This document shows, piece by piece, positions 1-64,000 of a stretch of 64,000 nt of DNA (position 1 is the first letter of the stretch; the number at the start of each line of letters is the position of its first letter). The notes under the pieces were generated by a model. That model was not told the origin of the DNA. It searched no databases and was given only the letters and a program-made list of their open reading frames with translations. Origin of the DNA: Undibacterium sp. 5I1 (GTDB taxonomy: Bacteria > Pseudomonadota > Gammaproteobacteria > Burkholderiales > Burkholderiaceae_D); assembly GCF_034314085.1 (NCBI RefSeq), contig NZ_JAVIWI010000001.1, positions 682,001 through 746,000 of the forward strand. Reading direction: 5' to 3'. The position numbers were made by a program, and so were the translations under genes.

Positions 1-368
1 TGGCAATCGAAGTACCAGATGACAGAGCAGAGTTAATGACATGGTTAGCACCTTTAAATCACGATTTAACTGCCCAGGCAGTCAGCGCTGAGCGGACTGT
101 TTCTAAAGCTTTTGGCGGTAGCTGCCAGGTGCCATTAGCCGCGTTTGCAACGATAAGCGATGGCATCATGCACTTGCGTGCAATGATAGGAATGCCAGAT
201 GGCAGCAGGATCGCCAGTGCCGCTGTCAGTGGCGCAGTCAATAGCATAGAAACTGCCCAGCTATTAGGCGCGCAAGTGGCGCAAGCCTTGTCGGCACAAG
301 ATGCGGAGGCTATCTTGGTGGCTTGCAAGAAAGAGGCTACGACAGATTTTTCTGCGAAAAGCCAGTAA
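1..368 (+). CDS. hemC: Hydroxymethylbilane synthase (porphobilinogen deaminase), C-terminal part
   Basis: The gene enters from the left edge, with the reading frame open from base 3, so only the last ~121 residues are seen. The stretch ERTVSKAFGGSCQVPLAAFA contains the conserved cysteine that carries the dipyrromethane cofactor in HemC, and its position near the C-terminal domain fits the family. The enzyme joins four porphobilinogen units into hydroxymethylbilane in the cytoplasm. The next gene downstream is hemD, whose product acts on the HemC product, so this is the start of a hem operon. Identification is firm; the N-terminal two thirds lie outside the window. Confidence 0.95.
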   Translation, partial: AIEVPDDRAELMTWLAPLNHDLTAQAVSAERTVSKAFGGSCQVPLAAFATISDGIMHLRAMIGMPDGSRIASAAVSGAVNSIETAQLLGAQVAQALSAQDAEAILVACKKEATTDFSAKSQ

Positions 369-407
369 GATTGATCAGCAAATTAAACAGTAGAGCGAGG
401 CAATTGT

Positions 408-1250
408 ATGTACGATATGCCTGATATGCCTGATATGCCAGTCATTGTCACCCGTCCTATTCGCTCTCTAAGCCCGATAATTCCAATAAGCCTGATAAGC
501 CAAGCAGAGTCTTTGTCGCAACGAGTTACGGCGATGGGGCGGACTGTGGTGCGTTTTCCTTTGCTGGAGATTCACCCCTTAACGGATTACAGCGCTTTCG
601 ATCGTCTGTTGGCCGATTTGTCGGCTTACGCTCTGGTGGCTTTCGTCAGCCCCAACGCAATTCAGGCGACGTTTGTCCGTTTAAAAAACAACTGGTCTGC
701 CAAAATACCAATTGCCGTGATGGGTGCCGGGAGTCTGGCCGCATTAGATGAGCTTGGCATCACGACTGCCAACACCACAATTTATTATCCCCACAACCCG
801 GATCGTACTGACTCTGAGACTTTATTGGACGAATTAGATATCGATGCCCTGCGCCATAAAAAAGTTTTAATTATTAGAGGTGAGACCGGACGCGAATTAT
901 TGGCCGATGCTCTGCGATCAAAGGGGATTGATGTAGCCCAAATTGCAGCGTATCGCCGTACGGCACCCGAATTTACATCGTTGCGACAAGATCAGCTTGG
1001 CAGACTTTTGCAAACGCAAAATCAATGGGTTATCACTAGCTCTGAGGCATTGCAAACTTTGCTGTCCTGGACTAAACAGTTAGAGCAGCAGCCTGGTTTT
1101 CATGGAATCGTGGCAAAATTGCAACAACAGCATTTGATACTGCCACATGCCCGTATCGCAGAAACTGCAAAGAATTGTGGTTTCCAATCAATTACTCTCA
1201 CAGGTTCTGGCGACGAACACCTGCTTGTCGCGTTACAATCTCGTCTATGA
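408..1250 (+). CDS. hemD: Uroporphyrinogen-III synthase
   Basis: A 280-residue protein of the HemD family. It closes and inverts ring D of hydroxymethylbilane to give uroporphyrinogen III. The N-terminal VIVTRP, the central VAFVSPNAI, the KVLIIRGETGRELLAD segment and the C-terminal WVITSSEAL are all typical of the two-domain HemD fold. The N-terminus carries short repeats: DMPDMPDMP encoded by a tandem 9-base unit, then a second imperfect repeat coding SPIIPISLIS. Several in-frame ATGs (408, 417, 426, 435) could serve as the start, and the one at 435 gives the usual MPVIVTRP start. The gene follows hemC by about 40 bases, and its stop overlaps the hemX start in an ATGA. Confidence 0.92.
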   Translation: MYDMPDMPDMPVIVTRPIRSLSPIIPISLISQAESLSQRVTAMGRTVVRFPLLEIHPLTDYSAFDRLLADLSAYALVAFVSPNAIQATFVRLKNNWSAKIPIAVMGAGSLAALDELGITTANTTIYYPHNPDRTDSETLLDELDIDALRHKKVLIIRGETGRELLADALRSKGIDVAQIAAYRRTAPEFTSLRQDQLGRLLQTQNQWVITSSEALQTLLSWTKQLEQQPGFHGIVAKLQQQHLILPHARIAETAKNCGFQSITLTGSGDEHLLVALQSRL

Positions 1251-2419
1251 ATGATCAGCAATCACCATCCGACACTATATCGATGAATAAATCGACAGAA
1301 CTCCCTGTAACTCAGGTATCACCTCCCGCATCGTCAGAACCGGCAAAAGCGCCTGGTCCAGTGTTTTCGCAACCTGCTTATGTGTTATCCGGCGTATTGG
1401 CGATTTTGCTGGCTGCCAACTGGTGGACTTCACAAAATCAGATAAACAACTTGCGCGAAGAGGTTGCTAAGCGTTTGCAAGTCGCGGAGAGTACGACCAG
1501 CGAAACTAAAGTACTGGCAAAAACGGTACAAGAGTCCGCGAAGGAAATTCAGGCCAAAGTGACGCTGCTGGAAGGCAAGCAGGTCGAGGCACAAGGTCAG
1601 CAATTAGCGCTGGATCAACTGTATCAAGACTTATCCAAAAATCGTGACGAATGGGCATTGGCAGAAATCGAGCAGGTACTCTCGACGGCTAGCCAGCAAT
1701 TACAATTGGCCGGTAATGTCCAAGGTGCTTTAATCGCTTTGCAAAATGCAGATAGCCGCCTGGCTAAATCGGACAAACCGCAATTTATTAATATCCGCCG
1801 TGCGATTGCCAAAGATACCGATAAGCTGAAGTCTTTGCCGATTCTCGATTTGACAGGCATCGCTTTGCGCCTGGATAGTGTCATCGCGCAAGTTGATCAT
1901 ATTCCATTGTGGGCAGATGAAAAATCAGTTGTTTCTGCGACACCACCAAAAGCACCTCTGCGAGTATTGCCAAAATCTCCCGTGCCGCTGTTGAAAAATG
2001 GTAAAAAAGTCGCTCTTGATGAAATTCCTGAAAATTCCTGGACAATGCGGGCAGAAGATGCATGGCAAAGTTTTTCCAGCGAGATGTGGAACGAAGTTAA
2101 GCAACTCATCAGAGTCCGTAATGTTGAAACGCCAGATGCGTTATTGCTGACACCATCGCAAAGCTACTTTGCCAGAGAAAATCTTAAGTTGCGGCTGTTA
2201 AATGCGCGACTAGCATTGTTGTCGCGTAATGAAAGTATGTTTCGCAATGATTTGATTGCTTCGCAAGATGCCATCACTAAATATTTTGATACACGAGCGA
2301 AGCAAACCCAATCAGTGCAAGCTTTATTGAGACAAGTACAAGGTAGTAACTTGTCTATAGAAATGCCCACATTAGCGGAGAGCTTGAATGCCGTTCGTAA
2401 CTACAAAGTGAAGCCCTAA
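1247..2419 (+). CDS. hemX: HemX, membrane-anchored uroporphyrinogen-III C-methyltransferase-like protein
   Basis: A 390-residue protein when started at the ATG of the ATGA overlap with hemD; the longer open frame upstream lies inside hemD and is unlikely. A polar, Pro/Ser-rich N-terminus of ~40 residues is followed by one membrane helix (YVLSGVLAILLAANWW), then a coiled-coil-rich periplasmic region (LREEVAKRLQVAES onwards) and the conserved W-x-E core (WALAEIEQVLSTASQQLQLAGN). HemX proteins are found in hem operons but their biochemical role is unsettled; the methyltransferase name is historical. Translational coupling to hemD and close spacing to hemY support co-expression. Confidence 0.9.
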   Translation: MNDQQSPSDTISMNKSTELPVTQVSPPASSEPAKAPGPVFSQPAYVLSGVLAILLAANWWTSQNQINNLREEVAKRLQVAESTTSETKVLAKTVQESAKEIQAKVTLLEGKQVEAQGQQLALDQLYQDLSKNRDEWALAEIEQVLSTASQQLQLAGNVQGALIALQNADSRLAKSDKPQFINIRRAIAKDTDKLKSLPILDLTGIALRLDSVIAQVDHIPLWADEKSVVSATPPKAPLRVLPKSPVPLLKNGKKVALDEIPENSWTMRAEDAWQSFSSEMWNEVKQLIRVRNVETPDALLLTPSQSYFARENLKLRLLNARLALLSRNESMFRNDLIASQDAITKYFDTRAKQTQSVQALLRQVQGSNLSIEMPTLAESLNAVRNYKVKP

Positions 2420-2433
2420 GGTTCAATAAGAAT

Positions 2434-3630
2434 ATGCGTCTTTTTATCCGGCTTCTGATTCTCTTTGCCATGGCAGTTGGTCTTGCCGTTGGTGCCCGCT
2501 ATAACCCCGGCAACGTAGTGCTTTTTTATCCGCCCTACAGAATAGATATCTCACTCAATTTTTTCTTATTCCTGACACTGGTTTTGTTTGTCGTGCTGTA
2601 TCTGGTGATGCGCACCATTGTTACCACGCAAAAAATGCCGCGTAAGGTGGCTATGTATCGTCAAGGTAAGCGAGAACGGGATGGCAATAAGGCCTTAAGA
2701 GAATCATTAAAGGCTTTATTTGAAGGGCGTTTTGGTCATGCAGAAAAAGCAGCATTGCGTGCTGTTGAACTGCCAGATAATGCCGCGGTTGCTGCATTAA
2801 TTGCGGCCAGAGCAGCCCATCATATGGGCCAGTTCGAACGCCGTGATTCCTGGTTCGCAAGTACCGAAGCCGACATGACTTATAAAACGGCTCGCTTGGT
2901 CACAATGACTGAGTTACTGGTTGATCAGCACAAAGCAGAACAAGCTCTTGACGCTGTGAAAGAGTTGCACGCAAGTGGTACACGTCATATCCAAGTACTG
3001 CGCTGGGCACTAAAAGCGAATCAGCAAGCTAAAAAGTGGCCAGAAGTATTAAAACTAGTTCGGACTTTAGATAAACACCGCGCGCTGCATCCGGCTTTAT
3101 CGAATCGTTTGCGTGAATTGGCCTATGAGGATTTGCTGACTGATCACGGACATGATGCAGAATCACTACGTCGGGTTTGGTACGAAATCCCTGCCGATGA
3201 CCGGAAAAATCGCTTCGTCGCGTTTACCGCAGCTAAATCGTTTAATGAACGGGGCTTGCATGAGGATGCGCGAGTGATCGTTGAAAAGACGGTCGCTGAA
3301 GAGTGGGATGACAGATTAATGCGGATTTATCGCGACGCTGCTGCAAGCGAAGGCTCAGTCGCTTTATTGGGACAGATTGAGCACTGTGAGCGCTGGACGA
3401 TACAGCGTCCAACAGATCCAGAGCTGGCCTTAACCTTAGGTACTCTTTGCCTTAAGCAAAAATTATGGGGTAAGGCGCAACGTCATATGGAACAGGCATT
3501 GTCTGATGCAACAGAGTCCCGAACCGTAAGAGAATCTAATCTCAAGCTGGCACAATTGCACGAGGCTTTAGGGCAAGCTGATGAGGCTGCGCAACATTAT
3601 CGTCAATGCGCAATTGCTACTATGCTTTAG
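2434..3630 (+). CDS. hemY: HemY, TPR-containing heme biosynthesis membrane protein
   Basis: A 398-residue protein with two N-terminal membrane segments (about residues 3-20 and 40-60), then a long soluble region with tetratricopeptide-type helices, as in the proteobacterial HemY_N family. It is unrelated to the Bacillus protoporphyrinogen oxidase of the same name. The gene starts 14 bases after hemX and closes the hemCDXY cluster. A role in organising late heme synthesis at the inner membrane is the usual inference; nothing in this sequence proves it. Confidence 0.9.
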   Translation: MRLFIRLLILFAMAVGLAVGARYNPGNVVLFYPPYRIDISLNFFLFLTLVLFVVLYLVMRTIVTTQKMPRKVAMYRQGKRERDGNKALRESLKALFEGRFGHAEKAALRAVELPDNAAVAALIAARAAHHMGQFERRDSWFASTEADMTYKTARLVTMTELLVDQHKAEQALDAVKELHASGTRHIQVLRWALKANQQAKKWPEVLKLVRTLDKHRALHPALSNRLRELAYEDLLTDHGHDAESLRRVWYEIPADDRKNRFVAFTAAKSFNERGLHEDARVIVEKTVAEEWDDRLMRIYRDAAASEGSVALLGQIEHCERWTIQRPTDPELALTLGTLCLKQKLWGKAQRHMEQALSDATESRTVRESNLKLAQLHEALGQADEAAQHYRQCAIATML

Positions 3631-3714
3631 CCATAACGTTCGTTGAAGATTGCGGACTGCTTGCTGAGCGTGAGTGACTAGCTAATTAGCTATCGAAGCG
3701 TCTATAAAAACGAC

Positions 3715-3720
3715 TATAAT
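3715..3720 (+). promoter_or_regulatory. Probable -10 box of the ppa promoter
   Basis: A perfect TATAAT lies 41 bases upstream of the ppa ATG, in the short gap after hemY. No good -35 box is present at 17 bases (the sequence there is atcgaa), so this may be an activator-dependent or weakly spaced promoter. The call rests on the -10 match and its position. Confidence 0.5.
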
Positions 3721-3761
3721 CCAACCCGATTTACTTTTGACTTCTATTTTGAAAGAGCAAT

Positions 3762-4292
3762 ATGAGCTTAAATAACGTTCCTTCTGGCCGTGACTTGCCG
3801 AATGATTTTAATGTCATCATTGAAATCCCGATGAATGCCGATCCAATCAAGTATGAAGTTGATAAGGAAACTGGCGCGATTTTTGTTGATCGTTTTATGA
3901 GTACTGCAATGCACTATCCATGTAACTACGGTTATGTGCCACAAACAATCGCGGGTGATGGCGACCCGGTGGATGTATTGGTGATTACACCTTTTCCTCT
4001 GCTGCCGGGCGTAGTAGTGCGTTGCCGCGCGATCGGCGTGCTGAAGATGACGGATGAGGCCGGCAATGATGCCAAAGTGTTAGCAGTGCCAGTAGATAAG
4101 CTTTTATCGATCTATTCCCACTGGCAAAAACCAGAAGATATGAATGAATTGCGTTTGCGTCAAATTCAGCATTTCTTTGAGCACTACAAAGATCTGGAAA
4201 AAGGTAAATGGGTTAAGATCGAAGGTTGGGGCGGCCCTGAAGATGCGAAAGCTGAAATCATGGAAGGCGTTGCAAACTTTCGCAAACTTTAA
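3762..4292 (+). CDS. ppa: Inorganic pyrophosphatase (family I)
   Basis: A 176-residue soluble enzyme, the normal length for bacterial family I pyrophosphatases. It hydrolyses pyrophosphate to phosphate and so drives nucleic acid and coenzyme synthesis. The signature DGDPVDVLV with its metal-binding aspartates is present at about residues 66-74, and [12 protein letters not shown] precedes it as expected. The C-terminal [12 protein letters not shown] segment is also typical. It has its own -10 box upstream and an intrinsic terminator downstream, so it is probably transcribed alone. Confidence 0.97.
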
Positions 4293-4354
4293 TTTGTGTT
4301 TGGTTTTATTGAAACAGGATTAGGTCCGGTAGTTGAGTCAACGAATTTAATCGC

Positions 4355-4384
4355 AAAAAAAGCACATATATATGTGCTTTTTTT
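4355..4384 (+). terminator. Intrinsic terminator after ppa
   Basis: A perfect palindrome: seven A, GCACATATATATGTGC, then seven T. It lies 62 bases after the ppa stop. Flanked by A and T runs, it can work in both directions. Confidence 0.85.
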
Positions 4385-4462
4385 GTGACTTTTTCATTCC
4401 AAAATATTTGCATACTTTCAAAAATACAGACCCTCTTTACGAAGATGGAAAAATCTGGGTTT

Positions 4463-4546
4463 AATATACTCCCCCATATTTCTGTAAAAAATGCTCTATT
4501 GCCCAACAAAATTCTGGCGAGCTAAGATATACATGCTACGAGTATA
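4463..4546 (+). repeat. Intergenic ATATACTCC element, copy A
   Basis: One of six related elements in this window. The left end reads ATATACTCCCCC and the right end CGAGTATAT, a degenerate inverted partner. The interior resembles the other copies: ATTTCTGTAAAAAATGC after the left end matches the ATTT.TTA.TAAAAAT pattern. It sits between the 3' ends of ppa and the kinase gene, which converge. It is the most diverged copy. Confidence 0.7.
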
Positions 4547-4704
4547 TCAGTAATGCCTTGAGTTAAATTGTGCGGGGCTGCGCAAAATAGTTCAGCTACG
4601 TTGCAGCTTCTCGCCTCACTAAATTACTGCCTTTGTCCTGCGCCTTGTTGGGGCAATTGTGCACAAGTCTTAATGATCTAGCTGACTGTATAGCTAGCAG
4701 CAGT

Positions 4705-5748
4705 CTAAGGCTTTACATTAAAAAAATAAGCTACAAAAATTCCTAATGCGATTAGTACTGCAATCCAGCTCAACCAAGAAATTTTCCTCTCATCGCCAAT
4801 GTTTTCCTTTGATGTATCAGCCGCAGTACCAGCATGTTTACGTTTGCGTTTAAGGCGTTGATCTCTTTCCAATATTTTATGTAAAGCTTGAGCCATTTCA
4901 GCGGCACTACGGTAGCGTTGCGCAGGCGCTTTTTGCATGGCCTTCATTACAACCGCAGACAAACTGCTAGGGACAGCAGGATTTAATTCTGATGGCGATC
5001 TTGGGTGTTTATGAGCGATTTGATTGAGTAGTTTGTCAATGTCGTTGGATTGAAACGGTTTTTGTTGCGTCAACATCTCATACATCACTGCACCTAGCGA
5101 GTACACGTCGGTCAGTGCATTCACTTGCTGGCTCATGGCCTGTTCTGGTGACATATAGTTTGGCGTACCGAGCACATTATTGTTGAATAAGGTTTGTGCT
5201 GGATTGTCGGGATTGGTTAAAATTCTATTCGGTGCACGGGCAATCCCAAAATCAACTACTTTCGGTTGCTGGTTTGGCAGGATAAAAATATTGGCAGGTT
5301 TGATATCCCGATGAATTACACCATTCTCATGGGCATACGCGAGCGCTTCGGCAATTTTGTGAATAATAGTAGTGGTCGCAATATTATCAAAATGTTTGCC
5401 GCTAGCGAGTAACTCACGCAGATCTTGTCCTTGTAAAAACTCCATCGCAATAAATGTTGTGCCGCCTTCACTGGAGGCATCATAGATGGTCACAATGTTG
5501 GGGTGAGATAAGCGTCCGGCAGCGCGTGCTTCGTTAATGAATTGCTGTTCGCGTTGTTTTTTGTCTGCAATCCCGTGGCTAGTGCCAAGTATTTTGATTG
5601 CGACCGGGCGATCAATCACAGGATCATGTCCCAGAAAGACGGCACCATTTGACCCTTTGCCCAGCTTGTCTGTCAGATAGAAGCGCCCGACACGACGCGT
5701 TGGCAATCCTTGCTTAGACGCTGGGTGAGTTGAGGATAATGGAGTCAT
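4705..5748 (-). CDS. Hanks-type serine/threonine protein kinase with C-terminal membrane anchor
   Basis: A 347-residue eukaryotic-like protein kinase. In order: glycine loop GKGSNGAVFLG (~residues 31-41), ATP-binding lysine in VAIKIL, catalytic loop HRDIKPANIF, metal-binding DFG in VVDFGIA, activation segment end GTPNYMSPEQ. The kinase domain ends near residue 275. A Lys/Arg-rich linker (RLKRKRKHAG) follows, then one hydrophobic helix (SWIAVLIALGIFVAYFF) at the very C-terminus. The kinase therefore probably faces the cytoplasm with almost no periplasmic part, so it is unlikely to sense external ligands directly. No phosphatase or FHA partner is adjacent. Confidence 0.92.
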   Translation of the reverse strand: MTPLSSTHPASKQGLPTRRVGRFYLTDKLGKGSNGAVFLGHDPVIDRPVAIKILGTSHGIADKKQREQQFINEARAAGRLSHPNIVTIYDASSEGGTTFIAMEFLQGQDLRELLASGKHFDNIATTTIIHKIAEALAYAHENGVIHRDIKPANIFILPNQQPKVVDFGIARAPNRILTNPDNPAQTLFNNNVLGTPNYMSPEQAMSQQVNALTDVYSLGAVMYEMLTQQKPFQSNDIDKLLNQIAHKHPRSPSELNPAVPSSLSAVVMKAMQKAPAQRYRSAAEMAQALHKILERDQRLKRKRKHAGTAADTSKENIGDERKISWLSWIAVLIALGIFVAYFFNVKP

Positions 5749-5799
5749 CTATACAGGATGCCTTGCTCAAGGAAGAATTTCAAGTCTTTCCTATCACAG

Positions 5800-7014
5800 T
5801 TAATTTTTTAGATTTTTAAATGGAATCCGGTCATTCAGTTCATTAAAATAGTGCGCTATGCCATCGGTTTCGCGCTCGAGGAAATGCGCAACTGCGTCAA
5901 AAAATTCTGGCTGAACCAAATGATGTGCTGAGCAAGTTTTTTGGGGTAAAAACCCACGTGCCATTTTATGTTCGCCTTGCGCACCGCCTTCAAAAACCTT
6001 AATTTTTTTTGCTATACAAAATTCTATTGCCTGATAGTACGCGGTCTCAAAATGCAGACAAGGTACATGTTCCAGGCAACCCCAATATCTGCCGTACAGC
6101 GTATCGTCGTCATGCACCAACAAAGAAGCTGCGATGGGTTTGCCGTTACGTTCTGCAAAAATGAGTCTCAAATTAGCGGGCATACTTGCGCCTATTCTCA
6201 GAAAAAAATCTAAGTTTAGATAGGGCGAGGAATGATGATCGGAGTAAGTGTGGTCATAGCAACGCTTAAAAAATATCCAGTCGTCTTTTGTCATATTTGA
6301 CCCTGCAACCTGGCGGAACTGGACGCCGGCCTCACTTACTTTACGTCGTTCGGCACGGATATTTTTACGCTTTTTCTGCTCCATTTGAGACAGAAAATCT
6401 TCAAAATCATAGTAATCCCGGTTGATCCAATGAAACTGAACACCGCTTCTCAATAGAAAACCCGCAGCTTGTAGTAATTGAGCCTCTTCTATGGGAGGGA
6501 AGAGAATATGGGTAGATGAGTATTCTCCCGTTTTTTGAATATCCTTGAGAGCATTCAATAAAGCGATTTGTGTATGCACATCTCTTGCTAGCAGACGACC
6601 GCCAGTGACCGGCGTAAATGGAATCGCCGAGAGTAATTTGGGATAATAATGAAAGCCATTTCTCTGGTAGGCATCAGCCCAGGCCCAGTCAAATACATAT
6701 TCACCGTAAGAATGCATTTTTTCATATAAAGGCATTGCAGCGACTAAGATGCCGCCATCCCATAATGTTATATAACGCGGTTGCCAACCGGTATTGGCGC
6801 ATGCCGATCCAGATTCGTGCAATGCGTGCAGAAATGCGTAAGATAAAAATGGATTACTAGTAGTTTGCAGGCTGAGCAAATGATTCCACTGCGCCTCGCC
6901 GACATCGGACAATGAAGTCACGATACGCGTGCGATAATGTGAACTTTCTTGAAGATCTTCTTGGATCCGGTCGTGCTGGTTTTCAGTCATGATGCTCGTG
7001 ATATCCCTGTTCAT
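5800..7014 (-). CDS. FemAB/GNAT-like protein of the DUF482 (peptidogalycan biosynthesis) family
   Basis: A 404-residue soluble protein. Segments such as NPFLSYAFLHALHESGSA, YGEYVFDWAWADAY, FEGGAQGEHKMARGFLP and THSAH-like SAHHLV match the DUF482 family (PF04339), which shares the acyl-CoA N-acyltransferase fold. Substrate and reaction are not established for the family. A second in-frame start eight codons in (6990) is possible. It is transcribed in the same direction as the kinase gene, with a ~50-base gap, and diverges from nadE. Confidence 0.85.
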   Translation of the reverse strand: MNRDITSIMTENQHDRIQEDLQESSHYRTRIVTSLSDVGEAQWNHLLSLQTTSNPFLSYAFLHALHESGSACANTGWQPRYITLWDGGILVAAMPLYEKMHSYGEYVFDWAWADAYQRNGFHYYPKLLSAIPFTPVTGGRLLARDVHTQIALLNALKDIQKTGEYSSTHILFPPIEEAQLLQAAGFLLRSGVQFHWINRDYYDFEDFLSQMEQKKRKNIRAERRKVSEAGVQFRQVAGSNMTKDDWIFFKRCYDHTYSDHHSSPYLNLDFFLRIGASMPANLRLIFAERNGKPIAASLLVHDDDTLYGRYWGCLEHVPCLHFETAYYQAIEFCIAKKIKVFEGGAQGEHKMARGFLPQKTCSAHHLVQPEFFDAVAHFLERETDGIAHYFNELNDRIPFKNLKN

Positions 7015-7099
7015 TCAAACTCAACTTATTAGATTAATTTATTGAGACCTAGTTCTTCAGACTTATTTTCAAATTCTTTTAAATTTACTACAAGCCACT

Positions 7100-8761
7100 A
7101 TGACAGTAAAAGTTGCAATAGCCCAGATGAACAGCGTTGTTGGCGATCTTGCTGGTAATGCCGCGCAAATTCTTGATTATGCTCAGCGAGCTGCTGCACA
7201 AGGCGCTGACATTGTCGTTACGCCAGAGCTCTCTTTAGTGGGGTATCCGCCAGAAGATTTATTATTGCGTAGTGCATTTTACGCAAAAACGCGCGAGACC
7301 TTATTCGCTCTTGCAGAGAGCTTGAGGGTTTTAAAAGACATGCATGTTTTGATAGGACATCCTGCCGAAAATGATGGTGTGCGTTTGAATGCCGCATCCG
7401 TTTTATGCAACGGTGAGGTGATCGGTAGCTATTACAAACATGATTTGCCAAACGATATGGTATTCGATGAAAAACGGTATTTTTCATCCGGTCACGATGC
7501 CTTCGTGTTCGAAGTGAAGGGCATCAAGTTTGGTGTGAATATCTGTGAAGATACCTGGTTGCCTACTGCGCCGAAGATTGCAAAAAACGCTGGTGCAGAA
7601 GTGCTGTTAGTACCTAACGGATCGCCTTATCATATGAGTAAGCAGCATCAACGTTTTGATGTGATGCGTGCCAATGTTACGTCGCAAGGTATGTCTTTGG
7701 TCTATGCCAATCTGGTAGGCGGACAAGATGAACTAATTTTTGATGGCAATTCATTTGTGATGAATCAGGCTGGCGAAGTGTGTGTTCAGCTAAAACATTG
7801 TGAAGCCGATTTGCAGATTGTTGAATTTGATGGTGCGGCGCCCATAATGCCAATAGCGCCAATGCTAGCACCACAGGAGGTAATCAATGGCGCCAGTCCA
7901 GATGCACAGATAGATACACAGATAGAGGCGCAGGTCTATCAGGCATTAGTCTTAGGTGTGCGCGATTATGTCGGTAAGAATGGTTTTCCTAGTATTGTAT
8001 TGGGTTTGTCTGGTGGAGTGGATTCTGCGTTGGTTCTGGCAATTGCGGTTGATGCTTTGGGTGCTGATAAAGTCAGAGCAGTCATGATGCCGTCACCTTA
8101 CACTGCTGACATATCCTGGCTAGATTCGCGCGAAATGGTGCAGGGTTTGGGTGTACGCTATGATGAAATTCCGATCATCGCCTGCTTTAGTGCTTTTCGA
8201 GATACCTTAAGTCAGGAGTTTGCTGGTTTAGCAGAGGACACGACGGAAGAAAATATTCAAGCGCGGATTCGCGGCACCATTCTCATGGCTTTATCGAACA
8301 AATATGGCTCCATCGTCCTGACTACCGGGAATAAGAGTGAAATGGCAGTCGGTTATTGCACTTTATATGGCGATATGGCGGGTGGTTTTGCTGTGATTAA
8401 AGACATTGCCAAGACATTGGTATATCGTTTGTGTGCTTACCGTAATCGTTTATCACCTGTCATCCCTGAACGTATATTGACCCGTCCGCCATCAGCCGAG
8501 TTACGACCTGACCAGACAGACCAGGATTCTTTACCTCCTTACGAGATACTCGATGGCATCATGCAGCGGTATATGGAGGAGAATCAAAGCAGAGCAGATA
8601 TTGTTGCTGCTGGTTATCGTGAAGAAGATGTTGAACGTATTACTCGTTTGATCAAAATTAACGAATATAAGCGTCGTCAGGCGCCAGTCGGTATACGTGT
8701 TACACATCGTGCATTTGGGCGTGACTGGCGTTATCCTATTACATCAAAATTCCGTGACTAA
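7100..8761 (+). CDS. nadE: Glutamine-dependent NAD+ synthase
   Basis: A 553-residue two-domain enzyme. The N-terminal nitrilase-type amidase domain shows the catalytic triad: Glu in TPELSLVGYPPEDLL, Lys in YKHDLPN, Cys in NICEDTW. The C-terminal synthetase domain starts near residue 280, with the ATP-pyrophosphatase loop GLSGGVDSAL and the TGNKSE motif. It uses glutamine as nitrogen donor to amidate deamido-NAD, the last step of NAD synthesis. The start at 7100 gives the normal MTVKVAIAQMN beginning. The P-II gene follows by 50 bases, an arrangement common in Burkholderiales. Confidence 0.97.
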   Translation: MTVKVAIAQMNSVVGDLAGNAAQILDYAQRAAAQGADIVVTPELSLVGYPPEDLLLRSAFYAKTRETLFALAESLRVLKDMHVLIGHPAENDGVRLNAASVLCNGEVIGSYYKHDLPNDMVFDEKRYFSSGHDAFVFEVKGIKFGVNICEDTWLPTAPKIAKNAGAEVLLVPNGSPYHMSKQHQRFDVMRANVTSQGMSLVYANLVGGQDELIFDGNSFVMNQAGEVCVQLKHCEADLQIVEFDGAAPIMPIAPMLAPQEVINGASPDAQIDTQIEAQVYQALVLGVRDYVGKNGFPSIVLGLSGGVDSALVLAIAVDALGADKVRAVMMPSPYTADISWLDSREMVQGLGVRYDEIPIIACFSAFRDTLSQEFAGLAEDTTEENIQARIRGTILMALSNKYGSIVLTTGNKSEMAVGYCTLYGDMAGGFAVIKDIAKTLVYRLCAYRNRLSPVIPERILTRPPSAELRPDQTDQDSLPPYEILDGIMQRYMEENQSRADIVAAGYREEDVERITRLIKINEYKRRQAPVGIRVTHRAFGRDWRYPITSKFRD

Positions 8762-8784
8762 ATAGTTAGAAAATAAAACAATAA

Positions 8785-9150
<366 letters not shown>

Positions 9151-9171
9151 ATTGGATTAAACAGGTAAATC

Positions 9172-10320
9172 ATGCAAACTTTACGTCGTTATTTCTCCTT
9201 GTCGCTGCTCGCGGCTCTCTCTACCATCGTATTACCTGCTTCAGCGGATCAGGGTATTACGGATCAAAAAATCACACTAGGTCAATCGGCTGCTTTTACT
9301 GGTCCTGCTGCACAACTGGGCATCCAATTGCACGCCGGTGCCAAGGCTTATTTTGATCAGGTCAATGCTGCTGGTGGTGTGCACGGGCGCAAAATTGAAA
9401 TCATCAAAATGGATGATAAATACGAGGCCGATTTAGCCGCTGCTAATACTAAAAAACTCATCGAAAATGAGGATGTATTCGCCTTATTTGGCTATGTTGG
9501 TACGCCTACCAGTAACGCAGCTTTGCCTATTTTTACGCAAGCTAAAGTTCCTTTCTTTGCTCCTTTTACTGGCGCACAGTCGCTGCGCGAGCCCTTAAAT
9601 CGTCAGATATTTAATATTCGCGGAAGTTACTTTGATGAGACTGAGCATTTGGTCGAGCGATTAGTCAGAACAGGTCTTAAAAATATCGCTGTCTTTTATC
9701 AGAACGATGCTTATGGAAAGGCTGGTTTAGCTGGTGTAGAACGTGCGCTGAAAAAAATGAACGTGCAAATGGTAGAAACCGCGACCGTAGAACGTAATAG
9801 CACCGACGTGAGTAAGGCGATTGCTAAGATTTTGCCGAAGCGTCCGGATGTAATTATCCAGATTAGTGCTTATTCCTCATGCGCGGCATACATCAAAGGA
9901 ATGCGCAAAGAAGGATATAACGGACAGTTTTATAACGTATCTTTTGTCGGTAGCCAGGCCTTGGCAGATGCTTTAGGTACGGATGGCCCTGGTACCGTGA
10001 TTTCGCAAGTAGTTCCATTCCCTTGGAAAGCATCAACGCCCGTGGTCAATGAATACACCAAAGTCATGCAAAAAGCGGGCATTAAGGATTTGAATTTTTC
10101 CAGTCTGGAGGGATTTATTGCCGCCAAAGTATTTGTAGAGGGCTTACGCCGTGCAGGTCGTAGTTTGTCGCGTGAGAAATTGATCTCCTCCTTAGAGACA
10201 ATTAATACGAGCAATTATGATGTCGGCGGATTTGATGTGAATTTTTCGCCAACTAGTCACAACGGATCAAAATACGTTGATATGACTGTAATCACTAAAG
10301 ATGGCAAATTCTTGAATTAA
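9172..10320 (+). CDS. Branched-chain amino acid-type ABC transporter substrate-binding protein
   Basis: A 382-residue periplasmic binding protein of the Leu/Ile/Val (type I) fold. A signal peptide occupies about residues 1-25 (LSLLAALSTIVLPASA, cleavage after ASA). Mature sequence ITLGQSAAFTGPAAQLG is typical of the LivK-like family. The ligand cannot be fixed; members bind branched-chain amino acids, amides, urea or aromatic acids. No permease or ATPase genes are adjacent, so it is an orphan binding protein that must use transporter parts encoded elsewhere. It lies 21 bases after the P-II gene, so co-transcription with nitrogen control is plausible. Confidence 0.9.
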   Translation: MQTLRRYFSLSLLAALSTIVLPASADQGITDQKITLGQSAAFTGPAAQLGIQLHAGAKAYFDQVNAAGGVHGRKIEIIKMDDKYEADLAAANTKKLIENEDVFALFGYVGTPTSNAALPIFTQAKVPFFAPFTGAQSLREPLNRQIFNIRGSYFDETEHLVERLVRTGLKNIAVFYQNDAYGKAGLAGVERALKKMNVQMVETATVERNSTDVSKAIAKILPKRPDVIIQISAYSSCAAYIKGMRKEGYNGQFYNVSFVGSQALADALGTDGPGTVISQVVPFPWKASTPVVNEYTKVMQKAGIKDLNFSSLEGFIAAKVFVEGLRRAGRSLSREKLISSLETINTSNYDVGGFDVNFSPTSHNGSKYVDMTVITKDGKFLN

Positions 10321-10374
10321 AATTCTTGGGTTGAAATTGGAGTAATCCAGATTTGAGCAACTAAGATTTGAGTA

Positions 10375-11013
10375 CTAAGATTTGAGCAAGACAATCAATG
10401 CGCCAGAGCCACCGTCTGCAGCGGTGGCTTGGCTAAATGCTAGTACTTCATCTTTTTGTATCAACCAGTTTTTTACTTTATTCTTTAACACGGGTTCTTT
10501 GTTGATTGAACCTAGTCCCTTGCCATGAATAATCCTCACGCAACGATGTTCATTGCGCTGGCATTTCCGCAAAAACTCGCCCAAACTTTCTCTCGCCTGA
10601 TCGCGCCGCAAACCGTGCAAATCTAGTTGCGCTTGTATAGTCCAATGGCCGGTACGTAATTTTTTGACGACATCACTGCCAACACCTGCGCGGGTATAAC
10701 TTAGGCCATCGTCGGTGGCTAGCAAGGTGATGGCGTCAAATTCATCCGATATAGATTCTTGTAATGCAGCGCGCTCATCTGCAATATGCTGGAATGGAAT
10801 CGGTTGCGGGCGTGCCGCTTGAACTATGTGTTTGGGCACCGTTTTCAGTGGCGCCACCTCACCTATGCTATTGCGGAAAATATTGGCTTCCAGCTTCGCT
10901 TGTTTCTCTCGCTTATTGCGCTCAGCTTCTTGCAGCAGACGCACTTCTTCCTGCTGTTTTAATTGCTGACCTAAATTTTTCAGATCAGCAAAATTTTTTA
11001 AGGAGCTGGGCAT
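10375..11013 (-). CDS. Smr-domain protein (putative DNA endonuclease/nicking domain)
   Basis: A 212-residue protein. The N-terminal ~60 residues are a charged helix (LKQQEEVRLLQEAERNKREKQAKLEANIF, cut here for length) likely to form a coiled coil. The C-terminal Smr domain (from about residue 130) has the two family motifs, DLHGLRRDQA and IHGKGLGS. Smr domains cut or bind DNA or RNA; stand-alone bacterial forms include E. coli SmrA/SmrB, the latter a ribosome-collision nuclease. Which substrate applies here is not visible. It lies just downstream of trxB on the same strand. Confidence 0.88.
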   Translation of the reverse strand: MPSSLKNFADLKNLGQQLKQQEEVRLLQEAERNKREKQAKLEANIFRNSIGEVAPLKTVPKHIVQAARPQPIPFQHIADERAALQESISDEFDAITLLATDDGLSYTRAGVGSDVVKKLRTGHWTIQAQLDLHGLRRDQARESLGEFLRKCQRNEHRCVRIIHGKGLGSINKEPVLKNKVKNWLIQKDEVLAFSQATAADGGSGALIVLLKS

Positions 11014-11064
11014 AAGCGAGGACTAAAAGAGCCAACAGGCTGAAGAATGGTTTTTAAATTGCAA

Positions 11065-12486
<1,422 letters not shown>

Positions 12487-14820
12487 ATGACTACTTCCAA
12501 CAATGAACCTTATACCCGCAACCGCGATAAAACGCCGGCGCCGCCGTTGCCAAATCGGCTAGTAATTTTGCTTATCGAAGCACGCTGGATACTCTTTGCG
12601 GCGCTTTGTATTTATCTGATTTTAATTTTATTCACTTACGCCAAACTTGATCCCGCCTGGTCGCACGCCAGTGTTGTCCCGAAAATCCACAATGTCGGCG
12701 GCAAAGTGGGAGCCTGGCTTGCAGATTTATTTCTATACATCTTTGGCTTATCTGCTTGGTGGTGGAGCGTTGTTCTATGCCGTTTGGTTTGGAAGGATTA
12801 TCGCCAGCTAACGAATCGTCTGGCAGTCAATGCAGAACAAGACGCTGAACATAGTTATGAAAAATTTATACAGACAGGCGGATTTTTTCTGCTGATGGCT
12901 GGCAGTATGGGAATCGAGTACCTGCGGCTGTATTCAATCAAGGCACAATTGCCACGAGCTCCAGGAGGAGTGCTGGGTGAATTGATCGGAAACACTAGCT
13001 TTGCGGCCTTTGGTTTTACCGGATCAACTTTGCTATTACTCTTGTTATTTGCGCTGGGTATCAGCTTATATTTTCATGTCTCCTGGTTGCAGATTGCCGA
13101 GAAAATTGGTACTGCTTTAGAAACGGTCTTTGTTTTTATAGGTAACAAGTATGCTGCACGTGAAGATCGTAAGGTCGGGCAAACGGCCGCCGTCAAACGT
13201 GAAGAGGTCGTTATTGTTGAAAGAGCCAAGATTATTGAGGCGGCACCTATACGTATAGAACCACAAATCATCAGCGTACAAAAATCTGAACGGGTAGAAA
13301 AAGAGCGTCAGGTATCGCTGTTTAGCGATATGTTAGACAGCAAATTACCGCCACTGTCGTTGCTGGATGATGCACCGCCGACGCAAGAGACTGTTAGCAT
13401 AGAAACTCTGGAATTTACCAGCCGTTTAATTGAGAAAAAACTGTCGGACTTTGGTGTTGACGCCAAAGTCGTTGCGGCCTATCCGGGACCAGTGATTACT
13501 CGTTATGAAATTGATCCAGCAACCGGTGTTAAAGGTAGCCAGATTGTTGGCTTGGCGCGTGATCTTGCACGATCATTATCGCTGACATCGATCCGAGTAG
13601 TTGAGACCATTCCCGGCAAGAATTATATGGGTTTGGAACTGCCAAATCCCAAGCGCCAGATCGTACGTTTAACCGAAATTCTTGGCTCCAAAGTGTACAA
13701 CGACAGTGCGTCCAGTTTAACGGTCGCGCTGGGTAAAGATATCGGTGGTAATGCCATAGTTGCTGATCTTGCCAAGATGCCGCATTTGCTGGTGGCAGGT
13801 ACGACTGGATCCGGTAAGTCAGTCGGTATTAATGCCACGATTTTATCGTTGTTATACAAATCAGATCCGAATGATGTACGGATGATTTTGATCGATCCTA
13901 AGATGTTGGAAATGTCTGTATATGAGGGGATTCCGCATCTGTTAGCTCCGGTAGTAACAGACATGCGACAGGCCGGGCATGCCTTGAACTGGGCGGTTGC
14001 AGAGATGGAGCGGCGCTACAAATTAATGTCAAAAATGGGTGTGCGTAATCTGGCCGGTTACAACATCAAAATTGCTGAGGCAGCTAAACGCGAAGAGTTT
14101 ATTCCCAACCCGTTTAGCTTAACGCCGGATGCTCCTGAGCCATTAGAAAAATTGCCCACCATCGTCATCATCATCGATGAGTTAGCTGATCTGATGATGG
14201 TCGTCGGTAAAAAAGTTGAAGAGTTAATTGCCCGTATTGCCCAAAAAGCCCGCGCGGCAGGTTTGCATTTAATTTTGGCGACGCAACGCCCATCGGTTGA
14301 CGTGATCACTGGTTTGATTAAGGCGAATATCCCCACTCGTATCGCGTTTCAGGTGAGTAGCAAAATTGACTCCAGAACAATTCTTGATCAGATGGGGGCG
14401 GAAGCATTGCTGGGTATGGGCGACATGCTATATATGCCGCCTGGCACTGGTTTGCCAATACGTGTGCATGGTGCTTTTGTTTCTGATGACGAAGTGCATC
14501 GTGTGGTAACGCATTTGAAAGCGCAAGGGGAACCAAACTACATTGAAGGCATCCTAGAAGGAGGCATACTGGAAGAGGGCGGCGAAGTAGGCGCGCCACC
14601 TGGCGAAGGTGGCGGTGAGGCCGATGCGCTCTACGATCAGGCGGTCGCAATCGTACTCAAGAATCGTCGTGCTTCTATTTCTTTGGTGCAAAGGCATTTA
14701 CGCATAGGCTACAATCGCGCCGCCCGCTTGCTAGAGCAGATGGAAACCAGCGGCGTAGTATCCACCATGCAGTCAAATGGTAATCGTGAAATTTTGGTGC
14801 CAGCAGGGAATGCCGAATAA
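12487..14820 (+). CDS. ftsK: DNA translocase FtsK
   Basis: A 777-residue protein from the ATG at 12,487; a TTG nine bases earlier is also in frame. Four hydrophobic segments lie in the first ~210 residues (for example [16 protein letters not shown]), followed by a short linker and the RecA-like motor. Walker A is [10 protein letters not shown] and Walker B lies in [14 protein letters not shown]. The C-terminal winged-helix gamma domain ([20 protein letters not shown]) binds KOPS sites. FtsK couples septum formation to chromosome dimer resolution at dif. The linker is short compared with E. coli, as usual in Burkholderiales. lolA follows. Confidence 0.96.
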
Positions 14821-14935
14821 ATATCTGGACTTCAGCTGATTCGACCGCGGCGGTGAACGCAGCGGTTTGGCAGGCGGCCGCAGCATGAGACAATTAATTA
14901 AATCAGTCAGGATTTTTGTGAAACTTTCATTGAAA

Positions 14936-15592
14936 ATGAATACGAATAAAGTAGCTAGTAGCGTCACAAAGTTGGTAGCTAGCATGATGTTAAGTGCCAG
15001 CATGCTAGTGCCAGCATTAGCCAATGCCAGCGCGATTGAACAATTTAAAGCCTTTGCCACCAACATAAAAAGTGCTAAAGGTGAGTTCCTGCAACAGCAA
15101 GTCAAGATGGTGGATGGTGCGCCCAAGGTAACTAAAACCTCCAGCGGAATTTTTATTTTCGCTCGCCCTGGCAAATTTATCTGGACCTACCAAAAACCTT
15201 ACGAGCAAGTCTTGCAGGCGGATGGTGATCAGTTGTTTATCTTCGATAAAGATCTCAGCCAGGTTACGATTAAAAAATTAGGCAATGTATTAGGTGCCAG
15301 CCCTGCGGCAATCCTGTTCGGCAGCGGTGATCTGGAAAAAAGTTTTACTCTGCGTGAGGTCGGCGTTAAACAAGGTCTGGAGTGGCTTGAAGCTACTCCT
15401 AAAGACAAAGATAGTAATTTTGAGCATATTGGCATAGGCATGAAAGACGGTGCTCCCTTGGCTTTGGAATTACGTGACAGCTTTGGTCAAATTTCTTTAC
15501 TGACTTTAAAGAATATTGAAAAAAATCCGACGCTCAAAGCTGATCAATTTAAATTCGTCATACCAGCCGGCGTTGATGTATTGCGTCCATGA
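14936..15592 (+). CDS. lolA: Outer-membrane lipoprotein carrier protein LolA
   Basis: A 218-residue periplasmic chaperone when started at the ATG at 14,936, which places a clean signal peptide at the N-terminus (MNTNKVASSVTKLVASMM... cleavage after ALANA). An upstream ATG (14,885) would give a poor leader. The mature part carries family features such as FIFARPGKFIWTYQKPYEQV and DGDQLFIFDKDLSQVTI. LolA ferries lipoproteins from LolCDE to LolB. It follows ftsK and overlaps rarA by four bases, the common ftsK-lolA-rarA order. Confidence 0.94.
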   Translation: MNTNKVASSVTKLVASMMLSASMLVPALANASAIEQFKAFATNIKSAKGEFLQQQVKMVDGAPKVTKTSSGIFIFARPGKFIWTYQKPYEQVLQADGDQLFIFDKDLSQVTIKKLGNVLGASPAAILFGSGDLEKSFTLREVGVKQGLEWLEATPKDKDSNFEHIGIGMKDGAPLALELRDSFGQISLLTLKNIEKNPTLKADQFKFVIPAGVDVLRP

Positions 15593-16902
15593 GCGATATG
15601 AGCAGCGCCAGTAAAACGCGTAAAAATCCCGTTCCGCTAGCAGAGCGCATGCGTCCTGCAAATTTGGATGAGGTGATTGGTCAGCAACATCTGCTGAGTG
15701 AGGGCAAACCCTTACGAGCGGCGTTTACCTCTGGCGATCCGCACTCCATGATTTTATGGGGGCCGCCGGGTGTTGGTAAGACCACGCTGGCAAGGTTGAT
15801 GGCAAATGCGTTTCACTCAGAATTTATCGCGTTATCTGCAGTATTGTCTGGCGTAAAAGATATACGCGAAGCAGTTGAACGGGCGCAAATTTTGCAGGCC
15901 ACTTCGCAACGTCGTACGATTTTGTTTGTTGATGAAGTCCACCGGTTTAATAAAAGCCAGCAAGACGCTTTTTTGCCGCATGTAGAAAGTGGCTTGTTCA
16001 CCTTCATCGGTGCTACTACCGAAAATCCCTCGTTTGAAGTCAATAGCGCGCTGTTATCCCGTGCTTCTGTGTATGTTCTCAAATCGCTGACTGACGCTGA
16101 TCTGGAGGCGATGATAGACAGAGCTTGTGAGCGTGAATTGGATGGCTTGCAATTTCATCCCGATGCCAAGGCAAGTTTGATTAGCAGTGCCGATGGCGAT
16201 GGTCGAAAATTATTAAACAACCTCGATATCGTGGCACGTGCTGCCTCTGCAAAAGCGTTGCAAGAAGTTGACACTGCTCTACTGGCCGAGTGTCTAGGGG
16301 ATGCCTTACGCCGCTTTGATAAAGGTGGCGATGCTTTTTATGATCAGATTTCTGCTCTGCATAAATCAGTACGCGGCTCTAATCCCGATGCTGCTTTGTA
16401 TTGGATGGTGCGCATGCTGGATGGTGGCGCTGATCCACGTTATCTGGCACGCCGCATCGTCCGCATGGCCAGTGAAGACATCGGTCTGGCCGATCCACGT
16501 GCCTTACGACTGGCATTGGATGCCGCAGAAACATACGAGCGTCTCGGTTCTCCAGAAGGCGAACTGGCGTTGGCACAAGCAGTGGTCTATCTTGCGTGCG
16601 CAGCCAAGTCCAACGCTGTGTACAAAGCTTATAACGCTGTGCGAGCCTTGGTAGCTAAAGATAAATCACGTACCGTTCCAGAACATCTGCGTAATGCGCC
16701 GACCAAGTTGATGAAAGAGCTTGGCTACGGTAAGTTATATCGCTATGCGCATGATGAGCCTGAAGCTTATGCCGCAGGTGAAACTTATTTGCCAGAAGGC
16801 TTAGAAGGCGAGTCCTGGTATCAGCCGGTGCCACGTGGGTTAGAGATCAAAATTGCCGAGAAGCTTGCTTATTTGCGATCCTTGGATGCTGCGGAAGAGT
16901 GA
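15589..16902 (+). CDS. rarA: Replication-associated recombination protein RarA (MgsA)
   Basis: A 437-residue AAA+ ATPase of the RarA/WRNIP1 family that acts at stalled forks. N-terminal LAERMRPANLDEVIGQQHLL, Walker A GPPGVGKTTLAR, Walker B region DEVHRFNKSQQDAFLP, sensor GATTENPSFEV, and the C-terminal tetramerisation part (GYGKLYRYAHDEPEAYAAG) are all seen. The start overlaps the lolA stop (ATGA), so the two are translationally coupled. Length is normal. Confidence 0.96.
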   Translation: MSDMSSASKTRKNPVPLAERMRPANLDEVIGQQHLLSEGKPLRAAFTSGDPHSMILWGPPGVGKTTLARLMANAFHSEFIALSAVLSGVKDIREAVERAQILQATSQRRTILFVDEVHRFNKSQQDAFLPHVESGLFTFIGATTENPSFEVNSALLSRASVYVLKSLTDADLEAMIDRACERELDGLQFHPDAKASLISSADGDGRKLLNNLDIVARAASAKALQEVDTALLAECLGDALRRFDKGGDAFYDQISALHKSVRGSNPDAALYWMVRMLDGGADPRYLARRIVRMASEDIGLADPRALRLALDAAETYERLGSPEGELALAQAVVYLACAAKSNAVYKAYNAVRALVAKDKSRTVPEHLRNAPTKLMKELGYGKLYRYAHDEPEAYAAGETYLPEGLEGESWYQPVPRGLEIKIAEKLAYLRSLDAAEE

Positions 16903-17068
16903 GCGCATATTGCGTGATGAGCTTCATTTTTCTTAAAAATAAGGTGATCAATTTTGTTTGATAAGTGTATTGGGTCACCTTGCTCAATTTATCTGTGAAA
17001 GAGACGCTGGCAGCTACAAGCTTGCTCAGCATAGCGATTAATTTCAGTATTTAAAGCTACTATTATCT

Positions 17069-17154
17069 TATATACTCCTATGGTGTATTTTTTAATCGTC
17101 CAATTAATATATGGATAATACGGGTATTTTAAAAAAATAAATGGGGAGTATATA
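17069..17154 (-). repeat. Intergenic ATATACTCC element, copy B
   Basis: On the minus strand it reads ATATACTCCCCATTTATTTT, then an AT-rich middle, ATTGGACGATTAAA, and ends GGAGTATATA. It is very close in design to copy F. The ends are inverted repeats (ATATACTCC / GGAGTATAT). It lies between the convergent 3' ends of rarA and the DUF2145 gene, ending a few bases from the stop of the latter. Confidence 0.82.
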
Positions 17155-17162
17155 AAATTCAA

Positions 17163-18005
17163 TCAAGGGTAAGTTAAAACCTGCTGACTACTAACTGTGT
17201 GCCGCTGCTCCAAAAAATGCACGACAGAGTCGACCGTAATCGTGTCAATCTGACCTGCCATACGACGATCAAATGGATGGTCATCAAATGCCACGTTAGC
17301 GCGGAACATCCGTGCTCCCAGTCGCGTCATCGCCGGAATATCCAATGTGCTTGGATGATACGCTGCCATTGTCAGCCAGGCTTGCGCTTGCGTACGATTA
17401 TCGATTTGCACATCGGTGGCGCTTGCCGCTGCCAGCAGTTCCAGCACCCACTGATTTGAGTTTTGGTACATGGTTGAAAATGGAAATGCCAGCATATTGT
17501 AACGAGGTGCATGCAGTTTTCTCGGCAGGTCAGAATTTAGTAAACCGACCAGTTTTTGCTGAAGCGCGGCATCTGGAAACACGATCAAAGTCTCATAGGC
17601 AAATGGACTATCCATAAAAAAATTACCTAAACCTTCGTTGTACAGTTGAGAGTTAGCGGTGCCGCAATCATTGAGTTCGTGCACCACCAACCAGCGTCCT
17701 TCAGGATGATCGCGCCATATGATGCCCATATGTGAGTAGCGTACATGGTACTTAGATAAATCTTGACCAACCCGCGCAATCAGTGCGACTTGCGCGCCAC
17801 TGGCGTCCAATGCATTACGGGTTTTTAATGCCAGCTCCATGCCTTTCATCAATCCGTTTGCATCGAGCGCCTGATCTTCGCATGAGCGACCAGCGTAGCT
17901 GTTGGCCGATACGATAAAAGCTAGGCTTAAGAGTAAAAGCTCGGCTTTAAGACCGCGTTTTAGCAGGCGATCCAGCACTGATTTTGATTGATGAAAGAGG
18001 TTCAT
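17163..18005 (-). CDS. DUF2145 family exported protein
   Basis: A 280-residue protein with an N-terminal signal sequence (LLLLSLAFIVSANSYA). It matches the DUF2145 family (PF09916): GRSCEDQALDANGLMKGMEL, then YSHMGIIWRDHPEGRWLVVHELNDCG and FFMDSPFAYETLIVFPD. The fold looks like a NlpC/P60-type or YiiX-like domain (conserved His in YSHMG and a later Asn/Asp), but function is unknown. Its start overlaps the stop of the small exported gene upstream by four bases, so the two form an operon. Confidence 0.82.
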   Translation of the reverse strand: MNLFHQSKSVLDRLLKRGLKAELLLLSLAFIVSANSYAGRSCEDQALDANGLMKGMELALKTRNALDASGAQVALIARVGQDLSKYHVRYSHMGIIWRDHPEGRWLVVHELNDCGTANSQLYNEGLGNFFMDSPFAYETLIVFPDAALQQKLVGLLNSDLPRKLHAPRYNMLAFPFSTMYQNSNQWVLELLAAASATDVQIDNRTQAQAWLTMAAYHPSTLDIPAMTRLGARMFRANVAFDDHPFDRRMAGQIDTITVDSVVHFLEQRHTVSSQQVLTYP

Positions 18006-18460
18006 TTGGCGACCGTATGATGGACCAAACTACGACTAATTTCATTCGGAATAAAGGCAATTGCCTGGCCAGAAACTACCAGCATTGTGCCAGCAGATAA
18101 TGCAGTGACTTCTACCACGGTGCCAGCGGCTACTGACACATTACCCAGCGCTTTACCACTGAGTTTGAGAGTGTAGCTTGCGCCGTCAGATGCGCCTTTA
18201 CATACGATGACCACGCCATCCGCTAGTTTTTCTACCGACACGACAAGCAGCGTGCCAGATGCTTTGATACCTTCTGCCGATCCTTCAACTAATAACGCGC
18301 CAGAAAGTAGGGATAAAGCAGAAACTCCTGACGGGCCGCAAGAGGGACAACTCGCCGCAGAAGCCGCTGGACTGCTAGCCGCGATAACGCTGCATCCGAT
18401 CAGCAACGAAAAAAAGTAATTGCGAGTCCGTGTTGATAAGGGTTTCATTATATTGTCCAA
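18002..18460 (-). CDS. Small exported protein of unknown function, partner of the DUF2145 gene
   Basis: A 152-residue protein with a signal peptide (FFSLLIGCSVIAASSPAASA), then a short Cys motif CPSCGPSG at the mature N-terminus, then a Val/Gly/Ser-rich region with alternating hydrophobic residues (GTLLVVSVEKLADGVVIVCKG) that looks all-beta. The alternation suggests a small beta-sandwich. An alternative start is at the MKP four codons in. It is coupled to the DUF2145 gene by an ATGA overlap; such pairs recur in Burkholderiales. No function can be assigned. Confidence 0.72.
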   Translation of the reverse strand: MDNIMKPLSTRTRNYFFSLLIGCSVIAASSPAASAASCPSCGPSGVSALSLLSGALLVEGSAEGIKASGTLLVVSVEKLADGVVIVCKGASDGASYTLKLSGKALGNVSVAAGTVVEVTALSAGTMLVVSGQAIAFIPNEISRSLVHHTVAK

Positions 18461-20182
<1,722 letters not shown>

Positions 20183-20195
20183 GCTTTTTGGTTTT

Positions 20196-20237
20196 AAAAA
20201 GCGGCTGGGGTGATCGATCATCCCAGCCGCTTTTTTA
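20196..20237 (+). terminator. Intrinsic terminator after serS
   Basis: A long stem AAAAAGCGGCTGGG... paired with ...CCCAGCCGCTTTTTT, loop TGATCGATCA which is itself palindromic. It starts 14 bases after the serS stop. Confidence 0.9.
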
Positions 20238-20604
20238 TTGAATAAACGATTTTTAATTTGTCTTTGTCCCTGATCGTGCGGCACCATAACCCTGCCGCTG
20301 CTTATCCTTTTGTAACTGCATTTTTGTGTCATTTTAAATATTAGAGTTTTTCCACTAATATTGTTTTGGCATGTCTTTTTCTATTCTATTTCTACTATGT
20401 GGCAGGCTAAAAAACCGTGGATTTTTAGCGCCTAATTTTGTTGCGTTGCAAATTGACAATATGGTGCTGCTATTCAGATACTCCGCTCCGATCAGCTAGC
20501 GTTCGATGCAAGGTTCTTCGACTTCGCTGATTAATTTGTTCCCGTTTCTGCACCATGGCTTTCAGGCGTTTTACTTTTCCATGTTTTTACTAGAGGGGAT
20601 TTAA
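20238..20604. other. Intergenic region upstream of the IS-split hydrolase gene
   Basis: About 370 bases. A possible promoter is TTGACA at 20,453-20,458 with GATACT 18 bases on (20,477-20,482). A ribosome site GAGGGG lies 7 bases before the ATG at 20,605. Nothing else is recognised. Confidence 0.4.
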
Positions 20605-21137
20605 ATGGCGAAATTATTTAGAATTTTTGCAGCACTTTTGTTTGTCTCGCTCAGCGCAATGTCCAGCATTGCCAGCGCGACCAATTACACCTTATGGGTC
20701 AATGGTCGCGGTGGTGGCGGCGTGGTGGGTGACTACACCAGCTTCACGTATTGGGGGCCATCTGCGACCGCTGCGGGCATCAATAAAAAAGCAGTTAACT
20801 GGGATGGCTACAACAGCATTGCCTCCAATAATGGCAAAATCCGCGACGCACTTGATTGCTTCTGTACTGGGTCTAACTGGTGCTACGTGGCGACCCACAG
20901 CGCTGGCGATTTGATGATGGGTTACACCTTAGCAAACTACGGTGGCTCAGCCAGAACCAAGAAAAACGCCGTCGCTAATGCCTCCGGCCAATGTGGTGAT
21001 GCAGGTAGCGGTACACAAGTCGGCTGGAACATTAAGTGGGTGCGAACGGCAGCAGGGGCGGGTGGCGGATCAGAATTATCCGATGTCGGATCGTGGGCAG
21101 TGTCCGAGCCTCTGGTCAAGGATTTAAAGACCACCAC
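20605..21137 (+). pseudogene. Secreted alpha/beta-hydrolase-like protein, 5' part (interrupted by IS21 element)
   Basis: The first 178 codons of a gene cut by the insertion at 21,138. The signal peptide covers residues 1-25 (FAALLFVSLSAMSSIASA). The mature part starts TNYTLWVNGRGGGG and has THSAG in YVATHSAGDLMMGY, placed like the nucleophile elbow of a lipase-type serine hydrolase. Paired cysteines (DCFCTGSNWC) suggest disulfides. Removing the insertion and one copy of the 9-base duplication restores an open frame of 295 residues with the part at 23,733-24,087 (533 + 355 = 888 bases, in frame). The present frame runs on into the element and stops at 21,168. The enzyme assignment is an inference from one motif. 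Confidence 0.8.
21129..21137. repeat. Left target-site duplication of the IS21-family element
   Basis: GACCACCAC here is repeated exactly at 23,724-23,732, immediately outside the two element ends. Nine bases is slightly longer than the 4-8 usually given for IS21 relatives. Confidence 0.85.
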
Positions 21138-21252
21138 TGTTGGCGCGCACTCAATATTGACCAGATAAACGCAGTTATACGCACTGAATATTGACCAGGT
21201 AAATTAACCTATCCTTGCAGTTTTGACTGCGAGGGAATTCAAGGTGATTACC

Positions 21253-22749
21253 ATGGGAATGTACTCTAAGGTCAGGCGGCTGTTCTACCGAGAACGGCTA
21301 TCCATTAGCGAAATTCAGCGACGAACCAGCCTGTCGCGCAATACCATCAAGAAGTGGCTTAAAGAAGCCGAAGGGACTGAGCCGAAGTATGCCCGGCCTC
21401 CGACTGTCAGTAAAATAGCTCCCTTTGCATCCCTCATTCAGTTAGCGCTACAAACCGACAGCCATCGACCTAAAAAAGAACGTCGTACTGCGCTTATGCT
21501 ATTTAAGGAACTCCAGCAAGCAGGGTTCACCGGTAGCTACTCGGGTGTCAACCGTTACATTTACGCCTGGCGTGACCAAGCTGCCAAAGTCACTGGTAAA
21601 TCTGCCTTCGTTCCACTGAAGTTTCAACTCGGCGAAGCATTCCAGTTTGACTGGAGTGAGGAGCTGCTTGTCATTGGTGGCATTCATCGCAAAATCCTTG
21701 TAGCACACACTAAGCTGTGCGCCAGCCGTGCCTTTTGGCTGGTGGCTTATCCGACGCAAAGCCACGAAATGCTCTTCGATGCCCATACTCGCGCCTTTAC
21801 TGCCATGGGTGGTATTGCACGGCGCGGTATCTATGACAACATGAAGACCGCTGTCGATAAAGTCATGAAAGGCAAAGGTCGTATCGTCAATGCACGCTTC
21901 TTTGCAATGACAGCCCATTACTTGTTTGACCCCGACTTCTGCAATGTGGCGTCTGGCTGGGAGAAAGGTATTGTTGAGAAGAACGTCCAGGATAGTCGCC
22001 GTCGTATCTGGAACGACGCCAGACAGGAACGCTTCGGCAGCTTTGCGGAACTCAATGCATGGCTGGCGGTACGCTGCAAGTTACTCTGGAGTGAATGCCG
22101 CCATCCGGATTACCCTGAGTTGACCGTCGCCGACGTGCTGGAACATGAGCAAGCCCAACTCATGCCGATGCCAACACCCTTCGATGGCTATGTCGAACTC
22201 GTAGCACGGGTTTCTTCTACTTGCTTAGTTCATGTCCACCGTAATCGTTATTCAGTACCGTGCTATTTGGCCAATCACATGGTCAGTGTTCATCTGTATT
22301 CAGAACAGATTGCCGTCTACGCTGAGAATGAGAGGGTTGCATGTCATCTACGACTATTTGGACGTGATCAGACCAGCTATGACTGGCAGCATTACATCCT
22401 TCTGGCAGAAAGAAAGCCCGGTGTCTTACGAAACGGTGCACCCTTTGCATTGATGCCGGCGCCTTTAATCAAATTGCAAACCACCTTGCTACGCCGTGCC
22501 GGTGGTGATCGCGTCATGGCTCAAGTGTTAGCGGCTATCCCGCACCATGGCCTTGATACCGTCATTGTGGCAGTAGAACTAGTGCTGGAGTCCGGTGCAA
22601 CCAGTGTTGAACACATCACTAACGTATTGGTGCGATTAAGTCAGGGCGATCGTCCTGACCCCGTCGCCACAAGCTTGCAATTAATCGAAGAGCCGGTAGC
22701 CGATGCAAGTCGCTACGACAGCTTACATCAGGAGAATCAGCATGTTTAA
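21253..22749 (+). CDS. istA: IS21-family transposase IstA
   Basis: A 498-residue transposase from the ATG at 21,253 (a GTG at 21,244 is also possible). The N-terminal helix-turn-helix ([24 protein letters not shown]) recognises the ends. The DDE catalytic core includes [14 protein letters not shown] (first Asp) and the [11 protein letters not shown] segment (second Asp). The C-terminal part has the Mu-type beta domain. The gene overlaps istB by 8 bases, allowing coupled translation. No disruption is seen. Confidence 0.95.
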
Positions 22750-23572
22750 CATCATCAGTGAACTTAAATCACTCAAGTTATATGGAATGGCAACTGCCTA
22801 TACCGATTTAACAGCACAGAGTACCGCGTCCGTGAGTACATCGGAATGGCTCATTCAACACTTGTTAGAAGCGGAATCGACGGATCGAGCGATGCGTTCG
22901 ATCCGTTATCAGTTGCACGTTGCCAAATTTCCGATTCATCGCCACCTAGCTGATTTCGATTTTAGCCAATCCAAAGTAGACCAAAAGCTGATCGAACAGT
23001 TGGCCACGTTAGCCTTCACAGAGGCTGCGCACAACGTGGTGCTGATTGGTGGCACTGGCACAGGTAAAAGCCATCTGGCAACAGCACTGGCGGTCTCCGG
23101 TATTACGCAACATGGAAAGCGAGTGCGCTTCTTCTCAACGATTGAACTGGTGAATGCCTTGGAATTAGAAAAGGCAGCAGGCAAACAAGGACGCATGGCC
23201 CTAAGCCTTATGCAGATGGATTTGGTGATCTTAGATGAGTTAGGTTACCTGCCATTCTCACAGGTGGGTGGTGCGTTACTGTTCCATTTACTGTCTAAAC
23301 TCTACGAACGAACCAGCGTCGTCATCACGACCAACCTGACATTCTCTGAGTGGAGCAACGTCTTTGGCGATGCAAAACTGACGACTGCGTTACTGGACCG
23401 ACTGACACACCATTGCCATATTATTGAAACAGGTAATGATTCCTATCGTTTCAAACATAGCAGTGCCACAGCAAAAATGCGGATTAAATCAAGAGAAAGA
23501 AGCCGGGAATTAAACAAGCCTGAGACTGAGATATCAGCAGAACCTGGTGAAGTCTCTGGGCAGGAGTTTTAG
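22742..23572 (+). CDS. istB: IS21-family ATPase helper IstB
   Basis: A 276-residue AAA+ ATPase from the ATG at 22,742 that overlaps the end of istA. Walker A is [11 protein letters not shown] at about residue 103, and Walker B is [14 protein letters not shown]. IstB assembles on target DNA and activates IstA. The start inside istA and the length are normal for the family. Confidence 0.95.
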
Positions 23573-23732
23573 TGCTTAAGTGGCTAAATTGAGTTCAACA
23601 AATGGAGAAAACAATGCACACATAATTGATCGACAAACCTGAAACAAACTTGTATGCTCAGCAACTAAGCGCCTGGTCAATATTCAATGCGCGCAGCTGG
23701 TCAATATTGAGTGCGCGCCAACAGACCACCAC

Positions 23733-24087
23733 CGCACGCGCCATGTACAACCATAACGATACCCACAATGTCTGGTTCTACATGTATGCAGGCGCCAAGG
23801 GGACGGTCTATTCCGCGATATTGCCGGGTCAGGACGACGAGGCTGTGGCCTACCATAGTTCAGGCGGAGTATCAGGCAGCTCGGGTGCCGCATTTTGTAA
23901 TCCGAGCGACTGGTTCTGTAATGACCTGACCTTAGGCACTGCGGCCAACGAGGGCGGTAGCGTGAAGTGGAGTTATCACTCAGTATCGTTCCGCGATGAT
24001 GCCGAAGCATATAACCACTACTCGAATAGTAATTGGCAAGGCGTCATCTCTCTGGTACGAGCGGATATGGTCAGTAACGCAATTTGA
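23733..24087 (+). pseudogene. Secreted alpha/beta-hydrolase-like protein, 3' part (interrupted by IS21 element)
   Basis: The remaining 118 codons of the gene that begins at 20,605, in frame once the element is removed (junction reads LKTTTARAMYNHND). It contains GQDDEAVAYHSSGG and DDAEAYNHYSNSNW, where an acidic residue and a histidine could complete a Ser-Asp-His triad with THSAG upstream. It also has Cys pairs (FCNPSDWFC). As it stands the fragment has no signal peptide or proper start and is unlikely to make a working protein. It lies 54 bases ahead of the anchored partner gene. Confidence 0.8.
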
Positions 24088-24141
24088 TCACGATGCGAAG
24101 CTAATAATTTAGGTCAACTTATCTGAAGATTCGATCAAACG

Positions 24142-25467
24142 ATGCGATCTAAAAAAGTAAGCCCCTCACGCAAGTCAGGGGCGACTTCAAACTCGGCGCA
24201 ATCTTCCAATCAAGCTGGTTGGTTGCGTCGGTATTGGCAAGCCCTGGCTGTATCACTGGCTCTTATACTAGTCGCTTTGGTCTGGTGGTTTTCTAGCGGT
24301 ACAGAATCCAGTATGGCAGCCACATTAGCGAATCAAGCCAATAGCAATTTTTTAAAAACGCCGGGCGGTCCCGACGGTGCTCCTTTATTAGCGTTAAACA
24401 ATAACCACGACCAACGTCTGGCGGCTTTGACTAAGCAAGTTGAATTGGCAGATCAGACTTTATGCAGCTACCGCAACAGCACAAAATACCCACAAGGATC
24501 ACGTCCCATCGCTGAAAACCCTGATCAGGTTTACCCAAATCAACCGGTGCAAGAAAAACGGGCGATGCACAAAGAAAACGGTCAGACCGATGGGCATGTC
24601 CAAATCGAGACTACGCAGTCACGTATTTTTTTAGCTAGTCGTGAGAGCGTCATGTTTACCGTAAAAGCGATGGACGAGGACGGCAATATTCTTCCATTAT
24701 TTGTCACGCGTGCAGTCGCACGTGGACTGACATTTCAAGGCGCGCGAGAAGCACCCCAAATCCCTGTCGCCTTCAGTGACGATGGCAATAATGGCGATGC
24801 AGTCGCTGGCGATAATATGTTTTCTGGCGTATTGGCGCCTACTACCACAGGTTTAGCCCAGTTCAATGGCACCATTCGCTTAGAGCTTAAATATAATGTC
24901 GGCGATCGTTCTGGCGTACTGTTTTTCGATGTCATCTATTCACCAGAAGTCCCCGCAACCTGGGCCAGTTCGGTGCGCGAAGCAGTCGAGCAAGGTTCAC
25001 TCAATTTTTATCTCAAAGCCGACGTACGCGAAGCAGGGCGCTATGTCGTTACCGGACGCATCGATGATGCTAAAGGCAAGCCATATGCACTCGTGACGTT
25101 TAACGATCTTTTGCCGCAAGGCGCAACCGAGGTCAAGTTAACCGTCTTCGGCAAACTGATGCGCGACCAATCGCCCACCTTCCCGTTAACCCTCAGAGAT
25201 ATCGACGCTTATCTGCTTAAAGAAAACGCAGACCCTGATCGTGCTTTAATGTCGCGCATCGTCGGCCCCGCCTATGTATCTAAAATGCATACTGCACAAA
25301 ATTTCTCAGACGAAGAATGGCAAAGCGAAGAGCGTTCACGCTATCTCAACGAGTTTGGCAAAGACTTAGAGCAAGCAAAAAATGCGTTACTAGAGCTAAA
25401 TCCGGCAATGTCAAAAACATCGCTACCGAAAAGCGACTGCACCAAGGCTTTAGAAACTAAGCCATGA
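24142..25467 (+). CDS. Membrane-anchored periplasmic protein with choice-of-anchor-X-like domain
   Basis: A 441-residue protein. A Lys/Ser-rich cytoplasmic N-terminus is followed by one membrane helix at about residues 33-50 (ALAVSLALILVALVWWF); the rest is periplasmic. The centre has an Ig-like beta domain with DEDGNILPLFVTRAVARG and the Asp-rich FSDDGNNGDAVAGDNMFSG, which resembles the choice-of-anchor X domain. A C-terminal helical part (DEEWQSEERSRYLNEFGKDL) follows. The layout of one N-terminal anchor downstream of a secreted hydrolase recalls lipase foldases, but no foldase motif was recognised and this is only a suggestion. Its own gene is intact although its upstream partner is broken. 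Confidence 0.7.
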   Translation: MRSKKVSPSRKSGATSNSAQSSNQAGWLRRYWQALAVSLALILVALVWWFSSGTESSMAATLANQANSNFLKTPGGPDGAPLLALNNNHDQRLAALTKQVELADQTLCSYRNSTKYPQGSRPIAENPDQVYPNQPVQEKRAMHKENGQTDGHVQIETTQSRIFLASRESVMFTVKAMDEDGNILPLFVTRAVARGLTFQGAREAPQIPVAFSDDGNNGDAVAGDNMFSGVLAPTTTGLAQFNGTIRLELKYNVGDRSGVLFFDVIYSPEVPATWASSVREAVEQGSLNFYLKADVREAGRYVVTGRIDDAKGKPYALVTFNDLLPQGATEVKLTVFGKLMRDQSPTFPLTLRDIDAYLLKENADPDRALMSRIVGPAYVSKMHTAQNFSDEEWQSEERSRYLNEFGKDLEQAKNALLELNPAMSKTSLPKSDCTKALETKP

Positions 25468-25498
25468 TGCGCGTCTATCAAAGCCAGATAAAGTTTGC

Positions 25499-25504
25499 TA
25501 TAAT
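25499..25504 (+). promoter_or_regulatory. Probable -10 box of tRNA-Ser promoter
   Basis: A perfect TATAAT 38 bases upstream of the mature tRNA 5' end, overlapping the space after the anchored-protein gene. The -35 region (around 25,476) is weak. Confidence 0.55.
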
Positions 25505-25541
25505 GCACGACTTGATTGGCCGTAGAACGCTAAGCAAGACA

Positions 25542-25631
25542 GGAGAAGTGGCAGAGTGGTTGAATGTACCTGACTCGAAATCAGGCGTACGTGCAAACGT
25601 ATCGGGGGTTCGAATCCCTCCTTCTCCGCCA
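25542..25631 (+). tRNA. tRNA-Ser (anticodon CGA)
   Basis: A 90-base class II tRNA with encoded CCA. The acceptor stem GGAGAAG pairs with CTTCTCC, the anticodon arm CCTGA-CTCGAAA-TCAGG gives anticodon CGA (reads UCG), a long variable arm follows, and the T arm is GGGGGTTCGAATCCCTC. The terminator follows 37 bases on. Confidence 0.97.
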
Positions 25632-25667
25632 GGAACACCGCAAACGATGCCAAAGTTTGCCTAATAG

Positions 25668-25700
25668 CCCCTAAGAAATTAACGACTTAGGGGTTTTTTT
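25668..25700 (+). terminator. Intrinsic terminator after tRNA-Ser
   Basis: Stem CCCCTAAG paired with CTTAGGGG, ten-base loop, then seven T. Confidence 0.88.
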
Positions 25701-25842
25701 GCGTCCAAAGTCGTCAAAGTTAGCCCATTGATGGACACAGTTTATGCATCTACGCCCTGATCTGGAAAAATGAGTCCCATGGTGTTAGTCGCTGCGTTGC
25801 AACGAAGTTGAAGGAATTCGGTAACGATTCTGTAGTTGTGAC

Positions 25843-26955
25843 TTGTATAATCAAGAATATTTCCTCTCATCGAACCAAGACTATGACCTATGTTATTCAT
25901 GTTTGGGAGCATGCTGCCCCGATTCCTTGAAGACCGCCCTGGCGCTCCATGAACGCCTGAGTGCTACGCCTTCACCACCTAATAGCAAGTTTGCCGCATT
26001 GGCAAAAGCATTGATCCGGCGATTTCCAGTCGAAGTAGGCGGTGCAGAAGATTCTGCGGAAGATCCATGCGGCGAGCCGGGTGCTTGGGTGGAATCCCGA
26101 CCGGACGGCAGCACTGACACTGCCGTCTACAGCATGGCTGTCTACGAAGATGGTGTTGAGGTGCTTTTGCCTTTGCTTATCGACACTGCGACAGCATTGG
26201 GTCTAACGGTCTACGACGATCAGGCGGGTCAGGTCTTTCTGCCAGATGGCGGTGTGCTCGATAGTGAGGGGCGTATAGAGCGTCGTGTAGTCGCCCCGAA
26301 GGCAGTGGCTTATGAGCCGCTTTCGCCAACCATTGCCAAGGCTGCGCTCAAGACTATCGTTGCGGTGCAACTCAAGCCTTTTGCGTTTCGTTACAAGGTC
26401 GAACATGGTGGTGTCAGTTTCCGGCGTAAAACACCGGCAGGCGAGCAGATTCTTTACATCATTTTGCGTCAGACCTCTGGCATACATCTCAGTCTGGGGG
26501 CAGAGCTAGAATTGGATCTGCCGGCTGAGTTGGCTCAAATCGTTGCACCACAGACGTCAGTTCAATTGCTGTTAGGGTCTTGTAAAGCCTTGCAGCAATT
26601 CGCTATTCCTGTGCCGGGAAACGACCCTTGGCCCACGTCAGAGTTGTACAACATGAAGGATTTGCAGCAATGGTGCCAGCTTTACGTGGACATGCTGCTC
26701 GAGGAGGTACTGCCACTATTGGATGTCTGCAGAGTAGCGTCTGGGTTGCTTGACTGCGATGATCACATCGACCGCTATCAGGTAAGGCTATGGCCGAGCC
26801 TAGCCACGCTGGCCTTGGCAAAATTTGTTGGTGCACCCGATTGGATCGGCCGGGTACAGCGGTATCGGGTTCGTCTTGCACAGTTTATGCGGCATCCGAC
26901 TCCATGGAGCGAGCCGAAGATCGCTGCCTTGGCCGCGCTGCCTGATGTAACCTGA
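25843..26955 (+). CDS. Hypothetical two-domain protein, possibly immunity-like (DUF4304-like C-terminus)
   Basis: A 370-residue soluble protein without signal peptide. The only possible start near the N-terminus is a TTG, so the true N-terminus may be lost. The first ~150 residues (ALAKALIRRFP, then VLLPLLIDTATALGLTVYDDQAGQVFLPDG) resemble a widespread small protein domain seen near polymorphic-toxin loci. The second part (VQLKPFAFRYKVEHGGVSFRRK, YIILRQTSGIHLSLG) resembles DUF4304. Both assignments are from memory of the family style and are weak. No toxin gene is adjacent. Downstream lies the 132-bp duplicated segment. Confidence 0.55.
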   Translation: MYNQEYFLSSNQDYDLCYSCLGACCPDSLKTALALHERLSATPSPPNSKFAALAKALIRRFPVEVGGAEDSAEDPCGEPGAWVESRPDGSTDTAVYSMAVYEDGVEVLLPLLIDTATALGLTVYDDQAGQVFLPDGGVLDSEGRIERRVVAPKAVAYEPLSPTIAKAALKTIVAVQLKPFAFRYKVEHGGVSFRRKTPAGEQILYIILRQTSGIHLSLGAELELDLPAELAQIVAPQTSVQLLLGSCKALQQFAIPVPGNDPWPTSELYNMKDLQQWCQLYVDMLLEEVLPLLDVCRVASGLLDCDDHIDRYQVRLWPSLATLALAKFVGAPDWIGRVQRYRVRLAQFMRHPTPWSEPKIAALAALPDVT

Positions 26956-26985
26956 TCATCCCCTATATGGCGCTGGTTACTGAAT

Positions 26986-27117
26986 GACCATACTCCTTCC
27001 AAAACAAGCCGATTAATCTTGGTCTGCGATGATCGGACTTAAGATTTCTGAGTCAATTTATTTGGTAGAGGTCATTCAAAAAAAGACGCAAAGTAATCTT
27101 TCTTACAATGCGTCTTT
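26986..27117 (+). repeat. 132-bp direct repeat, left copy (tail of histidine kinase gene plus terminator)
   Basis: Matches 54,626-54,757 in the same orientation with two differences in 132 bases. It codes the last residues TILLPKQAD and stop of the histidine kinase found at the right copy, and carries the same terminator (stem AAAAGACGCA / TGCGTCTTT). Here it is detached from any kinase gene and abuts the IS3-family remnant, whose reading frame ends inside it. Confidence 0.93.
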
Positions 27118-27627
27118 GTAGCATTTCATGGATGCTAGGGCCTCACGGCCAAGTAGTTGATTTGTCCATTTATATAGCGTCGTCCTGTCCACGTCCAGCT
27201 TTTGTGCAACTACTTGCGCGCTTTCTTGTCGTGTGCAAAGTTCAATGACCGCTGCCTGCTTGAACTCTTGGGGATGTAATGGTCCCGAGACTTTGCCAAC
27301 AATCCGCTTCTCTGTTTCGGGGTGCAGTTCATTGATCCAGTCGCTCAGTGTCTTTCGCCCGGGATAACCCAATGCCTTGACCGTGGCAGCAATGCAGCGA
27401 CCGTGATTAAAGTAATGTTCAACAACCTCATTCTTCTGCTGCTCAGAATACGTCGGTTTCTTGCGCGCATAGCTTTCCGGCAAATCACAAAATTCTTCGA
27501 ATTCCCGATGCCAGCTCTTGAGAGCATTCTTTGTCGGGTAACCCAGCTGCAAGATGGTCGGCGCAGTGCGCCTCCCAAATTTGATGTAGAGCTTTACTGC
27601 TCTAATACGATCTTCGTATGAATACAT
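27103..27627 (-). pseudogene. IS3-family OrfA-type transposase subunit, 3' truncated
   Basis: A 174-residue protein with two helix-turn-helix units (TILQLGYPTKNALKSWHREFE and ATVKALGYPGRKTLSDW, then a third at VVAQKLDVDRTTLYKWTN). This is the DNA-binding OrfA of IS3/IS150-group elements. The frame ends with KCYKDAL in DNA that belongs to the 132-bp repeat, so the normal 3' end and the whole catalytic OrfB are missing. The element cannot transpose by itself. Confidence 0.8.
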
Positions 27628-27665
27628 GAACTACCTCCAAGTAGTCCAAGTTTTTATCCGCACCC
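27118..27665 (-). mobile_element. Remnant of an IS3-family (IS150-like) element
   Basis: The upstream end, read on the minus strand, is GTGCGGATAAAAACTTGGAC just ahead of the OrfA start, similar to IS150-group terminal repeats. The other end is missing; sequence changes abruptly to the 132-bp repeat at about 27,117. On the upstream side it cuts a TonB receptor gene. Confidence 0.65.
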
Positions 27666-27669
27666 CCCT

Positions 27670-27903
27670 ATTACCATTAACCCTTTTGTAATTTCCAATG
27701 TGTTTGTGAATTACTCGTTGAAAAATATGTCTACTTTTTTAAAGGGCGGAAAAGTACAACCGAGTGTTAATAATTTATTTGATAAATATAGTATTGTTGG
27801 CGTGACACCTGCGAGTAAGATGAGCTCAATTGCAGCGGCAGGAGATCAATTGACTCTTCTACCAGCTCGTAGCGTATCGCTGGCATTAATAGTAGATTTT
27901 TAA
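27670..27903 (+). pseudogene. TonB-dependent receptor, C-terminal remnant
   Basis: About 78 codons in frame from the IS end to a stop at 27,903. They encode FVNYSLKNMSTFLKGGKV, VNNLFDKYSIVG and the terminal beta strand ARSVSLALIVDF ending in Phe, the hallmark of TonB-dependent receptors. The plug and most of the barrel are lost at the IS junction. Confidence 0.75.
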
Positions 27904-28239
27904 TTTTTGAAATTACGAGAGTCATCATTGCTATTGATTGTCCGTTATAGATAAAAATTGTTTAGTAAAAAAAAATCCAGCATATTTGGAGGTTTTTTCT
28001 TTTGAACGTTAGTGAACTACAGGCATTTCGATCAAATCAACAGGATGCTGCCATTGAGACGGTAGGCACCAGCAATAGCAGGTCTTAAGAAAAAAATCAT
28101 CGGCGTTAATTTTTGTATAAAAAATGTGTTCAATTTCACATAAACCGAAATAATGCTACCAGCGCTAGACAAAATGTCCATCTTGGAAATCGAAATGCCT
28201 TATCTCACGTTCGCTAAGTGCTTTGGACCAAATTTAAGA
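27904..28239. other. Intergenic region after the receptor remnant
   Basis: AT-rich. A GGAGG followed by a TTG-started frame (28,001-28,088; LNVSELQAFRSNQQDAAIE) looks like the beginning of a lost gene that stops after 28 codons. Nothing else is recognised. Confidence 0.35.
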
Positions 28240-29292
28240 CTAGTGTGATGCTACCGCTTTAGGTTCCGTGAAACAAACGGATGATGAAGTTATCGAATCA
28301 CGGAACGACCGCTCAAACTTCGACGGCTCAGGTAACAATTTTTTTAAAGTTTGGACGACTCGAAGCAAGCGGAAATCGTTTTCCGGCGCATCGTCGCAGG
28401 TATCGTTGATACAAAAAAACGGCAGTTCGCCAAAGTTAGTAATTAGCGAATCGAATTGTCGCTTAGCATGATTGTCGCCTGTATTAATATGCAAGGGGTC
28501 CAGTACTATTTGTTGAGCGATGCCGATATGTACCATCCAGCGCGGAACCAGATCGGGGACAATTGCCGGTGATTGCCATGAGCGGAATGTTGTTGAACGC
28601 ACACGCTCAAATAATTCTGGCGCAATTTGCTCAAGCGCAAACATTGCACTCCTGAGCATTGGGCGGGGTGAATGCGAATAAACGCGGGGATCATGACTGT
28701 ATGCTGAATAGCGCTTTGACAACCAAGCCTTCGATAGTATGGACGCGTTGACCAATGCGGACTCATTAGGTTGTAGGACTTCATACTCTGGTATTGATTT
28801 TGTCTCGGAAAAAATTTTCAGACAGTCACCAAACCACCAATCAACATCAACTTCTGCACCGAAAAAAACATCGTCGTTAAGATAAATGAATTTTTCTGAC
28901 AGGTCGGGGATATTGTGCAAATAAGACTCGATATGGCCTGAGTCAAACACCGGGCCTTTTGTGTCTGGAATCAAATCTCGATGATCAATGATAGTGATGT
29001 GTTCCGACGAACGCAGCCAAGAGGGCGTTTGTTTGTCGCTGACGATATAAACGTGGCCGTGGTCAGGAAAAAACTTTTCCAACGCGCGTAGGTTAAATAA
29101 CAGCTCGCCGTTGTCGCGATATCTGCCCGCTGTGTTTCCATGTGCTGCCAACTCGCCCGGATTTTCTATAATCCAATGTGCATAAGCCTGTTCCCGTTTT
29201 ATTTGCCATATCGGATCTGAACCATCTACCCATAAATAGACAATATCGATTTGTTCCGAAATCTTACGTGCGTCTTTCATTAAGCCAACCAT
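28240..29292 (-). CDS. Stealth-family sugar-phosphate transferase
   Basis: A 350-residue protein with the four conserved blocks of Stealth proteins: CR1 IDIVYLWVDGSDPIW, CR2 RYRDNGELLFNLRALEKFFP with VYIVSDKQTPSWL, then FDSGHIESYLHNIPDLSEKF and YLNDDVFFG, and later HIGIAQQIVLDP. These enzymes transfer hexose-1-phosphate units to build phosphodiester-linked surface glycans. It is shown alone, with no capsule or LPS genes beside it, between an IS remnant and an amidohydrolase. A second start four codons in is possible. Confidence 0.88.
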   Translation of the reverse strand: MVGLMKDARKISEQIDIVYLWVDGSDPIWQIKREQAYAHWIIENPGELAAHGNTAGRYRDNGELLFNLRALEKFFPDHGHVYIVSDKQTPSWLRSSEHITIIDHRDLIPDTKGPVFDSGHIESYLHNIPDLSEKFIYLNDDVFFGAEVDVDWWFGDCLKIFSETKSIPEYEVLQPNESALVNASILSKAWLSKRYSAYSHDPRVYSHSPRPMLRSAMFALEQIAPELFERVRSTTFRSWQSPAIVPDLVPRWMVHIGIAQQIVLDPLHINTGDNHAKRQFDSLITNFGELPFFCINDTCDDAPENDFRLLRVVQTLKKLLPEPSKFERSFRDSITSSSVCFTEPKAVASH

Positions 29293-29954
29293 CTTTCTAT
29301 CGTTATTATTTTGAGTGATACTCGTTCTATGCGAGTTCTTGCAGAGCTTGTCAGACTATTTACATCGAAACGAAAATTCGTCCATAACCAGAACACTTAG
29401 TTATCGATATCTCCTAAGTCAAAGAAACTCATAGTCAGTTTAAAATTCGAATGAAGTTGACAGTTGCATTGCGTTTCCATAACAGGAAGACGCTCTATGC
29501 ACGTGATTCATTGCGATGTAATGATTTGTTCGTGTTGTAGGCACTAACAAATGAAGTGAGACTGCTTAAGTCCAAAAGAAAAGGGGCTGCAAATAACTGC
29601 AACCCCTTGTATTTTATGGCTATCCTTCCTAGTATTAACCAGGTAGTTGCGGAAAAGCAATCAAATCAAGCAGACGAAGCCTAACAGCGATTGCCGTGTT
29701 TCACAAGAATTTTCGCACCTAAATTGGCCGGTCATAACTGGCTTTTATTAGATTGGTTAATTAAAATCGAAATATAAATTAAATTATTTATAAGTGATTT
29801 TCCTCAAAGCCACGCTACCTGAATAACTATAAAGCCATGCACGGATTGAGAGACAATCTCGCTGAAATTTAAGGTCTATTATTCCGATTTAGCGGTTCGA
29901 GAGCGCGAGGTAGACGCTAAAACAGACTCCAAGATTTTTAAAAATATCCTTGTG
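29293..29954. other. Intergenic region between Stealth gene and amidohydrolase gene
   Basis: About 660 AT-rich bases. A hairpin AAGGGGCTGCA / TGCAACCCCTT at 29,581-29,608 followed by GTATTTT could end a plus-strand transcript, but no gene ends there now. No coding sequence is convincing. Confidence 0.45.
29581..29615 (+). terminator. Orphan terminator-like hairpin
   Basis: Eleven-base arms AAGGGGCTGCA and TGCAACCCCTT with one C-A mismatch, loop AATAAC, then a T-rich tail. No plus-strand gene precedes it, so it may be left over from a deleted gene. Confidence 0.5.
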
Positions 29955-31271
29955 TTACATCCCACCAACATAGATTTGACCCTCTTTCATCACGAAGATC
30001 GGGCGGGCGGTCGTAGTCATATCACGGAGCGGGTTACCTCTAACCGCTATGATGTCGGCAAACTTACCGCTGACGAGGCTGCCTGTTAGATCGGACACCC
30101 CCAACAGCTCCGCCGCGCTGGCTGTACCGGCTATTAAGGCCTGTTCCGGCTTCATGCCTGCGTTGGTCATTAGCTCAAACTCGAACCCGTTGCGACCGTG
30201 CCGACCCACTGCAGCATCGGTACCCATCGCGATTGGAGTGCCGACCTTCAGTGCCTGCTGAAACATGATTGTTTGTTGTGCTATGGCGGCCTTGGCTTTC
30301 ATTGCGATCGCCGGCGGGAACTTGTCCAGTTTGAATCCTGACCCATTCAAAGCCGACAAGGTCGGAACCAGGTAGATATGTTTCTTTTTCATCTCGGCCA
30401 GAGTCGATTCTTTTAGGAACGATCCGTGTTCGATGGAATCAACACCAGCCATGATTGCCATCTTTGCCGCCGTATCGCCGTGGCAGTGTGCAGCGACTTT
30501 GCGGTTCCACCGATGCGCTTCCGAGACGATGGCGTTCATCTCTTCCTGTGTCAGTTGTACGTTGTCGACCGGGTCGGAAAGCGATAGTACGCCGCCGGAA
30601 GGCATGAATTTGATGACGTCGGCACCGTACTTGACCTGATACCGCACGGCTTCGCGACACTGATCGGCGCCATTGCAGATCCCCTTAATGGTGCCGGCAA
30701 CAGCGATGGTCTGCGGCGGAATCGGATCCTGATCGGCATGGCCACCGGTCGAGCCGATGGCATAGTTTGACACCAACATGCGTGGTCCTGGGATCATCCC
30801 GTCGCGAATCGCATTACGCAAGCCTAAGGCAATATAGTCACTTGATCCAACGTCACGCACAGTCGTCACTCCGGCTTCCAAGGTGATCTTGGCGTAATGC
30901 GCGCCATATAGCGCCTGCTCGGCCGGAAACCGCTTGATTCCGTCGAAAAAATCCTTGTACCAGTCGTCCCCAGACTCACCGGACAAATGTACATGCGCAT
31001 CGATGAAGCCGGGCATCAGAGTGGCGTCACCCAGATCGATCACCCTGGCGTTCTGCGGCAGGGGCCCCTGGTTGCCCATCGACTTGATCTTCCTGGCATC
31101 GATGACGATTACGCCGTTGTCGAGCAGTTTGCCGCCCACAGCATCGAACAGGTGAGCCGCTTTAAGAACGATCGGTTGGGACGCCTGATCTGCGGCAACG
31201 GCACATTGTGCGGCGATGGTGGTGATGACTGAAAAAGATAGTTTCAACAAAATGCCGCTGCGAATGCTCAT
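29955..31271 (-). CDS. Exported metal-dependent amidohydrolase (prolidase/imidazolonepropionase-like)
   Basis: A 438-residue protein with a signal peptide (SFSVITTIAAQCAVAA). The metal-binding motifs of the amidohydrolase superfamily are present: HVH in GFIDAHVHLSGE, His in KVAAHCHGDTA, His in DSIEHGSFL, Asp in MGTDAAVGRHG. The C-terminal LTGSLVSGKFADIIAVRGNPL is also standard. Relatives hydrolyse Xaa-Pro or acyl-amino acid bonds; the substrate cannot be told. Codon use is clearly more GC-rich than the core genes, suggesting transfer, and no functional partner is adjacent. Confidence 0.85.
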   Translation of the reverse strand: MSIRSGILLKLSFSVITTIAAQCAVAADQASQPIVLKAAHLFDAVGGKLLDNGVIVIDARKIKSMGNQGPLPQNARVIDLGDATLMPGFIDAHVHLSGESGDDWYKDFFDGIKRFPAEQALYGAHYAKITLEAGVTTVRDVGSSDYIALGLRNAIRDGMIPGPRMLVSNYAIGSTGGHADQDPIPPQTIAVAGTIKGICNGADQCREAVRYQVKYGADVIKFMPSGGVLSLSDPVDNVQLTQEEMNAIVSEAHRWNRKVAAHCHGDTAAKMAIMAGVDSIEHGSFLKESTLAEMKKKHIYLVPTLSALNGSGFKLDKFPPAIAMKAKAAIAQQTIMFQQALKVGTPIAMGTDAAVGRHGRNGFEFELMTNAGMKPEQALIAGTASAAELLGVSDLTGSLVSGKFADIIAVRGNPLRDMTTTARPIFVMKEGQIYVGGM

Positions 31272-31633
31272 CTAGATTTGGCCTTTGGAGTTGTTGGAAG
31301 CGCGAGGAGATTGCGCCTCAGGGTTAAACAACGGTCCAGCGGGTAGTGTCAATTGGCAAATTTTTTAAAGTAACTTAGACAGCATCTTTTATTGCTAATG
31401 AGCTAAATCGCTAGCGATAATGGACCTCAGTCGATTCCTAGAACCCTCAGGTTATTTGACGTAAATCGTACTTGGTCACCAATTTTCAACCCCGTTGCGA
31501 GCTGACTCCATACTCGACATGCATTTTGATGACCGTTATTCGGACAATTCACGATCGGCCGAATATGTCCGAGGCTACGTAAAAACGCCGCAACACGTGA
31601 ACCCGATTGTCTTCATCATTTGGCAATCAATTC
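31272..31633. other. Intergenic region upstream of the amidohydrolase gene
   Basis: About 360 bases, including the promoter side of the amidohydrolase. No recognisable gene; several in-frame stops in every frame. Confidence 0.35.
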
Positions 31634-31950
31634 TCACTCAAATTTCGCCATTGCATTGAAAACTTCAAAGAATAAACATCCGCTCCCGGTGTTCTTGTCT
31701 AAGTGTGCGCCACTATCGTCCAATACTTTCAAGCCGATGTTTCGAATGCGCAATTCATCCACTGTTGTCACCAAGTGCTTCAAGTCACGACCTAGGCAAT
31801 CCATTTTCCACACCAACTGCATAGTGCCGGTCTGGAGCGCCTAAAGGCAAGCATTCAAGCGAGGCTGATCGTGCTTAACGCCTGACGCTAAATCCGAATA
31901 AATCTGTTCTTGCTCAACACCGCTAGCCAACAGCACATCTCCTTCCCTCA
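31634..31950 (-). pseudogene. Tn3-type serine resolvase/invertase, broken remnant
   Basis: In one minus-strand frame the sequence reads VLLASGVEQEQIYSDLASGV, then KHDQPRLNACL, a TAG stop, ALQTGTMQLVWKMDCLGRDL and KHLVTTVDELRIRNIGLKVL, ending FNAMAKFE and a stop. This is the middle of a resolvase catalytic domain (usual ...DRLGR... motif and ALAEFER end). The catalytic serine region, the DNA-binding tail and both ends are missing, and one internal stop is present. Confidence 0.8.
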
Positions 31951-32354
31951 CCAACGTCTGTCTTCCATCGCTTTTGGAAACTCGAACATACCTAACTGGC
32001 AGAGGACATTCAATGTGCAAGAAAAGCTGAAATCAATGCGACAGTATGACGTAAATTTTTTTAATGAATTTTCTTGAAGTTTTTCTTTCTTTTTGGCCAT
32101 TTTTTCAATGCGGTTCTTACCTGCCGACTTTGAAAGAGAATGGAGGATGAAACAAGAATAAAAGGTCACTTAAAATCTTGGAATATGCCGTCAGCTAACT
32201 TGAACTCTTCCATATTCAGGAGAGAGTAGTCGTCAATGTATCCATTGGTCTTCAGACGATCGCAAAGATAATGCAGATTATAGCGTATGGATCATGTCAA
32301 GGGAAATCCGTACAAGTCTAACTTTAGTTTCTGGTGTCTCCCAATTCCATTGTA
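31951..32354. other. Fragmentary region between resolvase remnant and chimeric frame
   Basis: No intact gene. On the minus strand at about 32,166-32,290 an open stretch reads LHYLCDRLKTNGYIDDYSLL and then NMEEFKLADGIFQDFK with a stop and no ATG; it looks like the end of a lost gene but is not identified. Confidence 0.35.
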
Positions 32355-32415
32355 TTGAATATCGCCATTGTGGGTGCTGGTAACATCGGCAGTGCTTTCG
32401 CCTTCCAACTCGTCT
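32355..32415 (+). pseudogene. N-terminal scrap of a Rossmann-fold dehydrogenase
   Basis: A TTG-started frame reads LNIAIVGAGNIGSAFAFQLV, a textbook nucleotide-binding GxGxxG start, as in ketopantoate reductase or related dehydrogenases. It stops within ten codons after meeting unrelated RND-transporter DNA. Confidence 0.55.
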
Positions 32416-32970
32416 CCGATGATCGCTGTCACCGGGCGGATTAGTGGCAGAGATCTTGGTTCCGCTATTGCAGATGTAAAAGTCGTGATGGCTCAGAAAA
32501 ATTTACTTCCAAAAGGTAGCTACTATCAATTAGGTGGACTATATGAGCAACAGCAGATTGCTTTCCAGGGATTACTTTCGGTTTTTGCTGCGGCAAGTAC
32601 CTTAGTCTTTCTATTACCTTTGTCTATATATGAAAGTTTCCGTCTGGCGATTGCTATTTTGTTGACTGCTTTGCTCGCGGTATCGACGGTATTTATTGGT
32701 CTTTGGATTACCCATACAGAATTGAATATTTCCGCGATGATGGGTATGACAATGATTATCGGAATGGTGACTGAAGTCGCCATTTTCTATTTTTCTGAAC
32801 ACCAAGATCTAATTACGCAAGAAGATCTGCTCGCTTCAATGATACATGCAGGTATTAACCGTATGCGCCCGATTGCGATGACGATGATCGCAGCGATTTT
32901 GACTTTACCACCATTAGCGTTTGGGATCGGACAGAGATCGGGTAGAAAGAAGTTGCTACCGGAACTTTAA
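32416..32970 (+). pseudogene. RND heavy-metal/multidrug efflux pump, internal C-terminal fragment
   Basis: The frame from about 32,416 encodes AVTGRISGRDLGSAIADVK, GSYYQLGGLYEQQQIAFQGL, then membrane helices including FRLAIAILLTALLAVSTVFIG and ELNISAMMGMTMIIGMVTEV, ending MRPIAMTMIAAILTLPPLAFG. This is the pseudo-symmetric C-terminal membrane half of a CusA/CzcA-like RND pump. The first ~750 residues and the last two helices are missing; similarity ends at GIGQ (about 32,937) and the frame then runs into unrelated codons. Confidence 0.8.
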
Positions 32971-33296
32971 GATGTGCCCCTTTAGGCCAGTTTCGTTTAC
33001 TGGATACTGAAGTACAAAAATAGGATCGACAGCACTTGGAAAAAATCGGCACATTCCAGCCAAATTGACCTCATTGCAAACTTATCCTTGCTAATCAATC
33101 AATTCGTATTTATTCAAAGATTTGATTGACAGACAGACAGGGCTAGATCGCGTCGACAACTGCAGTCAAGAATCTGCCGACCTTAAGGTGCGCTCGATGT
33201 CGATCTAGATCAGCCAAACGTAAAGTCTTTAAAACAATATTGACTGATCAATCGAACTGGAAAGCAATTAGTAAGTGACGATCTGGGTACAGCTCG
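32971..33296. other. Intergenic region between RND fragment and VOC gene
   Basis: About 330 bases of mixed composition with no recognisable gene; includes the 3' flank of the VOC gene. Confidence 0.35.
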
Positions 33297-33773
33297 TTAT
33301 TGCAGTATTGGATGACTTATCTCAATAAGATTACCCCAAGGATCGCTAAAAAATGCGAATCGTACGTCCATCCTTGGCGCGTCTCGCGCCTCGCTGACGA
33401 TTCTGACTCCGCGGCGCTTTAATTCTTCGATAGCTAAGTCGACATTTGCCACGCGCATGCAAAGATGGTGCCAACCACCAACTCTATGGGTGTGGATTAG
33501 TTGCTCATAACTAGGGCGTTCTGTACATCCCGGACCTGCGATAAATTCGATAAGAAAACTGTCATCGCTTGCGGGCGCAAGAAAAGCGAGAGTTTTTTCA
33601 CCTAACTGCATTGTTCGTACCAACCTAAAATCTAGCTTGTGAGTGTACCAAGCGGCTGCAGCCTCAAAGTCTGGCACGCGAATGCCAACATGGTTGCCTC
33701 TCCAAGAAGCGAATGGACTGGACGCGTTCTTTGGGAACGCGTTATCAACTGAGTTCATACTATATTCTTCCAT
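33297..33773 (-). CDS. VOC-superfamily (glyoxalase/dioxygenase-like) protein
   Basis: A 158-residue protein with the vicinal-oxygen-chelate pattern: HVGIRVPDFEAAAAWYTHKL near the N-terminus, HHLCMRVANVDLAIEELKRRG in the middle and FFSDPWGNLIEI at the end. Metal ligands would be His in NHVGIRV and Glu in LIEI, with His in WHHLCM. Substrate unknown. It diverges from a broken LysR gene, which was probably its regulator. Confidence 0.85.
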   Translation of the reverse strand: MEEYSMNSVDNAFPKNASSPFASWRGNHVGIRVPDFEAAAAWYTHKLDFRLVRTMQLGEKTLAFLAPASDDSFLIEFIAGPGCTERPSYEQLIHTHRVGGWHHLCMRVANVDLAIEELKRRGVRIVSEARDAPRMDVRFAFFSDPWGNLIEISHPILQ

Positions 33774-33815
33774 AAAGTAAATTTAGTGCAGCAATCATAA
33801 CGTCCACTAAATGGA

Positions 33816-34300
33816 TTGATAACGATGCTGGAACCGAATAGACTGTTCGCCATGAAGAACAATCATGAGTTAACTCTGGACGATTTGTCTGTCTTTGTCG
33901 CAGTTTGCAAAGCGAATGGCTTTCGCGCGGCAGCAAACCAGCTTGGATTGTCGCCTTCCCATGTGAGCGAGATCATCACTCGCATCGAGAAGCAATTAGG
34001 ATTACCTCTTTTAATTCGCAACACTCGCAGTGTCATGCCGACTGAGGCAGGGCGTTTGCTCGAAAGTCGTCTCTCGCCATTGTTGATGCGGCGGCTGCTG
34101 CCATTGGGCTCGCATGTGATGGGCATGGCCTCATATGCACATTTAAGAATTGGCTTGATCCCTTTTTCGAAAGCGGACAGCTCTAGCCGGTCATGCCCGA
34201 CTGGTGGCAACGGTTCGAGGGGCCAAGGTTATACTTTACTAGTAGACGTATGCCAGGTACCTTGCGTGCTTTTGTGAATATGATTATAGAAACAGCGTAA
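33816..34300 (+). pseudogene. LysR-family transcriptional regulator with internal deletion and frameshift
   Basis: The N-terminal winged helix is intact (LTLDDLSVFVAVCKANGFRA, HVSEIITRIEKQLGLPLLIR). After about residue 95 the sequence jumps to the C-terminal end of the family, and in another frame reads WLDPFFESGQL, a TAG stop, [35 protein letters not shown] and TAA. Some 170-200 residues of the ligand-binding domain are missing. The DNA-binding half could still be made as a 153-residue protein. Confidence 0.82.
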
Positions 34301-34702
34301 TGCACAACGTCGCTCAAAATATGTGTACACGGTGCTCAGTGGCGGAAACAAGTCTTTCCAATTTCCGAGTTGCAATATCTTTACCGAGCCAATGTAACGA
34401 TTTCGAAGGTATTTTTTCTCTCAACCGCGGTCAACCCCAAATTCCTCTAACGGCACATTGTTGACACTCGCATTTTCAATTGAAAATCTGAATTTACGAA
34501 CCGACCAACAGGTGCTGAAGTAATTCTGTATCTTGACCCACTCGAAATTTGGCGGAAGATGCGTTCAGTGATTTCCGGTTATCGACCTGTAATTGCAATC
34601 AAATATGATTACTTAACATCCACAAATTTCGAGCGGCTTGATTCGCTAGAGGTTGCTTCAGGTGGGCAAGGCCGCACGAGCGTTTGGTTCTTCACTCGGC
34701 GG
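34301..34702. other. Intergenic region between LysR remnant and aspD
   Basis: About 400 bases with no recognisable gene, RNA or repeat; a convergent gap between a plus-strand pseudogene and the minus-strand aspT-aspD operon. Confidence 0.35.
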
Positions 34703-36349
34703 TCAGCTAGGATGCAATGGCACTGCGCGCGGGGGCTGAGGGTCTGTTACAGGGGCTGGTAAGCTATCCCTAAAATCCTGATAACACTCATCGAGCACAT
34801 GACGCGTAAATTTGCCGATAGCCGCGTACTCGATCTCAGTTAGGTTGGCCAACGAGACCCGCGCCGAGGTGTCGATCACATCAAAACCGTTACCCGGCAG
34901 CAGAACCACACCGGTTTCTTGCGCAAGCCGGAAAAGAAAGCTGATACCAAGATCGCTGCGGACGAACCATGCTTCAAATTCGGGCCCATACAATGCGCCG
35001 CCAATTTCTTGCAGATCGATCAACGAGTAATAGTTCACGTCATTGGGCGTGCGCAACGCCTCGATACCCATATTGCGATACAAGGTCTGATAGCGCTTGC
35101 GCAGTAACTGTTTGGCCGACTCCTTGTAGCGGTGTTCTCGGTCCATGAGTCCATTGAGCGCGAACAGTGCCATTTGCAGTTGTTGCGGCAGTGATAATCC
35201 GGCGGTATGGTTGAGCGCGACGGCGCGGCTGTCAGCGACCAGTCGATCGATGAAACGAATCGTGCGCGGCGTGGTGGTGAGTGAAGCGTATCGTGCGTCG
35301 AGAAGCACTTTTTCCGCCTCCGGTAATGCTGCCAGCGCCGCGTCAAAAACATTTTCGTCATGTAGCGCAATGGTACCTAGGCGCCATCCTGTTGCGCCAA
35401 AGAACTTTGAGAATGAGTACACGCAAAGTGTATTTCGTGGGCACTTTGCGAACAGCGACACAAAATTATCCGCAAAGGTGCCGTATACATCATCGGTGAC
35501 AATGAACAGATCCGAGCGTTGTTGCGCTACCAGCGCGGCCAGTTGATCGAGAACTTGATCTGATAACTTGGTCGAGGGTGGATTACTCGGATTGACGAGA
35601 CAAAATAGCTTTACTGCCGGATCGCTCAGCTTGTCGATTTCGTTGTCCGGCAACTGCCAGTCGGCGTGCCCATCCATGCGAATATCAACCACCTCGAGGC
35701 CGTATTCGGCTAGTAGCGGGATTTCCAAATAAGGTGAAAAGATCGGCGTGCTGATGGCGATCTTGTCACCCGGCTTGATCAAGCCGTTGGCCCGCAATGT
35801 TTGGAAAATATACGTCATCGCGGCCGTGCCACCCTCGGTGGCAAACACCGAGAACGATCCCTGATGGGCGAGCGGGCCGAACATTTCCTGCGCCAGATAC
35901 GCTTTGACGATTTCTTCGGTGTGCGCCAGCATACGCGGTGGGGTAGGGTAATTACATCCAAGAAATGCTGCCACCATCTCGAACAGAAACGTCTCTTGGT
36001 CAAGTCCGAGCTGATCCTTTACATAGGAAATGGCTGCGCGTAGAAAGCGCACACCATCCGTACTGCGATGAGCCGTGGCATAGATATCGAACCGGTGCAC
36101 GATGCCGCTGCGTTCCGGCAGTCCACCAAAGCCGCTGTCGAGATATGAATACGACCGCTCGGCCTCGCGCATAGAAAAATCGCCCAGGCTCAGAAACGCC
36201 CAGCGCGGCAGTGTCGCCAGAAAATTCGGATTGCCGCGACCTGCATTGAGCATCATACGCTGTGCATCCGAGGAAGCAATGGCGATGAGCTGATCCTTGA
36301 GTTCAAACGGGCTGAGGTTGGCAAATTGCTGAAAATCTTGTTGCGGCAT
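34703..36349 (-). CDS. aspD: Bifunctional aspartate transaminase/aspartate 4-decarboxylase
   Basis: A 548-residue PLP enzyme from the ATG at 36,349, 19 bases after aspT; an upstream start at 36,400 would overlap aspT. The PLP lysine is in YSFSKFFGATGWRLG; CLVNPSNPPSTKLSD and TDDVYGTFADNF are the fold type I landmarks. It removes the beta-carboxyl of aspartate to give alanine and CO2, consuming a proton. Paired with AspT this makes a proton-motive cycle. Marked GC-rich codon use compared with the chromosome core points to transfer. Confidence 0.93.
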   Translation of the reverse strand: MPQQDFQQFANLSPFELKDQLIAIASSDAQRMMLNAGRGNPNFLATLPRWAFLSLGDFSMREAERSYSYLDSGFGGLPERSGIVHRFDIYATAHRSTDGVRFLRAAISYVKDQLGLDQETFLFEMVAAFLGCNYPTPPRMLAHTEEIVKAYLAQEMFGPLAHQGSFSVFATEGGTAAMTYIFQTLRANGLIKPGDKIAISTPIFSPYLEIPLLAEYGLEVVDIRMDGHADWQLPDNEIDKLSDPAVKLFCLVNPSNPPSTKLSDQVLDQLAALVAQQRSDLFIVTDDVYGTFADNFVSLFAKCPRNTLCVYSFSKFFGATGWRLGTIALHDENVFDAALAALPEAEKVLLDARYASLTTTPRTIRFIDRLVADSRAVALNHTAGLSLPQQLQMALFALNGLMDREHRYKESAKQLLRKRYQTLYRNMGIEALRTPNDVNYYSLIDLQEIGGALYGPEFEAWFVRSDLGISFLFRLAQETGVVLLPGNGFDVIDTSARVSLANLTEIEYAAIGKFTRHVLDECYQDFRDSLPAPVTDPQPPRAVPLHPS

Positions 36350-36368
36350 GATAGGACTCGATCGCAGT

Positions 36369-38078
36369 TTAGGGCGTGGCATTTGTGGTGATGATTCCAA
36401 CGATGACTGGACCCCAAAGGGTTAGAAACACATTGGCAACGGCGTAAGTAACGGTAAAGGACACGACAGGGGTTGCATTGCCTGCTTTCTCGAGCAACGC
36501 TGCAAACGCTGGGTTGGCGCTGCGTCCTCCGGCGACACAGGCGAGCGCTTCGATCGGATTGCGAATGCGCAGGACGTACCACGAAAAAAAGAAAGTAACG
36601 ACTTGGGGTATCAGCGTCACACCAGCGCCGAGCAACAGTAGTGTGAAGCCGTGCTGCCGGATTGCGACCAATGCCTGCGGTCCTGCCGAGATCCCGACGA
36701 TGCCAACAAAGACTGCGAGACCAAAATCGCGCAAGAAGTTGGACGCGCCCACGGGCAGTGCCGACACACCTGGATGGACACTGCGAAGCCAGCCGAACAT
36801 CAGGCCGGAGAGTAGACATCCACCGCCACTCCCGATCGAGATCGGGATACCCATGATGTGGAACTGCACCATGCCAATCAGAATGCCGATCAACATGCCT
36901 AATCCCATGAAGATGAAATCAGTGACCGCTGCCGGATTGATCTTGTAGCCAATTTTTGTTTGCACTCGGTCCAGATCCACGGGGCTGCCGGTGAAGTGTA
37001 ATTCATCACCGCTTTTCAGGATGATCTTGTTGAGCAGCGGAAGCGCTAGGCCCATGCGCAAGACCCGTGTCAAAAATACGCCGTGACGTGTATCCACCGT
37101 TACGTGGTCGTGAATTTCGCCGACTTCACGCCCGCTCAGCGCGCGATTGGTCAAAATGATTTCACGACTCTCCTGCACCAGTAACATGTCCGCCGGCGCG
37201 CTGATTTCCTTGCCGAAGTAATCGGCTGCGGCTTCCATGACGGCAATCAGCCCAGTAACCGCCACCATGTCTCCGGCCAGCACGACGGTGGTGTCCGCGA
37301 TCGCCAACGGTTGTCCAGACCGATAAATCGCCTCTACCGAGGCATCCGATAGCGCGATGTCGATCGCCAGGGCAGTCTGGTTGACCGCCGCGCTGTCGGG
37401 TGCAACCAAATACATTCGAGTGGCAACGGTGCGCATTGCATTGAACTGTCCCCGGTCAAGTTCGGCGTGGCCGCCGGAGATTGAAGCAGCAAGCTTGATG
37501 GCTTCCTGACGAATATCCCAGCGCATCACCATCGGCAGGAACCAGGTGACCATTATGATCGGTCCGAGCGACCCAAAAATATAACAAACCGCATAGCCAA
37601 CTGCGACGTTCGTTTGCATCGTCTTGATCAAGGCCGGGGCCAAACCAAGCTTGGCGATGGCATCACCAGCGGTGCCAATGATGGCCGACTGTGTCAGCCC
37701 GCCAGCGGCTAGGCCAGCAGCCATGCCGCGATCAAGGTCGAACATCCAGGCACTGAACAGTACGCATAAAAGACCCGTCGCGCACATCACAAATGCCGAC
37801 ACCAGTTGATTGAGTGAGCGTCGGTTCAGCGCATGGAAAAACTGCGGGCCACCTTGGAACCCGACCGCGTAAATAAATAGAGCGAAGAAAATCGCCTTTA
37901 TGCCGCCATTGATCTCAATTCCGAGCTGGCCTATGACAACTCCCACCAGCAGGGTTCCGGCAATGCCTCCCAGAACAAAACGCCCAACCTTGATTTTGCC
38001 GACCAGATAGCCGATTGCAATCGTCGCGAACAGAGCCAGTAACGGCTCGCGTGTAAGCAGATGTTTGATCAATTCCAT
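36369..38078 (-). CDS. aspT: Aspartate:alanine antiporter
   Basis: A 569-residue membrane protein of the AAE family (TC 2.A.81). About five helices at the N-terminus (LLALFATIAIGYLVG, ALFIYAVGFQGGPQFFHAL), a cytoplasmic region with two RCK/TrkA-C-type domains (about residues 200-370, including LSGREVGEI and SGDELHFTGSPVDL), then five more helices (DFIFMGLGMLIGILIGM, ACVAGGRSANPAFAALLEK). It takes up aspartate and expels alanine. It precedes aspD on the same strand; the two form the classic energy-conserving aspartate pathway known from Tetragenococcus and Comamonas. Confidence 0.93.
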   Translation of the reverse strand: MELIKHLLTREPLLALFATIAIGYLVGKIKVGRFVLGGIAGTLLVGVVIGQLGIEINGGIKAIFFALFIYAVGFQGGPQFFHALNRRSLNQLVSAFVMCATGLLCVLFSAWMFDLDRGMAAGLAAGGLTQSAIIGTAGDAIAKLGLAPALIKTMQTNVAVGYAVCYIFGSLGPIIMVTWFLPMVMRWDIRQEAIKLAASISGGHAELDRGQFNAMRTVATRMYLVAPDSAAVNQTALAIDIALSDASVEAIYRSGQPLAIADTTVVLAGDMVAVTGLIAVMEAAADYFGKEISAPADMLLVQESREIILTNRALSGREVGEIHDHVTVDTRHGVFLTRVLRMGLALPLLNKIILKSGDELHFTGSPVDLDRVQTKIGYKINPAAVTDFIFMGLGMLIGILIGMVQFHIMGIPISIGSGGGCLLSGLMFGWLRSVHPGVSALPVGASNFLRDFGLAVFVGIVGISAGPQALVAIRQHGFTLLLLGAGVTLIPQVVTFFFSWYVLRIRNPIEALACVAGGRSANPAFAALLEKAGNATPVVSFTVTYAVANVFLTLWGPVIVGIITTNATP

Positions 38079-38472
38079 TGCAGTTCCATGATGAATTTCC
38101 GCCAGAGTAAAATGTGCATGAGCGCTTGAGCATCCGAGTCGATGCTGCGAACGAAATTGGAGAACAGTTGACTAGTCAGCACGCGGAAAGGGAGCCGCGG
38201 CCAGCGCGCGTTGAGTATAGTTTGTCCATTTGATTTTTCTGTGTGCGGTACCCCGCACAACAGCATATCGATATGTGCAATTAAGCCGTAGGCAGGGCGC
38301 AAGATTGACCACTTCAGAGTAGGGTTCTAAGCCCTACCCAGCGAAGTTTGTTTATTAGGGTGACCAACTGTCAGATTGAATCGAAACTAATACAACTTAG
38401 TTCCGAAAATGTAAAATCATGTCTAGTGCACGTAATCGAACATCGCTAGTCGGAATTGAAAAGCCATTGCAT
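38079..38472. other. Region upstream of aspT
   Basis: About 390 bases that should carry the aspT-aspD promoter. Composition falls from GC-rich to AT-rich at about 38,290, marking the likely edge of the transferred block. No other gene is recognised. Confidence 0.4.
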
Positions 38473-38745
38473 TTACCGTTTAGTGTCATGATTCATTGCG
38501 GAGCCATGCTCATTCTTTCGAACGCCTCTCAAATTAAGAATAAAAAGACCAACCTGTAATTCAACCAATGCATAGGCGTTATCGTATAAACCCCAAATGA
38601 CCCATAACAAGTTGCTCAAGATAAAACACCAAAAACCTGAATTTCTTTTTCCTGCCGAATTAGACCCAACCAACCACGATGCGACTAAGGTGACGACCAT
38701 CGCGACACATTGCAATGTAGTTAAACCGAAATCTAGCAATTGCAC
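38473..38745 (-). CDS. Small three-helix membrane protein (PQ-loop/SemiSWEET-like)
   Basis: A 90-residue protein with three hydrophobic segments (LQCVAMVVTLVASWLVG, FWCFILSNLLWVIWGLY, YALVELQVGLFILNLRG). Size and the W-GF-F-SN--W-WG pattern resemble small proteins annotated as amino acid or sugar transporters of PQ-loop type. No PQ motif itself is seen, so function stays open. The gene is isolated. Confidence 0.65.
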   Translation of the reverse strand: MQLLDFGLTTLQCVAMVVTLVASWLVGSNSAGKRNSGFWCFILSNLLWVIWGLYDNAYALVELQVGLFILNLRGVRKNEHGSAMNHDTKR

Positions 38746-39235
38746 CTCTCCTTGTGTATATAGTATTTTGTACCACGCAGGGCTTTAGATTTCATCTCAA
38801 TTAAATCGCGATCATCAATATTATTTTCACACTCTTAAATTCCTAAACGGATTGTCAAGGTGTTCAGTATTAATCTCTCACGGTGCGTGCAAAGTTTTGG
38901 ATATCAGAATCTCAGGATTACTCACTTCTTAAAGCTATCCTATTATTGAACCACCTTGTTTTTGTGGGGAGGGGATTACCGTATTAATCAATAATGTCCT
39001 TTCCAATGAACATGAGAAGAATAGTTAGGAGGCTCCCAAATATTTAAAACAATTCTAGAACAATGACAAGTTTGAACTATGCGGCCATGAATATGTAGGC
39101 GATACTTAAGATATTCATTGTCAGCAAACAGATTACGAGCAAACGCCAACGCCAGACAAACCAACTTCATTACAAGGCAAAAATTGAACTTTGTTCCTCA
39201 GACGCTTATTTTAACTATGCCTAAAAATAGTAAGG
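38746..39235. other. Intergenic region
   Basis: About 490 AT-rich bases with no recognisable gene, repeat or RNA. Confidence 0.4.
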
Positions 39236-40628
39236 CTATTTTGCTACTCGCCAGATAATGTTACCAACGTCATCAGCGACAAGTAACGCTCCTTTCTTAT
39301 CAATCGCAACTCCCACAGGTCGCCCATAAGCTTCATGATCTTTGTTTAAAAATCCAGTCAAAAAATCCTCAACCGCTCCAGTGGGGTGATTATTAATAAA
39401 TGGAACAAAGATCACTTTATAGCCACTGTGTAATTTCCTATTCCAAGATCCATGTTGCCCAACAAAGGCGCCATTTTTATAATGAGGAGAAAATAAGTTA
39501 GCATCGTAAAAAGTAAGCCCCAATGAAGCGGTATGTGCTCCCAATGCAAAATCCGGCTTGATTGCTCTCTCAACTAAGTCAGGTCGTTGTGGATGCATGC
39601 GCACATCGATATTCTGTCCGAAATAACTGTATGGCCATCCATAAAATGCTCCATCTTTCACAGAAGTCATGTAGTCAGGTACGAGGTCGTCCCCCAATTC
39701 GTCCCGCTCGTTTACCGCAGTCCACAAACCGCCATCTTCTGGCTGCCAAGCCATACCGACTGGATTACGCAATCCAGAACCGAAAACTCGAATAGCTCCC
39801 GTTTTAATCGTGATTTCCAAAATATCAGCGCGATTGGTTTCTGCTTCTATACCATTTTCACCGACATTACTGTTCGATCCAACACTAACGTATAAACGAG
39901 TTCCATCGCGGCTAGCAATAATATTTTTCGTCCAATGATGGTTAATCGTTCCAGCCGGAAGATCAGCGATTTTCGTGGGCTTCGTAGTTATTTTTGTGTC
40001 GCCCTCTTTATACGGGGAGCGTAAAACTGCGTCCGTATCAGCAATATATAAATCCTCGCCCGCTAAGGCCATACCAAAAGGGGAATTTAATCCCCTGCAA
40101 GAACGCCGTTTTTAATTCTGCAATTCCTTCCTTACTCACTCCTCTTAACAGCGTAACGCGATTGGCACTTGCAACACCAGCACCAGCTTTTTTCATGACT
40201 TTTTTCATCACAAAGCCTTTGATGCCTTTACTATCGTCTGGCTTGGGAGGTGCATTAGTTTCCGCAACTAGAACATCTCCGTTTGGGAGAACATAAAGCC
40301 ACCTTGGGTGATCAAGGTTGTTGCTAAATACGGTGACAGAAAATCCAGGTGGAGCAACAAGTTTCACGCCCGACGGCCATCCAATGGCTGGGGCAATATT
40401 TACCGTAGGTATTAGTTGCTTCTGAGGCTTTGGTAAAGTTGGATTACTTCCCATTTGCGTTATGGCATTGACTGTTTGGGACAACACGTTTTCACCACCA
40501 AAAAAAATGATAAGTAAGACAAATAGACCAAATAGATTTTTCGACCTTAGCAATCTTTTTTCTGGTGAAAAAAAATCAATAGATTTATTTAGTGTTAGTA
40601 AAAAAATGTCTTTTTTTATTGAGCGCAT
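39236..40628 (-). pseudogene. PQQ-dependent sugar (sorbosone-type) dehydrogenase, one-base frameshift
   Basis: Two overlapping minus-strand frames together make a ~463-residue protein. The first (40,628-40,038) has a signal/anchor segment (LFGLFVLLIIFFGGENVLS) and the start of the beta-propeller (GFSVTVFSNNLDHPRWLYVL, GDVLVAETNA). The second (from about 40,080 to 39,236) continues [56 protein letters not shown] and [12 protein letters not shown]. At about 40,080 the family reads FPFGMAL; here one extra T in a CCCCTTTT run gives FPFWYGL and a stop. It is either a true lesion, slippage-prone, or a sequencing error. Relatives oxidise aldoses or sorbosone in the periplasm. Confidence 0.82.
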
Positions 40629-40967
40629 GATTTTTATCTGAAGATATCAATAGAAACCGAGAATAAACGAATCACTCAGATTAATTTGGGCTTCAATCCA
40701 CATAGCTCATCCTATTTTTACGCACATTAAATTTTTAATTTAATAAATAAAAAAAGTACAAGCGTAAAAGATCTCAGAAATATTTTTTGAAATACATTGA
40801 TTGTAAAAAATATATTTAAACTATCTACTTTTGTTACCCAACTTAATTCTGAATTAAAACAGGCCAGCAATTTGCTGGCCCGATGTTTTACTTAGTTACT
40901 TATTTATTCTAAAAATCAAAAATTTATTGATCTGATTTAATACCAACATAAATTTTCAATTTACTAG
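40629..40967. other. Intergenic region
   Basis: About 340 very AT-rich bases with a terminator for the small gene on its right. It also holds the upstream region of the sugar dehydrogenase gene. Nothing else is seen. Confidence 0.45.
40862..40880 (-). terminator. Intrinsic terminator downstream of the small minus-strand gene
   Basis: A perfect hairpin GGCCAGCAAATTGCTGGCC; on the minus strand it is followed by TGTTTTAA. On the plus strand the tail (CGATGTTTTA) is poorer. Confidence 0.7.
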
Positions 40968-41168
40968 TTACATTGTTGAAGAATGGCATGCTTTTTCAGT
41001 GCTTTTTTGCACCGTATTACAGCATCCCATTGCCGTTTTTGAGCTCTCCTTCGCTTCGCTTACTTTATTTTTTTCGTGAGAATCTGCTGCTTTCAGATGA
41101 TTTTTTGCTGCTTCTTGATGATCTGTGTCCTGCTTGTGTAAGCTACTGGCTTCTGTTGTGTTGGACAT
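40968..41168 (-). CDS. Small hydrophilic protein, function unknown
   Basis: A 66-residue highly charged protein (HKQDTDHQEAAKNHLKAADS) with His/Lys/Glu-rich helical repeats and a CC pair plus one more Cys near the end. It resembles small, stress-related helical proteins common in Burkholderiales, but is not identified. Support comes from the terminator 90 bases downstream and from compact coding use. No signal peptide. Confidence 0.5.
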   Translation of the reverse strand: MSNTTEASSLHKQDTDHQEAAKNHLKAADSHEKNKVSEAKESSKTAMGCCNTVQKSTEKACHSSTM

Positions 41169-41679
41169 GATATTTGATCATCAGTTATCGAAAGTTTCTT
41201 GAATTTCACTCCACATGCCAGAAAAATTTATGCTCCAGCAAGGAGTTAAACATAACGCTCAACAGAGAGTTATCTGTTCGGTATCCAACGTCAACGAACA
41301 TATTTTTCCGTTAGCTAAATATTTTTTGGCCGCACGTGCTAAAGCAGATGAATCGTCAACTACTGTTCTAAGTTATTTGTAGTTAAAAAGAAACTACGAA
41401 AATTCTACCGGGCATATTAACTAAACTTACATTGTGTTTTTAGAAATTCTAAGTCGTTTTTAGGATACTAATTTTGAATCAACGATTTGATGTCAAACAG
41501 CGTCTTGCATTTTTCACTTGTCAACGCTTACAACTCTTATTTAGGTCGGTAGAAGTCCGCGTCGTATCGGGATAGCGAACTTTTTCCAGTATGCTGAAAA
41601 AAAATGAAAAATTTGCCACGCTGATTGACAACCCATGACCGCCTAAATAATCCACGGTCAACCTGTGTTGGCCTGTTGC
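41169..41679. other. Intergenic region
   Basis: About 510 bases with no gene, repeat or RNA recognised. Confidence 0.4.
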
Positions 41680-42828
41680 TTACTTCTCGTCGCGCTTGAG
41701 TGAAGCCATGTCAATTACGTAGCGGAACCGCACATCGCCTTTTTCGACCTTTTTGAAGGCCTCGTTCACATTTTGAATATCGATTATTTCGATATCCGGT
41801 CCTATATCGTGCTCTGCGCAAAAATCGAGCACTTCTTGGGTGTCAACAAGATTAGCGATGAGTGATCCAGCCACGCGCTTGCGATGGAACGCAACGGCCG
41901 AATTATCGACACCAGCCATCGGCTCGAGTGCGCCGACGATGCACAGAGTTCTGTCCCGCTTCAGCAGTTCGATGAAGGGATTAATATCGTGCTTTTCAGG
42001 GATTGTAGAAAGCATGAAGTCAAAACTCGATTTCAGTTTCTCCATCGCAGCCTTATCGCTTTCAATGACACCTTTGACTCCAAGGCGCTTCGCCTCTTCC
42101 AGCTTCTGCTCGGTGGTGGTGAATACAGTAACGTGTGCACCCATCGCCTTGGCAATCTTGATTGCCATGTCGCCAAGGCCGCCAAAGCCAATCACGCCTA
42201 CGCTATCTCCGGCCTTCACTCCCCAATGCTTTAACGGGGAATAGGTGGTGGCACCAGCGCACAAGATCGGAGCGGCTACCTCGGGTTTCAGGTTCTTTGG
42301 AATCTTGAGAGCGAAGTCTTCATTGACGACAATCACATCGGAATAGCCGCCGAAGGTATTGTCCCGCCCGTACATGTTGGCGCCATTTGGCGCCTTGGCT
42401 GCGGGTACCATTGGGCCGTTATAAGTGGAAAGCCAAGAATTCGGGCCTTCGCAATAATTTTGGTCGCCAGACTGGCAAGGATTACAGTGGCGACAGCTCT
42501 CAATCATGCAACCAACACCGACTAAGTCGCCAACTGCGTGACGGGTGCTGCCCGGCCCAACCTTCGAAACCCGACCGACGATCTCGTGACCGGGTACGCA
42601 TGGGTAGACAGTGTTCGACCACTCGTTTTTCACCTGATGAATGTCAGAGTGGCAGACGCCGCAGTAAAGCACCTCTATTTCAATTTCGCTCGCGCCCGCT
42701 TCCGTTCGCTCAAACTCGATGCGCTTCAGTCTGCTGTACGAGTGCTTTGCTGCATAACCCGAGACTTTGATCATGGCTAGTTCAGCGATAACATTTTGTT
42801 GAATCTGTATGTCGGTTTTCATGCTCAT
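41680..42828 (-). CDS. Zinc-dependent NAD(P) alcohol dehydrogenase (YahK/cinnamyl-alcohol type)
   Basis: A 382-residue medium-chain dehydrogenase. Catalytic zinc ligands in CGVCHSDIHQV and GHEIVGRV, structural zinc in CRHCNPCQSGDQNYC, and the Rossmann motif GFGGLGDMAIKIAKAMG. It reduces aldehydes or oxidises alcohols with NADP, as in E. coli YahK. The first 18 residues extend beyond the usual MIKVSGYAA start, so translation may begin at 42,774 instead. It stands alone on its strand. Confidence 0.9.
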   Translation of the reverse strand: MSMKTDIQIQQNVIAELAMIKVSGYAAKHSYSRLKRIEFERTEAGASEIEIEVLYCGVCHSDIHQVKNEWSNTVYPCVPGHEIVGRVSKVGPGSTRHAVGDLVGVGCMIESCRHCNPCQSGDQNYCEGPNSWLSTYNGPMVPAAKAPNGANMYGRDNTFGGYSDVIVVNEDFALKIPKNLKPEVAAPILCAGATTYSPLKHWGVKAGDSVGVIGFGGLGDMAIKIAKAMGAHVTVFTTTEQKLEEAKRLGVKGVIESDKAAMEKLKSSFDFMLSTIPEKHDINPFIELLKRDRTLCIVGALEPMAGVDNSAVAFHRKRVAGSLIANLVDTQEVLDFCAEHDIGPDIEIIDIQNVNEAFKKVEKGDVRFRYVIDMASLKRDEK

Positions 42829-43240
42829 CTTTCAGTCTGTTTTAAGTACCTTAGAATGAACCGCAAATACGCTTATTTTTGTACGTTATAGCTCATATAG
42901 AGAAATAAAAGTGCGCTGTTGGTCTAAGTAGCGAAAATCGATAAATAAATAAGGTAATCCCCCGGCTTTGCCGGGGACTCACCAAGGTTTGAAATATATG
43001 TCGGTCGGTTTGAAACTTCTATTTCTGCCAAAAAAAGGAGTTTCGAATGCAATAGCATCAAAGTTTGAGTGCTACGAGATGTGACTGCAAATATCACATC
43101 GGATTTATTCCTAAGTTCAGGAAAAAGGTAATTTACGGTGCATTGCAAAGAAATCTGGGTGAGTTATTTCATGAGTTGGCGAGGCAAAAAGAATGTAAGA
43201 TGGTGGGAATACCCTGTCAGAAAACGTTCTGAAAAGCGAA
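42829..43240. other. Intergenic region with a GC-rich hairpin
   Basis: About 410 AT-rich bases. At 42,960-42,976 lies CCCCGGCTTTGCCGGGG, a perfect seven-base-pair hairpin, standing out in AT-rich DNA. Similar hairpins occur near ends of some insertion sequences, but no transposase is present. No other feature recognised. Confidence 0.45.
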
Positions 43241-43504
43241 ATGTCGCCGGACGCTGCGAGTTGTTTTCTTAGTTTGATTATCGCGAAATTAAAGGACGAG
43301 CCCAGTTTTATACTTCCGATCATTGATGACTTAATGCATGCTCTTGAATATGTTGCTAAGAATCAGATCTTATTTGATGCTGATCTTAATATATATGGTG
43401 ATTTTTCCGGAAAGCTAAATGAGATATCGCTTTTGATAAAACAAATGCCAGACGCATATTTTTGTCTGGTCATACCAATGCCGCACATTCTTCCTATGGC
43501 ATAA
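43241..43504 (+). CDS. Hypothetical 87-residue protein, doubtful
   Basis: A frame reading SCFLSLIIAKLKDEPSF and then LMHALEYVAKNQILFDADLN looks protein-like in its first 67 residues. The end (QMPDAYFCLVIPMP) comes from DNA that matches the antisense of the ABC ATPase gene 3' end, so the C-terminus is probably a fusion with a gene scrap. No ribosome site is clear. It may be a remnant rather than a working gene. Confidence 0.3.
   Translation: MSPDAASCFLSLIIAKLKDEPSFILPIIDDLMHALEYVAKNQILFDADLNIYGDFSGKLNEISLLIKQMPDAYFCLVIPMPHILPMA
43433..43475 (-). repeat. Short copy of the gtsD (ABC ATPase) 3' end
   Basis: The core 43,442-43,470 matches 44,554-44,582 with one mismatch in 29 bases, with weaker similarity around it. 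In the ATPase frame the minus strand reads PDKNMRLAFVLSKAI against PGKNMRLAFDLSKAI in the intact gene. It is a scrap of a second ATPase gene in the same orientation, 1.1 kb downstream. Confidence 0.72.
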
Positions 43505-43623
43505 AACGGTGTTATGTGGGCATTCCGATAACGCTGTTTTTTACAGGTAATGCAGAGTGGTTTCAAGCTAATTCGGTTTGGCACCTGCTGATACTTATAT
43601 TTTTATGAAATTTGGCATGCGCG

Positions 43624-43980
43624 CTATTGCTTGCATGCCTTCACAATATGTTGCCAGACTTGGTCAGTTGTTTTAGTTAATTTGCTTGCAAATATTTCTG
43701 CCTCAGCAGAGCTTGAGTAACCAAAAAATACTTCTCCTTTTGAACTAACGATCAGTTTTTTTTCAGCATAAACAGCGTTTAACTTTAATCCTTCAAAGAC
43801 AAATGAGATATTGTCTTTCTTATTTTCCACCACTTTATATTGTTCATTGGCAATAATAGTTGACGCTAAACACTCTTCAGTAATAACTATTGGGCTTTCG
43901 CTTTTTGAATATGTTTTAGTGAAAGCACAAGAACCAAGCAAAAGACTGAGTGAGATAATTTGTATAAGATTTTTAAACAC
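43624..43980 (-). CDS. Small putative lipoprotein
   Basis: A 118-residue protein with a type II signal peptide: lipobox LLGSC with Cys at residue 17. The mature part is Lys/Glu-rich (EQYKVVENKKDNISFVFEG, KLIVSSKGEVFFGYSSSAEAE). No family recognised. AT-rich, isolated between two remnants. Confidence 0.6.
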   Translation of the reverse strand: MFKNLIQIISLSLLLGSCAFTKTYSKSESPIVITEECLASTIIANEQYKVVENKKDNISFVFEGLKLNAVYAEKKLIVSSKGEVFFGYSSSAEAEIFASKLTKTTDQVWQHIVKACKQ

Positions 43981-44500
43981 TTCTATTCTCTATTTTTGGG
44001 AATTGATTTCACATATCGTTTTAGCTGTGCGGTGCCCGAACAGAATACACGCAGCGATGTTCGCTAAGAATATCCTATAAAGCCGCAATATTATCGCTAT
44101 CAATTTACTTGTAATATTATCATTTATTGCGTACTACGGGGATGCATACCAACAATCGATCCTAAATTGGTATGTAGAATGTTAAAGTGGTTTTCTGTAA
44201 TGGAATATGAGTTTGTTTTTTACAAACGTGTGGTCCGTTGAATTGAAGTGATCGGCGCTATTCGACTTTCACAGATGCTATAAACGTTTTTCAACGTGCT
44301 CGCCTTAAATCTTTAAAACCTTGGAAGATTTTAGCTTAAAACCTTTACTGCAAATAAGATATACTCCTACCTAGCATAATTTTCTCGCCTCTGTAAATAA
44401 TGGTCAATAGGCTGATATTTTTAATAAATATGGGGAGTATATTTATTTGTAATGTGCGGAGATGGCTAGTACATGTTTAAGCCATCATTGTTTAAGTCCT
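43981..44500. other. Intergenic region downstream of the ABC importer operon
   Basis: About 520 AT-rich bases holding repeat copy C 59 bases beyond the ATPase stop. No terminator hairpin of the usual kind is seen for the operon, so the repeat may serve as one. Confidence 0.45.
44358..44442 (-). repeat. Intergenic ATATACTCC element, copy C
   Basis: Read on the minus strand it begins ATATACTCCCCATATTTATT, has an AT-rich middle, and ends AATTATGCTAGGTAGGAGTATAT. The inverted ends ATATACTCC / GGAGTATAT are perfect over nine bases. It lies just downstream of the ATPase gene. Confidence 0.82.
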
Positions 44501-45637
44501 TCAACCGATGCGCAGTTCTGTCTTCGGATCAAACAAAATAGCCTTTGACAAATCAAATGCCAGACGCATATTTTTGCCTGGTAAAGCCATCGCGCGCGGA
44601 TGAGTGCGGCAGGTGATACGACTTTGGTTAAACCAGATAAATGCTAAGGTGTCAGGGCCAGTTGGCTCGGTTAGTTCGACTTTGCAGTCGACTTCTGTAG
44701 GGCGATAATCTTCTTCACTTTCTGAGCGGCGGGCGCTGATAGTGTCGGTCACATGTTCAGGTCGTATGCCGAGTATGATCTCGCGCTCCGCCCATTGCCC
44801 TGCTTTGAGTTGTTCTGCAAAAGAGGTCGGTAGAGGCAACAAACTCGTCTGACCTGCATGCTCTAGAGTAAATGCCAGTCCATTAGCATGCGGAACTAAT
44901 TTGCCTTTTAAGAAGTTCATTGAAGGTGAGCCAATAAATCCTGCGACAAACAAATTATTAGGTTGATCGTAAATATCTTGCGGACTACCGAATTGCTGTA
45001 CCACGCCATCTTTCATCACGGCGATTTTGTCGCCCAGCGTCATCGCCTCAATCTGATCATGGGTAACATAGACGATCGTCGTGCCTAGTCGTTGGTGCAT
45101 CAACTTAATTTCAGCGCGCATTTCTACCCGCAGTTTTGCATCCAGATTAGAGAGCGGCTCGTCAAATAAAAACAGCGTTGGATCGCGGGCAATAGCACGA
45201 CCCATGGCGACCCGTTGACGTTGTCCACCGGACAGCAAGGCTGGTTTACGATCTAGCAAGTGGGTGATTTGTAAAGTCTCGGCAACCCGCTCTACGATCT
45301 TTTTTTGTTCGTCTTTAGGTACTTTGCGTATGCCTAATCCAAACGAGATATTTTCTCTGACGGTCATGGTTGGATACAGTGCGTACGACTGAAATACCAT
45401 AGCGATATCACGCGATTTGGCAGGAACATCGTTGATGCAGCGATCACCGATATAAATCTCGCCATCAGAAATAGGCTCTAAGCCGGCGATCATATTCAGT
45501 AAGGTGGATTTGCCACAACCAGAGCCACCGACTAGGATTAAAAACTCGCCATCTTGAATCTCAAGATTGATGCCCTTTAATATCTCCGCGCCGTTGGGAT
45601 AGACCTTGCGTACATTGCGTATGGATAAACTTGCCAT
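44501..45637 (-). CDS. gtsD: Sugar ABC transporter ATP-binding protein (MalK/UgpC type)
   Basis: A 378-residue ATPase. Walker A GGSGCGKSTLLN (~residue 37), signature LSGGQRQRVAMGRA, Walker B LFLFDEPLSNLD, switch VYVTHDQ, and a C-terminal TOBE/OB regulatory domain (IILGIRPEHVTD). It powers the importer formed with the two permeases upstream. It is the last gene of the gtsABCD-like operon, 85 bases after the second permease. A scrap of a second copy of its 3' end lies at 43.44 kb. Confidence 0.94.
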   Translation of the reverse strand: MASLSIRNVRKVYPNGAEILKGINLEIQDGEFLILVGGSGCGKSTLLNMIAGLEPISDGEIYIGDRCINDVPAKSRDIAMVFQSYALYPTMTVRENISFGLGIRKVPKDEQKKIVERVAETLQITHLLDRKPALLSGGQRQRVAMGRAIARDPTLFLFDEPLSNLDAKLRVEMRAEIKLMHQRLGTTIVYVTHDQIEAMTLGDKIAVMKDGVVQQFGSPQDIYDQPNNLFVAGFIGSPSMNFLKGKLVPHANGLAFTLEHAGQTSLLPLPTSFAEQLKAGQWAEREIILGIRPEHVTDTISARRSESEEDYRPTEVDCKVELTEPTGPDTLAFIWFNQSRITCRTHPRAMALPGKNMRLAFDLSKAILFDPKTELRIG

Positions 45638-45722
45638 GGTTGTTTCGTTTCTTCTGAATAGATTAAATACGATTACTTTAATGTGATTGTGACCTTGTCC
45701 AACCGGTCGTCGTTATCAGGAA

Positions 45723-46622
45723 TCAGCCTTTGACCGCGCCGGCAGTCAGCCCCCGGACGAAATATTTTCCTGCGATCAGATACAGCCCCAATGTCGGTAG
45801 TGCTGCGATAATCGCCGCTGCCATATTGACGTTATATTCCGTCACACCTGTCGAAGTATTGACCAGATTGTTTAGGGCAACGGTGACTGGTTGCGCATCA
45901 GAGCCGCCGAACACCACGCCAAATAAGAAGTCATTCCAGATCTGCGTAAACTGCCAGATAAAGCACACCATAAAAATTGGCAAGGACAAGGGGAAAATAA
46001 TCCGGCGATAAATAGTCAAGAATCCTGCACCGTCGATGCGGGCAGCTTTGACCAATTCTTCTGGCACCGATACATAATAATTACGGAAAAACAGCGTTGT
46101 AAATGCCATGCCATAAATCACATGCACTAATATCAAACCCGCTGTTGTGTTGGCCAGATGCATCAGACCCAGCAAGCGCGCCATCGGTAATATCACGACC
46201 TGAAATGGGATAAAGCAACCGACCATCAAGCCCGTAAATAAAATTTCTGATCCGCGAAAGCGCCAGTGCGCTAGTACATACCCGTTCAGTGAACCGATCA
46301 GGGTGGAGATCAAGACTGCCGGTATCACCATTTTGACGGAGTTCCAAAAATACGGTGCCAGTCCATCACATTGCACACCAGTGCAGGCGGAGCCCCAAGC
46401 CTTTGCCCAGGCGGCAGTATTTGGATGCAAAGGAAAATCGAGTAAATTTCCACTCCGGATTTCATCTAGTGATTTGACTGACGTGGTGAGCATCACATAC
46501 AAGGGTGCCAGGTAATACAGTGCACATAAAAATAAGAGCACGTAGATCAAGACACGACCGATATTTAGCCGCGAGCGATTGGGATTATTTGCTGCAGATG
46601 ACTTAAAGGAATTAGCGACCAT
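45723..46622 (-). CDS. gtsC: Sugar ABC transporter permease (MalG type)
   Basis: A 299-residue inner-membrane protein started at the ATG at 46,622, chosen because a strong AAAGGAGG lies 8 bases ahead; the longer frame to 46,643 lacks one. Six membrane helices; the cytoplasmic EAA loop that contacts the ATPase is RIDGAGFLTIYRRIIFPLS. It overlaps the end of the first permease gene by 11 bases. Best match in memory is the glucose/mannose GtsC of pseudomonads. Confidence 0.92.
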   Translation of the reverse strand: MVANSFKSSAANNPNRSRLNIGRVLIYVLLFLCALYYLAPLYVMLTTSVKSLDEIRSGNLLDFPLHPNTAAWAKAWGSACTGVQCDGLAPYFWNSVKMVIPAVLISTLIGSLNGYVLAHWRFRGSEILFTGLMVGCFIPFQVVILPMARLLGLMHLANTTAGLILVHVIYGMAFTTLFFRNYYVSVPEELVKAARIDGAGFLTIYRRIIFPLSLPIFMVCFIWQFTQIWNDFLFGVVFGGSDAQPVTVALNNLVNTSTGVTEYNVNMAAAIIAALPTLGLYLIAGKYFVRGLTAGAVKG

Positions 46623-47568
46623 GGCGTGCCTCCTTTGCTTCAAGATAAATCAGGGGCACCAAGACTGCCAGTACCGTCATTAGCATCATCATCGCGGATG
46701 CAGCACCCAAACCGAGCTGACCACGGGTAAAAGAAAACTGGTACATAAAAATCGCAGGTACGTCGGAAGAGGTGCCGGGACCGCCAGCCGTCAGCGCCAT
46801 GACCAGATCAAAACTCTTGATGGCAATATGCGATAACACTAGCAACACACTAAAGAACACGGGACGCAAAGAGGGGATGACGATACGCCGATAAATCGTC
46901 GGCAGGCTGGCGCCATCCACCATCGCCGCCTTCATGATGCTGTCATCAATCCCGCGCAATCCCGCTAAAAACAATGCCATCACAAATCCTGAGGATTGCC
47001 AGACGCCTGCGATGACGACGGTATAAATTGCCATATCAGAATCGACTAGCCAGTCCATAGAGAAGTTGGCAAAGCCCCAGTCATGCATCATTTTTTCTAA
47101 ACCCAGACCTGGGTTTAGTATCCATTTCCATGCAGCACCCGTGACGATGAACGATAGTGCCATCGGATATAAATAGATTGCTCGCAACGCACCTTCTGCA
47201 CGGATACGCTGATCTAAAAAAATCGCCAGCAAGAGTCCGACAACCAGACAAATCAAAATAAATAGTCCACCGAAAATGCCTAAGTTAGTGGCAGAAACCC
47301 ACCAGCGGTCAATTTCAAACAAGGCGCTATATTGCGAAAATCCTGAGAAGGTGTAATTCGGCATCAAGCGTGATTCGGTCAAAGACAGATACGCTGTCAG
47401 GCCGATAAAACCGTAGACGAAGATGAGGGAGGTCAACACCGTCGGTGATAACACGATGCGCGGTAGCCAGATATCGGCAAAACTGGCGAGTCTTTGGGCG
47501 ACCTTGGGGCGCTGAGCGTGATCGTCAGCCTGACTGCGGCCCGATATTGCTGTGGGGGTAACTGACAT
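46612..47568 (-). CDS. gtsB: Sugar ABC transporter permease (MalF type)
   Basis: A 318-residue inner-membrane protein started at the ATG at 47,568 (GGAG eight bases ahead); the open frame runs further to 47,604. Six helices, with the EAA loop MVDGASLPTIYRRIVIPSLR. It forms the translocation pore with the second permease. A 281-base gap separates it from the binding-protein gene, and repeat copy D sits in that gap 43 bases ahead of the start. Confidence 0.92.
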   Translation of the reverse strand: MSVTPTAISGRSQADDHAQRPKVAQRLASFADIWLPRIVLSPTVLTSLIFVYGFIGLTAYLSLTESRLMPNYTFSGFSQYSALFEIDRWWVSATNLGIFGGLFILICLVVGLLLAIFLDQRIRAEGALRAIYLYPMALSFIVTGAAWKWILNPGLGLEKMMHDWGFANFSMDWLVDSDMAIYTVVIAGVWQSSGFVMALFLAGLRGIDDSIMKAAMVDGASLPTIYRRIVIPSLRPVFFSVLLVLSHIAIKSFDLVMALTAGGPGTSSDVPAIFMYQFSFTRGQLGLGAASAMMMLMTVLAVLVPLIYLEAKEARHGR

Positions 47569-47610
47569 CAAGAATCTCCAGAGCGACATCAATGATCGCT
47601 CCAATTACTT

Positions 47611-47686
47611 ATAGGGAGTATATTTTATTGTCCATATAATCATTGGACACTAAGGCATTTTTAGTAAAAATAAGGGGGAGTATATG
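47611..47686 (-). repeat. Intergenic ATATACTCC element, copy D, with a flipped right end
   Basis: On the minus strand it starts ATATACTCCCCCTTATTTTTA and contains TGTCCA...TGGACA, a six-base-pair hairpin. Its far end reads ATACTCCCTAT where other copies have ATAGGGAGTAT, so the last ~11 bases are inverted relative to the family. It lies between the binding-protein and permease genes of one operon. Confidence 0.8.
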
Positions 47687-47849
47687 AAAATAAGCAAAAT
47701 TCGACACTATTTTCATCACTGCCCGTCATACGCACCAGCGAGTTGTTGTCTCATCCAGTGCGTATGACGTTTGCCGCCTTGTGTTACAGCGTACTTCCAG
47801 CTTATTTGCAGCTTACTTCTGTATCACGTCGCTATTACTGCAGCTTACT

Positions 47850-49100
47850 TTACTTCGCTTTGGCCGCTTTTGCTAATGCTTGTACTGCGGCTTGCGAGGT
47901 CATCGTGGAGTTCATAAACTTCGCAATCACGTCCTGAATCGCACCGGCTTTAGCGGAGTCGATTGCCATGCCATGGGCAAAGCTAGGGACTAAACCGCCG
48001 CTCTTACTCGTAGCATCCATATCGTCCATTGATTTGATAGCGCAGCTATCAAACTTAGCGCGTGAGACACCGGCACGGGCAGGGATAGAGCCTTTGTTCA
48101 GATTAAAGACTTCCTGAAATTCCGGACTCATCACCGCGCTTGCCAAGACCAATTGGGCCTTTTGCTGATCAGCATCTTTAACTTTAAACATCGTCAGAGA
48201 GTCGATATTAAAGGTGAATGCTTTCTCGGTACCTGGCGCAGTCAGACACAAGAAGTCTTTGCCAGCGACTTTACCTGCGGCGGTAAATTCGCCTTTCGCC
48301 CAGTCACCCATAAATTGCATACCAGCCTTGCCGTTGATGACCATGGCAGTTGCCAGGTTCCAGTCACGGCCAGCGGCATCTTTATCGATGTAGGTTTTGA
48401 TCTTTGCTAAGGTATCAAAGGTTTTGATCATGGTGGGACCAGTCAGGCTTGCCGGGTCCAGTTGTACGATTGCTTTTTTATAGAAATCGGGACCGCCGAC
48501 GCCGAGTGCGACGGATTCAAACACCGTCGCGTCTTGCCATGGTTGACCACCGTGTGCGACTGCGATCAAACCGGCTTTTTTGATTTTGTCAGCGGCATCA
48601 AAAAACTCGTCCCAATTGGTCGGCGCTTTAGCGCCCGCTTTTTTTAAGACGTCTGGATTGACCCATAACCAGTTGACGCGATGCACATTGACCGGTGCGG
48701 CAACATAGTGTCCTTGATACTTCATGATATTGGAGACGACTTTTGGCAAGCTGGCATCCCATTTGCCTTCGGTCGCCGCAGCATCGATATTCGCTAACAC
48801 GCCTTCTTTACCCCATTCTTGAATCGACGGGCCTTTGATCTGTGCTGCAGTCGGTGCGCTACCAGAAATGACGCGTGCTTTTAACGCCGTCATAGCATTT
48901 TCACCACCGCCACCAGCTACGGCGAAATCTTTCCAGACGATGCCCTTGGCTTCCATCATTTTTTTCAATTCAGCGACGGATTTGGCTTCGCCACCGGAAG
49001 TCCAATAATGTAAGACTTCGACTTCTGCTGCCTGAACTTGCGCGCCAGCGATCAACGCTGTGGCTGCAATAGTTGCCTGAACGATTTGTTTCAATTTCAT
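47850..49100 (-). CDS. gtsA: Glucose/mannose-type ABC transporter substrate-binding protein
   Basis: A 416-residue periplasmic protein with a signal peptide (ATIAATALIAGAQVQAA). Mature start EVEVLHYWTSGGEAKSVAEL and then VAGGGGENAMTALKARVISG and QIKGPSIQEWGKEG follow the pattern of pseudomonad glucose-binding GtsA/GltB. C-terminal SFAHGMAIDSAKAG and QDVIAKFMNS are also typical. It is first in the importer operon; a paralogue is encoded divergently at 51.1 kb. Glucose as ligand is inferred, not proved. Confidence 0.92.
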   Translation of the reverse strand: MKLKQIVQATIAATALIAGAQVQAAEVEVLHYWTSGGEAKSVAELKKMMEAKGIVWKDFAVAGGGGENAMTALKARVISGSAPTAAQIKGPSIQEWGKEGVLANIDAAATEGKWDASLPKVVSNIMKYQGHYVAAPVNVHRVNWLWVNPDVLKKAGAKAPTNWDEFFDAADKIKKAGLIAVAHGGQPWQDATVFESVALGVGGPDFYKKAIVQLDPASLTGPTMIKTFDTLAKIKTYIDKDAAGRDWNLATAMVINGKAGMQFMGDWAKGEFTAAGKVAGKDFLCLTAPGTEKAFTFNIDSLTMFKVKDADQQKAQLVLASAVMSPEFQEVFNLNKGSIPARAGVSRAKFDSCAIKSMDDMDATSKSGGLVPSFAHGMAIDSAKAGAIQDVIAKFMNSTMTSQAAVQALAKAAKAK

Positions 49101-49277
49101 GATTGTCTACTCCAATATGTTTGGGGAATGTTTTTAAATGATTTTATTTTGCTGTCGCCAGATGTGTTGATATTTTTTTGTTCAGACACATCTGGGCAGT
49201 CGGTAAAATTGACTAAAAATGAGCTAAGTCATAAAGATCAAATTTAAAAGCGAGCGTAAAAGTGACCGATGAGCGAA

Positions 49278-50537
49278 TCAGAACCAGGTTTCTAACTGGA
49301 TACCAACTGAGGTGCCGCTGGTATTGTTGCCATATACCGGACCAGAGTTATTGCTAGCGTTGACAGCGGCGGTTGCTGCATCATTCCATTTGCCATAGGT
49401 GACAAAGGCGCGTAGTTCCGGACGCGACCAGTAGCCTTCGCCCATAGACAGCGTCGGTGCGAAGGTGATTTTGGTCAAGCGTAATGCATCGCCACCATTT
49501 GGTTGTGTTACGCGGCTCGTACCGACTTCTGCTTGTAACTTAAAGTTTTTTGTTAAAGCGTATACCGGTCTTGCACCTAGTGTCGTCCAGGTGGAGGAAC
49601 CCAGTGCATCCGACTTATCACGCTGCATCAGCGCGATAAATTCAGTACTGAATTGTGCTGTTGGCTGGATGACCAAATTATCAAATACACGCAAACGAGT
49701 GACATCAGAGCCTAATGTTGTGCTGCCGGAGCTACCGATCCGGTCGCAACATGGTCCGCCAATACCAGTTCCTGGACCAACACCGTATTGGATACCAACA
49801 GTATTTGCGCCGCCGAGTACTTTATCTTGCTTGTGGAAGATCGAGAACTGCCAACCGTTATGACGGTTTTGTCCTTGAGCACTGATGAGCGACATTGCCA
49901 TATCGATGGTGCCGTTTTCGTTGACCGGCACACCTTCATAAATAAAGTTCTGGCGCACCGCCGCTGGGGTGTTGAGCACTTTGCCTGTCGTTGCATCAAT
50001 ATCATTCGTGTCATTGTCTTTGAACACGGCATAACCGAACTTGCCCGGACCAAAGCCGCCAACTTTATCAAAGCCACCGCCCGTGCCGTTCAAATTGATG
50101 TATTGCAGATCCAGCATATGGATATCTGGACGGAAGTAGTAACGCTTACCAATCCATGCAGTACCGCCGTTTAAGAAGTCGAGCCCTTTTGCTTCAACAT
50201 AGGCTTTGGCAATTTCTGGTTTGGCATTGCCAAAATCAGAGCCATTTTTGTAAGCGTCGATCCACAAAGTACCGACCCAGCTCACGCCGTTTTCTGATTT
50301 TGCCAGTTCCTTTGTATAACCACCTTCAAAATAGCTATCGCACTCATTGCCGAGACGATACTTCATGGTGTTGCCACCTAAGTCGTAGCAGCTTTGTGGA
50401 CCTTTTTCGGAGCTAGATCCCACGCCAGCGCGCAAGTAACCATGGAATTCACCTTCAGCATCGCTGGCATGTGCTACACCAGCAGTAAAGGCAAGTGAAA
50501 GGGCGAGCTGTAACGCTCTGAATGCAGTTTTACTCAT
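49278..50537 (-). CDS. LamB/maltoporin-type carbohydrate porin
   Basis: A 419-residue outer-membrane protein. Signal peptide ALQLALSLAFTAGVAHA; mature GEFHGYLRAGVGSSSEKG and YRLGNECDSYFEGGYTKEL, and WIGKRYYFRPDIHMLDLQYINLNGTGG are diagnostic of the LamB family; the last strand ends SVGIQLETWF. Cysteine pairs resemble those of LamB loop regions. It lies upstream of gtsA on the same strand and would let the sugar cross the outer membrane for the importer. Confidence 0.92.
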   Translation of the reverse strand: MSKTAFRALQLALSLAFTAGVAHASDAEGEFHGYLRAGVGSSSEKGPQSCYDLGGNTMKYRLGNECDSYFEGGYTKELAKSENGVSWVGTLWIDAYKNGSDFGNAKPEIAKAYVEAKGLDFLNGGTAWIGKRYYFRPDIHMLDLQYINLNGTGGGFDKVGGFGPGKFGYAVFKDNDTNDIDATTGKVLNTPAAVRQNFIYEGVPVNENGTIDMAMSLISAQGQNRHNGWQFSIFHKQDKVLGGANTVGIQYGVGPGTGIGGPCCDRIGSSGSTTLGSDVTRLRVFDNLVIQPTAQFSTEFIALMQRDKSDALGSSTWTTLGARPVYALTKNFKLQAEVGTSRVTQPNGGDALRLTKITFAPTLSMGEGYWSRPELRAFVTYGKWNDAATAAVNASNNSGPVYGNNTSGTSVGIQLETWF

Positions 50538-51104
50538 TATGTCTCCTGTGTATTTTTAATCGCTCGCAAGCAAGCTGACGCTGCTTTTGAGCATGCTGTC
50601 ATGTCCGGTATTTCCCGGATTTTTAATCTACTGCTGATGGAAAGTTCTAAAAATTCTTAATTGAGCGCATATCGATTGAAGAATTTTTAGGCGCTTCCAG
50701 ATGGTTGCCTGATTTTTCTCACCATCATTTATCTAAAACGGGGTACTTATCCAGCGTTCGTATCGGACTAAATTGTTGCGGCGAGCAGACATTAGCACTG
50801 CAGATACTGTGACACCACACCGAGACTTGTAATGTGCGTTAAATGGGTTAAGTATATGATTTATATCAATAAGTTGAAAATCACTGAAAGACTTGCTGTT
50901 ACATAACTTTACGTTGGGAATTTAGTGTTTTTCTGGCATTTTTGGACTGTGTCATAGCGAATTACTGTAAAAAACAGCTAGGATTCCGCCTGAAATAAAT
51001 TGCAATGTAAGCTCACAGTTCATTACAAATATCGATCCTTATTTACCTGCGCAACAACAATCAGTTACGTTATAGTCTCCTCCGAGACAAAGAAGGATCT
51101 TCAG
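50538..51104. other. Divergent regulatory region between porin gene and sensor operon
   Basis: About 570 bases that must hold promoters for the porin/importer side and for the binding-protein/two-component side. No clear -35/-10 pair stands out. A ribosome site AAGGA lies 9 bases before the GTG at 51,105. It is the likely binding site of the response regulator. Confidence 0.45.
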
Positions 51105-52418
51105 GTGCAAACAGCAAAAATAAGATTGTTGCCCCATGCAGAATGCGTTCGTCGTTACCTGTTATCTTCACTGAAGGTAGTCCGTAACTTGATATTGCCC
51201 ATTTTGTTGATGGTGAGCAGCTCATCAACGTGGGCCGAGACATTGCAGGTGCTGCACTGGTGGAAATCTGCCAGTGAGCATAAGGCTGTCGATGTTCTGG
51301 CGAACAAATTAGCTCAAGAGAACATTATCTGGCGCGATACATTGATCCCTAGTGGATCAGGCATAGGCGCGGGAATCGTGCTGAAAAGTCGAATCTTGAC
51401 GGGCAATGCACCTGAGGTCTCGCAAGTTAATGGTGTACTAATTAGCGAATGGTCTGATTTGGGATTGTTGCTCGATTTTGACGGCGTTGGTGCGGCTGGA
51501 AAATGGGATAAGGTTTTATTTCCACTGGTCTGGACTTTGGTGCAGCCGAAAGGCCGTCTGGTCGCCGCGCCGCTGGGAATTCATCGCATCAATACGTTAT
51601 TTATAAATCGAAAACTTTTCAAAAAATATGACTTGAAGCCACCTGAAACTTGGGATGAATTCGAAGCCGTCGCAATAAAGTTAAGGCAGGCCGGAGTGAC
51701 GCCCTTGGCGCAAAGCAGCGAACCATGGCAAGTGGCAACATTATTTGAAAATTTGGTGTTGTCCGAGGCGGGCGCTGGTTTTTATCAAGAATTATTCGTC
51801 AAAAAAGAAGTAGATGCATTTTCCGATAAGCGTTTTGCTAATGCCTTAAAACGCTTACGCTCGCTCAAAAAAATGATGTCCGTTTCCGCGCAAGAGCGTA
51901 CCTGGATAGAAATGGCGCGTCAGTTTGCCGATGGTAACGCAGCCATGTTTATTATGGGAGACTGGGCAAAAGCAGAGTTAAATTATTGGGGATTAGCGAC
52001 CGATGTCGGCTTTAGTTGCATGGCTGTGCCCGGTACACAAAACTACCATCTGTACGATATTGATACGCTCGTAATGCTGTCCTTGGATGGATCACACAGA
52101 GCAGCGCAAGAAAAGCTCGCCCAGATTGTGGTGTCACCGTCGCTGCAAACAGAGTACAACCGTGTCAAAGGTTCTATTTCTGTTTTACGCAATCAGGATT
52201 CGTCGAAAATGGATAGCTGCTCCCGTGCGTCGCTCAAAGCATTTTCTATGGGAAGTGCTGCGCAAGTGCCTAGTTTTGCCCACCGTATGGCGACCGACGA
52301 AATTTCTAAAGACGCGATTATTGCTGAGATCGTCCGCTTTTTTATCGACGACAAAATGTCGATAGGTGATACACAGCGCCGATTGGCCGCCATCGCACGT
52401 TCGCTTCCAAAGACATAA
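51105..52418 (+). CDS. GtsA-like periplasmic binding protein, probable sensory partner of the two-component system
   Basis: A 437-residue protein from the GTG at 51,105 (ribosome site AAGGA ahead). Signal peptide SSLKVVRNLILPILLMVSSS with cleavage near TWA. The mature part is a paralogue of gtsA: ETLQVLHWWKSASEHKAVDVL, EVSQVNGVLISEWSDLGLL, IFIMGDWAKAEL-like MFIMGDWAKAELNYWG, QVPSFAHRMATDEISKDAI. It lies 26 bases ahead of the response regulator and away from the permeases, so it may report sugar to the kinase instead of feeding the importer. That role is inference from gene order. Confidence 0.88.
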   Translation: MQTAKIRLLPHAECVRRYLLSSLKVVRNLILPILLMVSSSSTWAETLQVLHWWKSASEHKAVDVLANKLAQENIIWRDTLIPSGSGIGAGIVLKSRILTGNAPEVSQVNGVLISEWSDLGLLLDFDGVGAAGKWDKVLFPLVWTLVQPKGRLVAAPLGIHRINTLFINRKLFKKYDLKPPETWDEFEAVAIKLRQAGVTPLAQSSEPWQVATLFENLVLSEAGAGFYQELFVKKEVDAFSDKRFANALKRLRSLKKMMSVSAQERTWIEMARQFADGNAAMFIMGDWAKAELNYWGLATDVGFSCMAVPGTQNYHLYDIDTLVMLSLDGSHRAAQEKLAQIVVSPSLQTEYNRVKGSISVLRNQDSSKMDSCSRASLKAFSMGSAAQVPSFAHRMATDEISKDAIIAEIVRFFIDDKMSIGDTQRRLAAIARSLPKT

Positions 52419-52444
52419 GCAAAGATAGAATACTGAAAGTAATA

Positions 52445-53155
52445 ATGCGCAAAATACTGATAGTCGATGACGACCAAAAAACCAGAACTCTGTTAAAGAC
52501 CTATCTGGAAAAAAATCAATATGAGGTCAAGCTGGCACATAACGGTGAATCATTTTTGGCCGAGTTTCACCGCTACGCAGATGAATTATCTTTGGTCATT
52601 TTAGATGTGATGCTGCCGGATACGGACGGGTTTGCATTGTGCAAAGTGGTGAGAAATCGCTCCAACGTTCCCGTGATTATGCTCACAGCCAGTTCGGACG
52701 AGACTGATCGCATTGTTGGCTTAGAGCTAGGGGCAGATGACTATATTTCTAAGCCGTATAGCCCTAGAGAATTGCTGGCTCGCATTAAAGCAATACTCAG
52801 GCGTACTGGTAGTGAGAGTCTAGCTGCTCCGCGCTATTATCGATTTGTCGGCTTTACTCTTGACACCGTTGAACGCACCGTCAGCGACCGTGATGGTACC
52901 GTGATTGCGCTGACGGGACTGGATTTTCAATTACTCAAATATTTTGTTGAGCATCCTGGCGACATTCTGGATCGCAGCGTATTGTGCGAAGAGACGCGTG
53001 GTCGTGATGCAGGTCCTCTGGATCGCTCTTTAGACGTACAAATCAGCCGCCTTCGCTTGCGTTTGCATGATGATGGTAAGCAGCCAGCCCTCATCAAAAC
53101 CGTACGCGGCGCAGGTTATGTATTTTCGGCGGATGTTAGCGCTGCTCATGCCTAG
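52445..53155 (+). CDS. OmpR-family response regulator
   Basis: A 236-residue regulator. Receiver domain with acidic pocket (ILIVDDDQ), phosphoacceptor Asp in LVILDVMLPDTDG, and Lys in YISKPYSPREL; then a winged-helix DNA-binding domain (ALTGLDFQLLKYFVEHPGD, LDVQISRLRLRL, IKTVRGAGYVF). It probably controls the porin/importer genes, like GltR of pseudomonads. Its end overlaps the histidine kinase start. Confidence 0.93.
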   Translation: MRKILIVDDDQKTRTLLKTYLEKNQYEVKLAHNGESFLAEFHRYADELSLVILDVMLPDTDGFALCKVVRNRSNVPVIMLTASSDETDRIVGLELGADDYISKPYSPRELLARIKAILRRTGSESLAAPRYYRFVGFTLDTVERTVSDRDGTVIALTGLDFQLLKYFVEHPGDILDRSVLCEETRGRDAGPLDRSLDVQISRLRLRLHDDGKQPALIKTVRGAGYVFSADVSAAHA

Positions 53156-54656
53156 CAAAGTTGAGTTCTCGGGGATTACTACATTGCCCGCAATGACCTA
53201 CTCGCAACGTCTCCTGCAAAAAATTCTTCCGCATTCTTTATTGGGACGATTGACGGTGGTAATGGTGGCGGGTGTCATGCTGACACAATTCGTCGGCAAT
53301 GCATTCTGGACGGCGCAAGTTCGTAAAGAATCTGAGATCGAAACTAAAGCATCCTCTCAGCATGTCGCCCGCAGTGCTGCCAGTACGATGCGATATTTTG
53401 CCAGTCTTCCATCCAATTATAGGCCCCTGACGATACAGCTATTTCGTGAAATGGGTGGTACACGTTTTTTTGTCAGCATTAATAAAAATGCGATTAAATT
53501 GAACGAGATGAGTGAGAACCGTTTAGCAACGATGGCAGTACATGATATTAAAATTTCACTCAAAGAAGAGCTGCCAGCTTTAGAAAAACTTAAAATCGGA
53601 TTTGCGTGGCCGTCCGATCTGGTCGTATCCGATGATGGCTCACAAATCAGTGAGGTGCCGGAAAAATGGGTGCAACATATTTTAATCACGCAGCCAAATC
53701 CTGCTCCTATCTTAGTGATCCAAACCGAGATGGCAGATGGTCAGTGGTTATATCTCGCGACGTTAATGCCCAACCCTTATTTTTTTAAAAGTGGTGATCC
53801 TTTTTCATCTGACCGCGTATTACTCCAGCTACTTTCACTTGCCGCCGTTTTGGTTTTATCTATTTTAGTCGTACGTTGGACAACCAGGCCGCTAGCTGCT
53901 TTATCTGAGGCAGCGCAAGCATTTGGTAACGGTGAACATACGCCACCGTTACCTGAAACCGGCAGCAAAGAATTTGTAAAAACAGCCCGGGCTTTTGGCG
54001 AAATGCGGGAGCGGATTCAGCGTTATATTGATGACCGTGAGCGACTGTTTGTGTCGATTTCTCATGATTTGCGTACACCGATTGTGCGTCTGAAATTGCG
54101 CGCAGAATTACTTGACGATGATGCTGTCCGTGCCGAGTTTCATGATGATCTGGACGAGCTGGATATGATGGTCAAAGGTGCGCTGCAATGCGTGAAGGAT
54201 AGTGATATTTATGAAAATCCCACTGAAATCAGACTTGATGCTTTATTAGGACGGATGGTAAAAGGTGCGCACTTAGCAGGGCATGAAATTTTATTTATTG
54301 AATCCGGTTTAACCGCTTTTGCGAAACCACTTGCCCTCAAGCGAGCGGTTGGTAATTTATTGGACAATGCGATTCACTATGGCAAACAGGTAGAGATTAA
54401 TGTCTCTGAACAAATCGATCATATAGCCATAGAGATCCGGGATCATGGCCCGGGCGTGCCAGAGGAAGACTTTCCCCATTTATTGGAGCCTTATGTCCGG
54501 CTAGAACATGGCCGGCATCAAAATGCAGGTGGTATGGGCTTAGGTCTGGGCATCGCTCATAGTATTGTCAAGGCGCATGGCGGAGAGTTGCGCTTAGAAA
54601 ATCATCGCGACGGTGGTTTGATTGCGACCATACTCCTTCCAAAACAAGCCGATTAA
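53148..54656 (+). CDS. Sensor histidine kinase
   Basis: About 502 residues if started at 53,148, overlapping the regulator stop by 8 bases; starts at 53,133 and 53,193 are alternatives. Two membrane helices (LTVVMVAGVMLTQFVGNAFW and LLSLAAVLVLSILVV) frame a ~190-residue periplasmic domain. Then HAMP (TRPLAALSEAAQAFG), H box SHDLRTP, N box NLLDNAIHYG, G1 DHGPGVPEED, G2 GLGLGIAHSIV. The periplasmic domain could contact the binding protein encoded first in the operon. Its last codons and terminator are duplicated at 26,986. Confidence 0.93.
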   Translation: MPSKVEFSGITTLPAMTYSQRLLQKILPHSLLGRLTVVMVAGVMLTQFVGNAFWTAQVRKESEIETKASSQHVARSAASTMRYFASLPSNYRPLTIQLFREMGGTRFFVSINKNAIKLNEMSENRLATMAVHDIKISLKEELPALEKLKIGFAWPSDLVVSDDGSQISEVPEKWVQHILITQPNPAPILVIQTEMADGQWLYLATLMPNPYFFKSGDPFSSDRVLLQLLSLAAVLVLSILVVRWTTRPLAALSEAAQAFGNGEHTPPLPETGSKEFVKTARAFGEMRERIQRYIDDRERLFVSISHDLRTPIVRLKLRAELLDDDAVRAEFHDDLDELDMMVKGALQCVKDSDIYENPTEIRLDALLGRMVKGAHLAGHEILFIESGLTAFAKPLALKRAVGNLLDNAIHYGKQVEINVSEQIDHIAIEIRDHGPGVPEEDFPHLLEPYVRLEHGRHQNAGGMGLGLGIAHSIVKAHGGELRLENHRDGGLIATILLPKQAD

Positions 54657-54757
54657 TCTTGGTTTGCGATGATCGGACTTAAGATTTCTGAGTCAATTTA
54701 TTTGGTAGAGGTCATTCAAAAAAAGACGCAAAGTAATCTTTCTTGCAATGCGTCTTT
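54626..54757 (+). repeat. 132-bp direct repeat, right copy (native position)
   Basis: Spans the last ten codons of the histidine kinase gene, its stop and its terminator. It matches 26,986-27,117 in the same orientation with two mismatches. Confidence 0.93.
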
Positions 54758-54758
54758 T
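54718..54758 (+). terminator. Intrinsic terminator after the histidine kinase gene
   Basis: Stem AAAAGACGCA / TGCGTCTTTT with A and T runs on either side, so it probably also ends the peroxiredoxin transcript coming from the other side. Confidence 0.82.
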
Positions 54759-54779
54759 GCACGTCTATTTTATGTCGAG

Positions 54780-55313
54780 TTAATTAGCTGCCTTCCACTT
54801 TTTTAGCGCTTCTAAGGTATTGGTTACATGCTTATCTGGAGCCAGGTCCGTGAATGAGTAAATCACCTTGTTATTAGGCGTAATCACGTAAGAAGTGCGG
54901 TTGGCGTATTCAGGTTTCATGACGAGAATTGCATCATAGGATTTCATGATCTTTTGATCTGTGTCGGCCGCGACTGCAAATTTGCTGCCACATTCGCTGA
55001 CCGAAAACTTGTCTAAAGTCTTGATGTCATCATGAGAAACCCCAACGACAGTTGCGCCAAGGGCACGATATTGCTCCACCGATTCTGCAAATAGATGCGC
55101 CTCAATCGAGCACCCTTGAGTGAAGGCTGCTGGATAAAAATACAGCACAACAGGTCCTTTTTTAAGTGAATCAGCGAGTGAAAAGGTAAATTCTTTTCCG
55201 CCCAAAGATGCCTGGGTTGTGAAGTTTGGCGCGGCATCTCCGACACTTAACGCAGCATACGCTGGTGCTGCAATTGCAGTAGCGAGCATAGCGCAGGCAA
55301 TAACTGTTTTCAT
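54780..55313 (-). CDS. Exported peroxiredoxin (AhpC/TSA-Bcp like)
   Basis: A 177-residue thioredoxin-fold protein with a signal peptide (AMLATAIAAPAYA). The peroxidatic cysteine is in YPAAFTQGCSIEAH, and a possible resolving cysteine is in SVSECGSKF. YFYPAAFTQGCS and VVGVSHDDIKTLDKF follow the Prx pattern. It would reduce peroxides in the periplasm, with an electron donor not visible here. Cleavage near AYA is assumed. Confidence 0.88.
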   Translation of the reverse strand: MKTVIACAMLATAIAAPAYAALSVGDAAPNFTTQASLGGKEFTFSLADSLKKGPVVLYFYPAAFTQGCSIEAHLFAESVEQYRALGATVVGVSHDDIKTLDKFSVSECGSKFAVAADTDQKIMKSYDAILVMKPEYANRTSYVITPNNKVIYSFTDLAPDKHVTNTLEALKKWKAAN

Positions 55314-56047
55314 GAATGTTCCCTTAAGGGTTGAAAAGCAAGGTGATGTGAAAGTGGAATTTTGTCAAATCGCTAGAGTCATTGCTGTAACAAGCTTGCC
55401 AGTGACCCAACAATAGATGGACTATTTTAGCGAAATTTTAAAAACGCACACGACGAGCGCCAATAATCATTTGATCGGTAGCGATTTGATCGGATTTTTT
55501 GGTATGGGATATATTTTTTTAAGCCGTTTTCTTATATCTTCCCGGCATTTTATGATTTGCTAATTAAAATACTCCCCCTCATTTCTAATAAAATCGGCTT
55601 GTAAGACAGTATTTATGTGGACAATAATAAATACATATAGGGAGTATATTTTTACGTATGTTGTTAGTACTGTGCACCAACATATAAGTCTGTTTATTTT
55701 TCAAGCTTATTTGACTGCAAAAAAGTCGACTAATTTCGTCCGTACTGATTTTTTGTGTGGGAGTATGGTGCTGCTTTATGCCCGCGCTGTTGGAGTCACA
55801 TTTCGGATTTAGTCGAGTTTGTTGTTTATTCATTGATATGACGGTTGCCTGATCGTTAGCAGGCCAGAATAATTCGTACAAGTGAGTGTTATTTGCTGTG
55901 CCATAGAATATGATCAGGCTTATCGAGCGAGAAAAATAGTACGGCTCTGCATAAATATTTAGTGATTTGCTATTTGTTCTATGCCGAATCGGCAGCAAGC
56001 GTTTCACATCATCGTGACTGAATATAAAATTTGAGTTAAATTGACGA
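55314..56047. other. Divergent intergenic region between peroxiredoxin and diguanylate cyclase genes
   Basis: About 730 AT-rich bases with repeat copy E near its left third. No open frame shows protein-like sequence; the longest ones on the minus strand have random-looking composition. Promoters for both genes must be here. Confidence 0.45.
55567..55650 (+). repeat. Intergenic ATATACTCC element, copy E
   Basis: Starts AATACTCCCCCTCATTTCTA, has TGGACAATAATAAAT in the second half, and ends ATAGGGAGTATATT. Plus-strand orientation, same as copies A and F. Confidence 0.82.
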
Positions 56048-58873
56048 ATGGAAATTCTTGTACTGGATGAAGAAGTCGCCAAGTTAGAGGTCAGCCTGTT
56101 GGCCTCGCGTGTACCCAGCCAACTTCTAGATTTGCTTGAACTTTCGTGGCATTTGCGTCAGCGTGATGCGGCGCGGGCAATTTCTCTGGCTTCTGAGGTG
56201 GAGGCTTTGAGCGAAATTGCGGATATTCCCCTTGCCGAACGCAATAGAATTCTTGGTCGCCTCGACCTGATTCGTGGTGAAGTGAAGTGGTTATTTGCCG
56301 AGCTTGATGTTGCTGAGGCGACGGTGGAGCGCGCTTTGCTTTTGTTTAAAGGTTTGGATGACGCGATCGGATGTGCCGATGCTCATTGGTTGCTGGCGTT
56401 AATCATCGCAGACCGTAGCGATCCCAATCGCCGTGATGCCGAGTTGGAACTGGCATTGGCGGATGCGCGTCGTGCTGGCGATAGCTTACGATCCGATTTG
56501 ATGGAAGCCACGATGGCGCGCTTTGCCGTGTTTCGTGATTTACATAATGCTCAGGCGCGCTGGGGAACGCGGTTTGGTTCTGATCTCAGTAATTTGCATC
56601 CTGGTCTTGCTACCTGGGTTTATGATTATCTGGGACTGATCGCTTTCCAAATCAGTGATTTTGAATCTGCCGCGACCTACCGTTTGCAAATGTACGAAAA
56701 CGCGATGATTACCGGGCAAGTGCAAAGGATCATCATTGCTGCCACGAATGTTGGCTGCTGCTTTAATAATCTCAATGATTATCAGGGTGCATTGGAATGG
56801 ATGAAACGCGGTCTGGAAATGGCGCGACCAACTGGTTGGCCAGCCAGTATCGGGCTGGGTTTGATACAAACTGCAGACACTTTACGTCACCTTGGGCGGC
56901 TAAAAGCGGCGCATGATTTATTGCTAGAGGCGCTGACGATTCTGATCCCACTTTCTGGTTCGCGTACGTACGCAATCACGCTGGAATATATGGGTGATGT
57001 CGCGCTGGATCGCGGTGATTATATTGTTGCGCTTGATACTTTCCTTGAGTTGGAACGACGTGCCACTGCCTTAAATCAATCCGACATGCAAACCATTGCT
57101 TTGCGCGGTCAGTCGCATGCTCAATTACATTTGGGGCGACCCGAAGAAGCTCTAGCTGCCGGACTAGCATCGCTGGCGCTGGCGGTCGAGCAGCGTAATG
57201 GGTTTAACCAGATTGATGCTTTACGCGTGCTGGCGCAAATACATGCACATCATTCTTTGCCAATATCCGATCCGATTTCTACGCCGACCACAGCACCAAC
57301 TTCCGCTTTGTATTATCTGAACCGGGCATTGGATGTTGCTGCCACGATTGATGGATATACCGTCCCCGGTAGTTTGCTCGATGAGATTGCGCGCGAGCAT
57401 GCCAATATCGGCGATACGGCCCAAGCCTATGCTATCGCAGTGAAAGCCATTGCCGCCCGCGAGAAAACTAATAGCGCTGATGCGACTAACCGTGCTGCTG
57501 CAATGCAGATCAGTCATCAGACTGAGCGCGCCCACGCCGAGGCGCAATATCATCAAGAACTGGCAATGTCGGAGGCAAAGCGGGCAGAGGCTTTGCAACA
57601 AACTAGTCTGACGCTTGAGCGTTTGAGTGCGATTGGTCAGGAAATCACAGCACATTTAGATGCAAACGCAGTTTTTCAAACGCTGTATAAGCATGTTCAT
57701 GGCTTACTTGATGCGACGCATTTTTCGATATTTTTAATGGAGCCAGATGGCGTTAATTTCAGCTGCGCTTTTGGCATTGAAGATGGGCAGCCGTTGCCAG
57801 CGCTGCGCGGCCCGATATCGCATCCAAGTTCCAATGTGGCTAAGTGCGCGCGCGAGCGGGTAGAGGTCATCAGAGAGCAGGCGTCGCAAGGATATAACCC
57901 GAATCAGATTCCCGGCACGCGTACTTCCTCTAGCGCCTTGTTTTTTCCTTTGACGATAGGGCAGCGTTTGTTAGGTGTAATGTCGATTCAATCACCGCAG
58001 ACTCAGGCATATGCAGAGCGCGAGCGTTTGATCTTTCGTACTTTGTGCGCGTATGGCGCGATTGCGCTAGAGAATGCGACAGCCTACCGGCAACTAGAGG
58101 CAACCTTAAAGACGCTGCGTGATACTCAATCCCAATTGGTCGATAAAAATATTGAACTGGAACATGCTTACCGAGAGCAGCAGCAAGCCAGTCTTACCGA
58201 TCCGCTGACAGGCTTACGTAACCGGCGCTTTTTGTTGCAGCATATCGATAACGATGTTGCCATGACTTTACGTCGTAATAAAAAGCGTCTGCAACGTGCC
58301 GCAGCAGAGATGCCCGCCGATATTGATCTGGTGTTTTTTATGATTGACATCGATCATTTCAAGTTGATCAATGACAAATACGGTCATGCAGCAGGTGATC
58401 TGGTTTTAGTGCAAATGCGGGAACGCTTACAAAAAGTAGCACGCGAAACCGATTACATTATTCGTTGGGGCGGTGAAGAGTTTTTGCTGGTAGCGCGTGG
58501 CACTGACCGCAGCGAGGCAAAAATAATTGCAGAACGCTTGCGTGCTGCGGTCAGTAGTCTGGCATTTGACTTGGCAGATGGCGTCAAAATCGCAAAAACC
58601 TGTTCGGTTGGCTTCGCCTGTTTTCCTTTTTTACCGGAGCATCCAAGACAGTTAAGCTGGTCTCAGGTAGTAGAGTTAGCAGATATCGGTTTGTACCACG
58701 CCAAACAAAGTGGTCGTGATGCTTGGGTAGGAATGTATGCGACTTCGCAATCCAATCCTGAGGGATTATTTCATCGTATAACGCATGAGACTGAGCAAGC
58801 TTTACGCAGTGGCGAAATACATGCTGTGAGTAGTGTAAAAAATGCGCTGACGATGAAGACGCTGACTGGATAA
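56048..58873 (+). CDS. TPR-GAF-GGDEF diguanylate cyclase
   Basis: A 941-residue cytoplasmic protein. Residues ~1-480 are helical TPR-like repeats (NNLNDYQGALEWMKRG, HLGRPEEALAAGLASL), then a coiled segment (AEAQYHQELAMSEAKRAEAL), a GAF domain (~540-685; THFSIFLMEPDG, FFPLTIGQRLLGVMSIQ), another short coil and a GGDEF domain (~715-905). The active site is RWGGEEFLLVA and the product-inhibition site RETD lies five residues ahead of it. It makes cyclic di-GMP from GTP. The TPR part probably binds a protein partner. No membrane segment. Confidence 0.93.
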   Translation: MEILVLDEEVAKLEVSLLASRVPSQLLDLLELSWHLRQRDAARAISLASEVEALSEIADIPLAERNRILGRLDLIRGEVKWLFAELDVAEATVERALLLFKGLDDAIGCADAHWLLALIIADRSDPNRRDAELELALADARRAGDSLRSDLMEATMARFAVFRDLHNAQARWGTRFGSDLSNLHPGLATWVYDYLGLIAFQISDFESAATYRLQMYENAMITGQVQRIIIAATNVGCCFNNLNDYQGALEWMKRGLEMARPTGWPASIGLGLIQTADTLRHLGRLKAAHDLLLEALTILIPLSGSRTYAITLEYMGDVALDRGDYIVALDTFLELERRATALNQSDMQTIALRGQSHAQLHLGRPEEALAAGLASLALAVEQRNGFNQIDALRVLAQIHAHHSLPISDPISTPTTAPTSALYYLNRALDVAATIDGYTVPGSLLDEIAREHANIGDTAQAYAIAVKAIAAREKTNSADATNRAAAMQISHQTERAHAEAQYHQELAMSEAKRAEALQQTSLTLERLSAIGQEITAHLDANAVFQTLYKHVHGLLDATHFSIFLMEPDGVNFSCAFGIEDGQPLPALRGPISHPSSNVAKCARERVEVIREQASQGYNPNQIPGTRTSSSALFFPLTIGQRLLGVMSIQSPQTQAYAERERLIFRTLCAYGAIALENATAYRQLEATLKTLRDTQSQLVDKNIELEHAYREQQQASLTDPLTGLRNRRFLLQHIDNDVAMTLRRNKKRLQRAAAEMPADIDLVFFMIDIDHFKLINDKYGHAAGDLVLVQMRERLQKVARETDYIIRWGGEEFLLVARGTDRSEAKIIAERLRAAVSSLAFDLADGVKIAKTCSVGFACFPFLPEHPRQLSWSQVVELADIGLYHAKQSGRDAWVGMYATSQSNPEGLFHRITHETEQALRSGEIHAVSSVKNALTMKTLTG

Positions 58874-58926
58874 AAGGTTGCCATTTTTTTGCGTCAGCAG
58901 AAAGGATAAAAAAGCTCAAGACCTTT

Positions 58927-59002
58927 CACGACAGAGGTATAGAGACACACAGGAGCAACCAATGCAGAGAAAAGTGCTGATTTTCTCTTTACCTCTTTCG
59001 TG
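58927..59002. repeat. Long imperfect inverted repeat after the diguanylate cyclase gene
   Basis: CACGACAGAGGTATAGAGA (58,927-58,945) pairs with TCTCTTTACCTCTTTCGTG (58,984-59,002), 17 of 19 positions. The 38-base loop contains AGGAG and an ATG. The stem is not followed by a T run, so it is not a classic terminator. Confidence 0.6.
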
Positions 59003-59055
59003 AGAGATTTGGATTTTTGTGTAAATTCTATGAATATTTGTATTCATCATTTACA

Positions 59056-59116
59056 GTCCTATTCTAAGTCTCTTTCTAAGTCTCTTTCTAAGTCCCTTTG
59101 TAAGTCCTATTGCCAG
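59056..59116. repeat. Tandem ~12-base repeat
   Basis: Four to five units of TCTCTTTCTAAG-type sequence (with AAGTC at 12-base steps), slightly diverged at the outer units. Confidence 0.7.
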
Positions 59117-59223
59117 TCCCATTGTCGCTAGCAATTTTCGGGTTTGTCGGCAATAATTGATCGCCTTATCAGTAGTCGCGGCTTATCTACATACTTACCT
59201 ACAATGCAGCAATAGCAAGGACG

Positions 59224-59907
59224 ATGAACACATCCACTTCGCCAGTCAAGCAAACTAATATTAAGCAAACTACTGTCAAGCTCATTGTCTGTCATGAATG
59301 TGACCTGATTTGTCGTGACCTGGAGCTGGTCGTTGGCGAGACGGCTAGTTGTCCTCGTTGCCAGGCCATGCTGTACAGAAATAGCCGGGCTACGTTAGAT
59401 CAAGCACTGGCGATTGCGGTAACATCGGCGATTTTGCTGCTGATATTAAATAGCTTTCCGCTGCTCACACTCAAGGTGCAGCAAGCCACTAACAATACAA
59501 CTTTGTTTCATGCCGCTTTATCGATGTGGAACGATGGGATGCACGCGATATCAATTCTGGTTGTCATCACGACGATGCTGGCTCCGGCCTTGCAAATCAT
59601 GATGGCTTTGTATGTTTTACATTCATTAAAATTTGGCGATCCAGATAAAGCCGTCGGGGCACCTATGAGGTTTTTACAGAAGCTGCGTCCCTGGAGCATG
59701 GTAGAAGTATTTATGCTGGGTTTGCTGGTGTCGCTGGTCAAACTGCAACACATGGCAGATATTATTATTGGCCCCGCCTTGTGGTCATGTGCTGCAATGA
59801 TCTGTGTGAGTGCGGGACTGACATCCATACTGACGCCGCGTAATGTCTGGGTCTGGGCACATCAGCAAAGCACAAGACGGACTTCTGCTGAGGTCAGGCA
59901 TGTCTGA
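59224..59907 (+). CDS. pqiA: Paraquat-inducible protein A, first half-type protein
   Basis: A 227-residue membrane protein. N-terminal zinc-ribbon-like motif (VCHECDLICRDLELVVGETASCPRC, two CxxC-type pairs; shortened here) followed by four membrane helices (AIAVTSAILLLILNSFPLLTL, ILVVITTMLAPALQIMMALYV). E. coli PqiA joins two such units in one ~417-residue chain; here they are separate genes. It works with PqiB and PqiC in lipid movement between membranes. It overlaps the second pqiA by 8 bases. Confidence 0.9.
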   Translation: MNTSTSPVKQTNIKQTTVKLIVCHECDLICRDLELVVGETASCPRCQAMLYRNSRATLDQALAIAVTSAILLLILNSFPLLTLKVQQATNNTTLFHAALSMWNDGMHAISILVVITTMLAPALQIMMALYVLHSLKFGDPDKAVGAPMRFLQKLRPWSMVEVFMLGLLVSLVKLQHMADIIIGPALWSCAAMICVSAGLTSILTPRNVWVWAHQQSTRRTSAEVRHV

Positions 59908-60559
59908 GCATGATGTCGCATGTGTAGCAGAAAACCTGGCAGGCAAAAACGGTGCCGAGGCCAATCTTGTGAGTTGCGATATCTGCGAAACCTTATGCTC
60001 GACTAAAGATGCATCGCTTACGCATTGCCCATGCTGTGGTGCGTCGTTGCATTTGCGTGACAAAGACAGTCTGGCAAAATCTGCGGCTTATCTTTTGGCT
60101 GCGGCTATTTTGTACATCCCCGCTAATTTATTGCCTGTCATGCATACCGAAACCATCTTCGGCGGACAAGACGATACTATTATGAGTGGGGTATTGTTGT
60201 TGCTAGAAACTGGCTCCTGGCCGTTGGCTCTGCTGGTATTTTTTGCCAGCATCATGGTACCCATGCTGAAGCTATTTTCAATCAGCTTATTATTGCTGAC
60301 TTGCTGGAGAAAATCGACTTCAAATCCATTACCCCGCACCCAGTTATTTCGACTTATTGAGGCGGTTGGTCGTTGGTCGATGTTGGATGTGTATGTGGTG
60401 ACTGTGCTGGTTGCGCTGGTGCAGTTTCAGTCGCTTGCCTCGGTGCATCCGGGCGGTGGCGCGTTAGCCTTTGGTGCTGTTGTCGTGTTGACGATGCTGT
60501 CGGCGCAAAGCTTTGATTCTCGTTTAATTTGGTCTGCTATAGAAACTTCTCATGAGTGA
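59900..60559 (+). CDS. pqiA: Paraquat-inducible protein A, second half-type protein
   Basis: A 219-residue protein from the ATG at 59,900. Zinc-ribbon motif (CDICETLC and HCPCCGASLHLRDKDS), then four membrane helices (LLAAAILYIPANLLPVMHTE, LLVFFASIMVPMLKLFSISL). It probably pairs with the preceding protein to form the equivalent of one full PqiA. It overlaps pqiB by 8 bases. Confidence 0.9.
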   Translation: MSEHDVACVAENLAGKNGAEANLVSCDICETLCSTKDASLTHCPCCGASLHLRDKDSLAKSAAYLLAAAILYIPANLLPVMHTETIFGGQDDTIMSGVLLLLETGSWPLALLVFFASIMVPMLKLFSISLLLLTCWRKSTSNPLPRTQLFRLIEAVGRWSMLDVYVVTVLVALVQFQSLASVHPGGGALAFGAVVVLTMLSAQSFDSRLIWSAIETSHE

Positions 60560-62300
60560 TCCAACATCAGAAAAACCAGATGGCGCAGGTGGTGCAAGTG
60601 TTCCCCCAACTGCTAAGCCAATAGCTAGTCAGCAGGCAGCAAATCCGCAGTCTGGATCTGAGCCTGCAATCACCACAAATTCTGCAGATATCCCCAATGT
60701 CAAAGTGAGGCAACGTCGTCGTTTGCCTTCCTTCGTTTGGGCAGTCCCGATTATTGCGGCGCTGATTGGTATTTGGTTAGTCGTACATAGCGTTACCAGT
60801 CAGGGGCCAGTGATTACGATTAGCTTTAAATCTGCAGAGGGCTTAGAGGCGGGCAAAACTAAAATTCGCTACAAAGATGTGGATGTGGGCCATGTCACTG
60901 CAATCACTTTATCGTCGGACCGCAAGCGCGTGCTGGTATCGGCTCAATTGATCAAAAGTGCCTCCGATATTTTAGCGACCGATACGCGTTTCTTTGTGGT
61001 CAAACCACGTATCTCCGGTGGCTCGGTATCGGGCTTAAGCACGCTGTTATCCGGTAACTATATTAGTGTTGATGTCGGCGTAGCGGAAGCGACGACGGAT
61101 GAGTTTGTCGGACTGGAAGAGCCGCCCCTGGTGACCCGTGATTCTGCTGGTCACGAGTTCGTATTACGTGGGACTCAGACTGGCTCGGTCAATTATGGAT
61201 CGCCGATTTTTTTCCGGCATATTAACGCCGGACATGTCACCAAATTTACGCTGGATCAAGACGGCAAGGGCGTCACGATCAGAGTATTTATTGATGCACC
61301 TTATGATCAATATGTGACCGCTGATACGCGCTTCTGGCATGCCAGCGGGGTGGATATGCAACTCGATGCAAATGGTCTGCGTATCACCACAGAGTCACTG
61401 ACATCACTGATTGAAGGTGGCTTAGCCTTCCAGGATCATGATGATGCGCTGCCAGGGGGTAAGCCTGCATTTGAAGGCTCAATTTTTACCTTGTTTGAAG
61501 ACAGAGAACAAGCGATGCGCGCACCGGATACCAAGGTGCGTAATTTCCTGATGTATTTCCCGGAATCCTTGCGCGGTTTATCAAAAGGTGCACCAGTGGA
61601 TTTGCGCGGTATTGTCATCGGCGAGGTCAAATCGGTGGGCGTAGAGTTTTCCGATAATGGCCGGGTGCCGCGCTTCCCAGTCGAGGTTAATATATTCCCA
61701 GATCGCCTCAGGTCCAGAGTCAGATCAGGTACCAAACCACCCGATGATGATACCGAGGCAAAAGAGCGCGCTCTGGTCGATCATTTATTGGCCAGCGGTT
61801 TGCGTGCCCAATTGCGCAGCGGTAGTTTGCTGACTGGGCAACTCTATATCGCGTTGGATTTTTTCCCCGATGCAAAGCCCGCCAAAATGGATTGGAGCAC
61901 CGCATACCCAGTATTGCCAACAGTCGGCGGCGGCTTAGGCGAGATCCAGGATACCGTTGGTCGTATCGCTAAAAAAATCGATAAGCTGCCGATGGAGCAA
62001 ATGTCTGCTCAGCTCGTACAGGCTTTAGAAAAACTTAACACCACACTAGCTAGTACTGAAAAACTGGTACGCCGTCTGGATACTGACGTTACGCCAGAAC
62101 TTACTTCCACCTTAAAAGAGGCGAAAGCAACTTTAGCCAATGCCAATGCAATCCTGGCTGAGGATGCACCTTTGCAGCAAGACGTGCGCGAATCCTTAAA
62201 ACAAGTCGCCAAATCTGCCCGAGCCCTGGCTAATCTGGCCGATATGTTAGAGCGCCATCCTGAAGCGCTGCTCTTTGGCAAACAAAAGGTAAAGCCATGA
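60552..62300 (+). CDS. pqiB: PqiB, MCE-domain lipid transport protein
   Basis: A 582-residue protein. A long polar, Pro/Ala-rich cytoplasmic N-terminus (~55 residues), one membrane helix (FVWAVPIIAALIGIWLVVHSV), then three MCE domains (start segments ITISFKSAEGLEAGKTKIRY; HEFVLRGTQTGSVNYGSPIFF; NFLMYFPESLRGLSKGAPVDL) and a C-terminal helix region (TLKEAKATLANANAIL). MCE hexamers stack into a tube across the periplasm to carry phospholipid. Three domains is the PqiB number, not the seven of YebT/LetB. Coupled to pqiC by ATGA. Confidence 0.94.
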   Translation: MSDPTSEKPDGAGGASVPPTAKPIASQQAANPQSGSEPAITTNSADIPNVKVRQRRRLPSFVWAVPIIAALIGIWLVVHSVTSQGPVITISFKSAEGLEAGKTKIRYKDVDVGHVTAITLSSDRKRVLVSAQLIKSASDILATDTRFFVVKPRISGGSVSGLSTLLSGNYISVDVGVAEATTDEFVGLEEPPLVTRDSAGHEFVLRGTQTGSVNYGSPIFFRHINAGHVTKFTLDQDGKGVTIRVFIDAPYDQYVTADTRFWHASGVDMQLDANGLRITTESLTSLIEGGLAFQDHDDALPGGKPAFEGSIFTLFEDREQAMRAPDTKVRNFLMYFPESLRGLSKGAPVDLRGIVIGEVKSVGVEFSDNGRVPRFPVEVNIFPDRLRSRVRSGTKPPDDDTEAKERALVDHLLASGLRAQLRSGSLLTGQLYIALDFFPDAKPAKMDWSTAYPVLPTVGGGLGEIQDTVGRIAKKIDKLPMEQMSAQLVQALEKLNTTLASTEKLVRRLDTDVTPELTSTLKEAKATLANANAILAEDAPLQQDVRESLKQVAKSARALANLADMLERHPEALLFGKQKVKP

Positions 62301-63016
62301 TGAAGAAAAATATGATGAGTAAAATAATGATGGCTAAAGTGTTGGTGAGCAGAGTCGTGGCTTCGGTTTTAAATATTCAGGCTCGCAAAGCGCAAGCATC
62401 AAAAATCATTTTGACGCTTTTTACTTTAGCGCTGACAGCATGTGCCACGCCCTACACCGAGCGTTACTATCAACTTACCTATCCGCTCAATAATACAAGC
62501 GGTGCACAGGCTGACGACGCTAACGCCGCCAAAGTCACCTATGAGTTAATCGTGGGTGATGTGCGTATTCCGGATTCGATCAACAGAAACCAATTGGTCG
62601 TCCAAAAATCGGCGACAGAATCGGTCATCGCAGATGATCAGCGTTGGGTCGCATTACTGGACGAGCAGATTGGGCAGGCGGTAGTTGCCAATCTGCGAAG
62701 CCAGTTGCCTGGGGCGTGGATTGCAAACAGGGTTGCTGTCAGCAATACCAGTGCAGCCGGACAAAATTTGCCGCGCTACCATTTGGCTATACAAGTAGCC
62801 CAGCTATTGATACAGAGCGGAGATAAGGTGACATTAGAGGCAATCTGGATACTACAAGATGGCAGTAAAAATACACTCAAGCGCGAGCGCACTGCCATCA
62901 CCGTCCCTGTCAGCGGTGCAGGTTACGATCCGATTGCACCCGCTGTGTCTGAGTCAGTCCGGCAATTATCCGAGCAAATAGCCAAAGGCATGTTAGCTGC
63001 CAGAGCGACTCAATAG
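62297..63016 (+). CDS. pqiC: PqiC, outer-membrane lipoprotein of the Pqi system
   Basis: A 239-residue protein with an unusually long N-terminus (~37 residues) before a lipobox LTAC (Cys at about residue 50) in FTLALTACATPYTERYYQL. A later ATG or other start would give a normal lipoprotein leader. The domain is the ABC-type transport auxiliary lipoprotein family (YELIVGDVRIPDSINRNQLV, ADDQRWVALLDEQIGQAVVA). It docks the PqiB tube at the outer membrane. Start overlaps the pqiB stop. Confidence 0.88.
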   Translation: MMKKNMMSKIMMAKVLVSRVVASVLNIQARKAQASKIILTLFTLALTACATPYTERYYQLTYPLNNTSGAQADDANAAKVTYELIVGDVRIPDSINRNQLVVQKSATESVIADDQRWVALLDEQIGQAVVANLRSQLPGAWIANRVAVSNTSAAGQNLPRYHLAIQVAQLLIQSGDKVTLEAIWILQDGSKNTLKRERTAITVPVSGAGYDPIAPAVSESVRQLSEQIAKGMLAARATQ

Positions 63017-63519
63017 CATTGGTGCAGGTATCTCGGTTAAATAAACTTTATGAGCTGCGTTTACTCGTCTCTATTGAATATACTCCCCATTATTTTTTAC
63101 TAATCTGCCTTATAAGGCAGTAAATGATTGGACGATTAAATTATACTAATTGGGAGTATAGGAAATACTTGTATGAATTAAACTCCGTCGAAAGGCGGAA
63201 ATCATATGCAAACTAGAAGACTTATATGTGTCGTCAGGCGTATTTCTAATGTGAGAGCAGACTGCATTTTTCTTCTTCATCCTCTTTAATAACTCGCTTA
63301 ATACTTCGCTAAAAATAAAACTTGTAGATGTCATTTTCAGTTCGACGATGCGCAAGACACTCTGTTGGAATCCGGTCAAATTGAACTGAAATAAAAAGAC
63401 GATACGTCTTCGTTTAACAATATAGTTGTGAAGTATATTTTTTGTCTGCGACTTATCTTGCCTGATCTAAGTTAAGAAGGTTTTTGATGGGTTCGTTCTA
63501 TCTCTAACTGGAGTAGTCT
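63017..63519. other. Intergenic region between pqiC and the amidase gene
   Basis: About 500 AT-rich bases with repeat copy F. A ribosome site CTGGAG lies before the amidase ATG. Nothing else is recognised. Confidence 0.45.
63077..63161 (+). repeat. Intergenic ATATACTCC element, copy F
   Basis: The most regular copy: starts ATATACTCCCCATTATTTTTT, has a perfect palindrome CTGCCTTATAAGGCAG in the middle, then GATTGGACGATTAAATTATA and the end TTGGGAGTATA. It follows the pqi operon. Confidence 0.85.
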
Positions 63520-64000
63520 ATGCATCGTCGGAATTTTATGAAGTTGAGTGTAATCGCTAGCGCCACTGGTGCTGCTAGTGTCGCTGATGTCGTTAGTGCT
63601 TCCGGCACACTTGCTGCGTCCTCAGCAGCGGCTGAAAAAGCTCATAACATCGTTGAAGCCAGTATCGCTGATCTGCAAGCGGCAATGACTGCGGGATCGC
63701 TGACATCAAAAAAACTAGTCACGGAATACTTAGCGCGGATCAAAGCTGTCGATAAAGCGGGTCCGAATTTAAACGCAATTATTGAGCTTAATCCGGATGC
63801 ACTAGCTATCGCCGATGCCCTGGATCGTGAGCTCAAAGCCAAAGGACCACGTGGCCCTTTGCATGGTATTCCTGTGCTGCTCAAAGATAATATTGCTACT
63901 GCCGATAAAATGCAGACCACTGCAGGATCGCTGGCGCTAGTCGGCGCCAAGGCGCCACGCGATGCTTTTTTAGTCGCCAGATTGCGTGAGGCTGGTGCAG
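63520..64000 (+). CDS. Amidase (amidase-signature family), N-terminal part
   Basis: Open to the right edge (160 codons seen). The leader MHRRNFMKLSVIASATGAAS has the twin-arginine pattern RRNFMK, so the enzyme is probably exported folded by the Tat system. The amidase-signature start is seen: SIADLQAAMTAGSLTSKKLV, then LNAIIELNPDALAIADALD, GPLHGIPVLLKDNI with the catalytic Lys in LLKDN. The Ser-cis-Ser-Lys serine motifs lie beyond the edge. Substrate unknown. Confidence 0.92.
   Translation, partial: MHRRNFMKLSVIASATGAASVADVVSASGTLAASSAAAEKAHNIVEASIADLQAAMTAGSLTSKKLVTEYLARIKAVDKAGPNLNAIIELNPDALAIADALDRELKAKGPRGPLHGIPVLLKDNIATADKMQTTAGSLALVGAKAPRDAFLVARLREAGA

Follow-up and report, generated by a model that had tools for sequence, protein, structure and literature searches.

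Two kinds of short bacterial repeats come closest to the element family described here. TA-ended bacterial MITEs, among them Correia/NEMIS, ERIC/RU-1 and RUP, are, as described in PMC2229807, non-coding, A+T-rich, intergenic sequences of less than 200 bp, which bear TA in their inverted ends, fold from the 5' to the 3' end and occur in many copies. REP, BIME and REPIN elements, according to PMC8266576, are extragenic palindromic elements of 20-50 bp, present in the hundreds 3' of genes and mostly carrying a GTAG tag. When compared by description, the Undibacterium element resembles the former in all these traits, being a short non-coding unit whose terminal inverted repeats end in TA, and shares with the latter its hundreds of palindromic copies 3' of genes. 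By analogy, its build is that of a TA-ended bacterial MITE (PMC2229807 and the review PMC10969869), while its behaviour looks like that of a long-resident REP/BIME. Unlike those MITEs, it is shorter, its orthologous sites are retained genus-wide with constrained boxes, and its type of inner hairpin depends on the lineage.

The window, i.e., the whole 64,000-nucleotide stretch of Undibacterium sp. 5I1 (genome G000) that was analysed, contains six copies (A to F), found at the positions, on the strands and with the ends that an earlier note had read from the letters. For the search, a covariance model (R1) was built from 112 copies (set A2), the members of which had been picked by their ends. 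Without filtering, R1 gave 11 matches with E≤1 in the window, all at the six places: six on the element strand and five at the same places on the opposite strand. On the plus strand lie copies A (4462-4549; 56.2 bits), E (55565-55651; 60 bits), which is the sole one of the six between divergent genes, and F (63076-63163; 65.1 bits); on the minus strand lie copies B (17068-17155; 76.3 bits), C (44357-44444; 61.1 bits) and D (47602-47687; 49.8 bits). The inverted ends reported for the six were present at all of these places, but the right end of copy A is imperfect (ACGAGTATAT). Allowing at most one mismatch, the left box ATATACTCCC occurs 12 times in the window, compared with a mean of 1.98 in 100 shuffles, and the motif TGGAC(G/A)AT.A was confirmed in four of the six copies (B, D, E and F). 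The window also holds an unrelated 132-nt direct repeat, 98% identical (26986-27117 and 54626-54757).

Far from the fewer than about ten copies without conserved ends at which the earlier note would have given up the family, R1 matched all 150 scored of the 2,654 first-look candidates in G000, with E values of 2e-8 or better. These best 150 candidates were all located on the chromosome and none on the 171 kb second replicon (C2), where about five were expected; for comparison, up to 103 candidates were scored per congener and up to 30 per genome of the family. The pattern TATACTCCC-N50-75-GGAGTATA had 87 forward and 84 reverse matches in the 4.88 Mb genome, while its reversed control had none. 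Based on 35 R1 matches (E≤1e-5) in 444 kb, which comprised 19 evenly spaced chromosomal stretches and the window (the even sample), we estimate about 370 copies per chromosome. Rfam matched only tRNA in the window, and its one weak match in ten element loci lay away from the element. Plasmid and phage records contained no match to copy B, and no paper on these elements was found among the top matches listed for literature on Undibacterium or its family together with repeats.

The copies are nearly uniform in size: 121 of 125 measured 80-83 bp, although 67-92 bp was permitted, and three of the remaining four came from Ramlibacter. In the consensus, ATATACTCCCC is followed by a T tract, an A tract, the inner hairpin, AAAATATAC, 5-8 variable bases and the right end GAGTATAT; the left box is ATATACTCCC, the inner box is ATATAC, and the inner hairpin of G000 reads TTGTCCA-N9-TGGACAA. 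In copy F (plus strand), these parts correspond to the left box at 63078-63087, the TGGAC motif of the 3' hairpin arm at 63129-63133, an inner box (here TTATAC) at 63141-63146, and the right end, inverted relative to the left box, at 63152-63161. The left-end ATACTCCC was present in 35 of 35 even-sample copies. Because R1 weighted both ends equally, the right end serves as an internal control for the left one, and it was degenerate in many of these copies, with the three C-G pairs joining the two ends holding in 30, 21 and 10 of the 35. The flanks are A+T-rich for about seven bases on each side. In agreement with the earlier note, no target duplication of at least 3 bp was detectable in 125 copies, a possible difference from the TA-ended MITEs; a TA or TATA duplication would hide in the palindromic ends. 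Shorter forms of 64-73 bp occur in G000 (L229 6041-6111 and 9402-9474; L235 12081-12144), and an 84 bp form occurs in G034 (L250 881-964). In several of these shorter or variant forms, the left end is seemingly inverted, as if by strand switching at palindromes.

Comparison of sister genomes showed that the copies are old residents without turnover between sister species. All 19 pattern-chosen copies of G031 that had a place in the G000 stretches compared were shared, including eight at G000 places that had not been chosen for a copy; in 11 of these 19 pairs, the G000 member was also found by the pattern. Copies B and F of the window have orthologues in G031 (L071 and L148, respectively), and copy D has a counterpart there from which it differs in its right end and outer flank. 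Copy C is not comparable with G031, because the G031 sequence beyond the neighbouring gene is unrelated and contains no element. For U. aquatile and U. rivi, inspection by eye of the three largest contig pairs, with one cluster left out, gave 35 of 37 U. aquatile places with a collinear U. rivi partner on the expected strand. One of the two unpaired places aligns with a counterpart (92% over 4 kb) in which the element is present below threshold, and the other (L368) lies within 590 bp that have been replaced by about 8 kb. Recent transposition was therefore rejected, since no empty site was seen in either comparison (G031 with G000, U. rivi with U. aquatile), a further possible difference from the TA-ended MITEs.

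Sharing extends to distant groups. By matching proteins on both sides, a count by eye gave about 20 common sites in a set of 303 element records, in which some copies are entered twice, and 19 of these sites kept one orientation. The locus L220 is common to G016, G014, G033 and, weakly, G034 (E 0.19), and between G016 and G014 both of its ends differ by a change from T:A to C:G. Counter to deep sharing, the corresponding places in G033 and G014 hold neither copy C nor copy D.

The 29 ortholog pairs (19 from G031/G000 and 10 from U. rivi/U. aquatile) were used to compare rates of change along the element. The left box had 3 changes in 290 positions and the inner ATATAC box had 2 in 174 (p=4e-7), while the right 11 positions had 14 in 317, the remaining interior 173 in 1,595 and the flanks 387 in 3,290. 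The constraint on the inner box is free of choosing bias, because this box lies outside the pattern by which copies were chosen. In 12 pairs, the pattern had no part in choosing the partner (one of these partners, L266, was located by R1); there, the left end had 5 changes in 132 positions, a weaker signal (p=0.003), and the right end had 9 in 130, which is not significant (p=0.09). When all pairs were taken together, indels were less frequent in elements (14 in 2,405 vs 71 in 5,508, p=0.004), but the direction was opposite in the few pairs from places that had not been selected for containing a copy (6 in 667 vs 5 in 1,493). Since the boxes hardly change while the flanks do, these sequence comparisons point to purifying selection on the left and inner boxes rather than recent spread. 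Of the two explanations that the earlier note had offered for the constant ends and length, selection is thus supported, given that orthologous copies keep their boxes, whereas recent spread does not agree with the 19 of 19 and 35 of 37 shared places.

The inner hairpin is typed by lineage. Among 119 distinct copies from G000/G031, 100 carried GTCCA or TGGAC alone, 2 carried both types and 17 carried neither, while in the group of G014, G016 and G036, 30 of 32 copies had CGCA or TGCG and none had GTCCA. At the six sites common to G000/G031 and the G014, G033 and G035 groups, all six G000/G031 copies were of the GTCCA type and five of the six partners were of the CGCA type, the sixth being unclassed. 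Across lineages, with relatedness not controlled, 85 cells changed on both sides of the inner hairpin compared with 43 in shuffled data, and the score was 0.145 compared with 0.092, neither of which was reached in any of 500 shuffles. The two-sided signal was weak within G000, and the inner-hairpin pairs with two-sided change (8 of 8) were not above shuffles. That both arms change in step with the rest of the genome suggests either a coevolving trans-acting factor or replacement of hairpins from within the genome.

Such replacement would be expected of a purely selfish MITE family, in which the ends meet the needs of the TA-targeting transposase that spreads it and old copies look conserved because active ones overwrite them by conversion or re-insertion. 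This reading is in keeping with the TA-ended inverted repeats, A+T-richness and size below 200 bp, all known from bacterial MITEs as PMC2229807 describes them, as well as with the high copy number in one lineage and with interior types that are lineage-wide even at shared sites, for which gene conversion or re-insertion would give the same result. We nevertheless consider it rather unlikely, because sister species show no turnover, the orthologue interiors differ about as much as the flanks, which whole-copy overwriting would not leave, and the element loci examined yielded neither a longer element that shares these ends nor a convincing pair of solitary ends separated by 0.3-4 kb. The element has the look of a small-transposon relic, yet its key boxes, and many of the sites it occupies in the chromosome, have long been kept, and it probably has a function for the bacterium.

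The position of the copies relative to genes was then considered. As the earlier note had held, they lie outside genes: none of 109 copy records had its midpoint in a gene called by our own simple hexamer caller (73 pattern-chosen and 36 even-sample records, the window's six included and a few counted twice). Of the 36 even-sample copies, 22 were in tandem gaps, 10 in convergent gaps, 1 in a divergent gap and 3 at edges, compared with 103 tandem, 36 convergent and 36 divergent background gaps of at least 110 bp, so that divergent gaps are depleted of copies (1/33; p=0.0005 by length and 0.005 by count). The pattern-chosen set of 73 was distributed as 45 tandem, 19 convergent, 4 divergent and 5 at edges. 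This context fits promoter avoidance and a function independent of the transcribed strand. In G000, the copy strand was linked to GC skew (52/23 vs 9/22, p=2e-4), the corresponding gene counts being 108/76 and 28/39, but the link was missing in G014 (23/28) and G016 (19/14), and replication-linked orientation was set aside for this reason. The gyrB gene at 3.55 Mb in G000 agrees with an origin at the skew minimum.

An RNA-level role was also weighed, whereby 3' or intercistronic hairpins would shield, process or terminate mRNAs, a role that has been proposed for REPs. All eight copies examined folded better than all 200 shuffles, in 23 pairs the folds were preserved a little better than random change would leave them (p=0.011), and within tandem gaps most copies lay closer to the stop of the upstream gene (34 of 45 in the pattern set and 16 of 22 in the even sample). 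Two U. rivi copies (L034 and L072), with a strong inner hairpin and a T run, are also terminator-like. However, the orientation to tandem genes was inconsistent (16 same and 29 opposite in the pattern set, 13 and 9 in the even sample, 29 and 38 in total), the left CCC is kept where its pairing is lost, and none of the four copies C-F coincided with any of the 26 terminator-like sites in the 44-64 kb part of the window. We therefore regard an RNA-level element as distinctly unlikely. The promoter that the earlier note had suspected inside copy F was not borne out either, since no promoter-like site lies in F; some such sites overlap copies C, D and E, with a total in 44-64 kb (31) close to that of shuffled sequence (31.6). 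Canonical promoters or terminators are thus no general feature of the elements.

A further candidate is a REP/REPIN-type element moved by a RAYT (Y1) transposase acting on single-stranded DNA. Y1 transposase genes were found in 42 of 43 congeners, an element lies beside one RAYT-like Y1 gene at a site shared by G000, G031 and G024 (L292 2640-2721, L293 1073-1159 and L301 2531-2617), and the lack of duplications of at least 3 bp would also agree. On the other hand, the Y1 gene is also present in element-free species, and the association is limited to 3 of 14 element-rich genomes, with one locus each. Unlike REPs in the account of PMC8266576, the element measures about 82 bp instead of 20-50 and has no GTAG in the consensus, be it of the 112 copies or of the 35 even-sample copies. 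Hence, neither REP membership nor a RAYT link is supported, and we hold this origin to be very improbable. No mobiliser of the elements was identified among the Y1 genes and element loci examined.

Integron attC sites, which are imperfect palindromes of similar size, were compared as well. A further likeness is a cluster of same-strand elements in U. aquatile (L252 4359-15686, six matches) and U. rivi (L253 4401-12631, four matches), whereas Undibacterium copies are mostly scattered singly, and their ends presumably lack the attC core. An integron array was rejected, as the 324-aa gene near the cluster encodes a 2-hydroxyacid dehydrogenase and not an integrase. Within the cluster, the flanking sequence is also repeated and different small genes (one with DUF1877) lie between the elements, giving the appearance of a cassette-like, fast-changing array.

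The family is largely confined to Undibacterium. R1 had matches in 25 of 43 congeners, of which 15 had at least 16 and 10 had 1-4, and the 18 congeners without any match indicate that the family is dispensable. Most of the at least 80 records listed with the pattern were from Undibacterium as well. At the family level, 11 of 145 genomes and 3 of 44 genera had an R1 match, and the copies of a second genus (g13) are without the right GGG. At the order level, a looser pattern was found in 19 of 399 genomes, four of them from Undibacterium. The remaining 15 had one or two places each, which is the control level, and several of these by eye resemble one tRNA gene. Beyond the family, matches were at chance level except for three look-alikes in one Ramlibacter genome; these elements of Ramlibacter sp. 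H39-3-26 (L028, L052 and L124) measure 72-73 bp and have the same ends with a different middle. In a gyrB tree, which covered 38 of the 43 genomes and in which one row (G032) is badly placed, rich and poor lineages are interleaved, with seven changes, at least three of them forced by supported branches.

One locus stands apart in this distribution. The gap between nagB-II and a sugar-transporter binding-protein gene holds a copy in 11 species, which came to notice through an R1 match, and in 8 of the 10 species with 1-4 matches this copy is the only one. At this locus, inspection by eye placed the right end GGGGAG immediately ahead of the transporter gene (L327 1507-1588; counterparts L321, L322, L323, L325, L329 and L330). 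In G029 (L330), GGGGAG is six bases before an ATG, and for this reason it could be a candidate ribosome-binding site masked by the outer stem.

Overall, our preferred explanation, put forward tentatively and at something short of an even chance, is an old TA-ended family of dumbbell-forming elements of about 80-83 bp, a lineage-restricted variant of the MITE-like kind, that has been domesticated by the lineage, most likely as a DNA site. The elements have a near-fixed length and conserved boxes, lie on the 3' side of genes, are inherited vertically and carry the hairpin of their own lineage at shared sites; beyond this, we infer a trans-acting factor, an effect on genes and a copying mechanism. 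Each copy would be a putative site of this factor, with one contact at ATATACTCCC and another some 63 bp further along, at the palindrome ATATAC-N7/8-GTATAT. Given that gene orientation is inconsistent and the left CCC stays where its partner GGG is lost, this factor most likely reads DNA, either double-stranded or extruded, and not one RNA strand. The inner hairpin may be the specificity part that drifts with the factor. As a best guess, the elements may be used at gene ends in a REP/BIME-like manner, for transcript-end protection or for supercoil or nucleoid organisation, and the copying that once spread them would now be nearly silent. A more specific version, which we consider rather unlikely, is that several hundred selected cis elements of mobile origin coevolve with one trans-acting factor, the inner hairpin shifting specificity in step lineage-wide, and that the nagB-II gap represents an ancestral site, retained in species that have lost the other copies.

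The usual view of short bacterial repeats is that they are selfish debris, whereas the copies described here are traceable site by site across species, so that host use of such repeats becomes measurable. The nagB-II gap offers one defined locus for testing the host function of the elements. If the inner hairpin indeed tracks a trans-acting factor, the family would represent a natural experiment in which hundreds of sites coevolve with one protein.
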